From positions 39,643-103,642 of IMG/VR virus record IMGVR_UViG_3300047368_000327: 64,000 nucleotides of DNA; one strand, 5' to 3'. The notes below the pieces were generated by a model, which was given only the letters and a program-made list of their open reading frames with translations, was not told the DNA's origin and ran no database searches. Source of the stretch: a virus. Numbering within the stretch: position 1 is the first letter of the stretch; the number at the start of each line of letters is the position of its first letter. Below are positions 1 to 64,000 of the stretch, piece after piece. A program made the translations under genes and the position numbers.

Positions 1-199
1 ATATATAATAGTCTCTATCCTTTAAGAGTTCAGACCTATTGGATACTATGCCTGATGTATGGGTCGGGGAATAATTATTCACCATGGTGATGTAAATACC
101 ACTATGTCTGTGAACTAACTCCTCGAGACTTTGCTCTGGGTCAACCCCAACTTGAAGGTTGCTTACTAATTGAACATCTGATAATAGGTTTGCTTGCAT
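1..199 (-). CDS. Hypothetical protein, N-terminal part (runs off the left edge)
   Basis: On the complementary strand an ATG at 199-197 opens a frame of 66 codons with no stop before the window edge. The protein begins MQANLLSDVQLVSNLQ and continues with a mixed, soluble-looking composition. I do not recognise the family. It is the only leftward gene with any support in the window and is divergent from everything else, so the 200-400 interval is probably a divergent control region. A possible leftward -10 box (TATAGT, complement of 218-223) lies 18 nt from the start codon. The C-terminus is not visible. Confidence 0.55.
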   Translation of the reverse strand, partial: MQANLLSDVQLVSNLQVGVDPEQSLEELVHRHSGIYITMVNNYSPTHTSGIVSNRSELLKDRDYYI

Positions 200-204
200 A
201 GTTT

Positions 205-232
205 TTGAAAAAAAATCACTATAACATATAAT
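205..232 (+). promoter_or_regulatory. Sigma70-like promoter (TTGAAA-16-TATAAT)
   Basis: TTGAAA at 205-210 and a perfect TATAAT at 227-232 are separated by 16 bp. The ATG of the small ORF at 241 lies 8 nt after the -10 box, so the transcript would start at or beside the start codon. Confidence 0.55.
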
Positions 233-240
233 CATAGTGA
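216..240. promoter_or_regulatory. Inverted repeat around the -10 box (operator candidate)
   Basis: TCACTAT (216-222) and ATAGTGA (234-240) form perfect 7-bp arms separated by 11 bp that contain the TATAAT box. A repressor bound here would cover the rightward promoter and also the possible leftward -10 of the divergent gene. It is an operator candidate only; no binding protein is identified. Confidence 0.45.
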
Positions 241-399
241 ATGTCAAGTAAAATCGAACAAAAAAAACATAAGGTCTTCGTAAGATATGAGGTCTCCGTA
301 AGACAAGGTCTACGTAAGGAATTAGGTCTACGTAAGAATAATAAGGTTAACATGAGAGAAGCTTCAAAACCAAAGGTTTTTAAGCATTATAACATATAA
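241..399 (+). CDS. Possible small basic protein, 52 aa
   Basis: An ATG at 241 opens 52 codons ending in TAA at 397-399. The product is strongly basic (many Lys and Arg) and begins MSSKIEQKKHKVFVR. In favour: a good promoter directly upstream, and an initial codon run like that of the next gene (ATG TCA AGT). Against: most of its middle is made of a 13-bp DNA repeat read in two different frames, so the DNA element rather than the peptide may be what is kept. No family recognised. Confidence 0.4.
   Translation: MSSKIEQKKHKVFVRYEVSVRQGLRKELGLRKNNKVNMREASKPKVFKHYNI
272..336 (+). repeat. Four direct copies of a 13-bp repeat, AGGTCTNCGTAAG
   Basis: Copies begin at 272, 290, 306 and 324, spaced 18, 16 and 18 bp. 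They match at 12 of 13 positions, with the variable base being T, C, A, A. A decayed fifth copy may start at 344. The spacing and the location between divergent genes resemble an iterated protein-binding site. The copies fall in two reading frames of the small ORF at 241, so they are not simply a protein repeat. Confidence 0.75.
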
Positions 400-400
400 T
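389..400 (+). promoter_or_regulatory. -10 type promoter element upstream of the first glycosyltransferase
   Basis: ATAACATATAAT at 389-400 repeats the 12 bp at 221-232 exactly. TATAAT (395-400) is 6 nt from the ATG at 407. No clear -35 is visible. The first copy also precedes an ATGTCAAGT start, so promoter and first codons look duplicated together. Confidence 0.45.
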
Positions 401-406
401 GAAAAA

Positions 407-1201
407 ATGTCAAGTGAAAAAATTAAGTTAAGTATTTTTTGCTCGATATTCAAAGGGGCAAAATTTATCCATCATTACCTAGAGGATATAACTAGGCAGA
501 CAATATTCAATCAATGCGAATTAATTTTGATTGATGCGAATTCACCTGACGGTGAGGGTTTAGTAATAAGCAAATATTTAGAAAAGTACGAAAACATAAA
601 GTACATTAGATTGGACAAGGATCCTGGCTTATATGCATGCTGGAATATAGCGATAAAGGAATCCTCAGGACAGCTATTGAATAACGCTAACCTTGATGAT
701 TCAAAAAGAATTGACGCCCTTGAGATTCAATCTAATTATCTTAATGATAACCCCGACGTGGATTTAGTTTATGCAGACAGCCTAATATCTAATTTGATAA
801 ATTGCGATTATGATAAAGCATTAGTTAGCAGTAGGTATAGATATAATTTCCCCGACTTCTCCATAGCTAACTTAATAGATTGTAACCCACCACACCAATC
901 CCCCGTCTACAGAAAGAAGCTTCATGACAAGTTTGGTTACTTTGATGACAACTATAGATCTGCTGCGGATAGCGAATTTTGGCTAAGGTGCGCTTCGGGC
1001 GGATCCAATATGAGGAAGATAGAAGACGTACTAGGAGTTTATTATAATAACCCAATGGGTGTATCAACTAACCCCGGTAACGATGATTGGAAAATCAGGG
1101 AAGAAGTAGAAATCAGGGATAAGTATAAAGAATACGGAACTTTACACAGGGGTAACACTAGAAGGATAATTCACAATATGTCAAACCTCTTATCTTCGTG
1201 A
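407..1201 (+). CDS. Glycosyltransferase, family 2 (GT-A)
   Basis: This 264-residue protein has the opening of a GT2 enzyme: LSIFCSIFKGAKFIHHYLED, then an ELILIDANSPDG strand and loop typical of nucleotide-sugar binding. NANLDD in the middle sits where GT2 enzymes carry their metal-binding DxD. It would transfer a sugar from a nucleotide donor; the donor cannot be read from the sequence. It is the first gene of an overlapping glycan operon (its stop overlaps the next gene by 4 bp) and follows a TATAAT box at leaderless distance. No membrane segment is evident, so it probably acts in the cytoplasm. Confidence 0.85.
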   Translation: MSSEKIKLSIFCSIFKGAKFIHHYLEDITRQTIFNQCELILIDANSPDGEGLVISKYLEKYENIKYIRLDKDPGLYACWNIAIKESSGQLLNNANLDDSKRIDALEIQSNYLNDNPDVDLVYADSLISNLINCDYDKALVSSRYRYNFPDFSIANLIDCNPPHQSPVYRKKLHDKFGYFDDNYRSAADSEFWLRCASGGSNMRKIEDVLGVYYNNPMGVSTNPGNDDWKIREEVEIRDKYKEYGTLHRGNTRRIIHNMSNLLSS

Positions 1202-1908
1202 GCCGATTAGGCATTGTGCAACCAGGAAGGCTCGGTGATATAATTATATGTTTACCGATTGCCAAATATTACAATAATTTAGGTTTTGAGGTTTTCTGGC
1301 CAGTTCTAGATGAATACCTACCATTATTCAATAATATAGATTACGTTACAGCTTTACCAATGAAAACAGATATAACAAGCTGCGTCCACCACGCCTATTC
1401 AATAACTAAAGGTTTTGAAAAAATAATCGACTTAAGTTTTGGCTTTCATTATAGCAAGATTCATCACAAATACCACGGAAACGATTCGTTTGCAACCAAC
1501 TTTGTTGAAGCAAAATATAAATTAGCTAACGTACCAATTACTGAAAGATGGAATCTCCAATATCATAGAAACAAGGAAAGGGAAAACAAACTTTTTAATA
1601 AACTGCATCAAGGCTTCAAGTATACCTTGGTTCACGGAGAATCCTCACAAGGCAAGCACGTAAATTTTTCAGGCGATAGTATAATAAAAGTTAGACCTAT
1701 TACTGGATTTAACATATTCGACTGGAGGAAGCTTGCCTTAAATGCAACCAAGATCTACTGCGTAGACAGCTCCTTCTGTAATTTCATTGAGTCTGATAAA
1801 TCTTTTAAAGATAAAGAAAAAATTTACATACCAGCCAAACTAATGGAAAGTAAATGGGGGTGGACAACTCTTGAAAACAATTGGATTATAGATGAGCCAA
1901 ACAAATAA
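1198..1908 (+). CDS. Glycosyltransferase family 9-like (heptosyltransferase fold)
   Basis: The 236-residue product starts GIVQPGRLGDIIICLPIA, the N-terminal Rossmann-like signature of GT9 (ADP-heptose:LPS heptosyltransferase) proteins. It is short for GT9 (usually about 320-350 aa), and the C-terminal donor-binding domain looks reduced: only GESSQGKHVNF and a YCVDSSFCNFIES segment recall it. The start is GTG at 1198, overlapping the stop of the preceding gene (GTGA). The natural donor is uncertain; GT9-like genes in phage clusters need not use heptose. Confidence 0.65.
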   Translation: MSRLGIVQPGRLGDIIICLPIAKYYNNLGFEVFWPVLDEYLPLFNNIDYVTALPMKTDITSCVHHAYSITKGFEKIIDLSFGFHYSKIHHKYHGNDSFATNFVEAKYKLANVPITERWNLQYHRNKERENKLFNKLHQGFKYTLVHGESSQGKHVNFSGDSIIKVRPITGFNIFDWRKLALNATKIYCVDSSFCNFIESDKSFKDKEKIYIPAKLMESKWGWTTLENNWIIDEPNK

Positions 1909-2728
1909 AGGTTTAAAAATTTTACCAATTGAAAACGCTACCCAAGGCTGGTTAACTAAAGAAAGCTGCACTATAGTTGAATGCCCGCATGATGCAGATT
2001 TCATAATTTTCGAAAAAACCGGAGACCCCGAGCTCGAAATCAGGAGGTTAAAACAAAAATTCAACAAACACTTACATAAACTAGTTTTCATATTAAGTGG
2101 TGATATAGATTTCTCTGACAATACATCCATTTGGTTCTGCTCTAGCTTAAAACCGAATCATAAAAACAAATTTCAAATATATACATTAAATCCTAGGGTT
2201 TATAGACTAGACCCCGAATTAAAACCTAAAAAAATAAAAGGATTCTTTTCGGGCACGATCTGGAATACCCCAGAGAGACAATGCTTAAAGAATCTACCAA
2301 ATAACTGGGTTATCGAAGATCGAGACTGGTGGGGCGCAGACGAAAATTCTCAATTAAAACTATCCAAGCATACATATGACATGATGAGAAGTTCTTACTA
2401 CACGTTATGTCCTAAAGGTAAAGGCTCATCGTCCATGAGAGTATCCGAAGCATTAGCTTGCGGCTCGATACCTATATTAATTAACGACAACTCTAATCCA
2501 TTTTGTGAAAATTATGGAGGCATACCTATCAGGATAACTAAAGATGAAATATCTAATGTGAATAATATCATTGACGGCCTAGGAAACCCAAGCGAAAAAG
2601 AGCTGTTAAACTCGTTAATGTTTTATAAATCCAATATCTGTAAGAATAATATTACTACATGGACAATATGCAGTGGTTTTTCTCATAAAATAATATCAAC
2701 CCTTAAATTAATTAAAAGAACAATATGA
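1892..2728 (+). CDS. Exostosin-like glycosyltransferase (GT47-type)
   Basis: The C-terminal half carries the exostosin signature: YTLCPKGKGSSSMRVSEAL followed by ACGSIPILINDN, the nucleotide-sugar binding region of GT47 proteins (GT-B fold). The N-terminal 100 residues are not recognisable. Family members add glucuronate, galactose or related sugars; the specificity here is not readable. It overlaps the upstream gene by 17 bp and the downstream one by 4 bp, so it is part of a translationally coupled operon. Confidence 0.75.
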   Translation: MSQTNKGLKILPIENATQGWLTKESCTIVECPHDADFIIFEKTGDPELEIRRLKQKFNKHLHKLVFILSGDIDFSDNTSIWFCSSLKPNHKNKFQIYTLNPRVYRLDPELKPKKIKGFFSGTIWNTPERQCLKNLPNNWVIEDRDWWGADENSQLKLSKHTYDMMRSSYYTLCPKGKGSSSMRVSEALACGSIPILINDNSNPFCENYGGIPIRITKDEISNVNNIIDGLGNPSEKELLNSLMFYKSNICKNNITTWTICSGFSHKIISTLKLIKRTI

Positions 2729-3300
2729 ACATAGTTCAAATCGGCGTAAACAAATCATTGGATGCTTGCCATAAATTCATACAATCAAACAAGGATTACA
2801 TAGAAAATATATACCTAGTAGAGCCACTGCCTAGCTGCATACCAGATATTAAGTCTGCATTCAAAAATTTTGATAATGTAAAAATATTCAACTTAGCCAT
2901 ATGCGACAATAACAGCGAAACTTCTTTAAAATTTTATTTCCCTGCAAATGACCCCAAAAGTGGCCACGCATCCTTTAAATACGACCACCTCTTAGCTCAC
3001 GGGCACAGACAAATAGATTCAATAGATATCGAATGCATAACTCTTGACGATTTTTTTAAAAACAATTCAATTGTTGATTGCGAAAGATTATATATTGATA
3101 CCGAAGGCCTTGATTGTTCAATATTATTGAATTTTAATTACCCTAAATATAATATCAAATATATTGAATTCGAAAAGATACACTCAGATGGTGCTTTCAC
3201 TCAGGGCCTTAATTACAAAAAATGCATCGATAAATTTAAAATGAACAATTATGAAATTAAACCGGTTGGCAAATGGAACTGCGCAGCAATTAATAAATGA
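2725..3300 (+). CDS. FkbM-family methyltransferase
   Basis: This 191-residue protein follows the FkbM pattern: an N-terminal VQIGVN glycine region for SAM binding, an acidic VEPLPSC after the second strand, FNLAICDN, and the diagnostic LYIDTEGLDCSILLNF segment. FkbM proteins make O-methyl groups, often on sugars. Its placement between glycosyltransferase and pyruvyltransferase genes supports sugar O-methylation. It is coupled to both neighbours by 4-bp overlaps. Confidence 0.8.
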   Translation: MNIVQIGVNKSLDACHKFIQSNKDYIENIYLVEPLPSCIPDIKSAFKNFDNVKIFNLAICDNNSETSLKFYFPANDPKSGHASFKYDHLLAHGHRQIDSIDIECITLDDFFKNNSIVDCERLYIDTEGLDCSILLNFNYPKYNIKYIEFEKIHSDGAFTQGLNYKKCIDKFKMNNYEIKPVGKWNCAAINK

Positions 3301-4274
3301 AATGGCTATTAATATCAACTATAGGTAAAAACCCAGGAGATGAATTCATAAGGGTTGGCGTCAAGAACTTAATAAAAGAAGTAGACGAAAACTGCAGCAT
3401 AAAAGTACTAGATAAAGAAGCGCAAAGCATGCCTCACCCAGTTGAATTCGACAAATGCATCTGGGCGGGAATGCCTGTATTTTGGAGTTTATTTCAAAAC
3501 AACAATTGGAACATTAATTGGTGGAGGTATATGGTTGGCGGCTGGCCCTCTAAAGTTAAAAACAATTTTTGCGTACTGGGAGCCGGAAGCTTTCAGGACT
3601 GGTCAGATATAGACAGGGGCCTAGATCGAGCAAGCATGTCTCGCAGCGCCCAAGATCTTTCCAATAACTCATTCTTGGTTACAGCTAGAGATCCAATCGT
3701 AAATAACATATGTAACTCTAATTTCCCAACCCTCACCTGCCCAGCTATATTCTCTACGGCTAACAAAGAAAAGACTAAGTCAATCAAAGCCTGCAACCTA
3801 ATGCCAAATGGGGCCCATTACGATGTATTCAATCCCAGCGAAGGTAATGTTTGGCGCTCCATCCAAGAAGATTTGTCCTTAATATTAATAGATAATGGTT
3901 TTAAATTTTTCGCCCACTCAGATGCGGAACTTAACCACGCGATTGCATTAGGTTGGCAAACCAAGGATATCATATCTTACAATGGAGACCCAGATCAAAT
4001 GCTTGAACATTACAGGAATGTAGATATGTTCTTCGGCAATAGAGTTCATGGTTGCATAGTCTCTAGAGCCAATGGAGCCGATGTTATTTCCTGTGGCTAC
4101 GACTCTAGACAGGAGGCTGTTAAGATTTCCGGAGCAAAAGCCTTCCTACCTTCAAACATTGATCTGAATTTAATTTCAAAATGGGCCAGCTCGGAACCTA
4201 AAATAAATAAATTCGACATAAAGACACTGTCAAATAAATACATTGAAATATTAGAAAATTTTAAAAACAAATAA
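3297..4274 (+). CDS. Polysaccharide pyruvyl transferase-like protein
   Basis: The 325-residue sequence begins LLISTIGKNPGDEFIRVG (the N-terminal GDE loop seen in this family) and has a GAGSFQDW loop and an RVHGCIVSRANGADVISCGYD segment, the conserved C-terminal motif with Arg-x-His. The family transfers pyruvate from phosphoenolpyruvate to sugar hydroxyls, making acidic ketals, though some members are GT-B glycosyltransferases. It is the last gene of the first operon; a 40-bp A+T-rich gap follows. Confidence 0.7.
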   Translation: MKWLLISTIGKNPGDEFIRVGVKNLIKEVDENCSIKVLDKEAQSMPHPVEFDKCIWAGMPVFWSLFQNNNWNINWWRYMVGGWPSKVKNNFCVLGAGSFQDWSDIDRGLDRASMSRSAQDLSNNSFLVTARDPIVNNICNSNFPTLTCPAIFSTANKEKTKSIKACNLMPNGAHYDVFNPSEGNVWRSIQEDLSLILIDNGFKFFAHSDAELNHAIALGWQTKDIISYNGDPDQMLEHYRNVDMFFGNRVHGCIVSRANGADVISCGYDSRQEAVKISGAKAFLPSNIDLNLISKWASSEPKINKFDIKTLSNKYIEILENFKNK

Positions 4275-4302
4275 AAACGTTTAAAAAATAACCTTAACTC
4301 AT

Positions 4303-4308
4303 TATCAT
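4303..4308 (+). promoter_or_regulatory. Possible -10 box (TATCAT) before gmd
   Basis: TATCAT lies 6 nt before the ATG at 4315, the same geometry as other promoters here, with a weak TTTAAA at 4280-4285 (17-bp spacer). It lacks the GTG that marks the commoner box, so confidence is low. Confidence 0.25.
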
Positions 4309-4314
4309 CTAATA

Positions 4315-5367
4315 ATGAAAAAAATAATCATAACAGGAGTAACAGGTCAAGACGGAAGCCATATGGCCGACTATTTAATAGATTTATTGACCGAAGAATT
4401 ATGTGAATCTGGATTCAAGATATACGGCGCGGTAAGACGTCTTAGTGTAAAGAATCACGAGAACATTATTCACCTTGAAGACCATCCTAATTTTAAATTA
4501 ATCAACATGGATCTCAATGATGCCCACAGTATGCGGGATGTGATCATTGACATACAGCCTGACTATTTCATAAACTTCGCAGCTCAATCCTTTGTCGCTG
4601 GAAGTTGGGATTACCCCATTCAGACTTGGGATACTGACGCTGATGCCGTACTTCATATACTTGAGTCGATCCGTAGATTTTCCCCCAAATGCAGGTTTTA
4701 TAACGCTGGATCTTCTGAAGAATTTGGTGATGTTGTTTGTGTGCCTCAAGATGAAAATCACCCACTTAGACCACAGTCTCCATATGGTGCCGCAAAATGT
4801 GCAGCCCGACATATCGTCAGAGTATACAGGGAGTCTTACAATTTGTATGCAGTTCAAGGTTGGTTATTCAATCACGAGGGAACTCGCAGGGGCTTAGATT
4901 TTGTTACTAGAAAAATAACTAATAGTGTTGCTAAAATTAAACTTGCATTAGAAAACGGAAAAGAGATACCAATATTAAAACTTGGCAACCTCGAAGCAAA
5001 GCGGGACTGGAGCGACGCAGAAGACTTCATGTCTGGTGTATGGATTATGTTGAATCAAGATAAGCCAAAGAACTACGTTTTAGGTAGTGGAGAAATGCAT
5101 AGCGTGAGAGAGTTCCTAGAGACAACCCTGAAATTTGCCGGTATTGAATTCTACTCAGAAGGAAAAAATGATAACGAAAAGTTTTATACGAAAAAAGGTA
5201 AATTATTCTTCGAGGTTAGTCCTAAATTTTATAGACCGGCCGAAGTCCATAAGCTTTGTGGCGACTGCAGTTTAGCGGAAAAAGAAATGGGCTGGGTTCG
5301 TAAAACAGATTTTCCTGGTTTAGTTAAAAAGATGTACGAAAACGATTACCGACTATTGTCTAAGTGA
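4315..5367 (+). CDS. gmd: GDP-mannose 4,6-dehydratase
   Basis: This 350-residue short-chain dehydrogenase/reductase opens with TGVTGQDGSHMADYL, the NAD(P)-binding signature of GMD. It has SSEEFGDV, the YGAAK active-site Tyr-x3-Lys, and LFNHEGTRRGLDFVTRKI, where GMDs bind GDP-mannose. It converts GDP-mannose to GDP-4-keto-6-deoxymannose in the cytosol. Its length matches the family. The next gene, coupled by a 4-bp overlap, is the enzyme that finishes GDP-L-fucose, so the pair is a complete de novo pathway from GDP-mannose. Confidence 0.92.
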   Translation: MKKIIITGVTGQDGSHMADYLIDLLTEELCESGFKIYGAVRRLSVKNHENIIHLEDHPNFKLINMDLNDAHSMRDVIIDIQPDYFINFAAQSFVAGSWDYPIQTWDTDADAVLHILESIRRFSPKCRFYNAGSSEEFGDVVCVPQDENHPLRPQSPYGAAKCAARHIVRVYRESYNLYAVQGWLFNHEGTRRGLDFVTRKITNSVAKIKLALENGKEIPILKLGNLEAKRDWSDAEDFMSGVWIMLNQDKPKNYVLGSGEMHSVREFLETTLKFAGIEFYSEGKNDNEKFYTKKGKLFFEVSPKFYRPAEVHKLCGDCSLAEKEMGWVRKTDFPGLVKKMYENDYRLLSK

Positions 5368-6320
5368 AACATAGTAAAGTTTTTATTGCTGGGCACCGAG
5401 GGATGGTTGGCTCAGCAATCCTGAACAAATTAAAGTCAAAAGGCTACACAGACATAGTCACAAAAACCAGAAGTGAGCTGAATTTACTTAGCCAAGAATC
5501 TGTAAACGAGTTCTTCAAAAGCAATGGTATAGATTACGTAGTACTTTGCGCCGCAAAAGTAGGAGGTATACTAGCAAACAATACATACAGGGGAGACTTT
5601 ATATACGAAAACCTACAGATAGCTTCAAATATCATAAAGTCCTCCCATGATTTCAATGTAAAAAAACTAATCAATCTTGGCTCATCATGCATCTACCCAA
5701 GAGACGCCAAGATACCAATTAAGGAGGAATATCTGCTTACTGGCCCGCTTGAATACACAAACGAGCCTTATGCTATATCTAAAATTGCAGCCCTCAAAAT
5801 GTGCGAAAGTTTTTACAAACAGTATGGTGATAATTTTTATTCAATCATGCCCTGCAACTTATATGGCCCAAGAGACAACTTCGATCTAGAAAGCTCACAT
5901 GTATTGCCAGCGTTAATAAACAAAATTCATTGCGCCAAATTAAAAGGCAACCTCAGTATAGATGTCTGGGGCAGCGGCAAACCCCTTAGGGAGTTCTTAT
6001 ATGTTGACGATCTAGCTAAGGCCGCACTACTATGCCTAGAGGGTGTCGAGGCATCCAGCATATATGAATCCGGTATATCTCACTTAAATTGCGGATCAAA
6101 TGACGAAGTTTCAATTATAGAATTAACCAACATTATTAAAAGTATTATAGAGTACCACGGGGACATAATCTTCGACTCCTCCAAGCCAGACGGAACATTC
6201 AGAAAGAAAATGGATAATAGTAGGATCCAAAAACTAGGGTTCAAACAAGAAAACAATCTAAAACAAGGTATAGAAAAAACATACAATTGGTACATGAAAA
6301 ACTTAAGAATTGATTGCTAA
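5364..6320 (+). CDS. fcl: GDP-L-fucose synthase
   Basis: The 318-residue protein begins KVFIAGHRGMVGSAILNKL and contains AAKVGGILANN and NLGSSCIYPRDAKIPI, all characteristic of GDP-4-keto-6-deoxymannose 3,5-epimerase/4-reductase (Fcl/WcaG). The catalytic YAISK (Tyr-x3-Lys) is present. It uses NADPH to make GDP-L-fucose. It starts with GTG at 5364 inside the gmd stop (GTGA). Three fucosyltransferase-like genes later in the window are possible users of the product. Confidence 0.92.
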   Translation: MKHSKVFIAGHRGMVGSAILNKLKSKGYTDIVTKTRSELNLLSQESVNEFFKSNGIDYVVLCAAKVGGILANNTYRGDFIYENLQIASNIIKSSHDFNVKKLINLGSSCIYPRDAKIPIKEEYLLTGPLEYTNEPYAISKIAALKMCESFYKQYGDNFYSIMPCNLYGPRDNFDLESSHVLPALINKIHCAKLKGNLSIDVWGSGKPLREFLYVDDLAKAALLCLEGVEASSIYESGISHLNCGSNDEVSIIELTNIIKSIIEYHGDIIFDSSKPDGTFRKKMDNSRIQKLGFKQENNLKQGIEKTYNWYMKNLRIDC

Positions 6321-6324
6321 ACAG

Positions 6325-6333
6325 GTGTATACA
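6325..6333 (+). promoter_or_regulatory. GTG-TAWWWW-type phage promoter (GTGTATACA)
   Basis: GTG at 6325-6327 is joined to TATACA at 6328-6333, and the ATG at 6339 follows after 5 nt. There is no Shine-Dalgarno sequence between box and start. It is one of eleven similar boxes. Confidence 0.5.
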
Positions 6334-6338
6334 TAAGT

Positions 6339-7250
6339 ATGTCAAATAAAAAATGTTTAGTTACTGGAGGGGCTGGTTTTATAGGAAGCCACCTAGTTGA
6401 AAGATTACTTAAAGCCGGACATAAAGTCGTTGTGGTAGACGACGAGTCCTCAACAGCGAATTCAAATTTTACATGGAGGAGCGATTGCGAAAACCATAAA
6501 GTTGATATTTGTGATTTTGACAAACTAGAACCACTATTCAAGGGGGTTGACTTAGTTTTTCATCTGGCTGCTAGATCAAGAATACAAATTTGTGTACAGG
6601 ACCCATCTGACGCAGTAAAAAATAACTCTCTTGGAACTGTTAATGTACTTCAAGCTGCCAGACTCAACAATTGCAAACGAGTCATGTTTGCTGGAACCTC
6701 TTCTTGCTACGGCTTATCAAATCCAATACCACTAAAAGAGGACATGCCAAATGACTGCCTAAATCCCTATTCTGTAAGCAAAGCTAATTGCGAAGAGCTC
6801 TGCAAGATGTACACTAAGTTATTTGGATTAGAAACTGTATTGTTTAGATTTTTTAATGTTTATGGTGACCGCCAACCCTTGGCTGGTGACTACGCCCCCG
6901 TGGTTGGATTATTTTTTAGGCAAAAATCATCAGGAGAGCCAATGACTGTAGTCGGTGACGGCTTACAAACAAGGGATTACACACATGTAAAAGATATAGT
7001 TGAAGCGATGTTTCTGGCCGGAGAATCAAATAACAAACAGATAGTTGGCGAGCTTTTTAATTTAGGCACAGGAAGAAATCACTCAGTACTAGATTTAGTT
7101 AAACTTACTGATGGTGAACATATACACATAGACGCCAGGCCAGGCGAATCTCGCGAAACATTAGCCGACAACACTAAAGCTAAAAACATGCTAAACTGGA
7201 ACCCCTCTAGAAAGCTAGAGGAATGGATTGATAAAAATCGCCCAAAATGA
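6339..7250 (+). CDS. NAD-dependent sugar epimerase (UDP-hexose 4-epimerase type)
   Basis: The protein starts CLVTGGAGFIGSHLVERLL (Rossmann GxxGxxG), has HLAARSRIQICVQDP, GTSSCYG, the active-site YSVSK, and RFFNVYGDRQ with a later VVGDGLQTRDYTHVKD. This is the standard extended SDR arrangement of UDP-glucose or UDP-N-acetylglucosamine 4-epimerases. At 303 residues it is close to family length. The exact hexose is not readable. It overlaps the following UDP-glucose dehydrogenase by 4 bp, so both probably act on UDP-sugars. Confidence 0.85.
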   Translation: MSNKKCLVTGGAGFIGSHLVERLLKAGHKVVVVDDESSTANSNFTWRSDCENHKVDICDFDKLEPLFKGVDLVFHLAARSRIQICVQDPSDAVKNNSLGTVNVLQAARLNNCKRVMFAGTSSCYGLSNPIPLKEDMPNDCLNPYSVSKANCEELCKMYTKLFGLETVLFRFFNVYGDRQPLAGDYAPVVGLFFRQKSSGEPMTVVGDGLQTRDYTHVKDIVEAMFLAGESNNKQIVGELFNLGTGRNHSVLDLVKLTDGEHIHIDARPGESRETLADNTKAKNMLNWNPSRKLEEWIDKNRPK

Positions 7251-8086
7251 AGATAGGAGTAATAGGCAACGGGTTTGTGGGTTCGGCCGTCGCAAACGGC
7301 TTCAGTAAATACAATGTAAAAGTTTTTGATAAAAACCCAGATTTATCAACTCACACATTAAAAGATGTAGTCTCACAGGATTTCGTTTTTATCTGTGTGC
7401 CAACTCCGATGAAAAATACAATGGGCGATGATTGTAATTTATCAATAATAGAGTCATGCTTCAGGGATATAGAGGAAATTGGCTCAAACGCTATCTTAAT
7501 AGTTAAATCTACTGTCCCCATTGGCACAACATCAAGACTGCAATCGGAATACGGTAGTTTAAATATTGTTCATTCCCCCGAGTTCTTGACTGCCAAATTC
7601 GCAAAAGAAGACTTCTTGAACGCAGATAGACATATCATAGGTTATACAGATAAAGAATCCAGCGGTATAGAAGCTTTAAATTTATTTCAAAAAGCTTTCC
7701 CTAATATTCCGTGCTTGATAATGAAAAGTATAGAGTCAGAGTCCGTAAAATATATAGCTAATTGTTTTTTTGCAACTAAGGTTAGTTTTTTTAATGAAAT
7801 ACATCTGCTCACAGAAAAGCTTGGCCTCAACTGGAACTCAATTATTAAAGGTGTAACAGGGGACAGGAGAATAGGTTGTTCACACTATCAAGTACCAGGC
7901 CACGATGGAGACAAAGGTTTTGGGGGTACATGCTTCCCTAAGGATATAAATGCATTAATCGCCACTTTTGAAAAAAACGGGATCGACCCAAAAGTATTAA
8001 AGTCGGCTTGGTCTAGAAATCTAGACGTAAGAAGCGACTTAGACTGGGCGAGGTCCAGTTCAGCAGTAGACAACAACGATTGTTAA
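7247..8086 (+). CDS. Short UDP-glucose/GDP-mannose 6-dehydrogenase family protein
   Basis: The N-terminal IGVIGNGFVGSAVANGF binds NAD; ICVPTPM, VKSTVPIGTT and SPEFL follow in the usual order; and the catalytic GFGGTCFPKD, with Cys at about residue 229, is intact. The enzyme would oxidise UDP-glucose to UDP-glucuronate (or a related 6-dehydrogenation). At 279 residues it ends about 50 residues after the catalytic Cys, so the C-terminal UDP-binding domain of the usual 390-440-residue enzymes is missing. The last stretch is polar and non-conserved. Confidence 0.85.
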   Translation: MKIGVIGNGFVGSAVANGFSKYNVKVFDKNPDLSTHTLKDVVSQDFVFICVPTPMKNTMGDDCNLSIIESCFRDIEEIGSNAILIVKSTVPIGTTSRLQSEYGSLNIVHSPEFLTAKFAKEDFLNADRHIIGYTDKESSGIEALNLFQKAFPNIPCLIMKSIESESVKYIANCFFATKVSFFNEIHLLTEKLGLNWNSIIKGVTGDRRIGCSHYQVPGHDGDKGFGGTCFPKDINALIATFEKNGIDPKVLKSAWSRNLDVRSDLDWARSSSAVDNNDC

Positions 8087-8105
8087 TAAGTCTATATCTT
8101 TTTGC

Positions 8106-8134
8106 TTGATATACACAAAATTTTGTGTTAAACT
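8106..8134 (+). promoter_or_regulatory. Sigma70-like promoter of the RNR operon (TTGATA-17-TAAACT)
   Basis: TTGATA at 8106-8111 and TAAACT at 8129-8134 are 17 bp apart. The transcript would carry a leader of roughly 55-60 nt to nrdA. The spacer is filled almost entirely by a 16-bp palindrome. Confidence 0.55.
8113..8128. promoter_or_regulatory. NrdR-box-like palindrome in the nrdA promoter
   Basis: ACACAAAATTTTGTGT is a perfect 16-bp palindrome. It agrees at 14 of 16 positions with the NrdR-box consensus aCaCwAtATaTwGtgt. It lies exactly between the -35 and -10 elements, where a repressor would block RNA polymerase. Only one box is visible; bacterial NrdR sites usually come in pairs. Confidence 0.6.
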
Positions 8135-8182
8135 AAGCATTTAGTAAAAAATACAAGATTTAATAAATCTAACCCCTATACA

Positions 8183-8191
8183 GTGTAAAAT
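8183..8191 (+). promoter_or_regulatory. GTG-TAWWWW-type phage promoter (GTGTAAAAT) before nrdA
   Basis: GTG at 8183-8185 is joined to TAAAAT at 8186-8191; the nrdA ATG at 8198 follows after 6 nt. nrdA therefore seems to have two promoters, a host-type one upstream and this phage-type one. Confidence 0.5.
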
Positions 8192-8197
8192 ATTTTC

Positions 8198-10675
8198 ATG
8201 GATATAAAAGTTAAGAAAAGAAATGGTCGCTTAGAAAGCTTCGAAGTTGATAAAATAAATGCCAGCGCTCAAAGAGCTTGCGAAAACATTAAAGATGTTT
8301 CCCCTAGCGAAATAGTGCTAGACGCTCAATTACAATTATTCGACAAGATAACTACTGCCGAAATAGATCAAGCCTTAGTCCTTTCGGCTAGAGAAAAAAT
8401 AGAGAAAGAGCCAAACTATTCTTATGCAGCATCAAAGCTTTTACTTAACTGCCTATACAAAGAAGTATTCAAGGAAGGTGTAGACTCAGAAACCTTCTCT
8501 CTTCAATACAGAAAATCTTTTGTTCAAAATATTAAGAAACTAGTTTCATCAGGGGTACTTAATTCCAAACTACTTGATTTTGATTTAAAAATGTTATCAG
8601 AATCTTTAATTCTAGAAAGGGATGACAGCTTTAAGTATCTAGGGATACAAGTTTTAACGGACAGATACTTTATTAGGCAAGATGGTAAAGCTATGGAATC
8701 TCCTCAGGCTTTCTGGATGAGGGTTGCCATGGGGTTATCTCTTAACGAAAGCAACCCAAATGAAAAAGCTATAGAGTTTTACAATATATTTAGCCAATTT
8801 CTATACACCCCATCGACACCAACTCTTTTTAATAGCGGCACATCTCACTCTCAGCTCAGCTCTTGCTACTTAAATACGTTTGACGATTCGATTGATGGCA
8901 TATTTGATGGCGCCTGGCAAGAAGCTAGAAAATCTAAGTTTGCAGGAGGCCTTGGCTTTGATGTAACTCCATTTAGGTCTACAGGATCTCATATCAAAGG
9001 CACTAATGGTATATCTGGGGGGCTAATTCCTTGGTTAAAAATTTACAATGATTTATTGGTTGCTGTAAATCAAGGCGGTAAGCGACCAGGTGCAGGTTGC
9101 GCATATCTTGAGCCTTGGCATCTGGATTATGAAGATTTTTTAAATCTCAGGAGAAATACTGGAGACGACAGGCTTAGATGTCACGATATGAATACAGCTT
9201 CTTGGATTCCTGATGAATTCATGCGTAGAGTTCAAAATGAAGACGTTTGGTACTTTTTTGATCCTAAAGATACTACATGTGAAGACGGCAGAAATCTACA
9301 CGATCTCTTTGGTAAAGAATTTGATAATAAATATAACGAACTTTGCAATCAAGCAGAAGAAGGGTTGGTAAAAAATTATAGAGTTACCCCCGCAAAAGAC
9401 TTATGGAAAAAAATGCTTAAAGTATTATTTGAAACATCTCACCCTTGGAGTACATTTAAGGATCCATGTAATATTAGGTATACAAATCAGCATGAAGGAG
9501 TAGTTCACAGTAGTAATCTCTGCACGGAGATTACTCTTCACACAAAAGCCTCCAAATATAAATCAGGAGAAAAGAAAGAAATAGGCGAAACAGCTGTTTG
9601 CAATTTAGGCTCGATTAACCTACTTAACCACCTAAAAGAAGACGATACTATTGATTACAAAAAATTTGAATCTACAATTCATACTGCCATTAGGATTCTA
9701 GACAATGTCATAGACTTAAATTTTTACCCAACAAAAGAAGCGAGTAATTCCAATCTGAAGCATCGCCCCGTAGGGCTAGGCATGATGGCGATACACGATG
9801 TCCTCCACAGGATGAATATAAAAATGGATAGCGATGAAGCCGTACAGTTTAACGACAAATTATTCGAGTTTTATTCTATGCATGCAATTTATGCCAGCTC
9901 ACTTTTAGCTCAAGAACGAGGGGCTTATGATACATACGAGGGCTCATTATGGAGTAGAGGAGTTCTACCAATTGATTCTTACAATGATTTAATGGTTTAT
10001 AAAGGCAAGCAAAAAGTCGCAAAAGAATCTGTTACCGGCAAACCCTTAACTGGTTACGGTCAAACACTCAAAGATTGGGGTAAAGTTAGATCGCATGTAT
10101 CTGAATTCGGAATGCGTAATTCTAATGTTATGGCTATTGCGCCAACCGCCACTATAGGTTATATTAACGGGGTGGAGCAAAGCATTGAGCCAAACTTTTC
10201 AGTACTTTTTGTTTATGAGAATAAAAGCGGCAACTTTTATATAACGAACCAGCACTTTGTTAACGATATGAAAAAAGAAGGCTTATGGAATTCCGATCTA
10301 TCCAAACTTGTTAAAAGCGTGGACGGAGATCTATCCCTACTTAACGGGGACATACCTTCATGGATTAAAGATAAATACAAAACCGCATTCGATAGAGATA
10401 TGCTAAAATTGATTGACTGCAATTCTGTTCGTCAAAAATGGATAGATCAAGCTATCAGCTTCAATTTGTATAACAAAGGCACCTCTTTAAAATATCTTAA
10501 TGATATATATATGGCTTGCTGGGAAGCTGGATTAAAGACTACTTACTACTTAAGAAATAGAGCCGCAAGTAAAATAGAAAAGTCTACTGGAAGCGACAAA
10601 TCCCCAAGTGAAGATCAATCCGCTTGCAGTATTGAGGCAATGAAAAACGGCGGAACATGTGAAAGCTGCCAATAA
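8198..10675 (+). CDS. nrdA: Ribonucleoside-diphosphate reductase, alpha (large) subunit, class I
   Basis: This 825-residue protein reduces ribonucleotides to deoxyribonucleotides with the NrdB subunit encoded at 13.0 kb. An N-terminal ATP-cone (KKRNGRLESFEVDKINAS) suggests allosteric activity control. LSSCYLNT holds the first redox Cys, SNLCTEI the catalytic Asn-x-Cys-x-Glu, and AVCNLGSINLL the second redox Cys. PTATIGYINGVEQSIEPNFS is the conserved loop near the active site. The C-terminus GGTCESCQ carries the Cys pair that relays electrons from thioredoxin or glutaredoxin. The gene is full length. Its end overlaps the next gene by 17 bp. Confidence 0.95.
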   Translation: MDIKVKKRNGRLESFEVDKINASAQRACENIKDVSPSEIVLDAQLQLFDKITTAEIDQALVLSAREKIEKEPNYSYAASKLLLNCLYKEVFKEGVDSETFSLQYRKSFVQNIKKLVSSGVLNSKLLDFDLKMLSESLILERDDSFKYLGIQVLTDRYFIRQDGKAMESPQAFWMRVAMGLSLNESNPNEKAIEFYNIFSQFLYTPSTPTLFNSGTSHSQLSSCYLNTFDDSIDGIFDGAWQEARKSKFAGGLGFDVTPFRSTGSHIKGTNGISGGLIPWLKIYNDLLVAVNQGGKRPGAGCAYLEPWHLDYEDFLNLRRNTGDDRLRCHDMNTASWIPDEFMRRVQNEDVWYFFDPKDTTCEDGRNLHDLFGKEFDNKYNELCNQAEEGLVKNYRVTPAKDLWKKMLKVLFETSHPWSTFKDPCNIRYTNQHEGVVHSSNLCTEITLHTKASKYKSGEKKEIGETAVCNLGSINLLNHLKEDDTIDYKKFESTIHTAIRILDNVIDLNFYPTKEASNSNLKHRPVGLGMMAIHDVLHRMNIKMDSDEAVQFNDKLFEFYSMHAIYASSLLAQERGAYDTYEGSLWSRGVLPIDSYNDLMVYKGKQKVAKESVTGKPLTGYGQTLKDWGKVRSHVSEFGMRNSNVMAIAPTATIGYINGVEQSIEPNFSVLFVYENKSGNFYITNQHFVNDMKKEGLWNSDLSKLVKSVDGDLSLLNGDIPSWIKDKYKTAFDRDMLKLIDCNSVRQKWIDQAISFNLYNKGTSLKYLNDIYMACWEAGLKTTYYLRNRAASKIEKSTGSDKSPSEDQSACSIEAMKNGGTCESCQ

Positions 10676-11069
10676 CAGAGCTTCAGGGGTAGCCATACTA
10701 CACGGGAAGTCCGTATTGCTAGCTAAAAGGTGCGATACTTGCCATTTAACTAATAAACGAATTCCTTTTGGAGGGTATTGGTCTATATTCGGCGGCACTA
10801 TAGACAAAGGTGAAACCCCAAAAGAATGCGCAGGCAGGGAGCTGTACGAAGAGTCTAAGATATTTGTGGACTTTAAAGATATAAAATTTGTAAAGTCTTT
10901 TAAGGATAGGTATTCCACTTTTTATTTTCATGTGTATTATTGTGAAAAAATTGTTGCCCCTAAACTTTGCGAAGAGCATACGGAATTCGGTTGGTTTAAA
11001 ATCGAAGAACTTAAAAATTTCAACGAGCCAATAGACTCAAAGATAGTTGACTGCATAACTTCACTATAG
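10659..11069 (+). CDS. Nudix hydrolase
   Basis: The 136-residue protein has a Nudix box at about residues 46-68: GGTIDKGE then RELYEES, giving Gx5Ex7REUxEE with the metal-binding glutamates intact; the later box glycine is replaced. It would hydrolyse a nucleoside diphosphate linked to another group; candidates are damaged dNTPs (given the RNR neighbour) or nucleotide sugars. RCDTCHLTNKRIPFGGYWS suggests nucleotide recognition. The start is GTG at 10659 within the nrdA 3' end, so the two are co-translated. Confidence 0.85.
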   Translation: MKAANNRASGVAILHGKSVLLAKRCDTCHLTNKRIPFGGYWSIFGGTIDKGETPKECAGRELYEESKIFVDFKDIKFVKSFKDRYSTFYFHVYYCEKIVAPKLCEEHTEFGWFKIEELKNFNEPIDSKIVDCITSL

Positions 11070-11087
11070 ATCATTATCTATTTTATT
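11066..11087 (+). terminator. Weak hairpin followed by a T-rich run
   Basis: ATAGAT (11066-11071) and ATCTAT (11076-11081) flank a 4-nt loop and are followed by TTTATT. The stop codon of the Nudix gene lies inside the stem. The stem is A+T-rich, so termination would be inefficient. It separates the RNR-Nudix unit from the protease unit. Confidence 0.35.
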
Positions 11088-11096
11088 GTGTAATTA
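11088..11096 (+). promoter_or_regulatory. GTG-TAWWWW-type phage promoter (GTGTAATTA)
   Basis: GTG at 11088-11090 is joined to TAATTA at 11091-11096, and the ATG at 11103 follows after 6 nt. It would drive the protease gene and the two small genes behind it. Confidence 0.5.
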
Positions 11097-11102
11097 AATT
11101 AC

Positions 11103-12302
11103 ATGAAAGCAAAAATAGTTAACAGCATAATGTCTGCCCTACTGGATAATCCAATATCCAATAACATAAAAAAAAACCACTTTGAGTCAAAAATACTTAA
11201 TGTCTCAGAACATCCTGCTGACCCAAGAGATTGGGTACACTCTTCAAGCTTAGACGCTAGTACATCAATAGACATCAAGGAGTTCTCAAGAAGAGATCTT
11301 TGCCCTGAGGTGGCTAATCAAGGCTCGATAGGTTCTTGCGTCGGTCATAGCGGTAGAGTTGTCTTAGGTTCATCCAACACCTTCAAGGAGCAAGAGCCTA
11401 GCTCAATGTGGATATATAAAACTGCCAAAAAATATGACGCATGGGCCGGTGAAGACTATTCTGGAACTTCAATACGGGGAGCAGCAAGCGCACTAATAAA
11501 CGAAGGGTGTTGCTTTGAGAGTTTTTGGCCATACGTTTCCAGCGAATTTAGCTCTCCAAAAGAAGGAGCTAAAGAAGATGCTGCGCTTAAAAAAATTGGC
11601 TCTTATCATGTTATACCTACTGATAAAACAGTAGAGATAAAGAAAATGCTTCTAGACAGGCCAATGTGGTATGCTTTCAAGGTCAGGAGTTATTTTTTCT
11701 CAATTGGCTATAATGGAATCATTGACACGGAGAGATATTTAGCCTCTGATTCGGCGGGTGGCCACGCAGTATGTCTGGTTGGATGGAAGTACATAGAGGG
11801 AAAACTTTATTGGGAGTTCCAAAATAGCTGGGGATCTTTTTTTGGCAATGATGGTTATTTTTTTATGGAAGACTCTTTGTTCAGATCTCAAATAATAAAC
11901 TCAATAGGGCCCTATTATGTAGAGATAAATAAAGGATTCTACAATCATCCTGTGGATCCCGAACCAGAACCCGTGAATCCCGAACCAGAACCTGTGGATC
12001 CCGAACCAGAACCTGTGGATCCCGAACCAGAACCTGTGGATCCCGAACCAGGACCTGTGGATCCCGAACCAGAACCCGTGGATCCCGAACCAGAACCTGT
12101 GGATCCTGAGCCGAAAAGCAAGAGTAAAACAGGAATTATAATCGGAGCTATAGTTCTATTTATTTTAATTATCTTAGTCTCACAATCTTACAGTGATGGT
12201 GACCAACCTATGAACTGGGATGAAAAACTAGACAAAGAGTTTGAGGAAAAAGGAATAGATAGAGATCTACTATTAAAGGAGTACAAGAACAATAACAAAT
12301 AG
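11103..12302 (+). CDS. Papain-like cysteine protease with Pro-Glu repeats and a C-terminal membrane anchor
   Basis: This 399-residue protein has the papain (C1A) catalytic set: Gln73 and Cys79 in NQGSIGSCVG, His221 in AGGHAVCLVGW and Asn241 in FQNSWG. Eight 7-residue V-D/N-PEPEP repeats follow at about 284-337, then a single hydrophobic segment at 344-360 (GIIIGAIVLFILIILV) and a charged tail of about 38 residues. No signal peptide is visible, so it looks tail-anchored, with the repeat as a rigid spacer between catalytic domain and membrane. C1A proteases are uncommon in phages. Possible roles are host-protein attack, virion maturation or lysis; none is shown. Confidence 0.8.
   Translation: MKAKIVNSIMSALLDNPISNNIKKNHFESKILNVSEHPADPRDWVHSSSLDASTSIDIKEFSRRDLCPEVANQGSIGSCVGHSGRVVLGSSNTFKEQEPSSMWIYKTAKKYDAWAGEDYSGTSIRGAASALINEGCCFESFWPYVSSEFSSPKEGAKEDAALKKIGSYHVIPTDKTVEIKKMLLDRPMWYAFKVRSYFFSIGYNGIIDTERYLASDSAGGHAVCLVGWKYIEGKLYWEFQNSWGSFFGNDGYFFMEDSLFRSQIINSIGPYYVEINKGFYNHPVDPEPEPVNPEPEPVDPEPEPVDPEPEPVDPEPGPVDPEPEPVDPEPEPVDPEPKSKSKTGIIIGAIVLFILIILVSQSYSDGDQPMNWDEKLDKEFEEKGIDRDLLLKEYKNNNK
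11952..12113 (+). repeat. Eight in-frame 21-bp tandem repeats (VDPEPEP)
   Basis: The unit GTGGATCCCGAACCAGAACC recurs every 21 bp from 11952 to 12099, with a few substitutions (one unit reads N for D, one G for E, the last is shortened). The near-identity at DNA level means recent expansion, and repeat number is probably variable. Confidence 0.85.
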
Positions 12303-12307
12303 TTCAA

Positions 12308-12625
12308 GTGAATTTAATAATAGACTGCACTCTCTCAGAGCCTCCCAGCGAAATATCATCGTTCAGAGATGTAACAATGTACAGTAAAATTTTCCACTTT
12401 GAAGACGTCTTACTTTCGTGTAAAACTGGAACTAGGTCCATGTACTGGCAATGGTTAAAAAATAATGGCGCACATGATTACATTGCGCATGTATTAAACG
12501 AAGAAGAAAATGAAGCAGGTATACTAATGCATCCAAACAGTGGAGACATCATAATAGATAGAATAACTGCTTTTAATTTAAATTATATAATCAACCAACT
12601 TAAACTAATATCAAACAACTTTTAA
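12308..12625 (+). CDS. Hypothetical protein, 105 aa
   Basis: The product begins MNLIIDCTLSEPPSE from a GTG at 12308, 5 bp after the protease stop. It is mildly acidic, has no signal peptide or membrane segment, and contains HPNSGDIIIDRITAFNLNYI near its end. No family recognised. Its position between the anchored protease and a small membrane protein suggests a shared function with them. Confidence 0.6.
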   Translation: MNLIIDCTLSEPPSEISSFRDVTMYSKIFHFEDVLLSCKTGTRSMYWQWLKNNGAHDYIAHVLNEEENEAGILMHPNSGDIIIDRITAFNLNYIINQLKLISNNF

Positions 12626-12626
12626 T

Positions 12627-12950
12627 ATGAAATTTTATTTTTTTATTTTAATTTTTCCTTTTGTAATCAACTGTTCCACCCTCAAGAGTGGAAAACCTCT
12701 TCATGCTGAACAAAAGATAGAACAAGTAATACCAAACATACAACACTTCAATAAAGCAGATATAAATAAAGACAATGTAATAGATAAAAATGAATCAATT
12801 CAATTCTATAAAAAAAATAATTCAATAAATTATGATTTACCTTTTACGGTTTTCTCTATCATGGCTGGAGTTGTTTTGTTTATCTGCTTTTGGCCCTTGG
12901 TTATTTCTTACGTGTCCTCATTAATAAAACGGTTCAAGAAGTCTTCTTAA
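12627..12950 (+). CDS. Small signal-peptide protein with EF-hand and C-terminal membrane segment (possible u-spanin)
   Basis: The 107-residue product has an N-terminal signal sequence ending in FVINC (Cys16, a poor lipobox because of Asn at -1), a canonical 12-residue EF-hand loop at 45-56 (DINKDNVIDKNE), a hydrophobic segment at about 73-96 and a basic tail (KRFKKSS). A lipidated N-terminus plus a C-terminal membrane helix is the architecture of unimolecular spanins, which fuse inner and outer membranes at lysis. A calcium-binding loop in that setting is unusual. Third gene of the protease operon. Confidence 0.55.
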   Translation: MKFYFFILIFPFVINCSTLKSGKPLHAEQKIEQVIPNIQHFNKADINKDNVIDKNESIQFYKKNNSINYDLPFTVFSIMAGVVLFICFWPLVISYVSSLIKRFKKSS

Positions 12951-12956
12951 TTTTTT
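12936..12956 (+). terminator. Possible weak terminator
   Basis: AAGAAG (12936-12941) and CTTCTT (12943-12948) are perfect complements around one base, so the real loop would be larger and the stem about 4 bp, followed by AATTTTTT. It lies at the 3' end of the small membrane-protein gene and before the nrdB promoter. Confidence 0.3.
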
Positions 12957-12958
12957 AG

Positions 12959-12987
12959 TTGACTATTTAGCGTCCTTATTGTATACT
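12959..12987 (+). promoter_or_regulatory. Sigma70-like promoter of nrdB (TTGACT-17-TATACT)
   Basis: TTGACT at 12959-12964 and TATACT at 12982-12987 are 17 bp apart, one of the best host-type promoters in the window. A second possible -10 (TATACA, 13017-13022) lies 5 nt before the nrdB ATG and would give a leaderless transcript. No NrdR-like palindrome is present here. Confidence 0.6.
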
Positions 12988-13027
12988 TATGTGATCTAAT
13001 AATTAATTACATTCGTTATACATATAC

Positions 13028-14041
13028 ATGAAAGATAAAACAGGAGAACTTTTAACAGATAATATTGCTGGAGTAAATAGGATTTTACCGCATAAACACA
13101 AGTACGCATGGGATTTATTTTTAAAAAGTTGTGCTAACAACTGGATGCCAACAGAAATATCCATGCAAAATGATATCGCCCAATGGAAGAACAATGAAAT
13201 TACAGAAGATGAAAAATTGCTTGTTAAACGCTGTCTTGGATTTTTCGCTGGAAGCGAGTCTTTGGTTGGTAATAATTTGCTTTTGTCTGCCTTTCGTTAT
13301 GTTACAGACGCTGAGTGCCGCCAGTATATATTACGTCAGGCTTTTGAAGAGAGCTTGCATAACCTTACGGTAGTTTATATTTGTGACAGTTTAGACTTAG
13401 ACATAGATGAAGTTTACGCCGCCTACCAAAATGTACCAAGTATAAAGGCTAAGGATGATTTCCTAATGCAGATCACTGACGATATTAGTGCTCAAGATTT
13501 TAAATCCACAACCAAAGAAGGAAAACAAGCCATATTAAGAAACTTCTTGAGCTATTGGATTATTTGTGAGGGCACATTTTTCTTCAGCGGCTTCGCCATG
13601 TTGCTAGCTTTAGGGCGTCAAAATAAACTTCAAGGAATTTCTGATCAAATTAAATATACCCTTAGGGATGAAAGCTCTCATATAGCGTTTGGAACCTACT
13701 TGATAAACACCCTAATAGAGCAAAACCCATCTATCTGGACTAAAGAAATTCAAAATGAGTTCGTTGACCATATCAAAAAAGCAGTAGACCTAGAAATAGC
13801 GTATGCAAAAGATGTATTACCCACGGGGATACTTGGCTTAAATGCAGATATGTTTGTAGACTACATGCACTATATAGGTAATAGGCGCCTAGAAGCAATA
13901 GGTCTTGATTACAGGTTTCCTAGTGACAAGAATCCTTTTCCATGGCTAGGTGAAGTAGTAGACGTTCAAGCTATGGGTAATTTCTTCGAGAGAAGGGTAA
14001 GGGAGTATCAGCAAAGCGGATCTTTAGAGGACGATTTCTAA
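13028..14041 (+). CDS. nrdB: Ribonucleoside-diphosphate reductase, beta subunit, without the usual radical tyrosine
   Basis: This 337-residue protein carries the six metal ligands of class I R2 proteins: Glu77 (FFAGSESLVGNN), Glu108 and His111 (EESLHNLT), Glu181 (CEGTFFFSGF), Glu215 and His218 (RDESSHIAF). The spacing matches E. coli R2, where ligand Asp84 is 31 residues before Glu115. The position of the E. coli radical Tyr122, seven residues after that Glu, is Val115 here, and the first ligand is Glu rather than Asp. This fits class I subtypes that do not use a tyrosyl radical (Ic- or Id-like, with Mn-containing cofactors). It partners NrdA at 8.2 kb but has its own promoter. Confidence 0.92.
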   Translation: MKDKTGELLTDNIAGVNRILPHKHKYAWDLFLKSCANNWMPTEISMQNDIAQWKNNEITEDEKLLVKRCLGFFAGSESLVGNNLLLSAFRYVTDAECRQYILRQAFEESLHNLTVVYICDSLDLDIDEVYAAYQNVPSIKAKDDFLMQITDDISAQDFKSTTKEGKQAILRNFLSYWIICEGTFFFSGFAMLLALGRQNKLQGISDQIKYTLRDESSHIAFGTYLINTLIEQNPSIWTKEIQNEFVDHIKKAVDLEIAYAKDVLPTGILGLNADMFVDYMHYIGNRRLEAIGLDYRFPSDKNPFPWLGEVVDVQAMGNFFERRVREYQQSGSLEDDF

Positions 14042-14048
14042 AACTTGA

Positions 14049-14057
14049 GTGTAATAA
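14049..14057 (+). promoter_or_regulatory. GTG-TAWWWW-type phage promoter (GTGTAATAA)
   Basis: GTG at 14049-14051 is joined to TAATAA at 14052-14057, with the GTG start codon at 14063 after 5 nt. It is a case where a GTG codon would be the transcript's 5' end. Confidence 0.5.
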
Positions 14058-14062
14058 TATAG

Positions 14063-14314
14063 GTGGCAGAGATACCTATATATATGTTAAGCAGCGTTAG
14101 CGGCGAAACTGGGATTTTTAATCATACCAACAGTTCAAATATAAGTTCTAACTCTGTTTCCTCTTCTTCGTTGTCCTCTAACTATATTTCCTCCAACTCT
14201 ATAAGTGGAGGCTACTTGACCCTTGATTACGATAATATTCCTTCTGTCGATCCACTCGTTAAGGGGGCCGTATGGAGAGATACTAATAATTTTCTTAAAA
14301 TAAGTGCTGGGTAA
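14063..14314 (+). CDS. Small Ser/Asn-rich structural-type protein, 83 aa
   Basis: The protein starts MAEIPIYMLSSVSGETG from GTG at 14063. Its middle (about residues 23-49) is almost only Ser, Asn and Ile in short repeats, and it ends VDPLVKGAVWRDTNNFLKIS. A C-terminal DP-x-V-x-G-x-x-W-x-D ending in LK-S-x-G is common on small phage virion-associated proteins, so a decoration or fibre-associated role is plausible. No enzymatic motif. It follows a phage-type promoter. Confidence 0.6.
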   Translation: MAEIPIYMLSSVSGETGIFNHTNSSNISSNSVSSSSLSSNYISSNSISGGYLTLDYDNIPSVDPLVKGAVWRDTNNFLKISAG

Positions 14315-14329
14315 ATTCATATAATATTT

Positions 14330-14335
14330 TATAAT
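14330..14335 (+). promoter_or_regulatory. -10 box (TATAAT) before the J-domain gene
   Basis: A perfect TATAAT at 14330-14335 stands 8 nt before the ATG at 14344, again at leaderless distance. No -35 element is evident. Confidence 0.4.
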
Positions 14336-14343
14336 CTACTAGA

Positions 14344-14877
14344 ATGGATGATTATAAAGGTAAATTATTAAGAAAACTAAAAGTAAGATGCTCAGAGGTA
14401 AATCAAGAGCTGATTGAAGTTAATGCTATTTACGATCAATCCGTATCGCCCTTCTGTCTAGAGGTATCCTCTTATTGCAAAAAAAATAACCTCAAAAATC
14501 CACTAGACAAACCAAAAGAAGATAAAAAAGAAGAAGGTTGTAAAATTATACCTCCTGAATTTAAATCTCTATACAGGCAAATCGCCATCCAAACCCACCC
14601 AGACAAAGGAGAAGATGATGTAAAAATTGAAAAATATCAACAAGCGACAGAAGCAAAAAAAGAAAGCAAAATAGACAAACTAGTATCAATAGCTAAAGAT
14701 TTAAAGATAAATTTAAATCAAATGAAATTTTCTGATATCAAAACTATAGAAAACAGCATAATTGATACAGAAAAAATGATACACCAGGTTAGAAACAGTT
14801 ATGTTTGGGCCTGGGCTATGGCTGCCAACAATAAGAGGGATGACATTATATTCAAATTCGTTATGAATAATGTGTAA
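14344..14877 (+). CDS. J-domain-like protein
   Basis: This 177-residue protein contains LYRQIAIQTHPDKGEDD, with the His-Pro-Asp of J-domains at residues 85-87, preceded by the helix that normally contacts Hsp70. The segment after it (KYQQATEAKKESKIDKL) fits the third J helix. The N-terminal 65 residues and the C-terminal helical part are unlike DnaJ, with no zinc-finger or Gly/Phe region. It would recruit and stimulate the host DnaK, for example during assembly or replication. It stands alone in its transcription unit. Confidence 0.75.
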   Translation: MDDYKGKLLRKLKVRCSEVNQELIEVNAIYDQSVSPFCLEVSSYCKKNNLKNPLDKPKEDKKEEGCKIIPPEFKSLYRQIAIQTHPDKGEDDVKIEKYQQATEAKKESKIDKLVSIAKDLKINLNQMKFSDIKTIENSIIDTEKMIHQVRNSYVWAWAMAANNKRDDIIFKFVMNNV

Positions 14878-14995
14878 TCTAACTCTTGATGGACTGTAGA
14901 CTTTTAAGTTTTTTTTTATTTATACTTTTTTGCAATTATAGCAATAAATATAATGGCCTACAATTCTTTCTCAATGATTAAGAATATTGATATAA
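14878..14995. other. Intergenic stretch before the large glycan operon
   Basis: This is the left part of the 217-bp gap in front of the sulfotransferase/glycosyltransferase run. It is very A+T-rich, with a T9 run at 14910-14918 preceded by too short a stem to be a good terminator. A TATAAT at 14949-14954 overlaps a short ORF start. No tRNA or clear structured RNA was recognised. Confidence 0.5.
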
Positions 14996-15094
14996 ATGGC
15001 CATTTTAATAATAAAAAAAACCGCTAAATTAGTAGTCAAAAAGCTATCCAAGCTTGTTGTCATACAACATGACACGCCAGCTCCACCAACATAA
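14996..15094 (+). CDS. Possible 32-aa cationic hydrophobic peptide
   Basis: ATG at 14996 opens 32 codons ending in TAA at 15092-15094, directly abutting the next start codon. The peptide begins MAILIIKKTAKLVVKKLSKL: alternating hydrophobic and Lys residues that could form an amphipathic, membrane-active helix, with a Pro-rich end. It may equally be a leader ORF coupling translation into the glycan operon. No homology can be claimed. Confidence 0.3.
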   Translation: MAILIIKKTAKLVVKKLSKLVVIQHDTPAPPT

Positions 15095-15736
15095 ATGATA
15101 TCTTACGTTAAAAATGCATACCAAAAAGCAAAAAATGTGTACGAATATAAAGCGCTACGAATACTAGAATATCTAGATAGAGAGCTAAAATATGAGGAAT
15201 CTTTAACACACTATACTGATCAAAATAAATTAATAAAACTATCAATGGAATACGAAGCATATAAATTCGAAAATGAAATACATAGCCTTAGTTCTATGCC
15301 AGAAACAGCCATCGAAGAAATTATAAGAATCAATAAAAAGATTACTGACCACACTTGGGGAGTAATACTTGAATCTGAAAAGGTTTCTGATATAAATGTA
15401 TACATAGCTCAGATGAACAAGGTGCAAATCAACGCCAGAAAAGCTAACTTTTTTGTTATTACTGATTCAGAAGAAATACTTTTAAAATTAAATGACGTTT
15501 TTAATTGGATGAATAAAATTTTTTATATTGTCCCAAATACATATAATAGTAGTATCAGCGAGGAATACAGAAGTAGCATAAATTTCCATTGCCTCAAGCA
15601 TCTGGAAAAGCATATCTCAACCCCTGGCTCCGTATACATGAATCATTTAAAGGACATGGGTGGTAGGCAAATTACAGTCCCAAGCCCCACTCGTGTCTTT
15701 TGCTTTAACTCAAAAAGACTAGTTCCCGGATCATGA
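15095..15736 (+). CDS. Hypothetical protein, first full gene of the glycan run
   Basis: The 213-residue product begins MISYVKNAYQKAKNVYEYKA and is helical and charged in its first 110 residues, then has FFVITDSEEILLKLND and a C-terminal TRVFCFNSKRL. I do not recognise a family. It overlaps the following GT-A gene by 4 bp, so it is probably part of the glycan pathway, perhaps as an accessory or divergent transferase. Confidence 0.6.
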   Translation: MISYVKNAYQKAKNVYEYKALRILEYLDRELKYEESLTHYTDQNKLIKLSMEYEAYKFENEIHSLSSMPETAIEEIIRINKKITDHTWGVILESEKVSDINVYIAQMNKVQINARKANFFVITDSEEILLKLNDVFNWMNKIFYIVPNTYNSSISEEYRSSINFHCLKHLEKHISTPGSVYMNHLKDMGGRQITVPSPTRVFCFNSKRLVPGS

Positions 15737-16662
15737 AAAGAATATCTTACATATTAGTTTCCAGAAATGACAATTACAACGGCGATTCCGTTGGGCGCTG
15801 CATCAATACGGTCAATCATGCTTGCGAGATAATTACCAGAAATAATGTCGTAGATCAGTCTGAAGTTGTATTGGTTGATTGGTGCTCCCGTAGCGGCTCT
15901 CTAAAGGAATCGATAGCCTCTCGATTAGTTCCTGAAACAAAAGGGCTTCTCAAGATTGTTACGGTTCCACCTGATATAGCAGACAAACACCAAGGAGATT
16001 CTCCTTTTTCTGAAGTTCATGCCATGAACGTTGGTTTTAGGCAAATGGAGGGAAAGCATTTTGCCAGAATAGATCAGGATACATTAATTGGCCAGCGTTT
16101 TATGGATTGGTTTTATCACGAATACGAAGTTAAGGATTATGGGTGGACGTGGCCACGAGCCGCCTTCTGTAGCCGCAGAAATTTAAGCGAAGACCAATCT
16201 CATCATTCCGTATTCAGGGATTATATATACGACCAAAAGTTAGCTATGAAAGTCGACATTTGTCACGAGCATAACCATTACAGCCGCCTCATGCCTAACG
16301 AACAGATATTTCCTTTTTATGGCGGCGCAGTAGGAGTTATGATGGTTGACAGAGATTGCTATCTTGAGCACAAAGGTTTCAACGAACAGCTGGTCTATAT
16401 GAATAGCATGGACACAGAGTTTCTTAACCGCATAGCAGCTAAAGAAGAAATATATAATTTATGTTTGGCTATTGACGGAGACTTTTATCATCAATACCAT
16501 GGTAGATCCGATGGCGCATCCAACGATACCACTCAGCCACACGCCCAGCACGAAGGAGAAAGAAAAACAAACGATTTAGATATCAGGAACAAAATGATAG
16601 ATAACCCAAACCCAGATAACTGGGGTTTATTAGATGAAGATTTAGAAATAACAAAAATATGA
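15733..16662 (+). CDS. GT-A fold glycosyltransferase (GT2-like)
   Basis: The 309-residue protein opens ISYILVSRNDNYNGDS, with EVVLVDWCSRSGSL as the second strand, and has FARIDQDT where GT-A enzymes hold the metal with DxD. FYGGAVGVMMVDRDCYLEHK and GFNEQLVYMNSMDTEFLNRI fit the acceptor-side region, where Asp-Thr-Glu replaces the usual Glu-Asp. Sugar specificity is unknown. It is coupled to both neighbours by 4-bp overlaps. Confidence 0.75.
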   Translation: MKRISYILVSRNDNYNGDSVGRCINTVNHACEIITRNNVVDQSEVVLVDWCSRSGSLKESIASRLVPETKGLLKIVTVPPDIADKHQGDSPFSEVHAMNVGFRQMEGKHFARIDQDTLIGQRFMDWFYHEYEVKDYGWTWPRAAFCSRRNLSEDQSHHSVFRDYIYDQKLAMKVDICHEHNHYSRLMPNEQIFPFYGGAVGVMMVDRDCYLEHKGFNEQLVYMNSMDTEFLNRIAAKEEIYNLCLAIDGDFYHQYHGRSDGASNDTTQPHAQHEGERKTNDLDIRNKMIDNPNPDNWGLLDEDLEITKI

Positions 16663-17510
16663 GTAACGTAATATATATAATTAACAACTTGCCTTCCGAC
16701 ACTGATTTTGCTAATCCAGGATATCAAGACGTCGCATGGGTTCCACATTGTTTAAAGTCACTAGAGAGATACTGTTCAAAAATAGGATCCGATCTCAAGA
16801 TTATATCTATGGAGGATTTTCCAGCATTCAAAGAAATTGATCAGTATAATTTTAGCTTTTATCAGAAGAGTACTTTTATAAAGATATTATTTTTGCATGA
16901 GTTTATGAAGACGGGGTACGATAAATTTGCGCTACTAGATCTAGATATGGTGGTCAGCAAAGATGCCACAGATATATTTGAAGCTCACGAAAACGACGAT
17001 TTTGTTATGGGTTATGGATTTCATCCTGCCGTAGTCAAGAAGAACGAAATCTTCCTAAAACAATACCTCAAAAGTATTCCTGAAGACGAAAACGTTTACT
17101 GGCATAATGAAAAAACCAATAGAGATATCCCTAAATACAATTTAAATTTAGGGTGTTATATCATGAGTCGCAAGGTTGTTAGCAAAATGACAAAAGTTCT
17201 ACCTGATCAATATAGTTTGGTGGATTTTTTAAAGCATCATAACTTAATCGACAATCCCGTCCTCGAAGTTCTAGGTGAAAGAAAAGATTTCATAGATCAA
17301 GATCTATATTCTTATGCATACACAAAGACAGATGTACTAGACTCCCACAAGCCTCTCGATTGGATCTGGAATGCTAACTACCAAGCCTGCTTCCAAAAAG
17401 GTGAAGATAATAAATCTTTCAACCTCTGTCATTTATGCGGAGAGGATGGAAAGCAGTTTCTTTTGGATAATCTAAGTAACCCAGAAGTAATGGATCGAAT
17501 CGATGTATAG
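16659..17510 (+). CDS. GT-A glycosyltransferase (GT8-like)
   Basis: In this 283-residue protein KFALLDLDMVVSKDATDIF supplies the DxD of GT8/glycogenin-type enzymes, with an upstream FYQKSTFIKILFLHEFM helix typical of that fold. LNLGCYIMSRK recalls the GT8 'N-x-G' strand, and CHLCGEDGKQFL near the end may hold a metal or structural Cys pair. It precedes a sulfotransferase (8-bp overlap), suggesting that transfer and sulfation are sequential. Confidence 0.7.
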   Translation: MSNVIYIINNLPSDTDFANPGYQDVAWVPHCLKSLERYCSKIGSDLKIISMEDFPAFKEIDQYNFSFYQKSTFIKILFLHEFMKTGYDKFALLDLDMVVSKDATDIFEAHENDDFVMGYGFHPAVVKKNEIFLKQYLKSIPEDENVYWHNEKTNRDIPKYNLNLGCYIMSRKVVSKMTKVLPDQYSLVDFLKHHNLIDNPVLEVLGERKDFIDQDLYSYAYTKTDVLDSHKPLDWIWNANYQACFQKGEDNKSFNLCHLCGEDGKQFLLDNLSNPEVMDRIDV

Positions 17511-18189
17511 CCACAAAGATAAATTCATATACGTTCATATTCCCAAGTCTGCAGGAACTTTTATCAAACATTATCTTCTTTCAAATATAGAAGAAGGTTA
17601 TGCAGAAAATCAAAACCAGCAGGATTATGACGATAAATATCATGTCACTTGCGAAAGATCTTTAAGCGCTATTGTTCGAGACGTTCCCGACTATAAAGAT
17701 TATTATAAATTTACAATAGTCAGAAACCCGTTTGATAGAGTCGTTTCCATGTTTTCCTATTTAGGTGGCTGGAAATTTGACTATTTCGTTGAAAACAATA
17801 TTGAATCACCAATGATGCCATATGTCCAAGAGTTTCATAAATACTATATGTTAAATGATTTCGACGGCTTTGTAACCTATGCCTACGAAGGAGGGTATAT
17901 TAAAAAGTTTCATGCTGGATATTATGAAAATTACATAGACAGGATATCGCTTAACGGCACAGTGGCTATAGATAAATTTTATAAAATGGAAAATATAAAA
18001 TCTTGCGTTTCAGATTTGAGTAAAAAGTTTAATTTTAAAAACAAGTCAGGATTTAACGATTGGCGTCAGAATAGTAGTTCAGAGTACAAGAAGAAACCTA
18101 ATTATAGGGATTATTATTCGGATTATAGCCGCGAATACATAGGAGACCATTTTCAAAGTGACCTGGAATACTTTAGATATGAGTTCTAA
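17503..18189 (+). CDS. Sulfotransferase family 2-type protein (paralogue 1 of 5)
   Basis: KFIYVHIPKSAGTFIKHYLL is the 5'-phosphosulfate-binding loop, and FTIVRNPFDRVVSMFSYL the 3'-phosphate-binding Arg/Ser motif, of PAPS-dependent carbohydrate sulfotransferases (the HNK-1/chondroitin sulfotransferase superfamily). It would move sulfate from PAPS to a sugar hydroxyl. At 228 residues it is a minimal catalytic domain, and unlike animal homologues it has no membrane anchor, implying a cytoplasmic site. No PAPS-making genes are in the window. Confidence 0.85.
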   Translation: MYSHKDKFIYVHIPKSAGTFIKHYLLSNIEEGYAENQNQQDYDDKYHVTCERSLSAIVRDVPDYKDYYKFTIVRNPFDRVVSMFSYLGGWKFDYFVENNIESPMMPYVQEFHKYYMLNDFDGFVTYAYEGGYIKKFHAGYYENYIDRISLNGTVAIDKFYKMENIKSCVSDLSKKFNFKNKSGFNDWRQNSSSEYKKKPNYRDYYSDYSREYIGDHFQSDLEYFRYEF

Positions 18190-18979
18190 ATTTGTTATAT
18201 TCGGCCAAGAGAGAGCTGGAACAACCAGCTTAATTTCTGCGCTAAATAAAAACGATAGAATAGTTCACGAGCCACTATCTTCACTTACTGGGGATTTAGA
18301 GCACAATCCTAGATACGCTCAGATAATTAAAGACCACCAGATGGATCCAGATGGCTTACCTAAATCCAAAAACATTCCATACTTTAATAAATTCAACAAC
18401 ATAGCCGAAGATTATGAAAAACTGTGGAGCTTCCTGGACTCACTGTTTAGCGTCTTTGATGGCGTAAAACATGTATGGTGTACATCCTCCGAAGAAGGTA
18501 ACGAGAATTTTCTCTCTTATTGTCAAGCTCATGGAATAAAAGTAATCTTTCAATACCGAGAAAGCGCTTTTTACCCTGCTGTTTCATGGCAGCTCGCCAA
18601 CCAAGTTCAGGTTTGGCAGCTAGGAGAAAACAAAGAATATAAGTCCACAGTGGATTCTTTTGATTATCAAGAACTAGAAGAGCCTCCTATAAAAAGAAGA
18701 ACAGCTTGGTACAAAAAATACATACCTCACTACCACTCATTGCTTCCACCAAACAGTCTCATTTCCAAATACGAAGATTTATACGGATTAGAAACATACG
18801 AGGAAAGGTTAGAGAAATTCAACTGCATAGTAGACTACTTAAATATCGAGGTTGATAAAAATAATGTTGAGAATTTTTTAGGCACAGACAGAAGAGTATT
18901 CGGCAAAAAAGCATACGACAAGATACCCAACTATCAAGAAATGTTTGATAAATATGGAGATGAGAAGATTATATTGTGA
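18179..18979 (+). CDS. Sulfotransferase-like P-loop protein (different subfamily)
   Basis: From the ATG at 18179 the product begins MSSKFVIFGQERAGTTSLIS, a PAPS-binding P-loop of the Stf0/general sulfotransferase type; the downstream VIFQYRESAFYPAVSWQLA is a candidate 3'-phosphate-binding region with the Arg kept. I prefer 18179 to a GTG at 18158 because it overlaps the previous stop by 11 bp and starts just before the motif. It is a different lineage from the five 'HIPK' paralogues. Substrate unknown. Confidence 0.7.
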   Translation: MSSKFVIFGQERAGTTSLISALNKNDRIVHEPLSSLTGDLEHNPRYAQIIKDHQMDPDGLPKSKNIPYFNKFNNIAEDYEKLWSFLDSLFSVFDGVKHVWCTSSEEGNENFLSYCQAHGIKVIFQYRESAFYPAVSWQLANQVQVWQLGENKEYKSTVDSFDYQELEEPPIKRRTAWYKKYIPHYHSLLPPNSLISKYEDLYGLETYEERLEKFNCIVDYLNIEVDKNNVENFLGTDRRVFGKKAYDKIPNYQEMFDKYGDEKIIL

Positions 18980-19863
18980 ACCATGCCGTATTCACTCATT
19001 TATTCTTTCGCCCAAACCTCTTTCATTTTGAGGAATGGTTGAAGTATCATATTGATTTTGGCGTAGACCACTTTTACTTTTACGAAAGTTCTCATTCAGG
19101 AATACCTTGTCTACTAAAAGATACAAAAAGACAAATAGATATACCCTTAGTTGGTGATATTCCGTACAGTCGTATTTATAAATACTACGACGAAATCAGG
19201 GAAAGGTATAAAGACTATTGTACTTTCATCAAATGGTTGCCAAAGGATAAAAACGGCAATTACCTAGAGCACCATCAAATTAACGCCTACGAACAAGCTA
19301 CTGCGCTCAATCATTTTTATAAAAATTATGCTAAAAAACACGACAGGGTATCGACCATAGATTGCGATGAATTTTATTATAGTAGCAAATACGATAACAT
19401 TAAAAGCTTTCTAGATAAAAATAAACAAGATATTTTGTTATTAGGTTGTAAATTTTTTGAATCTGTATTTATTAATGTCGGCAGCTTAGTAACACAAAAA
19501 ACAAAGTGTCTGGATAAACCCTCAAGGGTTGGTCCTAAGTATATCTTTAATCCTCAAAACGCAAACTTAAGATACAAGAACTCGCCTCATTTCCCTCCCA
19601 CTAAAAACAAAACTAGTGTAAATATAGAACAAGAAGATCTTTGCTTCTATCATTATAAAGTCAACGAAAATGCAAAAATATCAATAGAGCATCACGGCAA
19701 ACAAAAAATGGAATACGCAGAAGACAAATCGATGGCAGAAAAGACCCAGCATTTACAAGATTATAATTTTGTAAGTAAACCACAAATACAACAAAGCTTT
19801 ATTGACTCAAATGAAGATATATTAGGATTAGATTCTTTTAAATGGGATGAAATACAACATTAA
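18976..19863 (+). CDS. Glycosyltransferase, GT92-like (DUF23-type)
   Basis: The segment LFHFEEWLKYHIDFGVDHFY is the hallmark opening of GT92/DUF23 and related GT-A proteins, and VSTIDCDEFYY supplies the DxD. A late CFYHYKVNENAKISIEHHG gives the conserved His-rich acceptor strand. In animals GT92 enzymes are galactosyltransferases that act on fucose, which is interesting beside GDP-fucose genes, but specificity cannot be inferred from sequence. GTG start at 18976, 4-bp overlap. Confidence 0.75.
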   Translation: MNHAVFTHLFFRPNLFHFEEWLKYHIDFGVDHFYFYESSHSGIPCLLKDTKRQIDIPLVGDIPYSRIYKYYDEIRERYKDYCTFIKWLPKDKNGNYLEHHQINAYEQATALNHFYKNYAKKHDRVSTIDCDEFYYSSKYDNIKSFLDKNKQDILLLGCKFFESVFINVGSLVTQKTKCLDKPSRVGPKYIFNPQNANLRYKNSPHFPPTKNKTSVNIEQEDLCFYHYKVNENAKISIEHHGKQKMEYAEDKSMAEKTQHLQDYNFVSKPQIQQSFIDSNEDILGLDSFKWDEIQH

Positions 19864-20497
19864 AATACCGAAAGTCATTCATCAAATTTATATTGGCGAA
19901 AAACAAATCCCAGAGCAACAATCAATATGGCAAAAAACCTGGAAAGATTGTAATCCAGATTGGGAATTTATTTTTTGGGATGACGCAAAATTAAAAAATA
20001 TAGGCTTTATTAATAAAGACGCATTTAAATATTGCAAAAGCATAGCTTCAAAAGTTGATTTAATAAGGTATGAAATTATTTATAAATTTGGAGGCCTTTA
20101 TATTGATACAGACTTTGAATGTCTAAAAAGTATCGATTCATTTTTTCATGATAAAGATTTTATTGCATGCCGCCAAAACCCAAGTGGACCGACGGTTGCT
20201 AATGGTTTTATTGCCGCTACCCCTCAACACCGAATTATCGAAAAATTAATCAATGATACTCCAAAAAGATGCGTTACTCATAAATCAAAAGGTTGCGTAG
20301 AAAAGTTCGGGCCACGTTTTCTTACCGATGTTATAGATGAAATCTACGGCTCAGAATTTAAATATTCCAAAAATTTTGATCCAAAAAATATTTACCCTTA
20401 TATGTGGACAAAAAGACATAGCCTTAATGATGACTTTAAAAAGATTTACCCTGAATCATATGCGGTCCATCATTGGTCTAAAAGCTGGCAAAAATGA
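19847..20497 (+). CDS. Glycosyltransferase family 32-like (DXD sugar-binding)
   Basis: IPKVIHQIYIGEKQIPEQQ, DWEFIFWDD and SKVDLIRYEIIYKFGGLYID followed by TDFECL are the three signature blocks of GT32 (OCH1/mannosyltransferase-type) proteins, the last with the metal-binding DxD. Length (216 aa) is usual for bacterial members. Such enzymes transfer mannose, galactose or glucosamine. It overlaps the upstream gene by 17 bp and the downstream sulfotransferase by 4 bp. Confidence 0.85.
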   Translation: MKYNIKIPKVIHQIYIGEKQIPEQQSIWQKTWKDCNPDWEFIFWDDAKLKNIGFINKDAFKYCKSIASKVDLIRYEIIYKFGGLYIDTDFECLKSIDSFFHDKDFIACRQNPSGPTVANGFIAATPQHRIIEKLINDTPKRCVTHKSKGCVEKFGPRFLTDVIDEIYGSEFKYSKNFDPKNIYPYMWTKRHSLNDDFKKIYPESYAVHHWSKSWQK

Positions 20498-21075
20498 TCG
20501 ATCATAAAAATAAGTTTATTTTTATTCATATTCCCAAAACTGGGGGATCGAGTATTGAATCTCTTTTTTACCCTAATATTATAACGAAAGCGGGCATATG
20601 CAAAGATATCGAAGACAAGCATTCCACATTAGAATCTCTTTTGAAAAATGGAGGGATCGAGTTGAGTGATTTTTTCTCTTTTTCTTTTGTTAGAAATCCA
20701 TGGGATAAAGTTTTGTCTCATTATTTATTTTTTATTAAAGGCGGCTTTGATCACAGTGGATCTTTCTTTAATTTTGTTGAATATTATTGCGCTACAGACC
20801 ATAAGGGATGGAAAAATAATGATTTTTTACCTCAGTTTGATTATTTATCCCTAGATGATAGTTTGGCTATTAATTTTATTGGAAAATTCGAAAATCTTCA
20901 AGAAGACTTCGATATCGTTTGTGACAAAATTGGAATTCCAAGAAAACAACTTCCGCACACAAACAAAACTAACCACAAACACTACACCGAATACTACGAT
21001 GATGAAACTCGAGAAATTGTTGCGCAAAAGTACGCTAAGGACATTGAGTATTTCGGTTATGAATTTGAACAATGA
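20494..21075 (+). CDS. Sulfotransferase family 2-type protein (paralogue 2 of 5)
   Basis: KFIFIHIPKTGGSSIESLFY binds the 5'-phosphosulfate of PAPS and FSFVRNPWDKVLSHYLFF the 3'-phosphate. This 193-residue protein ends with the block EIVAQKYAKDIEYFGYEFE, which also closes the paralogues at 33.6 and 35.4 kb in similar form (a YxxDIxYFGY-type C-terminus). It lies between a GT32-like and a fucosyltransferase-like gene, with 4-bp overlaps on both sides. Confidence 0.85.
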   Translation: MIDHKNKFIFIHIPKTGGSSIESLFYPNIITKAGICKDIEDKHSTLESLLKNGGIELSDFFSFSFVRNPWDKVLSHYLFFIKGGFDHSGSFFNFVEYYCATDHKGWKNNDFLPQFDYLSLDDSLAINFIGKFENLQEDFDIVCDKIGIPRKQLPHTNKTNHKHYTEYYDDETREIVAQKYAKDIEYFGYEFEQ

Positions 21076-21935
21076 ATAATTATTATTACTTTTCTTGGGA
21101 TGCTGGTTGGGGCGACACCTTATGGCACTTAACCAATGCATTAATCCACTGCGAAAACTCGAATCAAGACATGCTTATAGATCTTCGCGGACACTGGTCT
21201 AGCAAGGGTGACAAAAATTTATTCAATGAATACTTTTCTTCCATAGATACTAATATAAACATTATAACTAATGAAGAATCTATAGATCAATTAAAAAAAG
21301 ATTCAGAAAAACACACAAATAAAACTGTAAAAATTAAAAACCCTTTAAAATCAAAAGAAGATACCGAGTTATTTTACAACACGTTTTCTCGCATTAAGCC
21401 CAGTGAATCAGTAGCTAACACTGCCAAAGATATAGTGCGCGAAAAATTCAAAGGCAACTACATGGTCGGAGTTCACGCCAGAATGTCCAATGGAGAAGTT
21501 AAGAGTCGATTTGAAGGGGCTCGCCCAATGAAAGACGCTGTATTGTTTTATAAAGAAAGGATTGACGACATACTCTTTAACGCTCCTCGCGCCTTCCTTA
21601 AATCCTGCAAAGATTATAAATTTTTTATAGCTTCTGACTCGAGAAAATTCGTAGACATATTCAAGGATCAGTTCCCAAACACCGTTTCAATAGACAGGTA
21701 TTTTGCCCCTCCGGGTTGCGGCACCGGCCACGAAATAGGCGAAGGCTCAACGGAGGAGCAGATAAAATTAGAAGAAGTTTACGGCAAGACAAAAATAGCC
21801 AAAGAAGCTCTTGTTGATTTTTACTTATTACAGGAGACTAATTTTCTATTCAAAAATTTTAGCAGATTTAATGAGTTTTGCCTATACAAGGGCATACCAA
21901 ATTTCCATATTAATTTTCAGGAGAAGTGTTATTAA
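21072..21935 (+). CDS. Fucosyltransferase-like protein (NodZ/FUT8-type GT-B), copy 1
   Basis: The 287-residue protein starts with a glycine-rich WDAGWGDTLWHLTNALIHC and has MVGVHARMSNGE, the His-x-Arg loop that contacts GDP-fucose in GT23/65/68 fucosyltransferases, then FIASDSRKF and ALVDFYLLQETNFLFKNFS, matching the donor-binding C-terminal region. It would use GDP-fucose made by the gmd/fcl products. Acceptor unknown. GT family assignment is by motif only. Confidence 0.65.
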   Translation: MNNYYYFSWDAGWGDTLWHLTNALIHCENSNQDMLIDLRGHWSSKGDKNLFNEYFSSIDTNINIITNEESIDQLKKDSEKHTNKTVKIKNPLKSKEDTELFYNTFSRIKPSESVANTAKDIVREKFKGNYMVGVHARMSNGEVKSRFEGARPMKDAVLFYKERIDDILFNAPRAFLKSCKDYKFFIASDSRKFVDIFKDQFPNTVSIDRYFAPPGCGTGHEIGEGSTEEQIKLEEVYGKTKIAKEALVDFYLLQETNFLFKNFSRFNEFCLYKGIPNFHINFQEKCY

Positions 21936-22574
21936 ATGATTAGTCACAGGTATAAATGCATATTCCTTCATATCCCTAAAGCTGCTGGCACTTCAATTGA
22001 GAGGCTTTTATCTGGAGCCGACATAGATATATCTAAAAAAGTTCCAAGGAAACGTGGCTTTTCTCATTTTTTAAACGAGCACCTGGACTATTATGTCTTC
22101 TCTGTTGTTCGTAATCCATATAACCGTTTCGTATCTGCATGGAAGTGGGGCGAGTTAAAATTCGAAAAAGAAGGCGGCCTACCGTTCTATAATAAAGAAA
22201 GATCAGTATCATTCGAGGAATATATTTTACTAACTACTGATATCGATTATCGCAAAAACAATAAAAACCTATGGAGCGAATACGACGAATACCATACGTT
22301 GCCACAATTTGAATTTTTCCCTCATTTAAATGGTGGTCATTATTTCACAGACACAATAAAGCCTGAATTTACTTGTGATTTTATTGGTCGCTTTGAAAAC
22401 CTGCACGAAGACCTCAATAAAGTTTGGTCTAGTATTGGTATAAATCAGTTTGACTTACCTCATGCATATAATTCAAAAACGTTTAAAAAAGAAGCCATGT
22501 GGGCGAGCGAGCTAAAAGACAAAATATATAATTATTACAAAAAAGATTTTGAATTATTCAACTATGAACCTTAA
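21936..22574 (+). CDS. Sulfotransferase family 2-type protein (paralogue 3 of 5)
   Basis: CIFLHIPKAAGTSIERLLSG and FSVVRNPYNRFVSAWKWG are the two PAPS-binding motifs. Downstream FIGRFENLHEDLNKVWSSIG is shared with the other paralogues (F-I-G-R-x-E-N-L). The protein ends KDFELFNYEP. An AGGAG sequence about 14 nt upstream of the ATG could serve as ribosome-binding site, since this gene abuts rather than overlaps its predecessor. Confidence 0.85.
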   Translation: MISHRYKCIFLHIPKAAGTSIERLLSGADIDISKKVPRKRGFSHFLNEHLDYYVFSVVRNPYNRFVSAWKWGELKFEKEGGLPFYNKERSVSFEEYILLTTDIDYRKNNKNLWSEYDEYHTLPQFEFFPHLNGGHYFTDTIKPEFTCDFIGRFENLHEDLNKVWSSIGINQFDLPHAYNSKTFKKEAMWASELKDKIYNYYKKDFELFNYEP

Positions 22575-23310
22575 AATTATATCATTCTGCAATTATCCTT
22601 ATAGAGAAATAGCTTTAAATTGGGTCAAACACTTAGAAGCTTTATCTATAGATAATTATGAAGTTTTATGTCTTGATGCTGAATCTGATGAATACTTGAA
22701 ATCTCATGGTTGTCACTCAAGAGTTCTAGATGAATTTAATGATGATTGGATTTCTGGCTGCAAGCATACTATGCGCCGTACCTTGATATTTAAAAAGTAC
22801 CTAGAAGAAGGTTATGACATTATTCATTCAGATACTGATGCGCTTTGGCTCAAAAACCCTATACCTAATTTAATAGAGGCCAACAATCAAGACATCATAA
22901 TGTCAACCGTAAGACATAGTGGAGCATTCCCCCCTGAAGTTGCAGAAGCTTTTGGATTTACATGCTGCATGGGCTGGATATTCTTCAGAAGCAATCAGAG
23001 CACAATCAACTATCTAGATAAATTCCTTAACACTAGAGAGATCAAGGGCTCAGATCAGAAAAACTTTAATAAATTTCTACTATTTAATGGCCCGCACCTT
23101 AATCCGCACGAGTTTGGCGACGAGCTTACTATGGATAATACCGCAGATCAAGATTACAACTACCAAGAAATTTCCCTACTAGCGCTAAGTAAGCCGCTAG
23201 TTAAACGGGGCCCAATAGAAGACGAAACATACGTCTGGCATCCAAACACAAAAAAAGAGGCCGAGCATAAAAAACAATCATTCATAGACAGAAAAAAATG
23301 GCTACTTTAG
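22564..23310 (+). CDS. Nucleotide-diphospho-sugar transferase (GT77-like)
   Basis: YDIIHSDTDALWLKNPIPNL is the GT77 DxD block, preceded by CKHTMRRTLIFKKYLEEG and followed by GWIFFRSNQSTINYL, in the order found in this family (xylosyl-, galactosyl- and arabinosyltransferases in eukaryotes). The ATG at 22564 overlaps the upstream stop by 11 bp and is preferred over a TTG at 22549. Length after this start is 248 aa. Confidence 0.75.
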   Translation: MNLKIISFCNYPYREIALNWVKHLEALSIDNYEVLCLDAESDEYLKSHGCHSRVLDEFNDDWISGCKHTMRRTLIFKKYLEEGYDIIHSDTDALWLKNPIPNLIEANNQDIIMSTVRHSGAFPPEVAEAFGFTCCMGWIFFRSNQSTINYLDKFLNTREIKGSDQKNFNKFLLFNGPHLNPHEFGDELTMDNTADQDYNYQEISLLALSKPLVKRGPIEDETYVWHPNTKKEAEHKKQSFIDRKKWLL

Positions 23311-23984
23311 ACAAAAAATTAATAGCAGCATTAGTTTCTGTAAATTATTCTGATTTCCTAGAATTAGTTCTGCCGTTTAATACTAAAATATTTGACACTA
23401 TTTATGTTATTACAACCAAAGAAGATAAAAAATGCATAGATATATGCTCAAAATATAATAATGTTAATTGCTTCATTGTAGGCGAGACTGTTCTAAAAAA
23501 GAACGGTGCTTCATTCAATAGAGGGGCGGCTTATAATTTACTTTTTGATAAACTACAAAAAGACAACTATCGCGATTGGATTTGCCTCACGGACTCTGAT
23601 ATTATATTTCCACCCAATCTTAGAGGGCTTGTAAGTAAAGTTGGCTACGGCCCCATGTATTCCCTGCCTAGATCATTTTGCCAAAACGAAAATCAATTTA
23701 AAAGATACACCTCTGCTGTAGAGTCAGGAAAGCCCCACAGCCTGAGCGTTGATCGCCGCAGCCCTAAGGATGTTTTTGGTATTGGTTACATGCAACTTTT
23801 TCAGTTTGGCAAACAAATCAGGATGCCTGAAAATTTCAATGACGTTAGTAAAATTGACCACGTTTTTAGAAACAAACACTTTTGGAAAAATTGCAAACTT
23901 CTTTACGATGTTGAATATTGTGTTCACCTTGGCGCCACACACGTAAACTGGAGTGAAAGAAAAAGTAAAAAATGGAAAATTTAA
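23298..23984 (+). CDS. GT-A fold glycosyltransferase
   Basis: The 228-residue sequence has an N-terminal strand VSVNYSDFLELVLPF, a central GASFNRGAAYNLLFDKL, and DWICLTDSDIIFP where the DxD sits in GT-A enzymes. GIGYMQLFQF fits the acceptor strand. I cannot assign a CAZy family. It overlaps both neighbours by 13 bp, each start lying in an AAAATGG context. Confidence 0.65.
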   Translation: MATLDKKLIAALVSVNYSDFLELVLPFNTKIFDTIYVITTKEDKKCIDICSKYNNVNCFIVGETVLKKNGASFNRGAAYNLLFDKLQKDNYRDWICLTDSDIIFPPNLRGLVSKVGYGPMYSLPRSFCQNENQFKRYTSAVESGKPHSLSVDRRSPKDVFGIGYMQLFQFGKQIRMPENFNDVSKIDHVFRNKHFWKNCKLLYDVEYCVHLGATHVNWSERKSKKWKI

Positions 23985-24442
23985 TATCACACCTTGAAGG
24001 GCCAAATAAACATATTATTAACTTAATAAAACTTGATGGCGGTGAAGTTGTTAATTCAACAAGCAAATGGTTAAGTGACCGCTGGTTTTTGCGCGAAACA
24101 AACTTTGCAAAACATTTGACATGTGTCGAAATTAGCCCATTCAAAAACACAAAAGACTCAAACGTATTCGTTGGCCAGAAGCATTTGGGGCATAAAGCTT
24201 ACAAATCCCTATCCGATTCACCAACATCTATTGACTTCTTATCAATACTCGACCCCGATATCGCACTTGAAGTTTTAGAGTCTATCGATCTCTCCAAGTA
24301 TACAATTAAACATTTCTGCATAGCCATAAACCCAGTTAAAACAAAAGACTTCAAACAAAACAAAAAAGAAATAGAATTATTCATGAAGGATAAAGCTAAA
24401 TTTATAAAACAAAACAGAACAGAACTTTTATATAGTGTATAA
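23972..24442 (+). CDS. FkbM-like methyltransferase relative, probably degenerate
   Basis: SIDFLSILDPDIALEVLESI resembles the FkbM block that normally reads IDFLSID-x-E-G, but the acidic D-x-E-G is replaced by LDPD, and the N-terminal SAM-binding glycine loop is not visible. At 156 residues it is short for the family. It may be a non-catalytic paralogue or one acting with a partner. It ends 6 bp before the next start, so the downstream promoter is inside its 3' end. Confidence 0.5.
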   Translation: MENLISHLEGPNKHIINLIKLDGGEVVNSTSKWLSDRWFLRETNFAKHLTCVEISPFKNTKDSNVFVGQKHLGHKAYKSLSDSPTSIDFLSILDPDIALEVLESIDLSKYTIKHFCIAINPVKTKDFKQNKKEIELFMKDKAKFIKQNRTELLYSV

Positions 24443-24443
24443 T
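24435..24443 (+). promoter_or_regulatory. GTG-TAWWWW-type phage promoter (GTGTATAAT)
   Basis: GTG at 24435-24437 is joined to a perfect TATAAT at 24438-24443; the ATG at 24449 follows after 5 nt. It breaks the glycan run with an independent promoter inside the 3' end of the preceding gene. Confidence 0.6.
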
Positions 24444-24448
24444 ATATC

Positions 24449-26191
24449 ATGGAACAAATAAAAATACAAACAGGAGCAAACCTTAGCCGCTTGCTTCAAT
24501 CAACAGTAAACATACCTCAGGCCTTCACAGAGCTCGTTAAAAACTCAATACAGAATTTCTCTACATCTTGCCGCATTGATTTCAACGATTCATGCGCAAC
24601 TATAATTGACGACGGCCAAGGTTTTGATCATGAAAAAGATGAAAACGGAATGAGCGGGTTTGAGAAATACTTTGTTTTTGGAAACTCTTATGACCTTACA
24701 GGGGGCAAAGGCGTAAAGCTTGGCCAAATGGGTATTGGCGGCAAATTAGCTAACGACAAACTATCCCATGAAGTCGATATTCATTGGACCATTGAGACAA
24801 AAAACAAACACGGAAAATGCTTTATTGTTGAATACAAGCCTTCTGGCGTCGAATTTTTGAACGATTATTCTCCTGAGCTTACTGAAATAAGCCCAGAAGA
24901 ATGCTCTATACTCACAGAGTCTGGAACAAAGATAACTATTGCAACCCTAAAAGACCATATACAAAAAGAGGGCTGGCCTTCTGGTCAAATTAAAAATGAG
25001 CTTTGCACTTTCTTTGGTTTTCTTTTGCCGCAGCTTGAAAAAGAAGGTAAGAAATTCGACCTAATCCTTAATGGGGAAAGTTTAGACTTTTCATACAAAC
25101 TTCCTGGCTCTAATATTCCTATTATTAGGCGCGAATTTGAATACGACTACTACGGAGAAAAGCGCACCAGTAATATCGAATTTAGATTATCATTAATTTA
25201 TAATCGCGGCTTAATTAAAAATCACCCACTTAAAAACATTGAAATAATATCAAAGGTTAAAATCTGTTCGTTTAGCCTATCAGATCAAGATTTAATAGAA
25301 TCAACTTTAGAGTGGCTAGAAAAGAAAAACAAAGAAGAAATAAAAGATAGAGATAAAATTTATAATATATTTAATAAATTAATTGGCTTTGTTTCTTGCG
25401 ATGATCTTTCTGAGGTTTTAGATAACACGGGAATGCCCGCCAAGGATTTATCTCACCATGGATTAAGGGGAGACCACCCAATAACAAACCCCTTCTATGA
25501 AAGAGTTTATAAAGTTCTGCTTGAGTGGATAGTTGAGTATATAAAACTAAACTCTGAAGAGAAAATGAACATCCTGGATGCCTTAGCTAATGAGGTTTCA
25601 AGCATGCTTGCTGAATATTTTGAAGACGAAGACTTTTCTGACTTATGGGATACTGAAGAAGAGGAGGAAGATGAAGAGCCTGAAGAGCTAACAGAAGAGG
25701 AAGAAAAAGAAGAAGAAGAAAGAAAAGAGTTGGAGAAATCTGCAGAGTACACTATTGATAAAGAATGGACTTTTGAACCAGAACCCGAAGAACCAGAACC
25801 CGAAGAACCAGAACCCGAAGAACCAGAACCCGAAGAACCAGAACCCGAAAATAATATACCGCCCCTCTGGAACAAGTACAAAAACCAAAAATTCAAACAA
25901 TCCAAGAGGCTAAGATATAGAATCATTGATTTTGGGGAAGAGCAAGAGAAGCTGATGTCAAAGGTTGACGATGTATCCGATTTTACTATACTAATCAACA
26001 ACGGCAATCCTAAATTCAAGCGATTCTACGAAGAAAATTCTCCATTCTTACTGTCTCTTCATATTTCCGAACTACTTATTAGGGAGATATCCATGTACAA
26101 GAACCCTTTGGCTAAACCTTCTGATTTAGACGAAGCAATTAGCGACTTCTATACTAATAAATACAGTCAAATAAAGAAGAAGAGCGAATAG
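24449..26191 (+). CDS. GHKL-type ATPase with acidic Pro-Glu repeat linker
   Basis: The N-terminal 200 residues hold the GHKL (gyrase-Hsp90-histidine kinase-MutL) ATP-binding motifs: FTELVKNSIQ (N box), IIDDGQGFD (G1) and GQMGIGGKLA (G2). A middle part of about 200 residues may be a transducer domain. It is followed by a very acidic stretch at about 395-430, five PEPEE repeats at about 443-467, and a C-terminal domain of about 110 residues. MORC-, MutL- and T4 RIIA-like proteins share this ATPase; the closest cannot be chosen by eye. It has its own promoter within the glycan island and may not belong to the glycan pathway. Confidence 0.75.
   Translation: MEQIKIQTGANLSRLLQSTVNIPQAFTELVKNSIQNFSTSCRIDFNDSCATIIDDGQGFDHEKDENGMSGFEKYFVFGNSYDLTGGKGVKLGQMGIGGKLANDKLSHEVDIHWTIETKNKHGKCFIVEYKPSGVEFLNDYSPELTEISPEECSILTESGTKITIATLKDHIQKEGWPSGQIKNELCTFFGFLLPQLEKEGKKFDLILNGESLDFSYKLPGSNIPIIRREFEYDYYGEKRTSNIEFRLSLIYNRGLIKNHPLKNIEIISKVKICSFSLSDQDLIESTLEWLEKKNKEEIKDRDKIYNIFNKLIGFVSCDDLSEVLDNTGMPAKDLSHHGLRGDHPITNPFYERVYKVLLEWIVEYIKLNSEEKMNILDALANEVSSMLAEYFEDEDFSDLWDTEEEEEDEEPEELTEEEEKEEEERKELEKSAEYTIDKEWTFEPEPEEPEPEEPEPEEPEPEEPEPENNIPPLWNKYKNQKFKQSKRLRYRIIDFGEEQEKLMSKVDDVSDFTILINNGNPKFKRFYEENSPFLLSLHISELLIREISMYKNPLAKPSDLDEAISDFYTNKYSQIKKKSE
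25775..25849 (+). repeat. Five in-frame 15-bp tandem repeats (EPEPE)
   Basis: GAACCAGAACCCGAA is repeated five times without a mismatch. It encodes an acidic, extended Pro-Glu linker. The codons match those of the 21-bp repeat at 11952-12113 (GAA CCA GAA CC), so the two linkers may share an origin. Confidence 0.85.
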
Positions 26192-26207
26192 TTAACGTAA
26201 AAACACT

Positions 26208-26972
26208 ATGAAGGTCATATACCTCATGGGAATATACGATCATTTCCCAAACTACTTCTTGCGTACCGTGCCTTCTGTATTGGGTTACGCAAAATCCATC
26301 AATGCACAAGTTATCTTTAAGCATTTGCCGGGACAGAAACTATTAGAAAAAAATCAGAAAAAACTTGAACATTTAAATATTAAATATGAACCACTGACTC
26401 ACAGAGATTATTGGGATACTTTTGTTGTCAAAAAAATATTACAAAGGTGTTGGTATAAGTTTTCAGTAATGCATGACTTCCATGAATCCCAATATGATAA
26501 AGCCTTAGTTCTGGACCTAGACATTTTAATTCACAAAAAATGCCCAAATATATTTAAAACAATCAAAAACAATTTTATTATATCACAATGCGATAAGCAC
26601 CTAATTAGGGCGTATACTGGCCCGATTATGGAAGTAGCTAAAGAACGAAAAGATGAAGTTATGATTTCGAAATTTAAAAAAGAGCCCTACCTATTTAACG
26701 GAGGCTTATGGGCTTGCGACAAAAAGTTTGTCAATAAGTTCATAAAATACATTATTCCACCCGACAGATCAATCAATTATTTGGCAGACCAAGGGCTTAT
26801 GACGTACAAGCTACTTGAATCAAATTTAAATTTTGAAATCTTACCTCCAATCATTCACGCTAACCCAAGTCTTGTAAACTTCTTGCCCATGTTTGCTCAT
26901 TTTACTTGCACAAGCAACAAGTCGGACATATCGCCATTCCTGGAAGCTAATCCTGATACTTACTTCCAATGA
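26208..26972 (+). CDS. GT-A glycosyltransferase (GT8/glycogenin-like)
   Basis: KALVLDLDILIHKKCPNIF provides the DxD, preceded by HESQYD, and LFNGGLWACDKKFV is the GT8-type 'N-G-G' acceptor strand, followed by YLADQGLMTYKLL. The N-terminus MKVIYLMGIYDHFPNYF is the first Rossmann strand. The 254-residue enzyme resembles the one at 16.7 kb in layout. It begins the second half of the island, 16 bp after the GHKL gene, and overlaps the next gene by 4 bp. Confidence 0.75.
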   Translation: MKVIYLMGIYDHFPNYFLRTVPSVLGYAKSINAQVIFKHLPGQKLLEKNQKKLEHLNIKYEPLTHRDYWDTFVVKKILQRCWYKFSVMHDFHESQYDKALVLDLDILIHKKCPNIFKTIKNNFIISQCDKHLIRAYTGPIMEVAKERKDEVMISKFKKEPYLFNGGLWACDKKFVNKFIKYIIPPDRSINYLADQGLMTYKLLESNLNFEILPPIIHANPSLVNFLPMFAHFTCTSNKSDISPFLEANPDTYFQ

Positions 26973-27901
26973 GTTCTTTTGCTCCATACAGAGTAATAGG
27001 TGAACCTAATTTATTTGACCTAAACTTCGAGGAGGATAGGTTCAGGTTTGGCCGAGTAGTAATAGAAAAACGTAATGGTAAATTAATTAATCATTACTAC
27101 GACCACTCCCCATGGAAGTTCGACGCTGCAAACCTCAAGGCCACAAGCTTCATAAAACAAATAGAAAGAGTAGACAGCGGCTCCCCCTTGCCAGACTTTA
27201 AACCATTTAAAATATATTTTATCGATGTACCGCCTAAGGCTGAAATAATAAACCAATCAAAAGAGCCTATACTGTTTCAATCTTACATAGATAAGTCCGA
27301 GCCTCAATGCCCTAATAACTTAAAACGCCACCCTGAATTTACTTGCTGTCCGGATTTTACTTTTTGGGACTGGTGCGGAATGAAGTACGAAAAATATGCG
27401 CCCAAAATTATATCCAATGGAGAGATCGCCCCTGCATCTAAAAAAATGTTTTGGCGTGGAACAAAATACCAAAAGCTCAGAGGCCCCCTTGTGGATTTAT
27501 CTGGAAAGCATCCAGATTTAATTGACGCAAAGTTTTCCAATCCGAATAAAAACCATGAAAATTTCGTTTCCCTAGAGGATGCGGTATTGAATTATAGTTA
27601 TTTTATTGATTTGCAGGCGTCTGGATGGAGTCCTCGAGTAAAATACTTCTTGCAGTCCCGCAGGCTAACTTTTCTACAAGAAAGATTCCATAAAGCTTAC
27701 TACGAAGAATACCTCGTGCCGATGGAACACTACATCCCAATTAGAAAAGATCTATCAGACCTTGTCGATAAAATAAAATGGGCTAATAACCACCCCGAAG
27801 AAGTGAAAAATATCACAGAGAACGCCTTCAATTTTAGCGTGAAAAACTTATCAATTAATTCTGTTAACGAAAAATGGAGATCGATAATAAAGGGTTTGTA
27901 G
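26969..27901 (+). CDS. Glycosyltransferase family 90-like (CAP10-type)
   Basis: FWRGTKYQKLRGPLVDLSGK and LQASGWSPRVKYFLQSRRL followed by EYLVPMEHYIPIRKDLSDL are the conserved blocks of CAP10/GT90 proteins, which in fungi add xylose to capsule and in animals glucose or xylose to Notch. CCPDFTFWDW fits the upstream conserved segment. Length (310 aa) equals the catalytic core. It overlaps the next gene by 28 bp, the longest overlap in this run. Confidence 0.85.
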   Translation: MSSFAPYRVIGEPNLFDLNFEEDRFRFGRVVIEKRNGKLINHYYDHSPWKFDAANLKATSFIKQIERVDSGSPLPDFKPFKIYFIDVPPKAEIINQSKEPILFQSYIDKSEPQCPNNLKRHPEFTCCPDFTFWDWCGMKYEKYAPKIISNGEIAPASKKMFWRGTKYQKLRGPLVDLSGKHPDLIDAKFSNPNKNHENFVSLEDAVLNYSYFIDLQASGWSPRVKYFLQSRRLTFLQERFHKAYYEEYLVPMEHYIPIRKDLSDLVDKIKWANNHPEEVKNITENAFNFSVKNLSINSVNEKWRSIIKGL

Positions 27902-28734
27902 TAGCTAGGCGCAATTGCGGTTTAGGTGACATCTTAGGTAACTTGGCACTCTGTTGGTATTTAGCCAAAGACCAAGAAAAAGATTTAATCATTGACTGGC
28001 AAAAGACCGTCTATCACCACCACACCTTTGGGGATAATTTATTTCCCCTGGTATTTAATAAATCAAATATCGATGGAGTACAAATTTTTGAGCCTCACGA
28101 CTTCCCGGGGGTTTACGAACAACAAATCAAACCTAAATACAAAAACAAATATTCAGGAATGATGCTTAAAGATTTTAAATTTAAAAATACTCCTTTTAAT
28201 AATAAAGATTACTTTGCTCATAGATTTTTTAGTAAACTAGAAATCAAACCAGAAATACAAAAAGATATAAATGAATTTTATCAAAAAAACTTATTAAATA
28301 AATATATCATTTCTGTTCATTTTAGGTTTGGGGATCATGGATCTCTAGCTAAACCCTCTACCAAAAAAGCTTTAAACCCATCAGGTAAAAATACTAAAAG
28401 ACAAATAGTAGAAAATGCAGTAAAATTATATTCAAAAAAAATAGATGAAATAAAAAAATTCCACAAAGATGCGGTGGTATTAATATTTACTGATTGTAAA
28501 TTATTTTCTAATATTTTATCTAACATGCATAATTGTATCGATACCACAAGCAAATACCCTGAAGATGGCCAAGCGTTTCATCTTTCTCAGTTTAAAAACG
28601 CTTACGAAAAGATAAGGGAGAGTGTATATTTAACTTGGTTAATGAAATCTCATTCTGACTTTTTGCTGTATAGCCACTCTAACTTTAATTACTTACCAAG
28701 ATTATTTATTAAAAACCAGATAAAGATGTTTTAA
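27874..28734 (+). CDS. Fucosyltransferase-like protein (GT-B), copy 2
   Basis: The start ATG at 27874 leads into VVARRNCGLGDILGNLALCW, a glycine-rich loop like the one at the N-terminus of copy 1 (WGDTLWHLTNAL). YIISVHFRFGDHG contains the His-x-Arg loop, and ESVYLTWLMKSHSDFLLYS the C-terminal donor-side helix. It is probably a GDP-fucose-using or related GT-B enzyme. The middle is rich in Lys and Asn and its DNA is more A+T-rich than its neighbours. Confidence 0.6.
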   Translation: MEIDNKGFVVARRNCGLGDILGNLALCWYLAKDQEKDLIIDWQKTVYHHHTFGDNLFPLVFNKSNIDGVQIFEPHDFPGVYEQQIKPKYKNKYSGMMLKDFKFKNTPFNNKDYFAHRFFSKLEIKPEIQKDINEFYQKNLLNKYIISVHFRFGDHGSLAKPSTKKALNPSGKNTKRQIVENAVKLYSKKIDEIKKFHKDAVVLIFTDCKLFSNILSNMHNCIDTTSKYPEDGQAFHLSQFKNAYEKIRESVYLTWLMKSHSDFLLYSHSNFNYLPRLFIKNQIKMF

Positions 28735-28735
28735 T

Positions 28736-29257
28736 ATGAAATCAAATATCAGAATCATACAGGCTTCTGGAGAATTTACTGGAAGCACTTTACTAATCAA
28801 CTATCTTGTTGGGTTTTTTTGTCCCGATTCTCCTGCTGTCTTTGGTGTAGACTCTAACATCGAAGATAATCTTGTTACCAAAACTCACTATTTAAATCTT
28901 GATGGTTTTGAAAGAAGGTTTGGGTCTAGATATGAATTATTTTTTGTAAGCTCTTCTCGTGAAAACGATCCACTGAGGCCAAAAAGAGTTTTCAGAAATT
29001 TAGATGGCAAATATTTATCGAGAGATAATGTCCTCATTATAGACTTTAATAAATTACGTGATACAGATTATATATTTGACGCTTTTTTAAATTTTTTCCC
29101 TAAAAGTTTATTGCCCAATCAAAGCATTGGATTGATTAAGAAACAAATGCTCACAAGAATCGACAAAATGAATAAGAGATATACTGAAATCTCCACACTA
29201 CCCAGGTCTTATGTTGACCCAATATACGGGCTACATGGCTCTCACAGAAAATCTTAA
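28736..29257 (+). CDS. Sulfotransferase-like P-loop protein, short
   Basis: IRIIQASGEFTGSTLLINYL resembles a PAPS-binding P-loop (G-x-x-x-S/T-G-S-T), and VTKTHYLNLDGFERRFG with FFVSSSREND recalls the 'K-T-H ... S-x-R' region of sulfotransferases. At 173 residues it is shorter than the other members, and the Arg/Ser 3'-phosphate motif is weak. It may be a divergent or partly lost enzyme. It abuts its neighbours with 1-2 bp gaps. Confidence 0.5.
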   Translation: MKSNIRIIQASGEFTGSTLLINYLVGFFCPDSPAVFGVDSNIEDNLVTKTHYLNLDGFERRFGSRYELFFVSSSRENDPLRPKRVFRNLDGKYLSRDNVLIIDFNKLRDTDYIFDAFLNFFPKSLLPNQSIGLIKKQMLTRIDKMNKRYTEISTLPRSYVDPIYGLHGSHRKS

Positions 29258-29259
29258 CA

Positions 29260-29922
29260 ATGCATTACGATCTCTACATATTAACCACCGCAATCGATAG
29301 GCCTGATTTGCACAATCAGACGTTGCCACCATTTTTTGATATACTTAAGGAACAAGACATTAATTATAAATGGTTTATTAACTTAGATTCTCCATTTAAA
29401 AAAACAGAAGAAGCCGAAAGCAACTTAAAATCTCTCACTGGTGACACTCAAGACTTACATATTTCAGACAAAGCTTGTTTTTATTCGGCAGCAAAACACG
29501 TGATCAGTTCTGCGCACAATGAATTAGATAGTCTGGATGGCTATGTTATGTGGCTTGAAGATGATTGGGATCTACTCATTCCATTTAACATGCGTGAATT
29601 AATAGATAGTGATTATGAATATATTGGCTTTCATTTTCATCACTTTTTTGAATTTTCATTTAACCCGACCATGTGGAGCAAGGATTTCTTTGTAAAAAAT
29701 GTATACGAACCTTTTGCTGCTTCAGAGACTTCAATTGACCCAGAGCAACTACTGATTAATCACCATAAAAAAACTAAATCAGAAGATTCCAGCCACCTAA
29801 AGGACGTAAACCGAATTAACTTCAACGGCGTATTTGAAGATGCTGGCAGAAAATGGGGCGAGCAATACAATCTTAAAAAATGGAATAAAAACGAAACAGG
29901 GGGAAGCGTTAGTTATGCCTAA
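29260..29922 (+). CDS. GT-A-like protein with an EDDWD motif
   Basis: The 220-residue product starts YDLYILTTAIDRPDLHNQT and has YVMWLEDDWDLLIPFNMREL, where the Glu-Asp-Asp-x-Asp sits at the DxD position of GT-A folds. YIGFHFHHFFEF is an unusual aromatic strand after it. No CAZy family assigned. Its 3' end overlaps a GT2 gene by 8 bp. Confidence 0.6.
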   Translation: MHYDLYILTTAIDRPDLHNQTLPPFFDILKEQDINYKWFINLDSPFKKTEEAESNLKSLTGDTQDLHISDKACFYSAAKHVISSAHNELDSLDGYVMWLEDDWDLLIPFNMRELIDSDYEYIGFHFHHFFEFSFNPTMWSKDFFVKNVYEPFAASETSIDPEQLLINHHKKTKSEDSSHLKDVNRINFNGVFEDAGRKWGEQYNLKKWNKNETGGSVSYA

Positions 29923-30646
29923 AGCATCCATAATACTATCTTCTTATAACAACTTGCTCTCACTAGAGTTAAGCATTGAAAGCCTGCGCTATCAAACAGA
30001 AAAAGACTTCGAGATTATTATAGCGGACGATGGCTCAACAGATGGCACTATTGAATATTTAAAAAAAGAAGGTATAAAATATTTCAGCCGCCCAAACGAA
30101 GGCTACAGGTTGGCTTACATCTGGAATCGGGGCGCCAAACTAGCAACTGGAGATAGATTCATTTTTGGTAATTCGGATATCATATCTCACCCTAAAAGAG
30201 TTGAAGAGCATTTGTCATTTGATGATAATTTAGTCGCTGGAATTTACCCATCAATACCTATTGATCATGTAAACACTATAACAAAACAAAAGATAAAATA
30301 TGATTTTTGGTCGATAGATTTAATAGCCACAGAAGACAGAAGAAAAGATTATATTTCTGGTGTTAAAAAACCGCAGTTAAATCATGGCAAAAAAATACCG
30401 CCGCGATACATGTATGGAGGCAATTGGTCATGCCCTGCTGATATTTTTAAAAAATTGGGAGGGCTAGATGAACAGTTTAAAGGCTGGGGAGGTGAAGATT
30501 TTGATTTTGCTCGACGAGCTCAACTAGATGGTCATGATATAATGCTTAATATTAGTTGTATTGGGTATCATCTTGATCATGAGACGATCAACCGAGACCA
30601 AACTCGGTCAATAGGTAAAGGTTATTTTAACCAAAAATGGTCATGA
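29915..30646 (+). CDS. Glycosyltransferase family 2 (with GT27-type C-terminal block)
   Basis: From the ATG at 29915 the protein begins MPKASIILSSYNNLLSLELS, followed by FEIIIADDGSTDGTIEYL, textbook GT2. IFGNSDIISH is the metal-binding region and FKGWGGEDFDFARRAQLDG the C-terminal 'W-G-G-E-D' acceptor motif of galactosyl- and N-acetylgalactosaminyltransferases. I chose 29915 over upstream in-frame starts because it directly precedes the conserved strand and has GGGGGAAG about 10 nt upstream. 243 residues. Confidence 0.85.
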   Translation: MPKASIILSSYNNLLSLELSIESLRYQTEKDFEIIIADDGSTDGTIEYLKKEGIKYFSRPNEGYRLAYIWNRGAKLATGDRFIFGNSDIISHPKRVEEHLSFDDNLVAGIYPSIPIDHVNTITKQKIKYDFWSIDLIATEDRRKDYISGVKKPQLNHGKKIPPRYMYGGNWSCPADIFKKLGGLDEQFKGWGGEDFDFARRAQLDGHDIMLNISCIGYHLDHETINRDQTRSIGKGYFNQKWS

Positions 30647-31443
30647 AACCTCAAGTTGTAGACGCCTTCATGTTTAATAACGAACTCGATGTTCTTAATT
30701 TCAGACTGCATGAATTAAACGATTATGTAGACAAATTCGTTATTTATGAAAACTCATGGACTTTTAGCGGCAATAAAAAACCACTTTACTTCGAGGAAAA
30801 CAAAGAAATGTTTTCTAAATTTTCCGATAAGATTGTTCACGTAAAAAGCAACACTCGAGGGAAAAACAACTGGAAAAGCGAGTATTCTCAAAGGCACGAA
30901 GTTCTAGCAAAAGGAGTCTCCTCTCTTGATTTAAATAATAAAGATGTTGTATCTTTCTGTGATTTAGATGAAATTGTGGACCCCGAACTGATCTCAAACT
31001 ACAAACAAGAGCTGCCTCAAGATGCACCTCTTTTAGTTCGCCCGCACTGGTTTAACGTGTCCTGGGATTGCTATTTAGGAGCGTGGCAACATCACAGTAT
31101 TATTTTTTCTTACTGGGGAGAGCTCCAAAAGAGAATGTCTCACTGGAAGGGTATGCAGTGTGGTTGGCGCTGGGATCATCCTAAATTTACGCAGCCCACC
31201 AAAAAGAAAGATTTATCTGGATGGCATGTATCCTGGTTCATGAAGCCCGATGATTTAATTATCAAACTAAAAAGCTTTGCCCATAACGGGGAAGATTGGG
31301 TGACGGAAATACTTGAAGACATAAACTTGATAAACCAAAGGATTAAGGCCGGAAAAGATGTTACTGGAAAATTCAACAGCCAACAATTCAACTCCTCCTA
31401 CCCTGCCTACAAAGACTTAGTAAGTTATGGATTTAAAAAATAA
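30643..31443 (+). CDS. Glycosyltransferase family 17-like
   Basis: VVDAFMFNNELDVLNFRLHE followed by YVDKFVIYENSWTFSG and KKPLYFEE is the N-terminal signature of GT17 (beta-1,4-mannosyl-glycoprotein N-acetylglucosaminyltransferase family). VVSFCDLDEIVDPELI carries the DxD, and GWHVSWFM the late conserved His. The 266-residue length suits bacterial and viral members. The ATG at 30643 forms an ATGA overlap with the previous stop; an ATG at 30637 is also possible. Confidence 0.85.
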   Translation: MKPQVVDAFMFNNELDVLNFRLHELNDYVDKFVIYENSWTFSGNKKPLYFEENKEMFSKFSDKIVHVKSNTRGKNNWKSEYSQRHEVLAKGVSSLDLNNKDVVSFCDLDEIVDPELISNYKQELPQDAPLLVRPHWFNVSWDCYLGAWQHHSIIFSYWGELQKRMSHWKGMQCGWRWDHPKFTQPTKKKDLSGWHVSWFMKPDDLIIKLKSFAHNGEDWVTEILEDINLINQRIKAGKDVTGKFNSQQFNSSYPAYKDLVSYGFKK

Positions 31444-32167
31444 AACCGCATCAATCTGCGCCTGCGCCAAAAACGTGGAAGAGAATTTGCCGTTATCAAT
31501 TTCCAAGATTGAAATGATTTCTTCTGCATTCAAAGAAGTTAAAATTTTTATTTTTGAAAATGACTCAACAGATAATACATTATCAATACTTAAAGACTGG
31601 GCTAAAAAAAATCAATCCGTAAAAATTATATCCGAAAGCGGTTTAAAATTAAAAGCTACAAAAGGCTGGTACAAGAGAATTGAAGCGTTAATGATTGGAA
31701 GAAATAGACTGCTAGAAGAATCAAAAATCTACAACCCAGATTATTACATACCAATTGACATGGATGAAGTGATCAGCGGCTTGACATTGGACGGGTTCTT
31801 AAGTTCTTTTGATCTAGATTTGGATTGGGCTATGATAGGAGCCAACCAGACTGGGCATTATTATGACCTTTGGGTTTTGAGAACTTTTGATGATTGGATG
31901 AATGATGATTGCTGGGAAGAATGCGTACCTAAACATGGTTATGATTTTTGCATAGAATCCAAAAAGCGCAATATACCAACAGACTCAGAACCTATAGAGG
32001 TATTGTCATGCTTTGGCGGACTAGGTATATACAAATTTGAATACGTAAAAGATTGCAACTATAACAGGGCTGGCCTTCGCACCGTTGAGCACACATACCT
32101 CCACAATCAAATGAGAAAAAAACATAATGCTCGCTTTTTTATTAATCCCAAAATGATAGGATATTGA
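31427..32167 (+). CDS. GT-A glycosyltransferase (GT69/CAP59-like pattern)
   Basis: SICACAKNVEENLPLSISKI, then IFIFENDSTDNTLSILKDWA and YIPIDMDEVISGLT form the ordered blocks of a GT-A enzyme in which 'E-N-D-S-T-D-x-T' replaces the usual 'D-D-G-S-x-D'. This resembles fungal CAP59-type mannosyltransferases. GGLGIYKFEYV and TVEHTYLHNQM supply acceptor-side conserved positions. 246 residues; overlaps the upstream gene by 17 bp. Confidence 0.65.
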   Translation: MDLKNKTASICACAKNVEENLPLSISKIEMISSAFKEVKIFIFENDSTDNTLSILKDWAKKNQSVKIISESGLKLKATKGWYKRIEALMIGRNRLLEESKIYNPDYYIPIDMDEVISGLTLDGFLSSFDLDLDWAMIGANQTGHYYDLWVLRTFDDWMNDDCWEECVPKHGYDFCIESKKRNIPTDSEPIEVLSCFGGLGIYKFEYVKDCNYNRAGLRTVEHTYLHNQMRKKHNARFFINPKMIGY

Positions 32168-32817
32168 TGAAGAAAATTTTTAAAGTTTTTGTATGTTGCC
32201 ATAAATACATCCACAGAGTTGAAGAGATAAAAGCTCGCGTTGATAAATGGAATCTTGGCGATTATTTAATTTTTGTTGGGGGCGAAGAAGAAAAACAGCT
32301 AAAAGAAAATGTTATTCAATTAAAGTGCCGCGATTTATACGAAGACCTGCCAGAAAAAATGTTTGCTATATATAAATATTTAGCCGCCAACAATTATGCA
32401 GATCAATATGATTATTTCTGGAAGATAGATGATGATGTTGATTTTATGCGCTGGAATAACGAGCGTAACCAAGCATTAATAGATTCGCTAGAAGGGTTGG
32501 ATTATGCAGGCTTTAAATTAAAGCGGGGAGAAGGCAAGCGGGGCTGGCACATAGGAAGAGTTAGAGAAGATTCTCCTTGGTACAATAAAAAATACAACGG
32601 CAAGTATGTTGATTGGATTGACGGCGGAACAACTTATTTTTTAAGTTCTAAATCGTTAAATAAATTCAAATACTTTTATGAGCTTTCAGAAATTAGAAAT
32701 TACGATATATACGAAGACCTTGCGGTAGCTAAATATCTAGAAAAATGCAACATATTACCAATAGAAATAAACCCATGGCAAGATAAACCCGTGTTAAAAT
32801 TTAATATAAATAAATGA
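32167..32817 (+). CDS. Galactosyltransferase-like protein (GT31-type)
   Basis: LPEKMFAIYKYLAANNYADQ then YFWKIDDDVDF matches GT31, in which a K-x-DDD motif binds metal. VDWIDGGTTYFLSSKSL is the 'G-G-x-x-Y-x-L-S' block, and NYDIYEDLAVAKYLEKC the catalytic 'E-D-x-x-x-A/G' loop. GT31 enzymes add beta-1,3-galactose or N-acetyl-hexosamines. The ATG at 32167 shares one base with the preceding TGA. Confidence 0.75.
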   Translation: MKKIFKVFVCCHKYIHRVEEIKARVDKWNLGDYLIFVGGEEEKQLKENVIQLKCRDLYEDLPEKMFAIYKYLAANNYADQYDYFWKIDDDVDFMRWNNERNQALIDSLEGLDYAGFKLKRGEGKRGWHIGRVREDSPWYNKKYNGKYVDWIDGGTTYFLSSKSLNKFKYFYELSEIRNYDIYEDLAVAKYLEKCNILPIEINPWQDKPVLKFNINK

Positions 32818-33590
32818 AAATCTTCAACAAAAGCAAAGAAGGCCTTTTTGGCTCTTCAATGAATTGGATTAATGCCAGATTACCCTATTTGTATAAAAAT
32901 AAAATTTATCCATCCTGGGATATAAGAAATATCAATCACGGTAACCCCTCAGACCAAGACCGCATCACCCCTCATATTATTGAGCCAAAAAAACAAAACG
33001 CAAATCCAGGTGAAACTGTAAACCTGCTAGACATAGAAAGATATCAGTATACCGACTTCAATGAGGCAAGCTTTTACTTTAATCATTATTTTGAATTAAA
33101 TCAAAGCATTGTGGATTTGTCTTTTGAAATTTGCGAACCTTTCAATAATTGCCTTGGTGTGCATTTTAGAGGCAACGATAAATCCAGGAAAAATGATAAG
33201 GAGAATATTCCCATAGACAATCAGTCCTATATTAAAAAAATAAAACTTTTTGCCGATAAGCATGATTTTGAAAGTGTTTTTGTTTTATCTGATGAAGTTG
33301 CCCTAAAGGATTTTTTAAAAAACGAAATTTTAAAAATGTTTAATGTCCCTGTGTTTTTTACTAATCTTGAACCAGTTTTTCATTTATCCCAAAAATCGCT
33401 CGATAACAAGCTGGAATTGACAAAAAACGCTGTCGCAGAAATGCTCGTTCTTTCTCGATGCAAGTATGTGCTTAAAAATCAATCCGCATTTTCGAGTTGG
33501 GCAAAGATTATCAATCCTGAAATTAAAATGTACAGAACCAGCAAGTGCAAGCAAGACTGGTTTCCTGATTATTATTTGCCAGAATTATGA
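32814..33590 (+). CDS. Fucosyltransferase-like protein (NodZ/FUT8-type GT-B), copy 3
   Basis: In this 258-residue protein CLGVHFRGNDKS is the His-x-Arg-Gly loop of O- and alpha-1,6-fucosyltransferases, and NAVAEMLVLSRCKYVLKNQS followed by AFSSWAK is the donor-binding C-terminal motif (the 'D/E-x-x-x-L-S-x-x' region). VFVLSDE fits the middle strand. It is the clearest of the three fucosyltransferase-like genes. It is coupled to a sulfotransferase gene by a 4-bp overlap. Confidence 0.72.
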   Translation: MKIFNKSKEGLFGSSMNWINARLPYLYKNKIYPSWDIRNINHGNPSDQDRITPHIIEPKKQNANPGETVNLLDIERYQYTDFNEASFYFNHYFELNQSIVDLSFEICEPFNNCLGVHFRGNDKSRKNDKENIPIDNQSYIKKIKLFADKHDFESVFVLSDEVALKDFLKNEILKMFNVPVFFTNLEPVFHLSQKSLDNKLELTKNAVAEMLVLSRCKYVLKNQSAFSSWAKIINPEIKMYRTSKCKQDWFPDYYLPEL

Positions 33591-34183
33591 TTTCTCACAA
33601 GCATAAAGCTTTGTTTTTTCATATGCCCAAATGTGGGGGGACTTCCATTGAGCATGTTTTAGGATCTTGCGGCTTTCAGAAGAGTCCTAGAGAAGCTTTT
33701 TATCAGAATCAACACTCTGTTAGTTTATTTGACCAAGCCAAAAAAGAATACGCTGATCATATTGATGATTATTATAAATTTTGCTTTGTTCGCAATCCTT
33801 GGGACCGAATGGTTTCGGTTTGGAAAAAGCATGCTCTTCCTTTTTCTGAGTCGGGAAGATTTCCAAACATTAATGACTTCAATACTTTTATAAGAAAGTA
33901 TCCATTGCCCCAAAAAAATATTTTATGGCATGCGCGTTCTCAATTTTTTCAATTAAAAAATCCTTCTTTCTATAACTTTATCGGAAGATATGAAAATATA
34001 GAAGAGCACTTATTTTTTGTTTTGGATAGTATCGGTGCCACTAATAATATATCGCTCCCGAAGTTAAATCAATCCAGCCACAATCATTATAGTAATTATT
34101 ATAACGAATATTCTGTAAAGAAAGTAGGGGAGATGTACAAAGAAGAAATTGATTATTTTGGCTATCAGTTTATTTATCAATGA
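33587..34183 (+). CDS. Sulfotransferase family 2-type protein (paralogue 4 of 5)
   Basis: ALFFHMPKCGGTSIEHVLGS and KFCFVRNPWDRMVSVWKKH are the PAPS-binding motifs. FIGRYENIEEHLFFVLDSIG and KLNQSSHNHYSNYYNEYS match paralogue 2 (KTNHKHYTEYY at the same place), and EEIDYFGYQF closes the protein. 198 residues, no membrane segment. It directly follows the clearest fucosyltransferase-like gene, consistent with sulfation of a fucosylated product. Confidence 0.88.
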   Translation: MISHKHKALFFHMPKCGGTSIEHVLGSCGFQKSPREAFYQNQHSVSLFDQAKKEYADHIDDYYKFCFVRNPWDRMVSVWKKHALPFSESGRFPNINDFNTFIRKYPLPQKNILWHARSQFFQLKNPSFYNFIGRYENIEEHLFFVLDSIGATNNISLPKLNQSSHNHYSNYYNEYSVKKVGEMYKEEIDYFGYQFIYQ

Positions 34184-34881
34184 AAGCTATTTGTTTTACT
34201 TTTGATCGCAATATGCCAGTTATGGAGTATGTTTTACATACTTACTTTAAGCACTGGCCAGACAATCCTTTCGTTTTCTACGTTCCATGGAATAATATCA
34301 AACCAAATCATTTAATAGAAAAATACGGAGACAAAGTACAGCTATTGCAAACTGATAGTGCGGTAAAACCTACGATCCGAACTCTGCTTTCTGTAGTAGA
34401 GCCCGATGAACTTATATGGTGGGCGCAAGACGACAAATACATATTGGATTTTAAAAACAAACAAATAATAAAAGACCTTTATCAATTTAACGCCTCGAAC
34501 ATTGGAGGCTTTATGTTTACAAAAAACGCAGATGCCCACAAAAGCTACCTAAAAGGCACAACAAACATCGGTGGCCACAATTTAATTAAAAAGAAAAATC
34601 ACCATCAGATATTTCAGCCCCAACTAATCAAGAAAGAAGTTATTGAATACTTGTACTTAAACGACAGGCTAGAAGAGCACTACCAATTATTAAAGCTCTA
34701 TCCGATAATGGATTTTAAGCCAATCAAAGATTTATATACTACTAGCGGCAACCAAATTAATATAGCCGAATCCTTAGATTGCGGTAAAATGACCAAGAAT
34801 CTAGTGTACAATATGACTGAGGACGGCTTCAAGATTCCAGAACTGCCCCAATGTGAAAAAACAATGATATATAAGGATTAA
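34180..34881 (+). CDS. Putative GT-A-like protein, 233 aa
   Basis: MKAICFTFDRNMPVMEYVLH looks like a first Rossmann strand, and ELIWWAQDDKYILDF puts an Asp-Asp pair at the GT-A metal site. The C-terminal half (IPELPQCEKTM near the end) has no known motif. It is placed among transferases and overlaps the upstream sulfotransferase by 4 bp, so a glycosyltransferase role is inferred mainly from context. Confidence 0.5.
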   Translation: MKAICFTFDRNMPVMEYVLHTYFKHWPDNPFVFYVPWNNIKPNHLIEKYGDKVQLLQTDSAVKPTIRTLLSVVEPDELIWWAQDDKYILDFKNKQIIKDLYQFNASNIGGFMFTKNADAHKSYLKGTTNIGGHNLIKKKNHHQIFQPQLIKKEVIEYLYLNDRLEEHYQLLKLYPIMDFKPIKDLYTTSGNQINIAESLDCGKMTKNLVYNMTEDGFKIPELPQCEKTMIYKD

Positions 34882-34883
34882 AA

Positions 34884-35426
34884 ATGAGCTTAGGAAACAA
34901 AGGAACTTTACAATTTATTAAAGACGATGCGGTTTGCGTGGAAGTTGGAGTATGGAAGGGCGACTTATCTAGGCATATTGCCCAATTACCCATTTCTCAA
35001 CTTTACTTGATTGACCCCTGGCAAAGTATCAATGACGTAGAAGGGCGCCTCCATAATACCGAGCAAAAAGAACTAGATGATATTTACAACACAGTAAAAA
35101 GAAGGTTTTTCTTCAACAAAAAGGTAAAATTAATACGAAAATTTTCCGCTGATGCAATGTCAGACATCAAAGACGGCACTGTTGATTGGATTTATATTGA
35201 CGGCAATCACAGTTATGAATTTGTAAAAGAAGATCTTAATGGCTGGTGGCCAAAACTTAAAAGTGGCGGCTTTTTATGCGGCGACGATTACATTGACGGA
35301 AAATATCAAGTCGAAGAGCTGCAGTTCGGAATCGTTGAAGCGGTTGATGAGTTCAGAGAAGAACGTGAGCATGAAATCAATCATTCAGAATTAATCAAAG
35401 ACCAATTCGTTTTTCAGAAAAAATGA
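34884..35426 (+). CDS. Class I SAM-dependent methyltransferase (copy A)
   Basis: VCVEVGVWKGDLSRHIAQL is the SAM-binding motif I, LYLIDPWQSI the acidic motif II, and DWIYIDGNHSYEFVKEDLNG with LKSGGFLCGDDY the following strands, the pattern of the Methyltransf_24 family. At 180 residues it is a lone catalytic domain. It is clearly paralogous to the gene at 36.0 kb, with the same motif order and similar ends (KDQFVFQKK and KHQFVLTKK). AAGGAT lies upstream of its ATG. Confidence 0.85.
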   Translation: MSLGNKGTLQFIKDDAVCVEVGVWKGDLSRHIAQLPISQLYLIDPWQSINDVEGRLHNTEQKELDDIYNTVKRRFFFNKKVKLIRKFSADAMSDIKDGTVDWIYIDGNHSYEFVKEDLNGWWPKLKSGGFLCGDDYIDGKYQVEELQFGIVEAVDEFREEREHEINHSELIKDQFVFQKK

Positions 35427-36016
35427 TTTCAGAAAAGTTTCAATGTGTATTTATTCATATTCCTAAATGCGCAGGTAGCTCAATCAATCTTGATTTAAAA
35501 TTAACCTCCGTAGGGTTCTCGGGGCATAGTCCGGCATCTTGCCATTTTGATTACATCAATCAAGGCTATTTTTCTTTTACTTTTATTCGCAATCCTTACG
35601 ATAGAGTCGCCTCTGCTTATAGGTATTTCCAAAAATTAGTTCCGGGCCATAGGTGGTACAAAAGAAACAGCATCATAGCTGACCTGGCCAATGAGCTAGA
35701 CTTTAGTGGTTTTGTTAGCCACATAAATGACTTTAAGCGATTAATGAAAAGAGAAGAGGGTTCTTATGAATCTGGAATTCATTTTCAACCTTTCGCTTAT
35801 TTCCTAGATGAGCCTGTTGACTTTATTGGCCGCCATGAAAATATACAGCATGATTATTTTAGCATTCGGTCTAAATTAAAACTCCCCATAAAGAGCCTAC
35901 CCAAAACAAATTCTACCAATAATTCAAAGTATCAAGAATTATATACAGAAAATACTCAAAGCATAGTGTATAATACATACAAAGAAGATATAAAAAAATA
36001 TAATTATAAATTTTAA
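35423..36016 (+). CDS. Sulfotransferase family 2-type protein (paralogue 5 of 5)
   Basis: CVFIHIPKCAGSSINLDLKL and FTFIRNPYDRVASAYRYF are the PAPS-binding motifs; FIGRHENIQHDYFSIRSKL and PKTNSTNNSKYQELYTE follow as in the other paralogues. 197 residues. It sits between two paralogous methyltransferase genes and overlaps the first by 4 bp. Confidence 0.88.
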   Translation: MISEKFQCVFIHIPKCAGSSINLDLKLTSVGFSGHSPASCHFDYINQGYFSFTFIRNPYDRVASAYRYFQKLVPGHRWYKRNSIIADLANELDFSGFVSHINDFKRLMKREEGSYESGIHFQPFAYFLDEPVDFIGRHENIQHDYFSIRSKLKLPIKSLPKTNSTNNSKYQELYTENTQSIVYNTYKEDIKKYNYKF

Positions 36017-36021
36017 ATATT

Positions 36022-36588
36022 ATGCCATTACCATACGATTTTGAACTAGACGATTCCAGACTTTCTCTTCTGGAAAAAATAAAACCAGGAGATGCTTGTG
36101 CAGAGATCGGTGTATTTAGGGGGGACTTTTCCGAATATATGCTCAAGATGGATCCGTCAGAGCTTAATTTGGTTGACCCATGGATCAGCATAATGGACAT
36201 TCCAGCTAGATGGCATGCCATACCTCAAGAGGAAATGGATTCGATAAAAAACGAAGTAAAAAATAAATTTAATTCAGATTCGAGGGTTAACATTTTAGAA
36301 AAATATTCGATTGATGCCCTAGATGACTTCGAGGATGATTCCCTAGATTGGATATACCTTGACGCGAATCACTCCTACTCTTTCATACAGCAAGATCTCG
36401 AGAACTGGTGGAGTAAGCTTAAATCTAATGGCACTTTATGCGGAAACGCTTACCAAGATGACGACGCTCAAATTCGACTACTTGATTTTGGCGTCATACC
36501 AGCTGTCGATTCATTTTTAGAAGACTTTTTTGATGAAATAGAAAATTTTGAAATTATAAAACATCAATTCGTATTAACAAAAAAATGA
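36022..36588 (+). CDS. Class I SAM-dependent methyltransferase (copy B)
   Basis: CAEIGVFRGDFSEYMLKM (motif I), LNLVDPWISI (motif II) and LDWIYLDANHSYSFIQQDL match copy A. Two positions differ: copy A has CGDDY where copy B has CGNAY, replacing a likely metal-binding Asp-Asp. This suggests different acceptors or reduced activity in copy B. 188 residues; the start has no overlap with the upstream gene, and the end overlaps the epimerase by 4 bp. Confidence 0.82.
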   Translation: MPLPYDFELDDSRLSLLEKIKPGDACAEIGVFRGDFSEYMLKMDPSELNLVDPWISIMDIPARWHAIPQEEMDSIKNEVKNKFNSDSRVNILEKYSIDALDDFEDDSLDWIYLDANHSYSFIQQDLENWWSKLKSNGTLCGNAYQDDDAQIRLLDFGVIPAVDSFLEDFFDEIENFEIIKHQFVLTKK

Positions 36589-37577
36589 AAATATTAGTTG
36601 GAGGAGCAGGCGGCTTTATTGCCGGTTATTTAGTTAAAGATTTATTAGCGCAAGGACATGAAGTTATTACTGCCGATATAAAACCGGCAGAACAATGGTA
36701 TCAGACTTTTAATAATGCAGAAAATCATAGTGATTGCGATCTTGGCGAAAAGCATCACTGTTATAACCTATCAAAAGGTGTTGACAGAATTTATAATCTT
36801 GCCTGCAATATGGGGGGCATGGGATTCATTCAAAACAATCATGCCCTCTGCATGGAGTCTGTATTGATTCAAGCGCATATGCTTATGGCGGCTCGAGACA
36901 ACGGCGTAAAAGAAATTTTATATAGCTCTTCTGCTTGCATCTACCCTCAAGAAATTCAATCTGACATTAAAGATGCGGCCTCTCAAGGATTAAAAGAACA
37001 TACTGCCTATCCAGCTAACCCAGAAGATGGTTATGGTTGGGAAAAATTGTTCAGTGAAATTCTTACTCATTATTACGGAGAGGATTTTGGCATTGATTCT
37101 AGGGTCTGCAGATACCATAACGTTTATGGCCCTTATGGTACTTGGCGTGGCGGACGAGAGAAAGCTCCTGCTGCAATTTGCCGTAAAGTTATTGAGGCAA
37201 AAATGAGCGGCAAGCATGATATTGAAATTTGGGGAGATGGAGAACAAACCCGCTCCTTCATGTATATAGATGATTGCGTTACCGGAATGGATTTAATGTG
37301 GTCAAAAGGAGACTCTCGCCCACTGAACCTTGGTAGCGACCAGATGGTATCAATTAACCAGTTAGTCGATATTGCCGAAAATATTGGCAACGTAAAACTT
37401 AAAAGAAATTACAATCTTGATGCGCCACAGGGTGTTCGTGGTCGCAATAGCGACAACGAAATGATTAAAGAGGTTTTAGGCTGGGCGCCATCTATCACAC
37501 TAGAAGATGGATTAGAAAAAACCTATTCTTGGATTTACGACCAGATGCAAAATTGCAGCGATTCCTCAGGCTATTAA
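36585..37577 (+). CDS. GDP-mannose 3,5-epimerase-like protein
   Basis: The extended SDR begins LVGGAGGFIAGYLVKDLLAQ. CNMGGMGFIQNNHALCM, SSACIYPQE, YPANPEDGYGWEKLFSE and RYHNVYGPYGTWRGGREKAP are the diagnostic GME blocks, with the catalytic Tyr-x3-Lys present as YGWEK. GME converts GDP-mannose to GDP-L-galactose (and GDP-L-gulose). At 330 residues it is family length. The enzyme is best known from plants and algae (vitamin C pathway) and some bacteria. Together with gmd/fcl it gives the phage two fates for GDP-mannose. Confidence 0.88.
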   Translation: MKILVGGAGGFIAGYLVKDLLAQGHEVITADIKPAEQWYQTFNNAENHSDCDLGEKHHCYNLSKGVDRIYNLACNMGGMGFIQNNHALCMESVLIQAHMLMAARDNGVKEILYSSSACIYPQEIQSDIKDAASQGLKEHTAYPANPEDGYGWEKLFSEILTHYYGEDFGIDSRVCRYHNVYGPYGTWRGGREKAPAAICRKVIEAKMSGKHDIEIWGDGEQTRSFMYIDDCVTGMDLMWSKGDSRPLNLGSDQMVSINQLVDIAENIGNVKLKRNYNLDAPQGVRGRNSDNEMIKEVLGWAPSITLEDGLEKTYSWIYDQMQNCSDSSGY

Positions 37578-37586
37578 GTGTATATA
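37578..37586 (+). promoter_or_regulatory. GTG-TAWWWW-type phage promoter (GTGTATATA)
   Basis: GTG at 37578-37580 is joined to TATATA at 37581-37586; the ATG at 37595 follows after 8 nt. It immediately follows the stop of the GME-like gene and marks the end of the glycan island. Confidence 0.5.
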
Positions 37587-37594
37587 TAGTTGTT

Positions 37595-37789
37595 ATGATC
37601 GAATTCTACAACGTAAAAAAGAAAAAGAAAGTCTCAGTTGACGAGTCTAGCGTTTCCAAACACGCTTACGAAAAAACAACAAAGACCGGAAAGCAATCGA
37701 TAAGATATGCCTTAAAAGCCGTTGATGAAGACGGCACAAAACTCACAAAGTTTTGCAGTAAGGCTGATTACGATAAGCTTCCGGACTAA
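37595..37789 (+). CDS. Small basic protein, 64 aa
   Basis: The chosen start is the ATG at 37595, giving MIEFYNVKKKKKVSVDES; upstream in-frame starts lie inside the preceding gene and before the promoter. The Lys-rich N-terminal patch and the KKAVDEDGTKLTKF-like C-terminal strand pair suggest a small nucleic-acid-binding or compact beta protein, but no family is recognised. Its stop overlaps the next ATG by one base. Confidence 0.6.
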   Translation: MIEFYNVKKKKKVSVDESSVSKHAYEKTTKTGKQSIRYALKAVDEDGTKLTKFCSKADYDKLPD

Positions 37790-38223
37790 TGGGACCTATA
37801 TTAAATACTATTCTTGGGGCTGGAATTAAACTGCTCTGCAATTTAATCAATTCCTGGCTAGAGCAAAAGCGCCAAGATCAGCTTTTTATAGCTGCAAGGG
37901 ACTCTACAATGCTGGAAGCCTTATGCAAAAATCAATCTGAGCAAGCAAGCGATCCTTTTGTAAAAGTTTCTCGACGCATACTTTTTATGTCGATTACATT
38001 TACAATGTGCTACTTAATGGTTTATTACGCGCATAATCCGGACATATCTTATGATATTATAGTTCCAAATGGAGATGGACATCGCTGGGGGTTCTTTTCT
38101 TGGATTTTTGGCGGTAAAGATTGGACGGTAGTTCAACTCACTGGCGGACTACTTTTATCTTCTTTTATGGATTTATGTTTCATGGTTGTAGGGTTTTATG
38201 CGATACCAAGCAAAAGAAGATAG
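37789..38223 (+). CDS. Small membrane protein, holin-like (3TM type)
   Basis: The 144-residue protein has an N-terminal amphipathic or hydrophobic helix (ILNTILGAGIKLLCNLI), a clear membrane segment (ILFMSITFTMCYLMVYYA) and a final one (GLLLSSFMDLCFMVVGFYAI) before a basic IPSKRR tail. This arrangement resembles the 3-TM holins of phages and gene-transfer agents, where the last helix ends in a similar VGFY block. A lysis role is plausible; no endolysin gene is adjacent. Confidence 0.5.
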   Translation: MGPILNTILGAGIKLLCNLINSWLEQKRQDQLFIAARDSTMLEALCKNQSEQASDPFVKVSRRILFMSITFTMCYLMVYYAHNPDISYDIIVPNGDGHRWGFFSWIFGGKDWTVVQLTGGLLLSSFMDLCFMVVGFYAIPSKRR

Positions 38224-38231
38224 TGTAATAT
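38223..38231 (+). promoter_or_regulatory. GTG-TAWWWW-type phage promoter (GTGTAATAT)
   Basis: GTG at 38223-38225 is joined to TAATAT at 38226-38231; the ATG at 38238 follows after 6 nt. The first base of the GTG is also the last base of the upstream stop. Confidence 0.55.
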
Positions 38232-38237
38232 ATATTT

Positions 38238-39230
38238 ATGAGCGACACCCTACCCAGATTACTTCAAGAAATTCATTCTACCTCAACTCCAAATGAACTT
38301 CAATTAAATTTTGAAAACTTTCAGTCGAGAATATCTGCGATACTGTATTCCAATCCCCTTGAATATTCATACTACTCAAACCATACTGGCCGAGAGCTAT
38401 ACAGAAAGCTTTATAACTTTGGCTTAAATAATTTAATTACTACTCCATACGATTCAGGCTTTCGCCCTGATCCAAAAAGCTCCTTATGGCTACCCTCAGA
38501 AGCAAGCGCAAAGGCTTGGTACGACGCGAGCGACTCCTCAACGATTATAAAGAACGCGTCAAATGAGGTGACCGCATGGGCTGATAAGTCTAGCAATTCT
38601 AATAATCTTACGGCAAAAGATAATCCTGTCACGGGTTCAAGCACACTTAATTCACTCAATGTTTTTGATGTTGATGGGGGTGACTATTTTGAACTGAATA
38701 ACTTATCAACTCCTGCAAGCGGAAACCTTCAAGCTTTCATCGTCTGTAATGTTACCGCTGTCAATAACAATACAGACGCAATTTTGTCAATGGATTCCCA
38801 GCAGAGAGATTGGCAGATACAGGCAAACACAGCCGACTTCTTTAGAGGAAATTTAGTTTTTGCAGGTCAAAGTTCACCTAGCACGGGTGGAGGTAGCGCA
38901 AATTTAACAGGTTATCATATTTATTGCGCTGATTTGGATTTTACTGACGATGGACAGTATCAATTGCTCATGGATGGTGCGCTACTCCCAGGGACAAATC
39001 AAAGAACTTATACTGGGCAACTCGCGCCCAATGTTAACTTTCGGATTTTTGCAAATCGAGGAGAAAATCAATTTCCTAAAGGGAAAGTTGCTGAAGTTAT
39101 TCTTTTGGACAATACGGATAATTTAATCCGTCAAAAAGTCGAAGGATACCTCGCCCACAAATGGGGCTTAACTTCGGGCTTGCCCTCCAATCATCCTTAC
39201 AAAATAAGCTTTCCACTTTCAGGCGATTAA
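38238..39230 (+). CDS. LamG/concanavalin-like domain protein (virion-associated or secreted)
   Basis: The N-terminal 75 residues are helical. From about residue 80, LWLPSEASAKAWYDASDSST starts a LamG-like beta-sandwich, which ends VEGYLAHKWGLTSGLPSNHP, a C-terminal tag common on LamG-type proteins of aquatic bacteria and phages. Such domains bind carbohydrate. With no signal peptide, export in the virion is more likely than secretion, so an adhesin or fibre role is suggested. 330 residues. Confidence 0.7.
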   Translation: MSDTLPRLLQEIHSTSTPNELQLNFENFQSRISAILYSNPLEYSYYSNHTGRELYRKLYNFGLNNLITTPYDSGFRPDPKSSLWLPSEASAKAWYDASDSSTIIKNASNEVTAWADKSSNSNNLTAKDNPVTGSSTLNSLNVFDVDGGDYFELNNLSTPASGNLQAFIVCNVTAVNNNTDAILSMDSQQRDWQIQANTADFFRGNLVFAGQSSPSTGGGSANLTGYHIYCADLDFTDDGQYQLLMDGALLPGTNQRTYTGQLAPNVNFRIFANRGENQFPKGKVAEVILLDNTDNLIRQKVEGYLAHKWGLTSGLPSNHPYKISFPLSGD

Positions 39231-39232
39231 CC

Positions 39233-39261
39233 TTGACTTTTATCATTCTTTCTGATATTAT
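39233..39261 (+). promoter_or_regulatory. Sigma70-like promoter of the recA operon (TTGACT-17-TATTAT)
   Basis: TTGACT at 39233-39238 and TATTAT at 39256-39261 are 17 bp apart, with TGA directly before the -10 giving an extended -10. The first start codon, GTG at 39270, is 8 nt beyond, so the transcript should be leaderless or nearly so. Confidence 0.6.
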
Positions 39262-39269
39262 CTACTTCA

Positions 39270-39602
39270 GTGACCCAAACTGAAAAAAAGAAAGTTATAG
39301 AAAAATTAACCGACCCACCAAAGACCCAGAAGAGACTTTTTTGGGCTAGGGAAATTAAATCTCTCAATATATTGCTTGAATCTTATCCCGTAGATTTATT
39401 TTGGAAAGGGTTATCTTTTCCTAAAAAACTAGACAGTCTAATACTACTACGTTCTGGATATTACGCAGACCAACTCAAAAAAAAATACAATAGATTTAAT
39501 TACAAAATACCTCCTCCCAACAATATAGAATTAGGGAAAAAGACGGGCAAAGATTACAAAAAAGAAAATAAACCAAAAAACATTAAAGATTTCTTATCAT
39601 GA
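39270..39602 (+). CDS. Hypothetical protein, 110 aa, upstream of recA
   Basis: GTG at 39270 starts MTQTEKKKVIEKLTDPPKTQ. The sequence is basic, with a C-terminal Lys-rich tail and no membrane segment. I do not recognise it. It is coupled to recA by a 4-bp overlap and is the first gene of the recombination operon, so a recombination mediator or DNA-binding partner is possible. Confidence 0.6.
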   Translation: MTQTEKKKVIEKLTDPPKTQKRLFWAREIKSLNILLESYPVDLFWKGLSFPKKLDSLILLRSGYYADQLKKKYNRFNYKIPPPNNIELGKKTGKDYKKENKPKNIKDFLS

Positions 39603-40720
39603 GTAAAAAAGCAGAAACAGAAACGGGATCAATTGATTCGCTAAAAAGTTTTCTAAAGCAGAACGAAGAGCACCACTACAACTACGAAGAAGACATAGAT
39701 TATAAAGTGTCTTGCGGTAGCCTTAAAGTAGATTTCGAGCTTGGAGGTGGACTAGGGCCTGGACTTCATCGCTTTGTCGGAATAAACGAAGGAGGCAAGA
39801 CTTCCGAAGCCCTTGAAGTGACAAAGAACTTCCTTAAAATGCCTAAGTCAAAAGCTGTATACATAAAAGCAGAGGGTAGACTATCTGGAGAGGTAAGAGA
39901 GAGGTCTGGAATAAAATTCGTAACGTCAGAAGATGAGTGGTCACAAGGAACCTGCTTTGTATTTGAGTCCAACATATACGAGACCGTATTAGACTTAATG
40001 AGGGTATTGATTGCTAAAACCCCGGAAGCTATTAAATATTGCTTTGTGTTAGACTCGCTAGATGGCCTGATAATGAAAGATGACTTAAAGAAAAACTTTG
40101 AAGATTCTCACAAGGTTGCCGGAGGAGCCCTGCTGGGTGCAAAGTTTATGCAAAAGATGAGTATCGCTCTTGCAAAGAGAGGCCATATGGCTATATTCAT
40201 ATCTCAAGTCCGCGCAGACATTAAGCTTGACCCCTACAGCAAGGCGCCAATACGGCAAACTACAGCTACAGGGGGCAATGCATTACTTCACTTTGCGAAT
40301 TACATACTTGAATTTGAGCCAAGATTCAAGAAAGACTTAATATTAGAAAATCCTAGCGCACCAATGGATCACAATAAAAATAAGATCATTGGTCATGTTG
40401 CAAAAATGACCGTCAAGAAATCTCCCAATGAAAAAACGAATTATGTTCTCGAGTATCCAATAAAATATGGGCGCAAGAATGGCACATCTATATGGGTTGA
40501 AAAAGAGTTGATAGATATGCTTTATCTTTGGGGCTACATAACCAAGAAGGGGGCATGGATATCGGTTGACGAAGACTTCGTCTCAACCCTAAAGAAGGAA
40601 GGGTATGAATTTCCTGTCAAGTTCCACGGGGAACCTAAGATCAATGACTTGCTCGAAACAAACACAGAGCTTAGCCAATTCTTAATTAAACATTTTTCAG
40701 AAATAATTTATCAATCTTAA
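39599..40720 (+). CDS. recA: RecA/UvsX-type recombinase
   Basis: A Walker A (GINEGGKTS, residues 61-69) and Walker B (YCFVLDSLDGL) flank the ATP site, and FISQVRADIK resembles loop L1, with ATGGNALLHFANYILEFE near the RecA C-terminal core. The 373-residue protein would promote strand exchange in recombination-dependent replication and repair. The Walker A variant with INEGG differs from bacterial RecA (GPESSGKT), indicating a phage lineage. It sits in an operon with a nuclease and replication genes. Confidence 0.9.
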   Translation: MSKKAETETGSIDSLKSFLKQNEEHHYNYEEDIDYKVSCGSLKVDFELGGGLGPGLHRFVGINEGGKTSEALEVTKNFLKMPKSKAVYIKAEGRLSGEVRERSGIKFVTSEDEWSQGTCFVFESNIYETVLDLMRVLIAKTPEAIKYCFVLDSLDGLIMKDDLKKNFEDSHKVAGGALLGAKFMQKMSIALAKRGHMAIFISQVRADIKLDPYSKAPIRQTTATGGNALLHFANYILEFEPRFKKDLILENPSAPMDHNKNKIIGHVAKMTVKKSPNEKTNYVLEYPIKYGRKNGTSIWVEKELIDMLYLWGYITKKGAWISVDEDFVSTLKKEGYEFPVKFHGEPKINDLLETNTELSQFLIKHFSEIIYQS

Positions 40721-40724
40721 TTAA

Positions 40725-41135
40725 ATGATATTCAAAACGCTAGTCGGATCAACAAAAAGAGTAAAAAAACCCAAAAATTATATGGTTAAATGGACAAAAC
40801 AAAGTAGAAGTAAAATGCAATTCAACGTAAAACAATTTATAAAAACCTACTGGTTTAATGATGTCGTCTTCGAGGAGTTTCCTATTGTCGGCACTCGCAT
40901 GAGCCTCGACTTATACAACGCCAATAAAAACATAGCTATAGAAGTACAAGGCGCTCAACATTTAAAATACACTCCATTCTTCCATGGCAAATCAAAGAGT
41001 ACATTTCTAAGTCAAATAAGAAGAGATAATGATAAACAAGAATTTTGTAAATTAAATAAAATAAAATTAGTTGAAATTTACCCAGACGACAAAGTGTCCG
41101 TAGATTTATTTAAAAGCTTCGGAGTTATCCTATAA
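40725..41135 (+). CDS. PD-(D/E)XK-type endonuclease (Vsr-like)
   Basis: TRMSLDLYNANKNIAIEVQG and AQHLKYTPFFHG give the Asp ... Glu-x-Gln pattern of the nuclease fold shared by Vsr and related endonucleases, followed by RRDNDKQEFCKLNKIKLVEI, the terminal helix and strand. 136 residues is usual for a single-domain enzyme. Next to recA it is probably involved in repair or recombination-intermediate processing. Substrate not readable. Confidence 0.7.
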   Translation: MIFKTLVGSTKRVKKPKNYMVKWTKQSRSKMQFNVKQFIKTYWFNDVVFEEFPIVGTRMSLDLYNANKNIAIEVQGAQHLKYTPFFHGKSKSTFLSQIRRDNDKQEFCKLNKIKLVEIYPDDKVSVDLFKSFGVIL

Positions 41136-41138
41136 TAA

Positions 41139-41147
41139 GTGTAATAT
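41139..41147 (+). promoter_or_regulatory. GTG-TAWWWW-type phage promoter (GTGTAATAT)
   Basis: GTG at 41139-41141 is joined to TAATAT at 41142-41147; the ATG at 41154 follows after 6 nt. The site is the same as the one at 38223 over at least 10 bp. Confidence 0.55.
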
Positions 41148-41153
41148 ATATCA

Positions 41154-41432
41154 ATGAGCGAAAATATAGATCCAAACAATCTTGAAACCTTCTCGATGCC
41201 CGAAAATCTGCTTGAACAAATTTTTGAATTTACAGGTGGAGCCGAGCACAGCAAGGGTTTCATCATAGCTTACGCTGATCAAAACGGCAAACCACTAGTT
41301 TACACTAGGGCCCAGAATCAAATCGTCGAAATGGGTCTCAGAAAATCTTTAGAAAAATATTTGGTAGGAATAGAAGAAGCTGAAGCAATGCAAAACATGG
41401 AAAACGAAGACCCTGATATTGGGTTGGAGTAA
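41154..41432 (+). CDS. Hypothetical acidic protein, 92 aa
   Basis: Begins MSENIDPNNLETFSMPENLL and ends with an acidic tail (ENEDPDIGLE). FTGGAEHSKGFIIAYADQNG in the middle looks like a beta hairpin. No family recognised. It has a phage-type promoter on one side and a sigma70-type promoter for dnaB on the other, so it is probably its own transcription unit. Confidence 0.6.
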   Translation: MSENIDPNNLETFSMPENLLEQIFEFTGGAEHSKGFIIAYADQNGKPLVYTRAQNQIVEMGLRKSLEKYLVGIEEAEAMQNMENEDPDIGLE

Positions 41433-41450
41433 TTTTTTTTGCAAAAAAGC

Positions 41451-41479
41451 TTTACAAATCTATTTTTATCTGCTAGTAT
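41451..41479 (+). promoter_or_regulatory. Sigma70-like promoter of the helicase-primase operon (TTTACA-17-TAGTAT)
   Basis: TTTACA at 41451-41456 and TAGTAT at 41474-41479 are 17 bp apart, with TGC directly before the -10 (extended -10). The dnaB ATG at 41486 is 6 nt beyond, at the expected transcription start. Confidence 0.6.
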
Positions 41480-41485
41480 AGTCGA

Positions 41486-42979
41486 ATGATATTTTCCTGT
41501 GAATTAGAGCAGCAATTTTTAGGCGCCTTATTAAATCACCCAGAAAAGTATATTGAAATAGCTTCCTTTATATCAACCAAGGACTTTATTTACGATGCAA
41601 ATGGGGTTATATTTAGTTTTTTAAAGTCAGATTACTCCGAAGGCAATTATGTTGACGAAGTCATTCTTTCGGAAAGGATAAAGCTCTCCGGCATTTCTTT
41701 TGAAGACAATATAAGCATCTCTGAATATCTTAAAGCTTTAAAGCTGAGGCAGGGCTCATCTAACTCTGTCATTGATTCCGCTAAAGAGCTCAAAAAGTTA
41801 ACCATGCGCAGGGAGATAGGTGATGTAGGTGCAGCTTTATCTAAATCCATGAAAAACTTAGACAGTTCAAAAGGATTTACTGATATTGTTGATTTGGCTG
41901 ACTCTATTTATAATTCTCAAATCAGTTCCTACGAGAACGAGAATGATCCTCAGAATATTTTTGGAGATATGGAGGAGTGTATAGAGCTTAGGGGCAATGA
42001 CCCCATAACAGAATTTGGTCCCACTGGCCCACACCCTAGATTGCATGAGCTATTTGGTTCTCTTCTTAGGCCTGGAAACATTACCACTTTGGTGGCTAGA
42101 ACTGGAGTAGGGAAGACTCAATTCGTGATGGATTTCTGTGTTAAAGTGTCCGCTGAGTGCGATATACCTGTTCTACATTTAGACAATGGAGAAATGAGTA
42201 AAGAAGAATTAATGATGCGCCAATGCTCTGCTTTATCTCAAGTACCCATGCATCTCCTAGAGACCGGTCAGTGGAGGCAAGCTGGAGGTGATGTGGTGTC
42301 CAGAGTTAGATCGGTTTGGGAGAAGATTAAAAACTACAAACTGTATTATCAGAATGTAGGGGGAATGAATGTAGATTCAATAATGCAAGCTGTAAAGCAT
42401 TTCTATTACGCAAAAGTCAAGCGAGGCAACCCAATGATATTAAGCTTTGACTATATAAAAACTACTTCTGAAAAATCGCCCAATAAATCTGAGTGGCAAA
42501 TAGTCGGAGAAATGGTTGATAAGTTTAAAAAATTAGTACAAAGAGATATCACTGTTGACGGAAAGCCCATGATATCAATGATGACTAGTGTTCAAAGCAA
42601 TAGAACAGGCATAACTAACAACAGAACTGCAGACACAATCGTCGAAGACGAAAGTATCGTCTCTCTATCTGACAGAATCACTCAATTTAGTTCCCATTTA
42701 TTTGCCTTGCGTCAAAAAACGCTTGATGAAATAGCTGAAGAGCCAGGGTGCGGTACTCATAAGCTAACTTGCTTCAAACACCGACACCTAGGTGAAAATG
42801 TACACAGAGCAATTCAGCCAGTAAGAATGCCGACTGGGGACCTAAAGAGAAACTACATTAATTTAAATTTTGAAAATTTTAACATCACCGAGGTTGGTGA
42901 TTTGCAAGACATGGTCGACTCTCAAGTTGACGTAGGGCTAGAGGATAATGATTTTTTTAACCAAGGTATAGAGATATGA
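41486..42979 (+). CDS. dnaB: Replicative DNA helicase, DnaB family
   Basis: The 497-residue protein has an N-terminal helical domain (FSCELEQQFLGALLNHPEKY, as in DnaB-N) and a RecA-like motor with Walker A at 204-211 (ARTGVGKT), HLDNGEMSKEELMMR where DnaB has its catalytic Glu, and Walker B ILSFDYIKTT. It would unwind DNA ahead of the phage polymerase and interact with the primase encoded next (4-bp overlap). Length is typical. Confidence 0.92.
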   Translation: MIFSCELEQQFLGALLNHPEKYIEIASFISTKDFIYDANGVIFSFLKSDYSEGNYVDEVILSERIKLSGISFEDNISISEYLKALKLRQGSSNSVIDSAKELKKLTMRREIGDVGAALSKSMKNLDSSKGFTDIVDLADSIYNSQISSYENENDPQNIFGDMEECIELRGNDPITEFGPTGPHPRLHELFGSLLRPGNITTLVARTGVGKTQFVMDFCVKVSAECDIPVLHLDNGEMSKEELMMRQCSALSQVPMHLLETGQWRQAGGDVVSRVRSVWEKIKNYKLYYQNVGGMNVDSIMQAVKHFYYAKVKRGNPMILSFDYIKTTSEKSPNKSEWQIVGEMVDKFKKLVQRDITVDGKPMISMMTSVQSNRTGITNNRTADTIVEDESIVSLSDRITQFSSHLFALRQKTLDEIAEEPGCGTHKLTCFKHRHLGENVHRAIQPVRMPTGDLKRNYINLNFENFNITEVGDLQDMVDSQVDVGLEDNDFFNQGIEI

Positions 42980-44040
42980 CGTCTGAAAAAATAAAAGACG
43001 TCCTGCAGAAACTTGGTTATAAACTAACGGATTTCGGGAATCATTGGCGAACAAACGCCTTGTACAGGGGAGGGAAGAACCTGACCGCATTGCAAATTTA
43101 TAAAAACTCTGGAGTCTGGGTTGATTACGTTAACAACAGCCAGCATCTTCCGCTAAAATCCCTGATTGAAGCAACTCTCCAAACAAACGATTCTGCAGAA
43201 GTAAATAAGCTCCTTGAAGGTTACGACTTTGATTCCATATCTTCTCAAATTGAAGCCCCTAACATTAAACCAAGGATAGAAATGGAAAAAACCTACCCAG
43301 ATTCAATACTAGAAAAACTTTTGCCGCATTATAAGTTTTACAACGATAGGGGCGTAGGAGATCATACGCTTCGTTTTTTTAAATGTGGTCTAGCTACTCA
43401 AGGATCTATGTATCAACGCTTTGTATTTCCTATTTACAATTCTTTGGGGCAAATTCATGGCTTTAGCGGGAGAGACATGCTTAAAAACTCAAGCAAGAAA
43501 GGCAGGCCAAAATGGAAACATACTGGTAAAAAATCTACTTGGGTATATCCCTATTACCTAACTGACGGAGCGGGAAACTTCCCGACCCAAGAAGAGATAA
43601 AGCGCAAGCAAGAGGTTATATTGGTTGAAAGTATTGGGGACTTACTGAGGCTTCATGATCGTGGGTTTAGGAACGTTCTTTGCGTATTTGGAACTTCTGT
43701 ATCGAACTCTTTGGCTTGTCACCTAATGGCTCTTGGACTTAAAAGGGTTGTATTGTCATTAAATAACGACCATGATAAAGAAAAAAACAGAGGGGAAATA
43801 GGTTCCCTAAAAAGCTATTTAAAATTATTAAGTTTTTTCGACAAGGACAAGCTTATAGTTCATCCTCCAACTTCTTCTGATTTTGGAGAGATGCAGGACG
43901 AAGAATTTAAAACTTGGAATAATCAATTAAAAGATTTTGACGTAGAATCCGGGAATAAAAACAATCATCAAAAAATACTGCAACTTATAGATAGTAAAGA
44001 TATAGCCTCATCATCCTATAAAAAGAAATACTTCTCATGA
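42976..44040 (+). CDS. DnaG-like DNA primase without zinc-binding cysteines
   Basis: The 354-residue protein has an RNA-polymerase/TOPRIM core: YNDRGVGDHTLRFFKCGLAT, GQIHGFSGRD, the TOPRIM Glu in VILVESIGDLLRLHDRG, and the Asp pair in SLNNDHDKEKNRG. The N-terminal 60 residues align in pattern with the DnaG zinc-binding domain (NALYRGGKNLTALQIYKNSG where DnaG has CPFH...), but the Cys/His ligands are absent. Coupled to dnaB by a 4-bp overlap. Confidence 0.85.
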   Translation: MTSEKIKDVLQKLGYKLTDFGNHWRTNALYRGGKNLTALQIYKNSGVWVDYVNNSQHLPLKSLIEATLQTNDSAEVNKLLEGYDFDSISSQIEAPNIKPRIEMEKTYPDSILEKLLPHYKFYNDRGVGDHTLRFFKCGLATQGSMYQRFVFPIYNSLGQIHGFSGRDMLKNSSKKGRPKWKHTGKKSTWVYPYYLTDGAGNFPTQEEIKRKQEVILVESIGDLLRLHDRGFRNVLCVFGTSVSNSLACHLMALGLKRVVLSLNNDHDKEKNRGEIGSLKSYLKLLSFFDKDKLIVHPPTSSDFGEMQDEEFKTWNNQLKDFDVESGNKNNHQKILQLIDSKDIASSSYKKKYFS

Positions 44041-45098
44041 AAGAAATAACCCCATTGTCAGCAAGTAGAATTAAAACCGCCCAAAGTTGCTCTTGGAAAT
44101 ACTGGGCTACCTACAAGCTTAAAGTTCCCGATGCGGGAAATGATGGCTCGAGCAGAGGCTGGATATGCCACTTAATATTTGAGCTTCTTGGCGAACCAAA
44201 ACATAGAGATATTTACGACGAAGTTATTTTAAAAGATTCGATATACCTATGTGAACCAATAAGAAGGCTTGTGTCCTATCACGCCAAAAAGCTAAATGTA
44301 AATGACAAAGATAACCTCGAGTTGATCAACAATATGACTTTAGCGGGATTGCATTTTGATTTCTTCGGAGGAGTGGGCATGAGTGATCCAGACGAAGGAA
44401 TATCAGAACAAGCATTCGACATTACAGTCGATGAAGGTCAAAAACTTTACAGGCTAAGAGGCTTTATCGACAAACTGTTCCTTTACGAAGATGAAAGTTT
44501 GGCCATCATTAGAGACTTCAAGAGTAGCAAGCAAATATTTAAAGGTAAAGAGTTGACAGACAATCTTCAGGATTTTTTGTACACGCTTGCAGTTAAAAAA
44601 TTATTCCCCCATTTCAAAAAGAGACAAGTTGAGTTTTTGTTTTTAAAATTTGATTTAAATTCTAACGGACGTGTCAAAATGAACGACATTTCCGAGGAAG
44701 AGCTGGAGGGCCTCGAGTTTCACTTGACAGAAATACAAAAATTTATCGATAACTTCGACGAGGAAACTGCTGAATCTAATTTTGCTGGAGCCCAAGGGTA
44801 TCCATCAGACGGAACCTTTGGTGGCCCTTTAATGTGCGGCAAGGATGGCTATAAGATATCTAGAGGCCAGCCTGTATTGGATAAATCAGGAGAGCCGATA
44901 GTTGCTTATATTTGCCCCCACAGGAAGCCTTTAGACTACTATGTTCTAAAGGATGATTCTGGAAAAATAATCAAGTCTGCCTTTAAAGACAGTAAAGATT
45001 CCTTGATTGCAGAAGAGGGTCAAACCGTAGAGTTAATGAAGTATGCTGGGTGCCCTTATTGGAACAAGCCTAAGACCGAAATAGACGACTTCTTTTGA
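44037..45098 (+). CDS. RecB/Cas4-like PD-(D/E)XK nuclease, possibly with an Fe-S cluster
   Basis: LSASRIKTAQSCSWKYWATY is the N-terminal RecB/Cas4-type block with its first Cys; LRGFIDKLFLYEDESLAIIR followed by DFKSSKQ gives the D ... D-x-K core (GFID then RDFKSS), and NLQDFLYTLAVKK the 'Q-x-x-x-Y' motif. Cys residues near the C-terminus (LMCGKDG, YICPHRK, AGCPYW) could complete a 4Fe-4S site. 353 residues. It is probably a 5'-end-processing or recombination exonuclease. Confidence 0.8.
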   Translation: MKEITPLSASRIKTAQSCSWKYWATYKLKVPDAGNDGSSRGWICHLIFELLGEPKHRDIYDEVILKDSIYLCEPIRRLVSYHAKKLNVNDKDNLELINNMTLAGLHFDFFGGVGMSDPDEGISEQAFDITVDEGQKLYRLRGFIDKLFLYEDESLAIIRDFKSSKQIFKGKELTDNLQDFLYTLAVKKLFPHFKKRQVEFLFLKFDLNSNGRVKMNDISEEELEGLEFHLTEIQKFIDNFDEETAESNFAGAQGYPSDGTFGGPLMCGKDGYKISRGQPVLDKSGEPIVAYICPHRKPLDYYVLKDDSGKIIKSAFKDSKDSLIAEEGQTVELMKYAGCPYWNKPKTEIDDFF

Positions 45099-45121
45099 TT
45101 TTTTTGTGTACCTTGTTATTG

Positions 45122-45397
45122 ATGACAGGTTCTATAGAAAATATTTGCTACGAATACTCTGAAGATGTGCTCTTTTCTCAAGATGTTTCCTTTGACGGCT
45201 CGCCTGTATTGATTATACTAGATGTGGAGTCTAAGTACATACAGGAGTTATCGTCCTTCTTGAAAAATTATGGATACAGAGTTATTGATCGCAAAAATAT
45301 AGACTCTAAATACTCCCTACTTAGATTTGAATTAATCAATTTAAGTAGCTACGATCAGTTTTTCAAAAAAAGAAAAAAAGATATAGAGGACAGTTAA
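45122..45397 (+). CDS. Hypothetical protein, 91 aa
   Basis: The ATG at 45122 gives MTGSIENICYEYSEDVLFSQ; a TTG at 45095 overlapping the upstream stop would add nine hydrophobic residues and cannot be excluded. SPVLIILDVESKYIQELSSF and GYRVIDRKN look like strand-helix-strand. No family recognised. It lies between the nuclease and a coiled-coil membrane protein, 1 bp before the latter. Confidence 0.5.
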   Translation: MTGSIENICYEYSEDVLFSQDVSFDGSPVLIILDVESKYIQELSSFLKNYGYRVIDRKNIDSKYSLLRFELINLSSYDQFFKKRKKDIEDS

Positions 45398-45398
45398 A

Positions 45399-46574
45399 AT
45401 GTTTTTGGTTTTAGTTATATTTGCCTCTGCAATATCGATATCGCTAACAGCTGCCTACTTCAGTATAGTTGGCCTTGCAACAATGTTTCCCGGCTCAAAA
45501 GAAGCTATTATTATAATGGGCGCGGTACTGGAGATAGGAAAACTTGTGGCGGCAGTATGGCTTCATAAGGAATGGCATAGTGCATTTAAGTTTATAAGGA
45601 ATTATTTACTTATAGCCGTTATTATATTAAGCATCATAACAAGCATGGGTATCTTCGGCTTCCTATCTCGCTCTCATGTCGAGCATACTGCTTCTATAGA
45701 AAAAGAGCAAGCATTAGTTAGCCAAATTGAAGCCAAGATTGAGCGCGAAAAAGAATTCATATCGAAAAAGAATGAATTAATAAATAAAATCGAATCTCGC
45801 CAATCTTCTAGCGCCGGCAACAAAGATCAAACTATATCTAGACTAACAGATAGAATAAAAGAAATTAAAGAAGAATCTGAAATAGCAATAAAAGAACAAA
45901 AAGACTTAATCAATAAATACGAATCAAGAATAAAAGAATTAGACAAAGAATTAGAAGACTCAAAAAGTTCTGGATTATTTTCTAATAATAAAAATTATAA
46001 TAAAATTTTATCTAAACAAAAAGAAGAGCGCGAATCCATATCTTCTCTTGTTTCTGAGTGCGAGTCAGAGTCGGCAGTCTTAAGGTCTAAATCACTAGAG
46101 TCTATAAATAAAATTAGAGAGCAAATTGATTCCGCCAACTCCGAGAAAAACGTGGTCATTAATGTGGATCCAAATATATCTAAATATACCTTGGAAGTAG
46201 ATGGCGCTTACAATAGGATTGCCGAACTGGAGAATAAATCATTTGAGTACGGCCAAGGCTTAAGAGCTCTCGAGACAGAAATGGGCCCAATAACTTACAT
46301 CGTTGAAGCTATTAAAGACTGGACTGGCGCAGGCCTTGACACAGGAAAAGGGATACGAATAGTTATTATAACTTTAATTTTTGTTTTTGATCCTTTGGCA
46401 ATATTATTACTTATAGCGGCGACAATGTCCTACGAAGAAGTAAAGCGAAAGAAAGAAGAGGGCAACCTACCTCCAGATGTGCGCGAAATAAGAAATAAAT
46501 TACTAGAAGAGATAGAAGAGTATTTAGACGAAGGTGGAATAGCTGAACATTTTATAGAGAGAGCAAAGAAATAG
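45399..46574 (+). CDS. Membrane protein with long cytoplasmic coiled coil
   Basis: The 391-residue protein has three hydrophobic segments near its N-terminus (about 1-25, 35-55, 65-90), a long Lys/Glu/Ser-rich coiled coil (about 100-275), and a last membrane segment about 320-345 (IVIITLIFVFDPLAILLLIA) before a charged tail. PITYIVEAIKDWTGAGLDTG precedes that segment. No family assigned. Within the replication region it could anchor replication or DNA to the membrane. A GAGG sequence stands 11-14 nt upstream of the ATG. Confidence 0.7.
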   Translation: MFLVLVIFASAISISLTAAYFSIVGLATMFPGSKEAIIIMGAVLEIGKLVAAVWLHKEWHSAFKFIRNYLLIAVIILSIITSMGIFGFLSRSHVEHTASIEKEQALVSQIEAKIEREKEFISKKNELINKIESRQSSSAGNKDQTISRLTDRIKEIKEESEIAIKEQKDLINKYESRIKELDKELEDSKSSGLFSNNKNYNKILSKQKEERESISSLVSECESESAVLRSKSLESINKIREQIDSANSEKNVVINVDPNISKYTLEVDGAYNRIAELENKSFEYGQGLRALETEMGPITYIVEAIKDWTGAGLDTGKGIRIVIITLIFVFDPLAILLLIAATMSYEEVKRKKEEGNLPPDVREIRNKLLEEIEEYLDEGGIAEHFIERAKK

Positions 46575-46575
46575 C

Positions 46576-46604
46576 TTGACTAAAGGGGGTAATTATGTTA
46601 AATT
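46576..46604 (+). promoter_or_regulatory. Sigma70-like promoter of the polymerase operon (TTGACT-17-TAAATT)
   Basis: TTGACT at 46576-46581 and TAAATT at 46599-46604 are 17 bp apart, and the ATG at 46611 follows 6 nt after the -10, again at leaderless distance. Confidence 0.5.
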
Positions 46605-46610
46605 ACTCTC

Positions 46611-47438
46611 ATGACAATTCCTATATTTAAAAGCCATTACTCTATCGGAAAGAGTATTCTAACTCTGTCTCCAGCAACCGTTTCTGCAAGAAATGGAAGT
46701 GCTTCTTCAGATAACGACGTAAAGGAGTCTTTGGTTGATGGTCCTTGCAGTATTTTTGATATAGTTAAGGAGAACAATCTAAAGCAGATAGTCCTAGTTG
46801 AGGACTCCCTGATAGGATTCCTGCAAGCCCAGAAGGTGGCCAAAGAATTAGACGTACAATTGATCTATGGAGTTCGCTTTGATATTTGCGAAGACGCTTC
46901 AGACGAAGAAGCAATAAAAGAGTCAAAATGCAGTCATAAAATAATTATATTTCCGAAAAACGGAGAGGGATGCAAAGACTTAAATAAGATCTACACAGAA
47001 TCTAAAACTAAATACCACAACCACCTCGACATGAAGCTATTAAAGTCACTGTGGAATGAAGATAACCTTTCTCTAGCTATACCATTTTACGATTCTTTTA
47101 TTTTCAAGAACATGACTTCGTTTAATTCCTGCGTATTAAGCTTCAACTTCACTAAGCCAACTTTCTTTACAGAACAAAACGGATTGCCTTTTGATTCTAT
47201 AGTTCTGGACGCAGTAAATAAATACTGCAAGGCTAACAAATTTGATACACAGCAAACTCAATCTATTTATTATAAAAATAAAGAAGACTTTCCCGCCTAC
47301 CTAACCTATAAGTTAATATGCTCTAGAGGTTCTTTTGCAAGCAGGCAGTCGTCTTTAGAAAAACCAAACTTTGATCATTTAGGCAGTGACCAATTTTGCT
47401 GGGAGAGTTATAAAGAAAAATACATGGAGGAACTATGA
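46611..47438 (+). CDS. DNA polymerase III alpha PHP-domain protein (separate gene)
   Basis: FKSHYSIGKSILTL followed by CSIFDIVKENNLKQIVLVED and ELDVQLIYGVRFDI follows the N-terminal PHP domain of C-family polymerases, where the first His-containing strand, the D-H/E-D after it and the 'G-V/I-E/R' strand bind metal. Several PHP metal ligands appear replaced (SHYSIG has one His, not HxH), so phosphatase or exonuclease activity may be lost. 275 residues. It is coupled to the exonuclease gene by 4 bp. Confidence 0.7.
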   Translation: MTIPIFKSHYSIGKSILTLSPATVSARNGSASSDNDVKESLVDGPCSIFDIVKENNLKQIVLVEDSLIGFLQAQKVAKELDVQLIYGVRFDICEDASDEEAIKESKCSHKIIIFPKNGEGCKDLNKIYTESKTKYHNHLDMKLLKSLWNEDNLSLAIPFYDSFIFKNMTSFNSCVLSFNFTKPTFFTEQNGLPFDSIVLDAVNKYCKANKFDTQQTQSIYYKNKEDFPAYLTYKLICSRGSFASRQSSLEKPNFDHLGSDQFCWESYKEKYMEEL

Positions 47439-48076
47439 AAGAAGGACTATTAAGATTTGATAAGAGACAGAAATATATGGTTTTTGATTTTGAAACTTGT
47501 AATTTAAATTTGGTATCCAAAGACAACAAGCCATGGCAACTAGCATTCTTGATTTATGAAGGAGACAAGCTTGTAGAATCAAACGATTATTATATTTATT
47601 GGGCTGATTTAAAAATGTCAGAAGGCGCCAGAAAAGTGACCGGATTTAAAGACGCCGTCTACAGGAAGAAGGCTATAGCGGCGAACAAGGTATTGGATCA
47701 TTTTGAAAAGTATCTCTACGATGATTCCTACATAAAGCTGGGACATAATATTTTTGGTTTTGATATATATATTCACAATATATTCAGGAAGCTTCTAGGA
47801 AAGAAGACAGACTATTCTTATTTAAATAAATGCATAGACACACTTTCAATAGCAAAAGCTATAGCTAAAGACATAAAAATGAACAAAGAAGACGATTTAT
47901 TATCTTGGCAATTCAAATTAAATTCTATATATGAAAGGGGGCTGAGATTAAACTTGGGCGCCTGCTGCAAACAATACGAAGTAGAGCTTGATTCAAGCAA
48001 ACTACATGACGCCCTTTATGATATTCAAAAAAACTACCAAGTATTTAAAAAAATGTTATGGAAAATAGAGCTATGA
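47435..48076 (+). CDS. DnaQ-like 3'-5' exonuclease (DEDDh), proofreading subunit
   Basis: MVFDFETCNL carries the D-x-E, LGHNIFGFDIYIHNIF the middle Asp motif, and SKLHDALYDIQKNYQVF the H-x-x-x-x-D motif, so all four acidic residues and the catalytic His of DEDDh exonucleases are present. It would proofread for the polymerase encoded downstream. An ATGGAGGAACT sequence just upstream provides a strong Shine-Dalgarno site (GGAGG). 213 residues. Confidence 0.85.
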   Translation: MKEGLLRFDKRQKYMVFDFETCNLNLVSKDNKPWQLAFLIYEGDKLVESNDYYIYWADLKMSEGARKVTGFKDAVYRKKAIAANKVLDHFEKYLYDDSYIKLGHNIFGFDIYIHNIFRKLLGKKTDYSYLNKCIDTLSIAKAIAKDIKMNKEDDLLSWQFKLNSIYERGLRLNLGACCKQYEVELDSSKLHDALYDIQKNYQVFKKMLWKIEL

Positions 48077-48309
48077 ACTTACTAAAAGATATTGATTCGG
48101 TTTTAGATATTTACGAAGAGGAAATAAAAAAACTCAAAGAACAAACAAGCTCAGTAGCTCAAGATTTTTTATCAAAATCAAAAAGCTATTGGTCTGAAAA
48201 TTTATTAGAATTCTCTGCACTGGTAGACAAATTACTAGAAATACAGAACGCAAGAAAGTCACTAGACGATTACAAACAGGACGCAATCTTATCATTAAAT
48301 CATGAATAA
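48073..48309 (+). CDS. Small helical protein between exonuclease and polymerase, 78 aa
   Basis: From the ATG at 48073 (ATGA overlap with the upstream stop; an ATG at 48058 is also in frame) the product is MNLLKDIDSVLDIYEEEIKK and continues as two charged amphipathic helices. It overlaps the polymerase gene by 8 bp. Position suggests a small accessory or linker subunit of the split polymerase. No family recognised. Confidence 0.6.
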   Translation: MNLLKDIDSVLDIYEEEIKKLKEQTSSVAQDFLSKSKSYWSENLLEFSALVDKLLEIQNARKSLDDYKQDAILSLNHE

Positions 48310-50878
48310 TTTTTTAAATCAATTTTCTAATTATGAAGGCTCGGCTCCTCCTGGCGTTCGCCTACCAGAAATCAAGATAACTAAAGCCAACTACAAAAGC
48401 TTAAAACTTGATGAAAATACATCTAATTTTGATTTTCTTAGAGAGCTTTGCTTACAAGGAGTTAAAGAAAAAGGAATAGACAAACTATCTAATAAAAAAG
48501 AATACTACAATAGAGTAAAAGAAGAATTAAAAATTTTAAAAGAGTTAGGTTTTATAGATTATATATTATTAAATTGGGACATTCTTGATTTTTGTCACAA
48601 GAGCGGTATACCTACTGGGCCCGGAAGAGGGAGTGCGGCTGGGTCTCTTGTTTTATTTTTAATTGATGTTACAAAAATTGATCCAATTAAATATGGTCTT
48701 TTCTTTGAGCGCTTTGTAAGCAAAAGCCGAGCTAAAAAGACAGAGAAAGACGGAGTAACATATCTTGACGGAAGCCTTCTTGCAGATGTAGATAATGATA
48801 TCGCCTACGAACATAGAGATAAGGTTATCGAGTACATTGAGCAGAAATATCCAGGCAGAACAGCTAAAATTCTGACTCTCAATACTTTAAGTAGCAAGCT
48901 TTGTATTAGAGAATGCGGCAAGATAGTCGGGAATTATTCCGAGATGGATATAAATGTTGTTACCGCACACATACCAAAAACATTCGGAAAAGTCTCAAGC
49001 ATAGAAGACTCTATTGAGAATAGTGATAAGTTTAAGGAATGGGCCGAGCAAAACTTGGAAATTATTTCGATTGCCAAAAAGATCGAGGGGCTTAATAAAA
49101 ACTCGGGCGTACATCCTTCTGGAATAGCAATCTCTTATGATGAATTGATTAACTTCTGTCCGGTCCAGACAGCTAACGACGGATCGCTTGTCACCGGTTA
49201 CGATATGAATTGGGTTTCTGAATTGATGGTTAAATTTGATATCTTGGGTTTAAGAACTCTAAGCGTCATATATAACACATGCAAAGAGGTGAAGCTAGAC
49301 CCAATGGACATTCCTTTAGATAAAGATGAAACTTACTACCCCTTAGCTGAACTGGAATGTCCACATGGCTTATTTCAAATAGAGGCTAGCACAAATTTCA
49401 GCGTATGCAAGAAGATTAAGCCTCGCACTCTTGAAGAACTTAGCGCTGTCATCGCTATCGCAAGGCCAGGGGCTCTTGATTTTGCCGGAGATTACTCTGA
49501 GTATGTGAGGTCTGGAGAATTTCAAAGCGTTCATGAAGTTTTTGATGAAGAGCTTAGTTATACAGGGGGCATACCATTATACCAAGAGCAGTTAATGAAG
49601 ATGGCTGTAAAAATAGGCTTCACCTTAGATGAGTCTGAACAGCTTAGACGTATAGTCGGAAAGAAAAAAGTTGATCAAATGCCTGAATGGAAGCAGAAGA
49701 TAGAAGCTAAGGTCATCGAAAATAGCTTGCCAGTAGAAGCGGGAGATGTACTGTGGAAAGTTGCAGAAGATAGTGCTAACTATTCTTTTAATAAGTCTCA
49801 CTCAATTGCATATTCAACTCTTGCGGCATGGACTATTTATTTAAAGTTCAACCATCCTCAGGAATTCTTTTTGGCCCTCTTAAAGATGACTCACTCTGAG
49901 CCTACTCCGCAGGCAGAGGTATCCAAAATAAGCCAAGAACTTTCTAGGTTTGATATAAAACTATTGCCTCCTAATCTATTGAAGTCTAAAATGGATTTCT
50001 CAATTGAAGGTAAAAATATAAGATATGGATTGAGCAGCATCAAAGGAATTAGTGACAAATCATTAGAGTCATTAAGAAAATTCAGAAATGAAGATAGTTC
50101 TACAAAATTTGATTTATTTTTGGCAGCCAAACAAGCAGGCTTAAATATCGGAGTCTTATCTGCCCTAATACAGGCCGGAGCATTAAGTGACGATCTTAGC
50201 GCTGATAGGTCAAAATTGGTTTTAGAAGCTCAATTATTCAACATACTGACAGACAGAGAGAAAAGAAACTTTATAGCTCTGTCCGAACAAGAATCTATTG
50301 ATTTATTTGATATATTCAAAAGAGTTACTGAATCTGAGTTTAAGGCTGTCGGAGATGACGGCAAACCATTAATGAAGGAATCTAGATACGGAACACTAAA
50401 GAAAAAGTATGGCCCCTACAAGGACATATACTACAAGAATAGCAAGAGTCAAGATTTCGCAAATTGGTACTTTGAGAAAACCTTATTAGGTTTTAGTTAT
50501 TCGTCTCATTTGTCTGAAGTATTCAAACATCAAACAAAAAAGCCCCAAAATTCTTTGCACTTTAAGTCGCTAAGTCCAAGGGAATCCGCCAAGTACATAT
50601 TTTCAGTATCCTTCTCTAAGAAAGAAAAGTCAAGAAACGGAAATCTTTATATAAAATTAGAGCTTGAAGATGAATTTGGGTCCGTAGACGCAATTCTATG
50701 TGACACAGCAAGAGAGAAAAAATGCACAGCTTACCTAGAAAACAATCAGGTGCCAAAAGAAGGCAGTATCATTACCTTGCATGGAGATAAAACAAATGAT
50801 GGGGACGCCATTTTTGTAAACAACATGAAAGTAGTTGACGAAATGATTTACATGAATCTGAAAGATTTAAAGGTATAG
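48302..50878 (+). CDS. dnaE: DNA polymerase III alpha, catalytic core (PHP-less)
   Basis: The 858-residue protein has the C-family palm: TGPGRGSAAGSLVLFLIDVT at about 105-124, DPIKYGLFFERFVSKSR, catalytic Asp162 and Asp164 in LLADVDNDIAYEHRDKVIEY, and the third Asp in VKFDILGLRTLSVI. HPSGIAIS and GIPLYQEQLM are fingers motifs. FNKSHSIAYSTLAAWTIYLK is the thumb-adjacent helix, and a C-terminal OB fold (GNLYIKLELEDEFGSVDAIL) ends it. The N-terminal PHP domain is encoded separately at 46.6 kb. It replicates phage DNA; no beta-clamp or clamp-loader gene is in the window. Confidence 0.92.
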   Translation: MNNFLNQFSNYEGSAPPGVRLPEIKITKANYKSLKLDENTSNFDFLRELCLQGVKEKGIDKLSNKKEYYNRVKEELKILKELGFIDYILLNWDILDFCHKSGIPTGPGRGSAAGSLVLFLIDVTKIDPIKYGLFFERFVSKSRAKKTEKDGVTYLDGSLLADVDNDIAYEHRDKVIEYIEQKYPGRTAKILTLNTLSSKLCIRECGKIVGNYSEMDINVVTAHIPKTFGKVSSIEDSIENSDKFKEWAEQNLEIISIAKKIEGLNKNSGVHPSGIAISYDELINFCPVQTANDGSLVTGYDMNWVSELMVKFDILGLRTLSVIYNTCKEVKLDPMDIPLDKDETYYPLAELECPHGLFQIEASTNFSVCKKIKPRTLEELSAVIAIARPGALDFAGDYSEYVRSGEFQSVHEVFDEELSYTGGIPLYQEQLMKMAVKIGFTLDESEQLRRIVGKKKVDQMPEWKQKIEAKVIENSLPVEAGDVLWKVAEDSANYSFNKSHSIAYSTLAAWTIYLKFNHPQEFFLALLKMTHSEPTPQAEVSKISQELSRFDIKLLPPNLLKSKMDFSIEGKNIRYGLSSIKGISDKSLESLRKFRNEDSSTKFDLFLAAKQAGLNIGVLSALIQAGALSDDLSADRSKLVLEAQLFNILTDREKRNFIALSEQESIDLFDIFKRVTESEFKAVGDDGKPLMKESRYGTLKKKYGPYKDIYYKNSKSQDFANWYFEKTLLGFSYSSHLSEVFKHQTKKPQNSLHFKSLSPRESAKYIFSVSFSKKEKSRNGNLYIKLELEDEFGSVDAILCDTAREKKCTAYLENNQVPKEGSIITLHGDKTNDGDAIFVNNMKVVDEMIYMNLKDLKV

Positions 50879-50887
50879 GTGTAATAA
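50879..50887 (+). promoter_or_regulatory. GTG-TAWWWW-type phage promoter (GTGTAATAA)
   Basis: GTG at 50879-50881 is joined to TAATAA at 50882-50887. The first ATG (50889) is only 1 nt away, the second (50895) 7 nt. By the spacing of the other sites the second is the more likely start. Confidence 0.5.
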
Positions 50888-50894
50888 AATGAGT

Positions 50895-53303
50895 ATGGAA
50901 ACATCACCGAACTTTACGCCTAAGTGCCAACAGATTATATCTGATTCTAAATTACTAGCGGAAGCGTGGAACCATGAAGAAGTTACCTGTGGACACTTAT
51001 TGGTATCAATCTTGTCCTCAGAGGCTAGTTTTATAAACGACTTAATAAGGGGGTTTAATCTAAAAATTGATTCATTTATCAAGTTCACTGAAGATTTCTA
51101 TTTTTTAGAAGAGAGGCCAGAGTATACAGCGGAGCCTTTTTATGGAGACGACTTAAAAGATTTATTGGTTCAATCTCATCAGTTTGCTAAAAAACTAGAC
51201 AATAATTACGTCGGAGTTGAGCATTTGTTTTTCTCCTTCCTTAACGATACACATGGAGTGTGCCATCACTTTTTAAATTCCCACAAGGTTTCTCCATCTA
51301 AAATGCTTGAAGCTTTTTTATTGCTTCTTCAAGACCAGCAGGTCTTCTCGACCTCTAACAGTCAGCTGCCGGGAGAAAAGCAGAAAGAACAGGGTCAACC
51401 ACAGAGGCAATCGCAGGCAGACTCTAACAGCATGCTTGAATCTTTTTGTGTCAACTTAAACGAAGTCAATCAAAAAGGCTTGATGGGCAAAGTCATAGGA
51501 AAAGATTTTGAAATAGAACGTATTTGTGAAATTTTGGGGCGAAAAATTAAAAACAACCCACTGCTAATTGGCGATCCAGGAGTAGGAAAGACTGCGGTGG
51601 TAGAGGGTTTAGTTCAGAGAATAGGCGAAAACAGAGTACCTCCATTTTTATTCGGAAAGAAAATCTACTCAGTTGATTTGGCGTCCATGATTGCTGGAAC
51701 AAAATATAGAGGGCAATTCGAGCAAAGAATAAAAGCCTTAATAAATGAGTGCGCAGAGATTAAAAATGTAATTTTATTTATCGACGAAGCTCATACGGTT
51801 GTTGGCGCTGGAAGCGCAGAAGGCACTATGGATGCCGCAAACATATTAAAACCTGCGTTAGCAAGAGGAGAGCTTACAGTTATAGGTGCAACTACTTTTC
51901 CGGAGTATAAAAAGAATATAGAAAAAGACATTGCCCTAGTTAGAAGGTTTGAAAATGTTATGGTTGATGAGCCTTCGCCCGAAGAGACCTTCAAAATATT
52001 GAAAGGAATCAAGCCTGCCTACGAAAAGTTTCACGGAGTGTCTTACCCAAACCCTATATTAAAGAAGATAGTTTCTCTATGCGAAGATTATCTTCCTGGC
52101 AGAAAGTTCCCTGATAAAGCTATTGACATGCTTGACGAGTGTGGGGCAAAATTAAAAATAAAAAACTCCATGCCGTCTAAAGAAATGATGGATCTTGAGT
52201 CTCGAATTTACGACTTAAGCCCCCAAAAGGTAGGTTCAAAAATTGAAAACGAAATGGTCGATTCATATTGTGAACTAAGTGAAGAATGGCAGAACTCAGC
52301 AAGAAAAAATGTCAGCGAAAACGATCTTTTAGAATGCCTCTCTTCTAAAACGAAAGTTCCTAAAGAAAATTTCGAGCATTCAAAGGATGATAAACTATCA
52401 AATTTAGGTAGAAAATTAAACAGAGAGGTGGTCAATCAAAAAGATGCAATTTCAAGCATACATAAATCAATACTTAGATTTAAATTAGGGCTAAAAGATT
52501 TAAATAAACCAATTGGCTCTTTCTTATGCTTAGGGGCTAGCGGGGTAGGCAAGACTTGGACTGCTAAGATGATTGCCAAACACTATTTTGGCTGTGAAAA
52601 AAACATTATACGTTTTGACATGTCTGAATATTCCGACAAAGTTTCCTCGTCTAAGCTTACTGGCGCTTCTCCCGGATATGTTGGTTACGAAGAGGGAGGG
52701 GTTTTAGTTGAAGCTATAAAAAAGAAACCTCATTGCGTATTATTATTTGATGAAATCGAAAAATCTCACTCAGAGGTACAACAGTTGTTGCTTCAGATTC
52801 TAGAAGAAGGAGAGATTGAAGACAATGTCGGTACTAAAGTTTATTTTAAAGACACTATTATTATACTTACTAGTAATATTGGCTCTGAATTAACCACAAA
52901 AAGCTCTCTGGGATTCTCCCCTATGCCAGTATCAAACGATGAAAAAATCTACGATACTGCAAAAAAGATACTAAGCCCAGAATTAGTTAACAGATTAGAC
53001 TCAGTAATAGTATTTAATCATTTAAAACAAGAACACTTATATAAAATATTTAAATCAGAAATAAGAAAATTATCTTCTAAATTAAAAAAACAAAATATAC
53101 TATTAAATATATCAGAAGAGGCTGGCAAGTCTATCTGCGAGCAGGCTGCTGAAGAAAAGATGGGCGCAAGACCATTAAAAAGATTAATAAAATCACAAAT
53201 AGAGGATCCAGTAGTAGAATATTACTTTAAAAATCAATCCAAAAAACAAATAAAATTTAATCTATTCCTACAGGCAGACACAATAAAATATAATATAGAT
53301 TAA
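50895..53303 (+). CDS. ClpA/ClpC-type AAA+ unfoldase with ClpP-docking loop
   Basis: The protein has an N-terminal Clp-N double repeat ([23 protein letters not shown]), a first AAA+ module ([34 protein letters not shown]) and a second one ([45 protein letters not shown]). Leu-Gly-Phe (DNA 52908-52916) in KSSLGFSP falls where ClpA has IGL and ClpC LGF to dock on ClpP. There is no long coiled-coil middle domain as in ClpB. No clpP lies in the window, so it could engage the host peptidase. I chose 50895; an ATG at 50889 adds two residues. 802 aa. Confidence 0.9.
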
Positions 53304-53330
53304 TTAAAAATAAATCTCTGGATTAAACAT

Positions 53331-53339
53331 GTGTATATT
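53331..53339 (+). promoter_or_regulatory. GTG-TAWWWW-type phage promoter (GTGTATATT)
   Basis: GTG at 53331-53333 is joined to TATATT at 53334-53339; the ATG at 53348 follows after 8 nt. It would drive the fibre gene block. Confidence 0.5.
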
Positions 53340-53347
53340 TATATACC

Positions 53348-54853
53348 ATGCCAGACAAAAAAATTTCCGAGTTCAACACTTTCACAGGGGCCACCGGTGA
53401 AGATGTTTTCTTTGTTGTTGCTAGCGGCGAAACAGAAAATTCTAGCGCAAAAAATTACAAAATACCATACGTAGACTTAAAATCTGATCTGGGTTTAGAT
53501 GCTGGAGGGGGAGGCAGTGTTATTGGCGGAGATCAAGATAATATTAATTTTGGAGGAACTCAATCGGGAGACGTTCGTAATATAAACTTCCAACAAGGAG
53601 GTGAGAACGTGATGGTTATCGATCAAGGTGGCGATGTTAATTTAAAAAATGACCTTTATGTTTCTGGGGATGTCAGCGGTAATTCAGGATATTTTGAGAA
53701 CATCAATATATCGGATGGATTAACTGTTTCGGGCGGTATAAGCGGAGACTATATCAGCGGTAAGACTGGAGTTTTTACTGATGTATTATTATCTACAACT
53801 GGCTACTTCCAAGAAGTTATTGTATCAGGTGATACTCGCATTTCTGGCGACCTTCATGTAAAAGGCACAACTTATGTCCATGAAGTAGTTGACACTACTG
53901 TTTCGGGAACAGTGAGTGGTTATACTGGGATCTTTAACACTTCTAGCGGCAAAACCGGATCGTTTACTGAATCTTTATTGATTAGCGGCGAGCCAGTCTT
54001 AACTGGATTTGAGATTCCAGGAGGTGGAGCCGTTATAGGTGGAGATGTAAACAACATCGACTTCGGAGGAACAGACCCTAACGATTTTCGTAATATAAAT
54101 TTTCAACAGGGTGGCGAGAACGTCATGGTTATTGACCAAGACGGTGATGTCAATATACAAAACGACCTTCATGTTTCAGGAAATATTAGCGGCGATATTA
54201 TTAGCGGAAAGACTGGTGTATTCACTGAAACTTTATTGTCGGAGAATACTTTAGGCAACAATGCCTCATTTACGACTTCTTTACTTATTAGCGGAAAGCC
54301 AGTCTCAACAGGTGCAGGGGGCACAGTAGGAGGCCTTCCTGTTGTTGGTGGAGACCAAGACAACATTGACTTCGGGGGAACTGAGCCTGGAGATGATCGC
54401 CCAATTAATTTTCAACAGGGTGGTGAGAACGTGATGGTTATTGACCAAGGCGGTGATGTCAATATACAAAACGATTTGCATGTTACCGGAAACATTAGTG
54501 GAGGCATCATTAGCGGTAAAACCGGAGTTTTCACGGATAGCCTTTCGGTTAGCGGGGTTAGTGTATTAACCGGAAACCAGCAAGCATCAATTCAATGGCT
54601 TGAAGATATAGGGGGTGGTTATTTAACGGTCAAGGAAAGTTCTGTTGATGGAATCAATTTTATTAACACCAAATGGATTGATAGCGCTCAATCTAACGGA
54701 GATATTTACTACGACGACGGGCAAGTCGGAATAGGTACAAATGACCCTCAATTTGACATAGACGTAAATGGCTCAGCAAACATATCTGACGTTCTTTATA
54801 TTGGTGGAGTGCGTATATCGGGCAATCAAGATGGGGATTTAGTGTTCGGCTGA
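53348..54853 (+). CDS. Tail-fibre-like virion protein A, repeat-rich
   Basis: MPDKKISEFNTFTGATGEDV is an N-terminal block typical of phage fibre and tail proteins, paralogous to that of the next gene. The rest (501 residues in total) repeats 'GGDQDNIDFGGT ... RNINFQQGGENVMVIDQGGD' and 'SGNISG..ISGKTGVFT' units that suggest triple beta-helix fibre. The C-terminal IGTNDPQFDIDVNGSANISD is the same kind of unit. Its centre (53841-54388) is nearly identical to part of the third fibre gene. No C-terminal chaperone domain. Confidence 0.75.
   Translation: MPDKKISEFNTFTGATGEDVFFVVASGETENSSAKNYKIPYVDLKSDLGLDAGGGGSVIGGDQDNINFGGTQSGDVRNINFQQGGENVMVIDQGGDVNLKNDLYVSGDVSGNSGYFENINISDGLTVSGGISGDYISGKTGVFTDVLLSTTGYFQEVIVSGDTRISGDLHVKGTTYVHEVVDTTVSGTVSGYTGIFNTSSGKTGSFTESLLISGEPVLTGFEIPGGGAVIGGDVNNIDFGGTDPNDFRNINFQQGGENVMVIDQDGDVNIQNDLHVSGNISGDIISGKTGVFTETLLSENTLGNNASFTTSLLISGKPVSTGAGGTVGGLPVVGGDQDNIDFGGTEPGDDRPINFQQGGENVMVIDQGGDVNIQNDLHVTGNISGGIISGKTGVFTDSLSVSGVSVLTGNQQASIQWLEDIGGGYLTVKESSVDGINFINTKWIDSAQSNGDIYYDDGQVGIGTNDPQFDIDVNGSANISDVLYIGGVRISGNQDGDLVFG
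53841..54388 (+). repeat. Large duplication, left copy (partner 58163-58710)
   Basis: This 548-bp segment recurs at 58163-58710 (offset 4322 bp) with only a handful of substitutions and no indel. It encodes the same 180-odd residues in frame in both genes. Such identity points to a recent duplication or ongoing gene conversion. Confidence 0.9.
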
Positions 54854-54854
54854 A

Positions 54855-57623
54855 ATGGCTGAAAATAAAAAAATAACTGACTTAAATCCTTCTTTACCAA
54901 AAGACGGATATGCTTTTGTCGCCGCTACTGGGGCTGAAAATTTCAGAGTTTCTTACTCTGATTTAGCTGAAAGTAGTTCCATTGGCACCAAGAGCGGTGC
55001 CTTTTTAGAATCGCTAACTATTAGCGGGGAGACAGTTCTTACTGGCTCTGCATTTGACCCAAGATTTAATGACTTAAGCGGTCAATTAGTTTCAACTGGC
55101 AACCTTCTTCAAGTCGGGATTATTAATTTAAGTGGGGCTCTTGATGCAAGTGGCAATCTCCTTCAAGGTGAGGTTTCTAATTTAAGTGGTTCTCTTGATG
55201 CAAGTGGCTCTTTACTTCAGGGTGAGATTGAATTGATAAACACAGAGCTTGACCTCGCATCTTCTTCCTCTTTTATTTTCTTTCATGATTTAAACAATAA
55301 TACTGGTCCAACATTTAAGACTTATTACGAAACCCCTACTCAAAACATCTTCTTGTCTGGCGCCATGGTTGATAGCCTGCAAGATATTAAAGCTACAATC
55401 AGATGGGATGGGCCTGATTCTCATTATATGGGTACTGGTTATATAAATAACCAGAAGATACCCATCTCCAACGTCACAGAAATAGGAGATGGAACCAGAA
55501 GATTTGAGGGCTATCTAGATAATTTAGATTTACAAGGCCAAACAGTTTTGACTGGTTCTGCAAATGGGGTTACTGGAAAAATCCCTATCATTGACTTGGG
55601 TGCCGGTCCAATTGCATCTAACATTACTATTGATCAAATTTCCAACTCAACCCCTAAGGTTGGAGAGCAACAAGGAACAACTGCATTGAAAGCTGGAGAT
55701 CAGGTTAACGTTTTTGTTACTTATGATTTCTCAACTTATCTAGACGAACTTCAACATCCAGACACTATCGAAGTAAAAGACGAAGACCTTGCTAACCATA
55801 TAGATTTCGCTTCTTATAATCTTGTCGACAATGGAAACGGCACTCGGACTGCAACCATTCCTGTTACTGTTTCAAACAGAGATGGTGATTTAGGTATAAA
55901 AGTTAGGGCAATTAATAATCTTGGCTCTACTGGAGAGTTTCAATCTTCAACAGATTTTCCTGGGGCTGATGATTCTCGACTACTTGACCAACTTTACCCA
56001 ACAATTACAGCTTCTGGCCCGACTTCCTACAATGGGCGCAGCGATGGCCTAAGAGAAGGTGAATCTACCACCTTTACAAATTCTATTGCTAACTGGGACC
56101 CTGCAAACGATACTATTCTTTATACAGCCTTAACAGTTAATAATTCTAATGTTTCAATCTCCAATCCTAATTCTTTTGGAGACCCAAAAAATGTTAGTTA
56201 TATAGATGGGGTTTTTTCTAACGCTGCAAATGTAAATATTTCGACCCTTAGGGTTGCAAACGGAGCTACGGATTCTGAAGATGTTACTGTTAAGGTCGCC
56301 AACGGCCCAGAAATAACATCTCTCACCATATCCAATCAAGCTAAAAGCGCTGTAGCGCCTAATATTATTGGTGCATCCGAAATCAAAGGAGGAGATGTAA
56401 TCGAAGTTGTCGCAAATATAGATACTCAAGGAGAGCCTCCAAACTCAATACAAATAAGGGTATTCAATGAGGGAATTTCTAACGGCGTTTCTTTTAGTTC
56501 CTACTCTTCAAGTCTAGTAGCAGGAGATTTACACGAATATACTATACCTGTTACTGTAACTTCAAGTGTTAGTCGAAATGGCTCCCAGTCTATAAAAATA
56601 GAGGCTCGAAATCAGTACGGAACTTTAAGTGATAATAAAATTTCTTCTAACCAAATTACTGTTAACCAGACAACCCCAACTGTCTCAATAAATTCAGTTA
56701 CTTACCCTGGTATACAGCAAGCCATAAAGTCATCAGATGCAGCTTCTGTTTTAAATTCGGTTACAGGCGAAGATTCTGTATTATATGAATCTCCCTCTGT
56801 TGGGGGTAATACACAGCTTGACGTTTCCAATCCAAATATTAATGAATCTTCCAAGATTGTAAACTATCAAGCTGGCAGTTATAATATCACCAACGATAAC
56901 TTTAAAATTACTGCCACGAAAACTAGCAATGGGGCAGTCACAGTTGCTGAAACGATAGTCAAGATTGCCAATAACGCACTACAGCTCAGCATTACAAGTC
57001 TTGCTTCACCGCTAGAAAGCTCCCCAAATGGAATTTCTGATAATTTTAACTTAAATAGTGATCAAAAATTTCTTTCAATCCCGACTTTATCTACTGACCC
57101 CTCCCAGTCTCCAGCCTCACAACTAACCTCGTCAAACAGCGGCACAGACGAGCAGTCAAATAAATACACCATAAACGTTAAAGATGTTGATCAAAAAGGT
57201 ACTTTTAATTGGTCTGTAAGTGCGCAAAATTTAGCAGGCATAACAACAACTAGTATTTCAACTAACCCAAGCTATACCTTAGAGGGGTTCTCTTCTAGAA
57301 CTGTTGCATCAAACCCGTCTACCGCCCTAGGTCGAGGGCTTTTTCCTGTCGGTACAACTATCTCAGATCCAAATAATGTTGTCTTTGAGAATATTGCGGA
57401 GGGTGGAAGCGGACCTAATGGAGGAACTATTTATAGCTATAAGTCTTTTCCTGCTGGAACTCAGCTCGTAGATAGCATGGATTTTAATAATCAATTTACT
57501 GTTTGTGATTCGGCAGGGATTACTTCTGTTAATGGAGATTTCTGCTATAATCTCGACAAAGGAATTAGAGATGGAAATTCCTCTACGCAATTTCCAGCGC
57601 AAGCTGATATAAAGGAAGAATAA
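54855..57623 (+). CDS. Fibre or adhesin-like virion protein B, 922 aa
   Basis: The N-terminus (MAENKKITDLNPSLPKDGYA) matches the fibre-protein start of its neighbour. Repeats 'LSGALDASGNLLQGE' follow at about 95-130, then three or so Ig/cadherin-like beta-sandwich units spanning about 255-800, recognisable from recurring blocks such as LKAGDQVNVFVTYDF and IKGGDVIEVVANID, each before 'TATIPVTVSN'- or 'YTIPVTVTS'-like strands. The end holds GAGTQ-type PAGTQLVDSMDFNNQ. It is probably an elongated adhesion protein. Cys-poor; no signal peptide. Confidence 0.7.
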   Translation: MAENKKITDLNPSLPKDGYAFVAATGAENFRVSYSDLAESSSIGTKSGAFLESLTISGETVLTGSAFDPRFNDLSGQLVSTGNLLQVGIINLSGALDASGNLLQGEVSNLSGSLDASGSLLQGEIELINTELDLASSSSFIFFHDLNNNTGPTFKTYYETPTQNIFLSGAMVDSLQDIKATIRWDGPDSHYMGTGYINNQKIPISNVTEIGDGTRRFEGYLDNLDLQGQTVLTGSANGVTGKIPIIDLGAGPIASNITIDQISNSTPKVGEQQGTTALKAGDQVNVFVTYDFSTYLDELQHPDTIEVKDEDLANHIDFASYNLVDNGNGTRTATIPVTVSNRDGDLGIKVRAINNLGSTGEFQSSTDFPGADDSRLLDQLYPTITASGPTSYNGRSDGLREGESTTFTNSIANWDPANDTILYTALTVNNSNVSISNPNSFGDPKNVSYIDGVFSNAANVNISTLRVANGATDSEDVTVKVANGPEITSLTISNQAKSAVAPNIIGASEIKGGDVIEVVANIDTQGEPPNSIQIRVFNEGISNGVSFSSYSSSLVAGDLHEYTIPVTVTSSVSRNGSQSIKIEARNQYGTLSDNKISSNQITVNQTTPTVSINSVTYPGIQQAIKSSDAASVLNSVTGEDSVLYESPSVGGNTQLDVSNPNINESSKIVNYQAGSYNITNDNFKITATKTSNGAVTVAETIVKIANNALQLSITSLASPLESSPNGISDNFNLNSDQKFLSIPTLSTDPSQSPASQLTSSNSGTDEQSNKYTINVKDVDQKGTFNWSVSAQNLAGITTTSISTNPSYTLEGFSSRTVASNPSTALGRGLFPVGTTISDPNNVVFENIAEGGSGPNGGTIYSYKSFPAGTQLVDSMDFNNQFTVCDSAGITSVNGDFCYNLDKGIRDGNSSTQFPAQADIKEE

Positions 57624-57624
57624 A

Positions 57625-59559
57625 ATGGGTGCCTTCGAAGATTATGTAAACGCAAATTTAGGAATAAGAAAACCTCTTATAACTGACTCAGGCCTTCCCT
57701 CTCAAAGCCCGAAGGCTGCAGGTATAATAGGCTCTCAATACGTTGACAGCGACACCTACTTTCTTTACGAGAAGACTGGCGAAGACAACGCGCTTGATTG
57801 GGTAAAAATAGCTGACTTGGGTCAGTCAAGAGGTGGTGAACCTGGAGGAGGAGACGGCTCAGTTCAATTTAATAGCGGTGATTCTTTTGGAGGTTCTGAA
57901 GGTTTAATCTATGACAGAGATTTAGGTTTATTAAGTGGAGAAAGTGGTCGTTTTGATTATCTTCACTCTGATTATTTTACTGGTCAAACAGGGCACTTTT
58001 TAGAAGAAGTGATAGTTGGAAATCCAAACTTACCAAGCTCAGAAGATGTTTTTGTTGTTGAAAATGGAGATATTACAGCTGCCGGTAGTGCCAACTTTTC
58101 TGGTTCACTAAAAGCCCCTACTGGATACTTTAACGAACTAATTGTATCTGGCGACGCTCATATTTCTGGCGACCTTCACGTCAAAGGCACAACTTATGTC
58201 CATGAAATAGTTGACACTACTGTTTCGGGAACAGTGAGTGGTTATACTGGGATCTTTAACACTTCTAGCGGCAAAACCGGATCGTTTACTGAATCTTTAT
58301 TGATTAGCGGCGAGCCAGTCTTAACTGGATTTGAGATTCCAGGAGGTGGAGCCGTTATAGGTGGAGATGTAAACAACATCGACTTCGGAGGAACAGACCC
58401 TAACGATTTTCGTAATATAAATTTTCAACAGGGTGGCGAGAACGTCATGGTTATTGACCAAGACGGTGATGTCAATATACAAAACGACCTTCATGTTTCA
58501 GGAAATATTAGCGGCGATATTATTAGCGGAAAGACTGGTGTATTCACTGAAACTTTATTGTCGGAGAATACTTCAGGCAACAATGCCTCATTTACGACCT
58601 CTTTACTTATTAGCGGAAAGCCAGTCTCAACAGGTGCAGGGGGCACAGTAGGAGGCCTTCCTGTTGTTGGTGGAGACCAAGACAACATTGACTTCGGGGG
58701 AACTGAGTCAGGAGATTATCGCCCAATTAATTTCCAGCAGGGCGGAGAGAACGTAATGGTTATCGACCAAGGCGGCGATGTCAATATACAAAACGACCTT
58801 CATGTTTCAGGAAATATTAGCGGCTCAACCGGTTACTTCAATGAGTTAAATGTTAATGGAGTAAACATAGAAGACGGCCTTTCTTCACTGTCTGGAGATA
58901 TTGAAACTCTTAGCGGCGAAGCCTTAGCGAGTTTTTCTGCCCTTTCTGACGATCTCGACGCGACTGGACAAAGTTTATTAAATAGCCGAAGAGATTATCC
59001 GGTATTGACTGGAGTAGAATTCGATCAATCAACTAACATATTATCCTTTTTCAGGGATTTTGGCGCAACAAATATAGATATCGACTTGTCTTCTTTAGCT
59101 GGAGGAGGATTAACCTATCAATCCACTTTATGGTGGGAAGAAAACAACCAAAACCTAACGTTATTAAATGAAGAAACGAACACATCCTTTCCCGCTACCC
59201 AATTATTTGAAGAATCTGGGGTAAATGCTTATGCGCCAAGAGAAGAAACCTTGAGTTCCAATAATGAAGCTGCTCAATACTTTGAAGAAACCGGCGTAGA
59301 TGTAACAATAAGAGAGTCTTCTTATCTGCCTCCAATTAATAATTCAGCAGTATCCACCCAATGGTTTGAGGATGTCGGCTCAGAACAATTAGCTGTACGG
59401 GACACTTTTCTTAATACAAGTAATCCAGCGATTCAATTATGGGAATCAACCGGGTCTAATCAATATACTCCCAGGTCAGAGCCCTACAGTTCAAATAATG
59501 AGTCTGCTCAATATTTTGAAGAAACAGGAGACGGACGACTAACTACAACTATAAATTAA
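57625..59559 (+). CDS. Tail-fibre-like virion protein C, 644 aa
   Basis: MGAFEDYVNANLGIRKPLIT is a distinct N-terminus, followed by ASNGDGSVQF-like GGGDGSVQFNSGDSFGGSEG. Residues about 180-400 are the duplicated fibre repeat shared with protein A. The C-terminal third has four to five short units with 'W/F-E-E-x-G' and 'PAIQLWESTGSNQYTPR'-like cores. AAGGAAGAA just before the ATG is a Shine-Dalgarno-like site, suited to an internal operon gene. Confidence 0.75.
   Translation: MGAFEDYVNANLGIRKPLITDSGLPSQSPKAAGIIGSQYVDSDTYFLYEKTGEDNALDWVKIADLGQSRGGEPGGGDGSVQFNSGDSFGGSEGLIYDRDLGLLSGESGRFDYLHSDYFTGQTGHFLEEVIVGNPNLPSSEDVFVVENGDITAAGSANFSGSLKAPTGYFNELIVSGDAHISGDLHVKGTTYVHEIVDTTVSGTVSGYTGIFNTSSGKTGSFTESLLISGEPVLTGFEIPGGGAVIGGDVNNIDFGGTDPNDFRNINFQQGGENVMVIDQDGDVNIQNDLHVSGNISGDIISGKTGVFTETLLSENTSGNNASFTTSLLISGKPVSTGAGGTVGGLPVVGGDQDNIDFGGTESGDYRPINFQQGGENVMVIDQGGDVNIQNDLHVSGNISGSTGYFNELNVNGVNIEDGLSSLSGDIETLSGEALASFSALSDDLDATGQSLLNSRRDYPVLTGVEFDQSTNILSFFRDFGATNIDIDLSSLAGGGLTYQSTLWWEENNQNLTLLNEETNTSFPATQLFEESGVNAYAPREETLSSNNEAAQYFEETGVDVTIRESSYLPPINNSAVSTQWFEDVGSEQLAVRDTFLNTSNPAIQLWESTGSNQYTPRSEPYSSNNESAQYFEETGDGRLTTTIN
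58163..58710 (+). repeat. Large duplication, right copy (partner 53841-54388)
   Basis: Near-identical to 53841-54388. Differences seen include the substitutions at the equivalents of 53887, 54250 and 54276 and clustered changes in the last 25 bp. Confidence 0.9.
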
Positions 59560-59581
59560 TATAGAAACAATGTCTTGATGC

Positions 59582-59590
59582 GTGTAATAT
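59582..59590 (+). promoter_or_regulatory. GTG-TAWWWW-type phage promoter (GTGTAATAT), long spacing
   Basis: GTG at 59582-59584 is joined to TAATAT at 59585-59590. The ATG at 59624 is 33 nt away, so this is the one site of the set that would give a leader. No Shine-Dalgarno sequence is evident in it. Confidence 0.45.
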
Positions 59591-59623
59591 ATAAAAAATA
59601 ACCTTTTAAATAAAAAAAATACT

Positions 59624-61660
59624 ATGGCTACTAAAAATTTAATACCAAGAGGAAGCGGAGAAGGAGGAATAGGAATTACTGATACAGTATGGGGCTATGG
59701 CTACTACGACACCGGAAATTTCAACAAAGGCTTGTTTGTAAGCGGCAAGAACATTGACGAGGTAATTGCAGATGCGGTTGCAGGTGGCGGACTTGGAGGA
59801 GTTTGGAATGCTGGTGCTGGCGGAATTATTTATTATAACGGCGGCAATGTAGGTATTGGTACTACGAGTCCTGATGGTACATTAGAATTAAATAGCAGCA
59901 GTACTGATACTAACTTTTATATGGGCGGTACTCCAAGTGTTGGCACAAGAGAGCCTTGGAGGTTTCAAGCTGAAGGAGATAATTTATCTATAGGTCAAGT
60001 TAAAAGTAGTTTTGCTAAATATATGACCTTTTCCGGCAGTAAAGTAGGTATTGGCACTACGGACCCTCAAGACGCATTGCATATTAAAGGAGACGATAAA
60101 AGAATGTTCATCGGAAGTGATGATTATAATTTATTTTCCTTAGGAAGACGAAGTTCTACGCAGCTTGATACAGCATACCTGACAATGCAACACGAAGGAA
60201 CTCAAACTGTGGCTATAGACGCATCAGGCTCCACCTTTTTCAACGGCGGCAGCGTAGGTATTGGTACTGCGAATCCTGGTGCAACTCTCCAGGTTAAAGC
60301 AAGTGATGATTCTGCGAATGCATTGGCTTTCTGGGTAGTAAATAAGGCTCACAATAATTCAATTATTTCTGCATATGAAAATGGTGATGTGTCACTTGGT
60401 ACATTGACCTACAAAGATGCATCAGGCAATGTAGGTATTGGTACTGCGAGTCCTGTTTTTGCAAAATTGCAAATTGAAGGTAGCAGTAATGCTACCCGAG
60501 TAGGCTTATTAATAGGTGACGCAGTAGGTCGTGCATCTTCGATTCACCAGGAAGGGAATTTTTTGAAAATTGACGATTTTACCGGCAACAGTGCGAGCCT
60601 GATGGCTATTAATACACTTAACGGCAATGTAGGTATTGGTACTGCGAGCCCTGAATGCCCGCTAATGATAAAGGCTGACCCCTCTGGCGATAGCATGTTT
60701 AAAATGTTGGACGAAAGAGCTTATGTTGCAAATGAACCTCGAGCAGGAATTAGCTTTCAGGGTCTTGATTCTGGCGGCAATAGAAGCGCCTTTGCTGGCA
60801 TTGAAGGTTATGGTGCTGGCTCAGGGAAAGGAGGGTTAAGATTTTTATCACGCCCAGTAGCTAGTAGTACTGCCGTCGGAATGGTTTTAAATGAAGATGG
60901 CAATGTAGGTATTGGTACTACGAGTCCTGTTTCTCAATTATCAATTTTAAGAGAGAATTCTGGCGTGGATAGTGGATCGCAAGACACAGCTTTTGCATCT
61001 ATTGAGGTTTTGACTAAAAATACAAGTGCAAGTGTAAACTCAAAAACAGGCTGGCTTACTCAAATTGGATGTTACTCTTTGATGAATGCAAATGGCAACA
61101 TGCCAAGCAAAAACGCCGTGATTGCGGTTTACAAGCACGACGCTAGTGCCAATGAAACTGCATTAATCCGACTAAGTCGATCAGCCGATAGCGCCGAACA
61201 GTATTTTTGGGTTGATAATATTGGAAACCTCAGAACTTCAGAGTCATCTAATAATGCAGGAAGCTCCACTGGCGGCACTGTTGTTGGTACTCAGACTTCG
61301 GACGAGAGAATCAAAAACATTGAAGATTCTTTTGAATACGGTCTTAATGATGTATTAAAGTTGAAACCAATAGCTTTTACCCTTAAGGAGCAAAAAGATG
61401 GCTCGCGTAAACTTGGTTTCGGCGCTCAAAGCACTCGGCCAATTATCCCTGAGTCTGTTTTTGATTCTAACGAATGTATTGATGGTTATGATTCGGACCC
61501 TGAAGACGATTCGGGCGCACGGCAAATTGCAAAAAGCGATCAAACCAAATTAGGCATGGAATACACTCAACTTATTCCTGTCCTCACCAAAGCCATCCAA
61601 GAACAACAAGCGCTAATAGAAGACCTCAAGTCTCGAATTGAAACTTTAGAAAACAAATAA
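59624..61660 (+). CDS. Tail fibre protein with C-terminal S74 intramolecular chaperone, D
   Basis: The 678-residue protein begins MATKNLIPRGSGEGGIG and shares a 160-bp N-terminal stretch with the next gene. Its shaft contains six 'GNVGIGT..P' units spaced about 70 residues apart. The end (TSDERIKNIEDSFEYGLNDV to the heptad-like PVLTKAIQEQQALIEDLKSR) is the peptidase S74/endosialidase chaperone domain, which trimerises the fibre and then cuts itself off at the Ser just before 'D-E-R-I-K'. Likely a receptor-binding fibre. Confidence 0.88.
   Translation: MATKNLIPRGSGEGGIGITDTVWGYGYYDTGNFNKGLFVSGKNIDEVIADAVAGGGLGGVWNAGAGGIIYYNGGNVGIGTTSPDGTLELNSSSTDTNFYMGGTPSVGTREPWRFQAEGDNLSIGQVKSSFAKYMTFSGSKVGIGTTDPQDALHIKGDDKRMFIGSDDYNLFSLGRRSSTQLDTAYLTMQHEGTQTVAIDASGSTFFNGGSVGIGTANPGATLQVKASDDSANALAFWVVNKAHNNSIISAYENGDVSLGTLTYKDASGNVGIGTASPVFAKLQIEGSSNATRVGLLIGDAVGRASSIHQEGNFLKIDDFTGNSASLMAINTLNGNVGIGTASPECPLMIKADPSGDSMFKMLDERAYVANEPRAGISFQGLDSGGNRSAFAGIEGYGAGSGKGGLRFLSRPVASSTAVGMVLNEDGNVGIGTTSPVSQLSILRENSGVDSGSQDTAFASIEVLTKNTSASVNSKTGWLTQIGCYSLMNANGNMPSKNAVIAVYKHDASANETALIRLSRSADSAEQYFWVDNIGNLRTSESSNNAGSSTGGTVVGTQTSDERIKNIEDSFEYGLNDVLKLKPIAFTLKEQKDGSRKLGFGAQSTRPIIPESVFDSNECIDGYDSDPEDDSGARQIAKSDQTKLGMEYTQLIPVLTKAIQEQQALIEDLKSRIETLENK
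59705..59867 (+). repeat. Shared N-terminal fibre segment, copy 1 (partner 61755-61917)
   Basis: This 163-bp segment matches 61755-61917 (offset 2050 bp) with two substitutions. It encodes YYDTGNFNKGLFVSGKNIDE and the following glycine-rich piece, probably the common attachment part of the two fibres. Confidence 0.88.
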
Positions 61661-62995
61661 GAAAGAAAAAATCATGCCAACAAAAACATTAGTACCAAGA
61701 GCAAGCGGTGAAGGAGGACTAGGGGCTACAGACAATGCCTGGGGTCTAGCTTATTACGACACCGGAAATTTCAACAAAGGCTTGTTTGTAAGCGGCAAGA
61801 ACATTGACGAGGTAATTGCAGATGCGGTTACAGGTGGCGGACTTGGAGGAGTTTGGAATGCTGGTGCTGGCGGAATTATTTATTATAACGGCGGCAACGT
61901 AGGTATTGGTACTACGAATCCTTTGAGTAATTTTGTTGTAAGGGGTGGTACAGATAATACTGCTTCTTCTTGCGAAATTAATTCCGGAAATAATAGTGTG
62001 CTAATTAACGCATTACAAAGGGGTAATAATAACTCACCTTCACCTTTAAAATTTTCAGCGGAGCGACACATCTTCTTAGGTAGTACAGGCGGGACAGGTG
62101 GAGACGGCAACGTAGGTATTGGCACTACGAATCCCGAGAGCGTGCTGGAGGTTCGAGGGAAACAAGCATACGCTAATTCAGCAAGTGATTTAGCCACGTC
62201 TGTTACAAAAAGTGCTTTGCGAGTTCGCGGAAGTAATGACTCGAGTGACTCTCTCTGGGTGGGGGTTGAGAATGTATACGCGAATCCATATATACAAGGC
62301 TCAAATGGAGACGGTGGTAATGCAAAAAATATTTCAATTAATCCGTTTGGCGGCAACGTAGGTATTGGTACTACGAATCCTGGTGCTAAATTAGATATAT
62401 CAAGTTCATCTACAAATATTGATATTTTAAGCACTGATGGTGATTTTGTAAATATTAGAAACCAAAATTCTACAACCAACAACTTCTCTTCAATAGGGTT
62501 TTTTGATAGTAGTAATGAATTAACGAGTAGGATTGCTTCTATTAGAGGAACTTCCAACGGGCGTGGTTCTCTAGCGTTTATAAACGGACAAACATCGGAT
62601 GGTTTAAAGGTAGAAATGATGCGTATCACCTCCGACGGCAACGTAGGTATTGGTACTACGAATCCTATTTTTGGGCTTGATGTAGTAGATACTTCAACCA
62701 TGGTTTTAGGAGGTAGTGATGACGGTCTCGGGAGAACTAATGACTTTGTTAAGTCATCTAGGGTGGGTGGCATCGCTTACGCGAATGCAGATCTCCCAGT
62801 AAATATGATGATGCACGTATCCACTGCTACCGAGAGTCGATTAAATTTTGGATACGGCACTGCTTCTATGAATTTTCCTACCAAAATCATCTTTGGTACA
62901 GCGGCAAGCGTTAACGCTATTTCAAATAATTCGGCTAATATAAGAATGGTTATCGAGGGCAACGGCAACGTCCTTATTGGTGCTACAAGTGCAAG
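59843..62995 (+). repeat. Dispersed DNA repeat GGCAAYGTAGGTATTGGTAC (about 11 copies)
   Basis: Copies near 59844, 60036, 60246, 60427, 60624, 60900, 61895, 62107, 62352, 62640 and a diverged one near 62966 encode the fibre unit G-N-V-G-I-G-T-x-x-P. They are conserved at DNA level, including synonymous positions, while the sequence between them is unrelated. Confidence 0.85.
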
Positions 62996-63587
62996 TGCTA
63001 AAACACATATAAAAAATAGTAATGCTTCATTTGGAATTTTAGTAGAAAATAGTAATATTGCATACGGCACTGCTGTTATAGCCCATACTGCAACTTCAGG
63101 CACTCGTTACTTAGTTGATTTTCGTGCTAGTGGTATTGGTGATACTTTCCAAGTAGGAACTATAACAACTGATGGCACTAACACATCATACAATACCAGC
63201 TCAGACTACAGATTAAAAGAAAATGTTGTCGAAGTTGATGATGCAATAGAAAGAGTTAATAAGCTTAAACCTTGTAGGTTTAATTTTATATCAGATCCAG
63301 AAAAAATTGTTGATGGATTCTTGGCTCATGAAGTTCAAGAAGTTGTACCAGAAGCTATTTGCGGAGAAAAGGATGCTGTTGAAGAAAAAGAGTACGAAAT
63401 TACACCAGCGGTATTAGATGATGATGGTAATGTTGTTACTGAAGCCGAAATGGGAACAAGAGAAGTGCCTAAATATCAAGGTATAGACCAAAGTAAACTT
63501 GTACCTCTTTTGACCAAAGCAATTCAAGAACAACAAGCACTAATAGAAGATCTAAGAAGCGAAGTCGAAGCTTTAAAGAACAAATAA
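61674..63587 (+). CDS. Tail fibre protein with C-terminal S74 intramolecular chaperone, E
   Basis: The 637-residue protein begins MPTKTLVPRASGEGGLGATD, a paralogue of fibre D at the N-terminus. It carries five 'GNVGIGTTNP'-type units and ends with SSDYRLKENVVEVDDAIERV, VDGFLAHEVQEVVPEAICG and LVPLLTKAIQEQQALIEDLR, the S74 chaperone with its Ser ... Arg-Leu-Lys cleavage site. Between the conserved units it differs completely from fibre D, as expected for alternative receptor-binding shafts. Confidence 0.88.
   Translation: MPTKTLVPRASGEGGLGATDNAWGLAYYDTGNFNKGLFVSGKNIDEVIADAVTGGGLGGVWNAGAGGIIYYNGGNVGIGTTNPLSNFVVRGGTDNTASSCEINSGNNSVLINALQRGNNNSPSPLKFSAERHIFLGSTGGTGGDGNVGIGTTNPESVLEVRGKQAYANSASDLATSVTKSALRVRGSNDSSDSLWVGVENVYANPYIQGSNGDGGNAKNISINPFGGNVGIGTTNPGAKLDISSSSTNIDILSTDGDFVNIRNQNSTTNNFSSIGFFDSSNELTSRIASIRGTSNGRGSLAFINGQTSDGLKVEMMRITSDGNVGIGTTNPIFGLDVVDTSTMVLGGSDDGLGRTNDFVKSSRVGGIAYANADLPVNMMMHVSTATESRLNFGYGTASMNFPTKIIFGTAASVNAISNNSANIRMVIEGNGNVLIGATSASAKTHIKNSNASFGILVENSNIAYGTAVIAHTATSGTRYLVDFRASGIGDTFQVGTITTDGTNTSYNTSSDYRLKENVVEVDDAIERVNKLKPCRFNFISDPEKIVDGFLAHEVQEVVPEAICGEKDAVEEKEYEITPAVLDDDGNVVTEAEMGTREVPKYQGIDQSKLVPLLTKAIQEQQALIEDLRSEVEALKNK
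61755..61917 (+). repeat. Shared N-terminal fibre segment, copy 2 (partner 59705-59867)
   Basis: Second copy of the 163-bp segment; two substitutions relative to the first. Confidence 0.88.
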
Positions 63588-63588
63588 A

Positions 63589-64000
63589 TTGAAAAAAATA
63601 AGAAAAGTCCAAGCCGATTTACCCTCTTCGGCTTCGGAAGGTTCTATGTTTTACAGTAGGGGCTCTCGAAAAGTTCGCATATTTAAGGGCGGAAGCTACA
63701 CAGATTATTCTGCGTGGGAATTTATTCTTGATGATTCAATCGACGTTGACGGAGATGGAATTTTTGATTACGAAGACTCTGATTTAACTGATGGGCCACT
63801 AGGAGATTCTGACGGCGACGGAGTAATTAACAGCCAAGATAATCATCCCGACGATCCAAGTCAATCAGGGGTTGATGCAGATAACGATGGCGTTGATGAT
63901 GCAATTGACACTGATCCAACCGATCCATTAAGTTCTGGACAGGATGCAGATAACGATGGCGTTGATGATGCAATTGACACTGATCCAACCGATCCATTAA
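63589..64000 (+). CDS. Calcium-binding TSP3-repeat protein, N-terminal part (runs off the right edge)
   Basis: An open frame runs to the window end. It can start with TTG at 63589, 1 bp after the fibre E stop, or ATG at 63646. VQADLPSSASEGSMFYSRGS followed by KVRIFKGGSY is a module often seen in phage fibre proteins. It is followed by repeated D-x-D-x-D-G motifs (DVDGDGIFDYEDSD, DSDGDGVINSQDNHPDDP, DADNDGVDDAIDTDPTDP twice), the thrombospondin type-3/calcium-binding pattern. It is probably a calcium-stabilised spacer in a virion adhesin. Confidence 0.75.
   Translation, partial: MKKIRKVQADLPSSASEGSMFYSRGSRKVRIFKGGSYTDYSAWEFILDDSIDVDGDGIFDYEDSDLTDGPLGDSDGDGVINSQDNHPDDPSQSGVDADNDGVDDAIDTDPTDPLSSGQDADNDGVDDAIDTDPTDPL
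63874..64000 (+). repeat. Tandem 69-bp repeat in the TSP3 region
   Basis: A 69-bp unit starting GATGCAGATAACGATGGCG at 63874 begins again at 63943; the 58 bp of the second copy that are visible are identical. The array may continue past the window. Confidence 0.85.

What the first reader, a model, noticed from the sequence alone, without database searches (positions are those of the whole stretch)
15095..37577. Phage-encoded island for a sulfated, fucosylated, methylated glycan
Seen: about 17 glycosyltransferase-like genes, seven sulfotransferase-like genes, several methyltransferases and a GME-like epimerase in one near-continuous overlapping run; a second cluster at 0.4-8.1 kb adds gmd, fcl, an epimerase, a short UDP-glucose dehydrogenase, an FkbM methyltransferase and a pyruvyltransferase. 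Known: gmd+fcl make GDP-L-fucose and family-2 sulfotransferases use PAPS. Inferred: together they build an acidic heteropolysaccharide on the phage particle or the host surface. A tailed phage with this many sulfotransferases next to RNR and replication genes is not a system I can match; the closest idea is the self-encoded glycosylation of chloroviruses.
Basis: partly seen in the sequence, partly recalled or inferred. Interest (0 to 1): 0.9.

Follow-up and report, generated by a model that had tools for sequence, protein, structure and literature searches.

The report
Phage island building a sulfated glycan
A marine tailed phage, probably of flavobacteria, carries an exchangeable, selection-maintained block of about 30 genes for building and sulfating a complex sugar chain; similar sugar islands exist in cyanophages, but this one adds a whole battery of sulfotransferases, which is new and untested.

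Summary
Of 30 ORFs at 15095-37577, Pfam places above curated cut-offs 5 sulfotransferases (PF03567), 10 glycosyltransferases from about nine families, 2 methyltransferases and 1 epimerase; 4 more GTs are weak, and 2 further sulfotransferases and 3 GTs rest on motifs only. The epimerase is a GDP-mannose 3,5-epimerase; 0.4-8.1 kb adds gmd and fcl. The contig is not chimeric: six long independent IMG/VR contigs carry the same island with the same end blocks. About 14 genes form a constant frame; the rest are swapped for other GTs and sulfotransferases. dN/dS is 0.03-0.23 where measurable. In one relative the replication genes are about 50% identical but the island 79% and RNR 86%, so the module moves between phage lineages. 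Only 2 of 270 glycan-cluster ORFs have a membrane stretch: no flippase, polymerase or lipid-carrier enzyme. Best reading: the phage makes a sulfated, fucose/L-galactose glycan in the cytosol, most likely for its own virion; host-surface remodelling is the main rival. Isolated cyanophages (S-SCSM1) already have nrdAB + gmd-fcl-GME + NodZ islands without annotated sulfotransferases, so this is a new variant of a known kind. Host: probably Flavobacteriia.

The parts
407..8086 (+). cluster A: sugar-nucleotide and transferase genes (GT2, unassigned ORF, GT47-like, FkbM methyltransferase, pyruvyltransferase, gmd, fcl, epimerase, short UDP-sugar dehydrogenase)
   Evidence: Pfam; NCBIfam; PDB
4315..5367 (+). 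gmd, GDP-mannose 4,6-dehydratase
   Evidence: PF16363 1e-102; TIGR01472 5e-96, below equivalog cut-off; 76-86% conserved in G001, G002, G004, G005, G019
5364..6320 (+). fcl, GDP-L-fucose synthase
   Evidence: PDB 1bsv 6e-102; NF047922 1e-127, below equivalog cut-off
6339..7250 (+). NDP-sugar epimerase/decarboxylase-type SDR, exact substrate unresolved
   Evidence: PDB 4zrm 2e-46; TIGR01179 below cut-off; 81-91% conserved in six relatives
7247..8086 (+). short UDP-sugar dehydrogenase (279 aa), no C-terminal domain
   Evidence: PF03721/PF00984; conserved 74-78% at about 280 aa in G001, G003, G004, G019
8198..14041 (+). RNR NrdA (8198-10675) and NrdB (13028-14041); these move with the glycan module
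   Evidence: PHROGs; identity 86% to G019 versus 51% for replication genes
15095..18979 (+). constant left end of island B: unknown 15095, GT-like 15733, GT8-like 16659, sulfotransferase 17503, sulfotransferase-like 18158
   Evidence: present in order in G001-G005 and G019, 66-91% identical
17503..18189 (+). sulfotransferase (PF03567), PAPS motifs PKSAGTF and VRNPFDR
   Evidence: 2e-14; motifs
18976..20497 (+). variable slot: GT92/GT2-type 18976 and Gly_transf_sug (GT32-like) 19847
   Evidence: presence patchy
20494..21075 (+). sulfotransferase (PF03567)
   Evidence: 7e-20; PKTGGSS and VRNPWDK; 112 relatives in viral contigs
21072..21935 (+). NodZ-type fucosyltransferase
   Evidence: PF05830 1.6e-12
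21936..22574 (+). sulfotransferase (PF03567)
   Evidence: 8e-16
22549..23310 (+). glycosyltransferase (Nucleotid_trans, GT77-like)
   Evidence: PF03407 8e-17; 84-86% in six relatives
24449..26191 (+). GHKL ATPase embedded in island, constant member; role unknown
   Evidence: PF13589 6.5e-6; orthologue or fragment in all six relatives
26208..28734 (+). GT8-like 26208 (weak), GT90 26969, NodZ-type 27874
28736..29257 (+). sulfotransferase-like P-loop protein, motif only
   Evidence: sequence; no Pfam hit
29260..32817 (+). GTs: 29260 (GT-like, unassigned), 29834 GT2, 30637 GT17, 31427 CAP59/GT2, 32164 GT31-like
33587..34183 (+). sulfotransferase (PF03567)
   Evidence: 8e-17; synonymous divergence from G001 only 0.11
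34884..37577 (+). right end of island: methyltransferase 34884, sulfotransferase 35423, methyltransferase 36022, GDP-mannose 3,5-epimerase 36585
   Evidence: PDB 8sg0 2e-95; 35423 and 36585 in all six relatives, methyltransferases in most
37789..38223 (+). conserved right-flank gene of unknown function
   Evidence: 77-86% in six relatives; no Pfam or PHROG hit
39599..53303 (+). phage replication block: UvsX-like recombinase, DnaB-like helicase, primase, exonuclease, split DnaE-type polymerase, ATP-dependent protease
   Evidence: PHROGs; tblastn

Best explanation
This is a functioning, horizontally exchanged glycan-synthesis module of a lytic-looking tailed phage. Shown or strongly implied by family: gmd+fcl make GDP-L-fucose, GME makes GDP-L-galactose, a UDP-sugar dehydrogenase probably makes a uronic acid donor; cytosolic transferases build an oligosaccharide; PAPS-dependent sulfotransferases (PAPS from the host, no synthesis gene seen) sulfate it; methyl- and pyruvyltransferases cap it. 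A constant set of transferases would lay down a common core and exchangeable ones the variable outer residues. Inferred: because all enzymes look soluble and no lipid-carrier, flippase, polymerase or export gene accompanies them, the glycan is most likely built on the phage's own structural proteins in the cytosol, giving an acidic, strain-specific sugar coat on tail or capsid.
For: Families. Intact PAPS motifs in all five PF03567 proteins. Same island and end blocks in six independent long contigs; replacement genes in the slots are again sulfotransferases (10 of 61), GTs, epimerases, pyruvyltransferases. dN/dS 0.03-0.23 where measurable. Module transfer: G019 core 50-52%, island 75-80%, RNR 85-90%, Mann-Whitney p 3e-4 to 6e-4. 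Membrane stretches in 2 of 270 glycan-cluster ORFs, one of them antisense. Tail genes in the same record. In G019 and L013 the island lies directly downstream of a tail-type gene (54855 homologue).
Against: No virion glycan has been measured. No acceptor protein or sequon identified. Soluble GTs could equally decorate a host lipid-linked precursor. Several island proteins have no assignable family. Relatives of this lineage without PF03567 exist (11 of 24 records, some fragments), so sulfation is not essential to the lineage. Host PAPS supply is assumed. The membrane scan was a hydropathy rule, not a trained predictor.
Confidence: 0.5

Rival explanations
1. Host-surface remodelling: the enzymes decorate host LPS, capsule or exopolysaccharide precursors during infection, blocking superinfection or grazing, as proposed for cyanophage LPS clusters.
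For: Published reading of P-SSM2-type and S-SCSM1 clusters (PMC7824862, PMC9602691); S-SCSM1 has nrdAB, gmd-fcl-GME, NodZ, GTs and MTs together. Strain-variable slots fit antigenic variation. 61 of 301 Flavobacteriaceae genomes have a PF03567 protein over cut-off.
Against: No membrane, lipid-carrier, flippase or polymerase gene in about 270 cluster ORFs of seven phages; more transferases than a usual repeat unit needs (general knowledge).
Confidence: 0.35
2. DNA hypermodification: the GTs glycosylate modified bases to evade restriction.
For: Phage GTs often do this (general knowledge); GTs of PHROG 2170 lie in the left arm across most of the lineage.
Against: Sulfotransfer_2, GME, pyruvyl- and sugar methyltransferases are carbohydrate enzymes; far too many GT families for base modification; no base-hydroxylating gene was seen among scanned proteins.
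Confidence: 0.05
3. Assembly chimera or recently captured bacterial locus without phage function.
For: GT/sulfotransferase runs occur in bacterial surface loci.
Against: Same junctions in independent contigs from different samples; purifying selection; GC 0.33-0.39 like the rest; GME is rare and at most 49% identical in other sampled Flavobacteriaceae genomes.
Confidence: 0.02

Closest known systems
Synechococcus phage S-SCSM1 and related T4-like cyanophage glycan islands (also P-SSM2, S-SSM7)
   Same: nrdA-nrdB nearby, gmd, fcl, GDP-mannose 3,5-epimerase (about 41-43% identical), NodZ and other GTs, methyltransferases in one run (PMC9602691, PMC7824862)
   Different: Fewer GTs; no sulfotransferase annotated in the stretches read; T4-like cyanophages, whereas here a DnaE-type polymerase and lambda-type long-tail genes; the 15733 and 26969 GTs have no homologue in the phage collection
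Mimivirus-group and chlorovirus autonomous virion glycosylation
   Same: Gene clusters with many GTs, methyl- and pyruvyltransferases, sugar-nucleotide genes, sulfate-metabolism genes; constant core with virus-specific outer sugars (PMC9614988)
   Different: Eukaryotic viruses, no homology tested; here the target is not known; there sulfate-metabolism enzymes such as APS kinase, here sulfotransferases
Single phage sulfotransferases (OM43-type phage genomes, S-SRM01, DLP_6)
   Same: Sulfotransferase-fold genes in phages (PMC10580990, which calls their function unclear)
   Different: One or few genes in the reports seen; here 5 in the record and up to 11 in relatives

Membership tests
Cyanophage-type phage glycan island (S-SCSM1/P-SSM2) | Run of GTs with sugar-nucleotide enzymes in a tailed phage genome | tested here: met
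Cyanophage-type phage glycan island (S-SCSM1/P-SSM2) | gmd, fcl and GME together with NodZ and nrdAB nearby | tested here: met
Cyanophage-type phage glycan island (S-SCSM1/P-SSM2) | T4-like cyanophage backbone (Kyanoviridae) | tested here: not met
   DnaE-type polymerase and lambda-type tail genes; DnaB-like helicase at most about 25% identical to the phage records listed
Autonomous virion glycosylation (chlorovirus/mimivirus kind) | Virus-encoded sugar-nucleotide enzymes plus soluble GTs | tested here: met
Autonomous virion glycosylation (chlorovirus/mimivirus kind) | Constant core set plus virus-specific variable transferases | tested here: met
   gene content; glycan itself not seen
Autonomous virion glycosylation (chlorovirus/mimivirus kind) | Glycan demonstrated on a virion protein | not testable with these tools
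   needs mass spectrometry
Wzx/Wzy or ABC-exported surface polysaccharide locus | Lipid-carrier transferase, flippase, polymerase or exporter (membrane proteins) | tested here: not met
   no polytopic sense-strand ORF in either cluster of seven phages
Sulfotransfer_2 (PF03567) | Profile score above cut-off and PAPS 5' and 3' motifs | tested here: met
   five proteins
Sulfotransfer_2 (PF03567) | Same, for 18158 and 28736 | tested here: inconclusive
   P-loop-like motif only; no profile or significant PDB match
GDP-mannose 3,5-epimerase | Best match to GME far above other SDRs, with SSACIYP, YGxEKL and GGREKAPAA segments | tested here: met
   2e-95 versus 4e-25 for next kind

The most novel reading that the evidence does not exclude
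A prokaryotic virus autonomously makes a sulfated, fucose/L-galactose-containing glycan coat for its own virion in the bacterial cytosol, with a constant core and strain-specific outer sulfation and glycosylation, swapped between phage lineages as a mobile module that includes its own ribonucleotide reductase.
Probability: 0.4. Interest if true: 0.85.

Novelty: new variant of a known kind. Interest (0 to 1): 0.62.

Why it matters
Sulfated glycans are a hallmark of marine algae and animals; no sulfated phage glycan turned up in the literature searched, and the function of phage sulfotransferases is described as unclear (PMC10580990). This module names the likely pathway (fucose, L-galactose, PAPS), gives matched sets of phages with and without it, and shows that the glycan genes move as a unit apart from the replication genes, so a role in adsorption, superinfection exclusion or virion protection can be tested directly.

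Tried and rejected
Chimeric contig: rejected (independent contigs). Close cultured phage by DNA or helicase: none. Structure of 15095: AlphaFold model too poor (pLDDT 44). Structure search of 18158: no significant match; a sulfotransferase (StaL) is only rank 5 at E 0.05, so the assignment stays at motif level. hhalign of 15733, 29260 and 34180 against the window GT2: nothing. PHROG label 'tail sheath' for 54855: doubted, because the left arm carries lambda-type long-tail proteins (tape measure PF10145, PF05939, PF13550). Serine/threonine or sequon counts in virion proteins: uninformative. A sulfotransferase-fucosyltransferase fusion ORF in G019: the GT11 half is below cut-off and frame-broken, so not used. 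Marine-versus-freshwater link of sulfotransferases: sample habitat was not available, so not claimed. Two paper look-ups (mycobacteriophage virion glycosylation, Prochlorococcus phage genomes) were not held.

Full report
SETTING. The window is the last 64 kb of a 103,642-base IMG/VR virus record, which may be incomplete. It is a tailed phage: tape measure of 3322 aa (PF10145), PF05939 and PF13550 tail proteins in the left arm outside the window, a minor tail protein, tail fibres at 59624 and 61674, plus RNR, UvsX-like recombinase, DnaB-like helicase, primase, exonuclease and a DnaE-type polymerase. The tail genes look lambda-type (long flexible tail), although PHROGs labels 54855 'tail sheath'. 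No close cultured relative exists in the phage collection, but 197 viral-contig stretches encode a related helicase.

OBSERVATION. The island at 15095-37577 has 30 same-strand ORFs. Above curated cut-offs: five PF03567 sulfotransferases, ten GTs (GT92/GT2, Gly_transf_sug, NodZ twice, Nucleotid_trans, GT90, GT2, GT17, CAP59/GT2, GT31-type), two methyltransferases, one epimerase and one GHKL ATPase; four further GTs are weak and seven ORFs have no usable family match. All five sulfotransferases keep the PAPS 5' loop (PKxxGT/S) and the RNP 3' motif. The epimerase is a GDP-mannose 3,5-epimerase: 2e-95 against GME structures, next kind 4e-25. Cluster A (407-8086) holds gmd, fcl (6e-102 to GDP-fucose synthase), an epimerase, a short UDP-sugar dehydrogenase, an FkbM methyltransferase and a pyruvyltransferase. 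So GDP-L-fucose and GDP-L-galactose are the predicted donors; PAPS must come from the host.

NOT A CHIMERA; A MODULE. Ten long IMG/VR records were fetched and mapped. Six (G001-G005, G019) carry island B with the same end blocks (15095-15733-16659-17503-18158 and 35423...36585-37789) and the same internal landmarks (21072, 21936, 22549, 24449, 29260, 29834, 32164). The remaining slots differ; 61 ORFs not or only poorly matched to the window are again mostly glycan genes: 10 sulfotransferases, 5 Nucleotid_trans, epimerases, GT47, GT25, GT61, pyruvyltransferases, a UDP-galactopyranose mutase and one sulfatase. Records G006-G009 lack island B, and some of them keep a gmd-containing cluster; G007-G009 also lack PF03567.

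SELECTION AND TRANSFER. Between the window and G001, dN/dS of island genes is 0.03-0.23 wherever dS is not saturated, and dS inside the island is low (0.1-0.8 for many genes) while most replication genes are saturated, which points to recent recombination inside the island. In G019 the replication genes are 50-52% identical to the other six phages, the island anchors 75-80% and RNR 85-90% (p 3e-4 to 6e-4). The glycan module, apparently with RNR, has therefore crossed between lineages. Sulfotransferase arrays also occur in other phage contigs: 33 records, selected because they encode a relative of 20494, have 1-11 copies, and 19 of them lack the lineage helicase, though some are fragments.

WHERE THE GLYCAN GOES. 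Of 270 ORFs in both clusters of seven phages only two have a membrane-like stretch, one antisense. There is no lipid-carrier transferase, flippase, polymerase or exporter. This favours cytosolic glycosylation of virion proteins, but soluble GTs acting on a host precursor remain possible; cyanophage clusters have been read that way (PMC7824862, PMC9602691). I give virion about 0.5 and host surface about 0.35.

HOST. Starts lack Shine-Dalgarno sites (8 of 66, background 11%), as in Bacteroidota (general knowledge). Of 11 helicase relatives in GTDB contigs, four lie in Flavobacteriaceae/Flavobacteriales MAGs (two of them in one MAG), the others are scattered over other phyla; one flavobacterial MAG holds both the replication contig (80% helicase) and the right end of the island (93% GME). 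Binning errors are possible. Sulfotransferases are found in 61 of 301 Flavobacteriaceae genomes over cut-off, at most 7 per genome; GME in only 5 of 300 besides that MAG, at most 49% identical.

NOVELTY. The kind is known: S-SCSM1 has nrdAB, gmd, fcl, GME, NodZ, GTs and MTs together. New here are the sulfotransferase array, the larger GT set, a different phage lineage and the evidence for module-level transfer. Nothing has been tested biochemically.

Noticed in passing
window 24449-26191: GHKL ATPase with an acidic EEPEPE repeat, not a glycan enzyme, yet a constant island member (70-92% in five relatives, split in a sixth) with its own promoter-like motif upstream.
   Followed up: partly
window 8198, 24449, 38238, 41154 (about 15 bases upstream): GTGTAWWAT motif directly upstream of starts: 4 of 88 starts against 0.09 expected, and enriched in most relatives; possibly a phage promoter with very short leaders.
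   Followed up: partly
window starts overall: No Shine-Dalgarno enrichment (8 of 66 versus 11% background).
   Followed up: yes
window 45399-46574: 391-aa protein with four membrane-like stretches and a coiled middle, the only polytopic sense-strand protein found in these phages; present in all seven island-bearing records, absent from G006-G009.
   Followed up: no
window 11103-12302: Papain-type C1 protease between NrdA and NrdB (3e-17); papain-like proteins also sit in some mimivirus glycan clusters (PMC9614988).
   Followed up: no
window 46611-50878: DNA polymerase split into a 275-aa N-terminal piece and an 858-aa DnaE-type piece separated by an exonuclease gene.
   Followed up: no
L209 8801-10186 (G004 record 68801-70186): A sulfatase-family gene (4e-50; sequence) inside the island of one relative: a phage that may both add and remove sulfate.
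   Followed up: no
G003 record 27001-36636 and G005 record 12908-21463: A second array of sulfotransferases far from island B, with four in a row in G003.
   Followed up: no
record 32762-38836 (left of window), minus strand: GT-B type enzymes (GT9-like, GT1-like with DUF4214, PHROG 2170) in an operon mostly kept across the lineage, candidates for the initiating step.
   Followed up: partly
window 61883-62773, minus strand: 296-aa open frame antisense to a tail-fibre gene, probably spurious.
   Followed up: no
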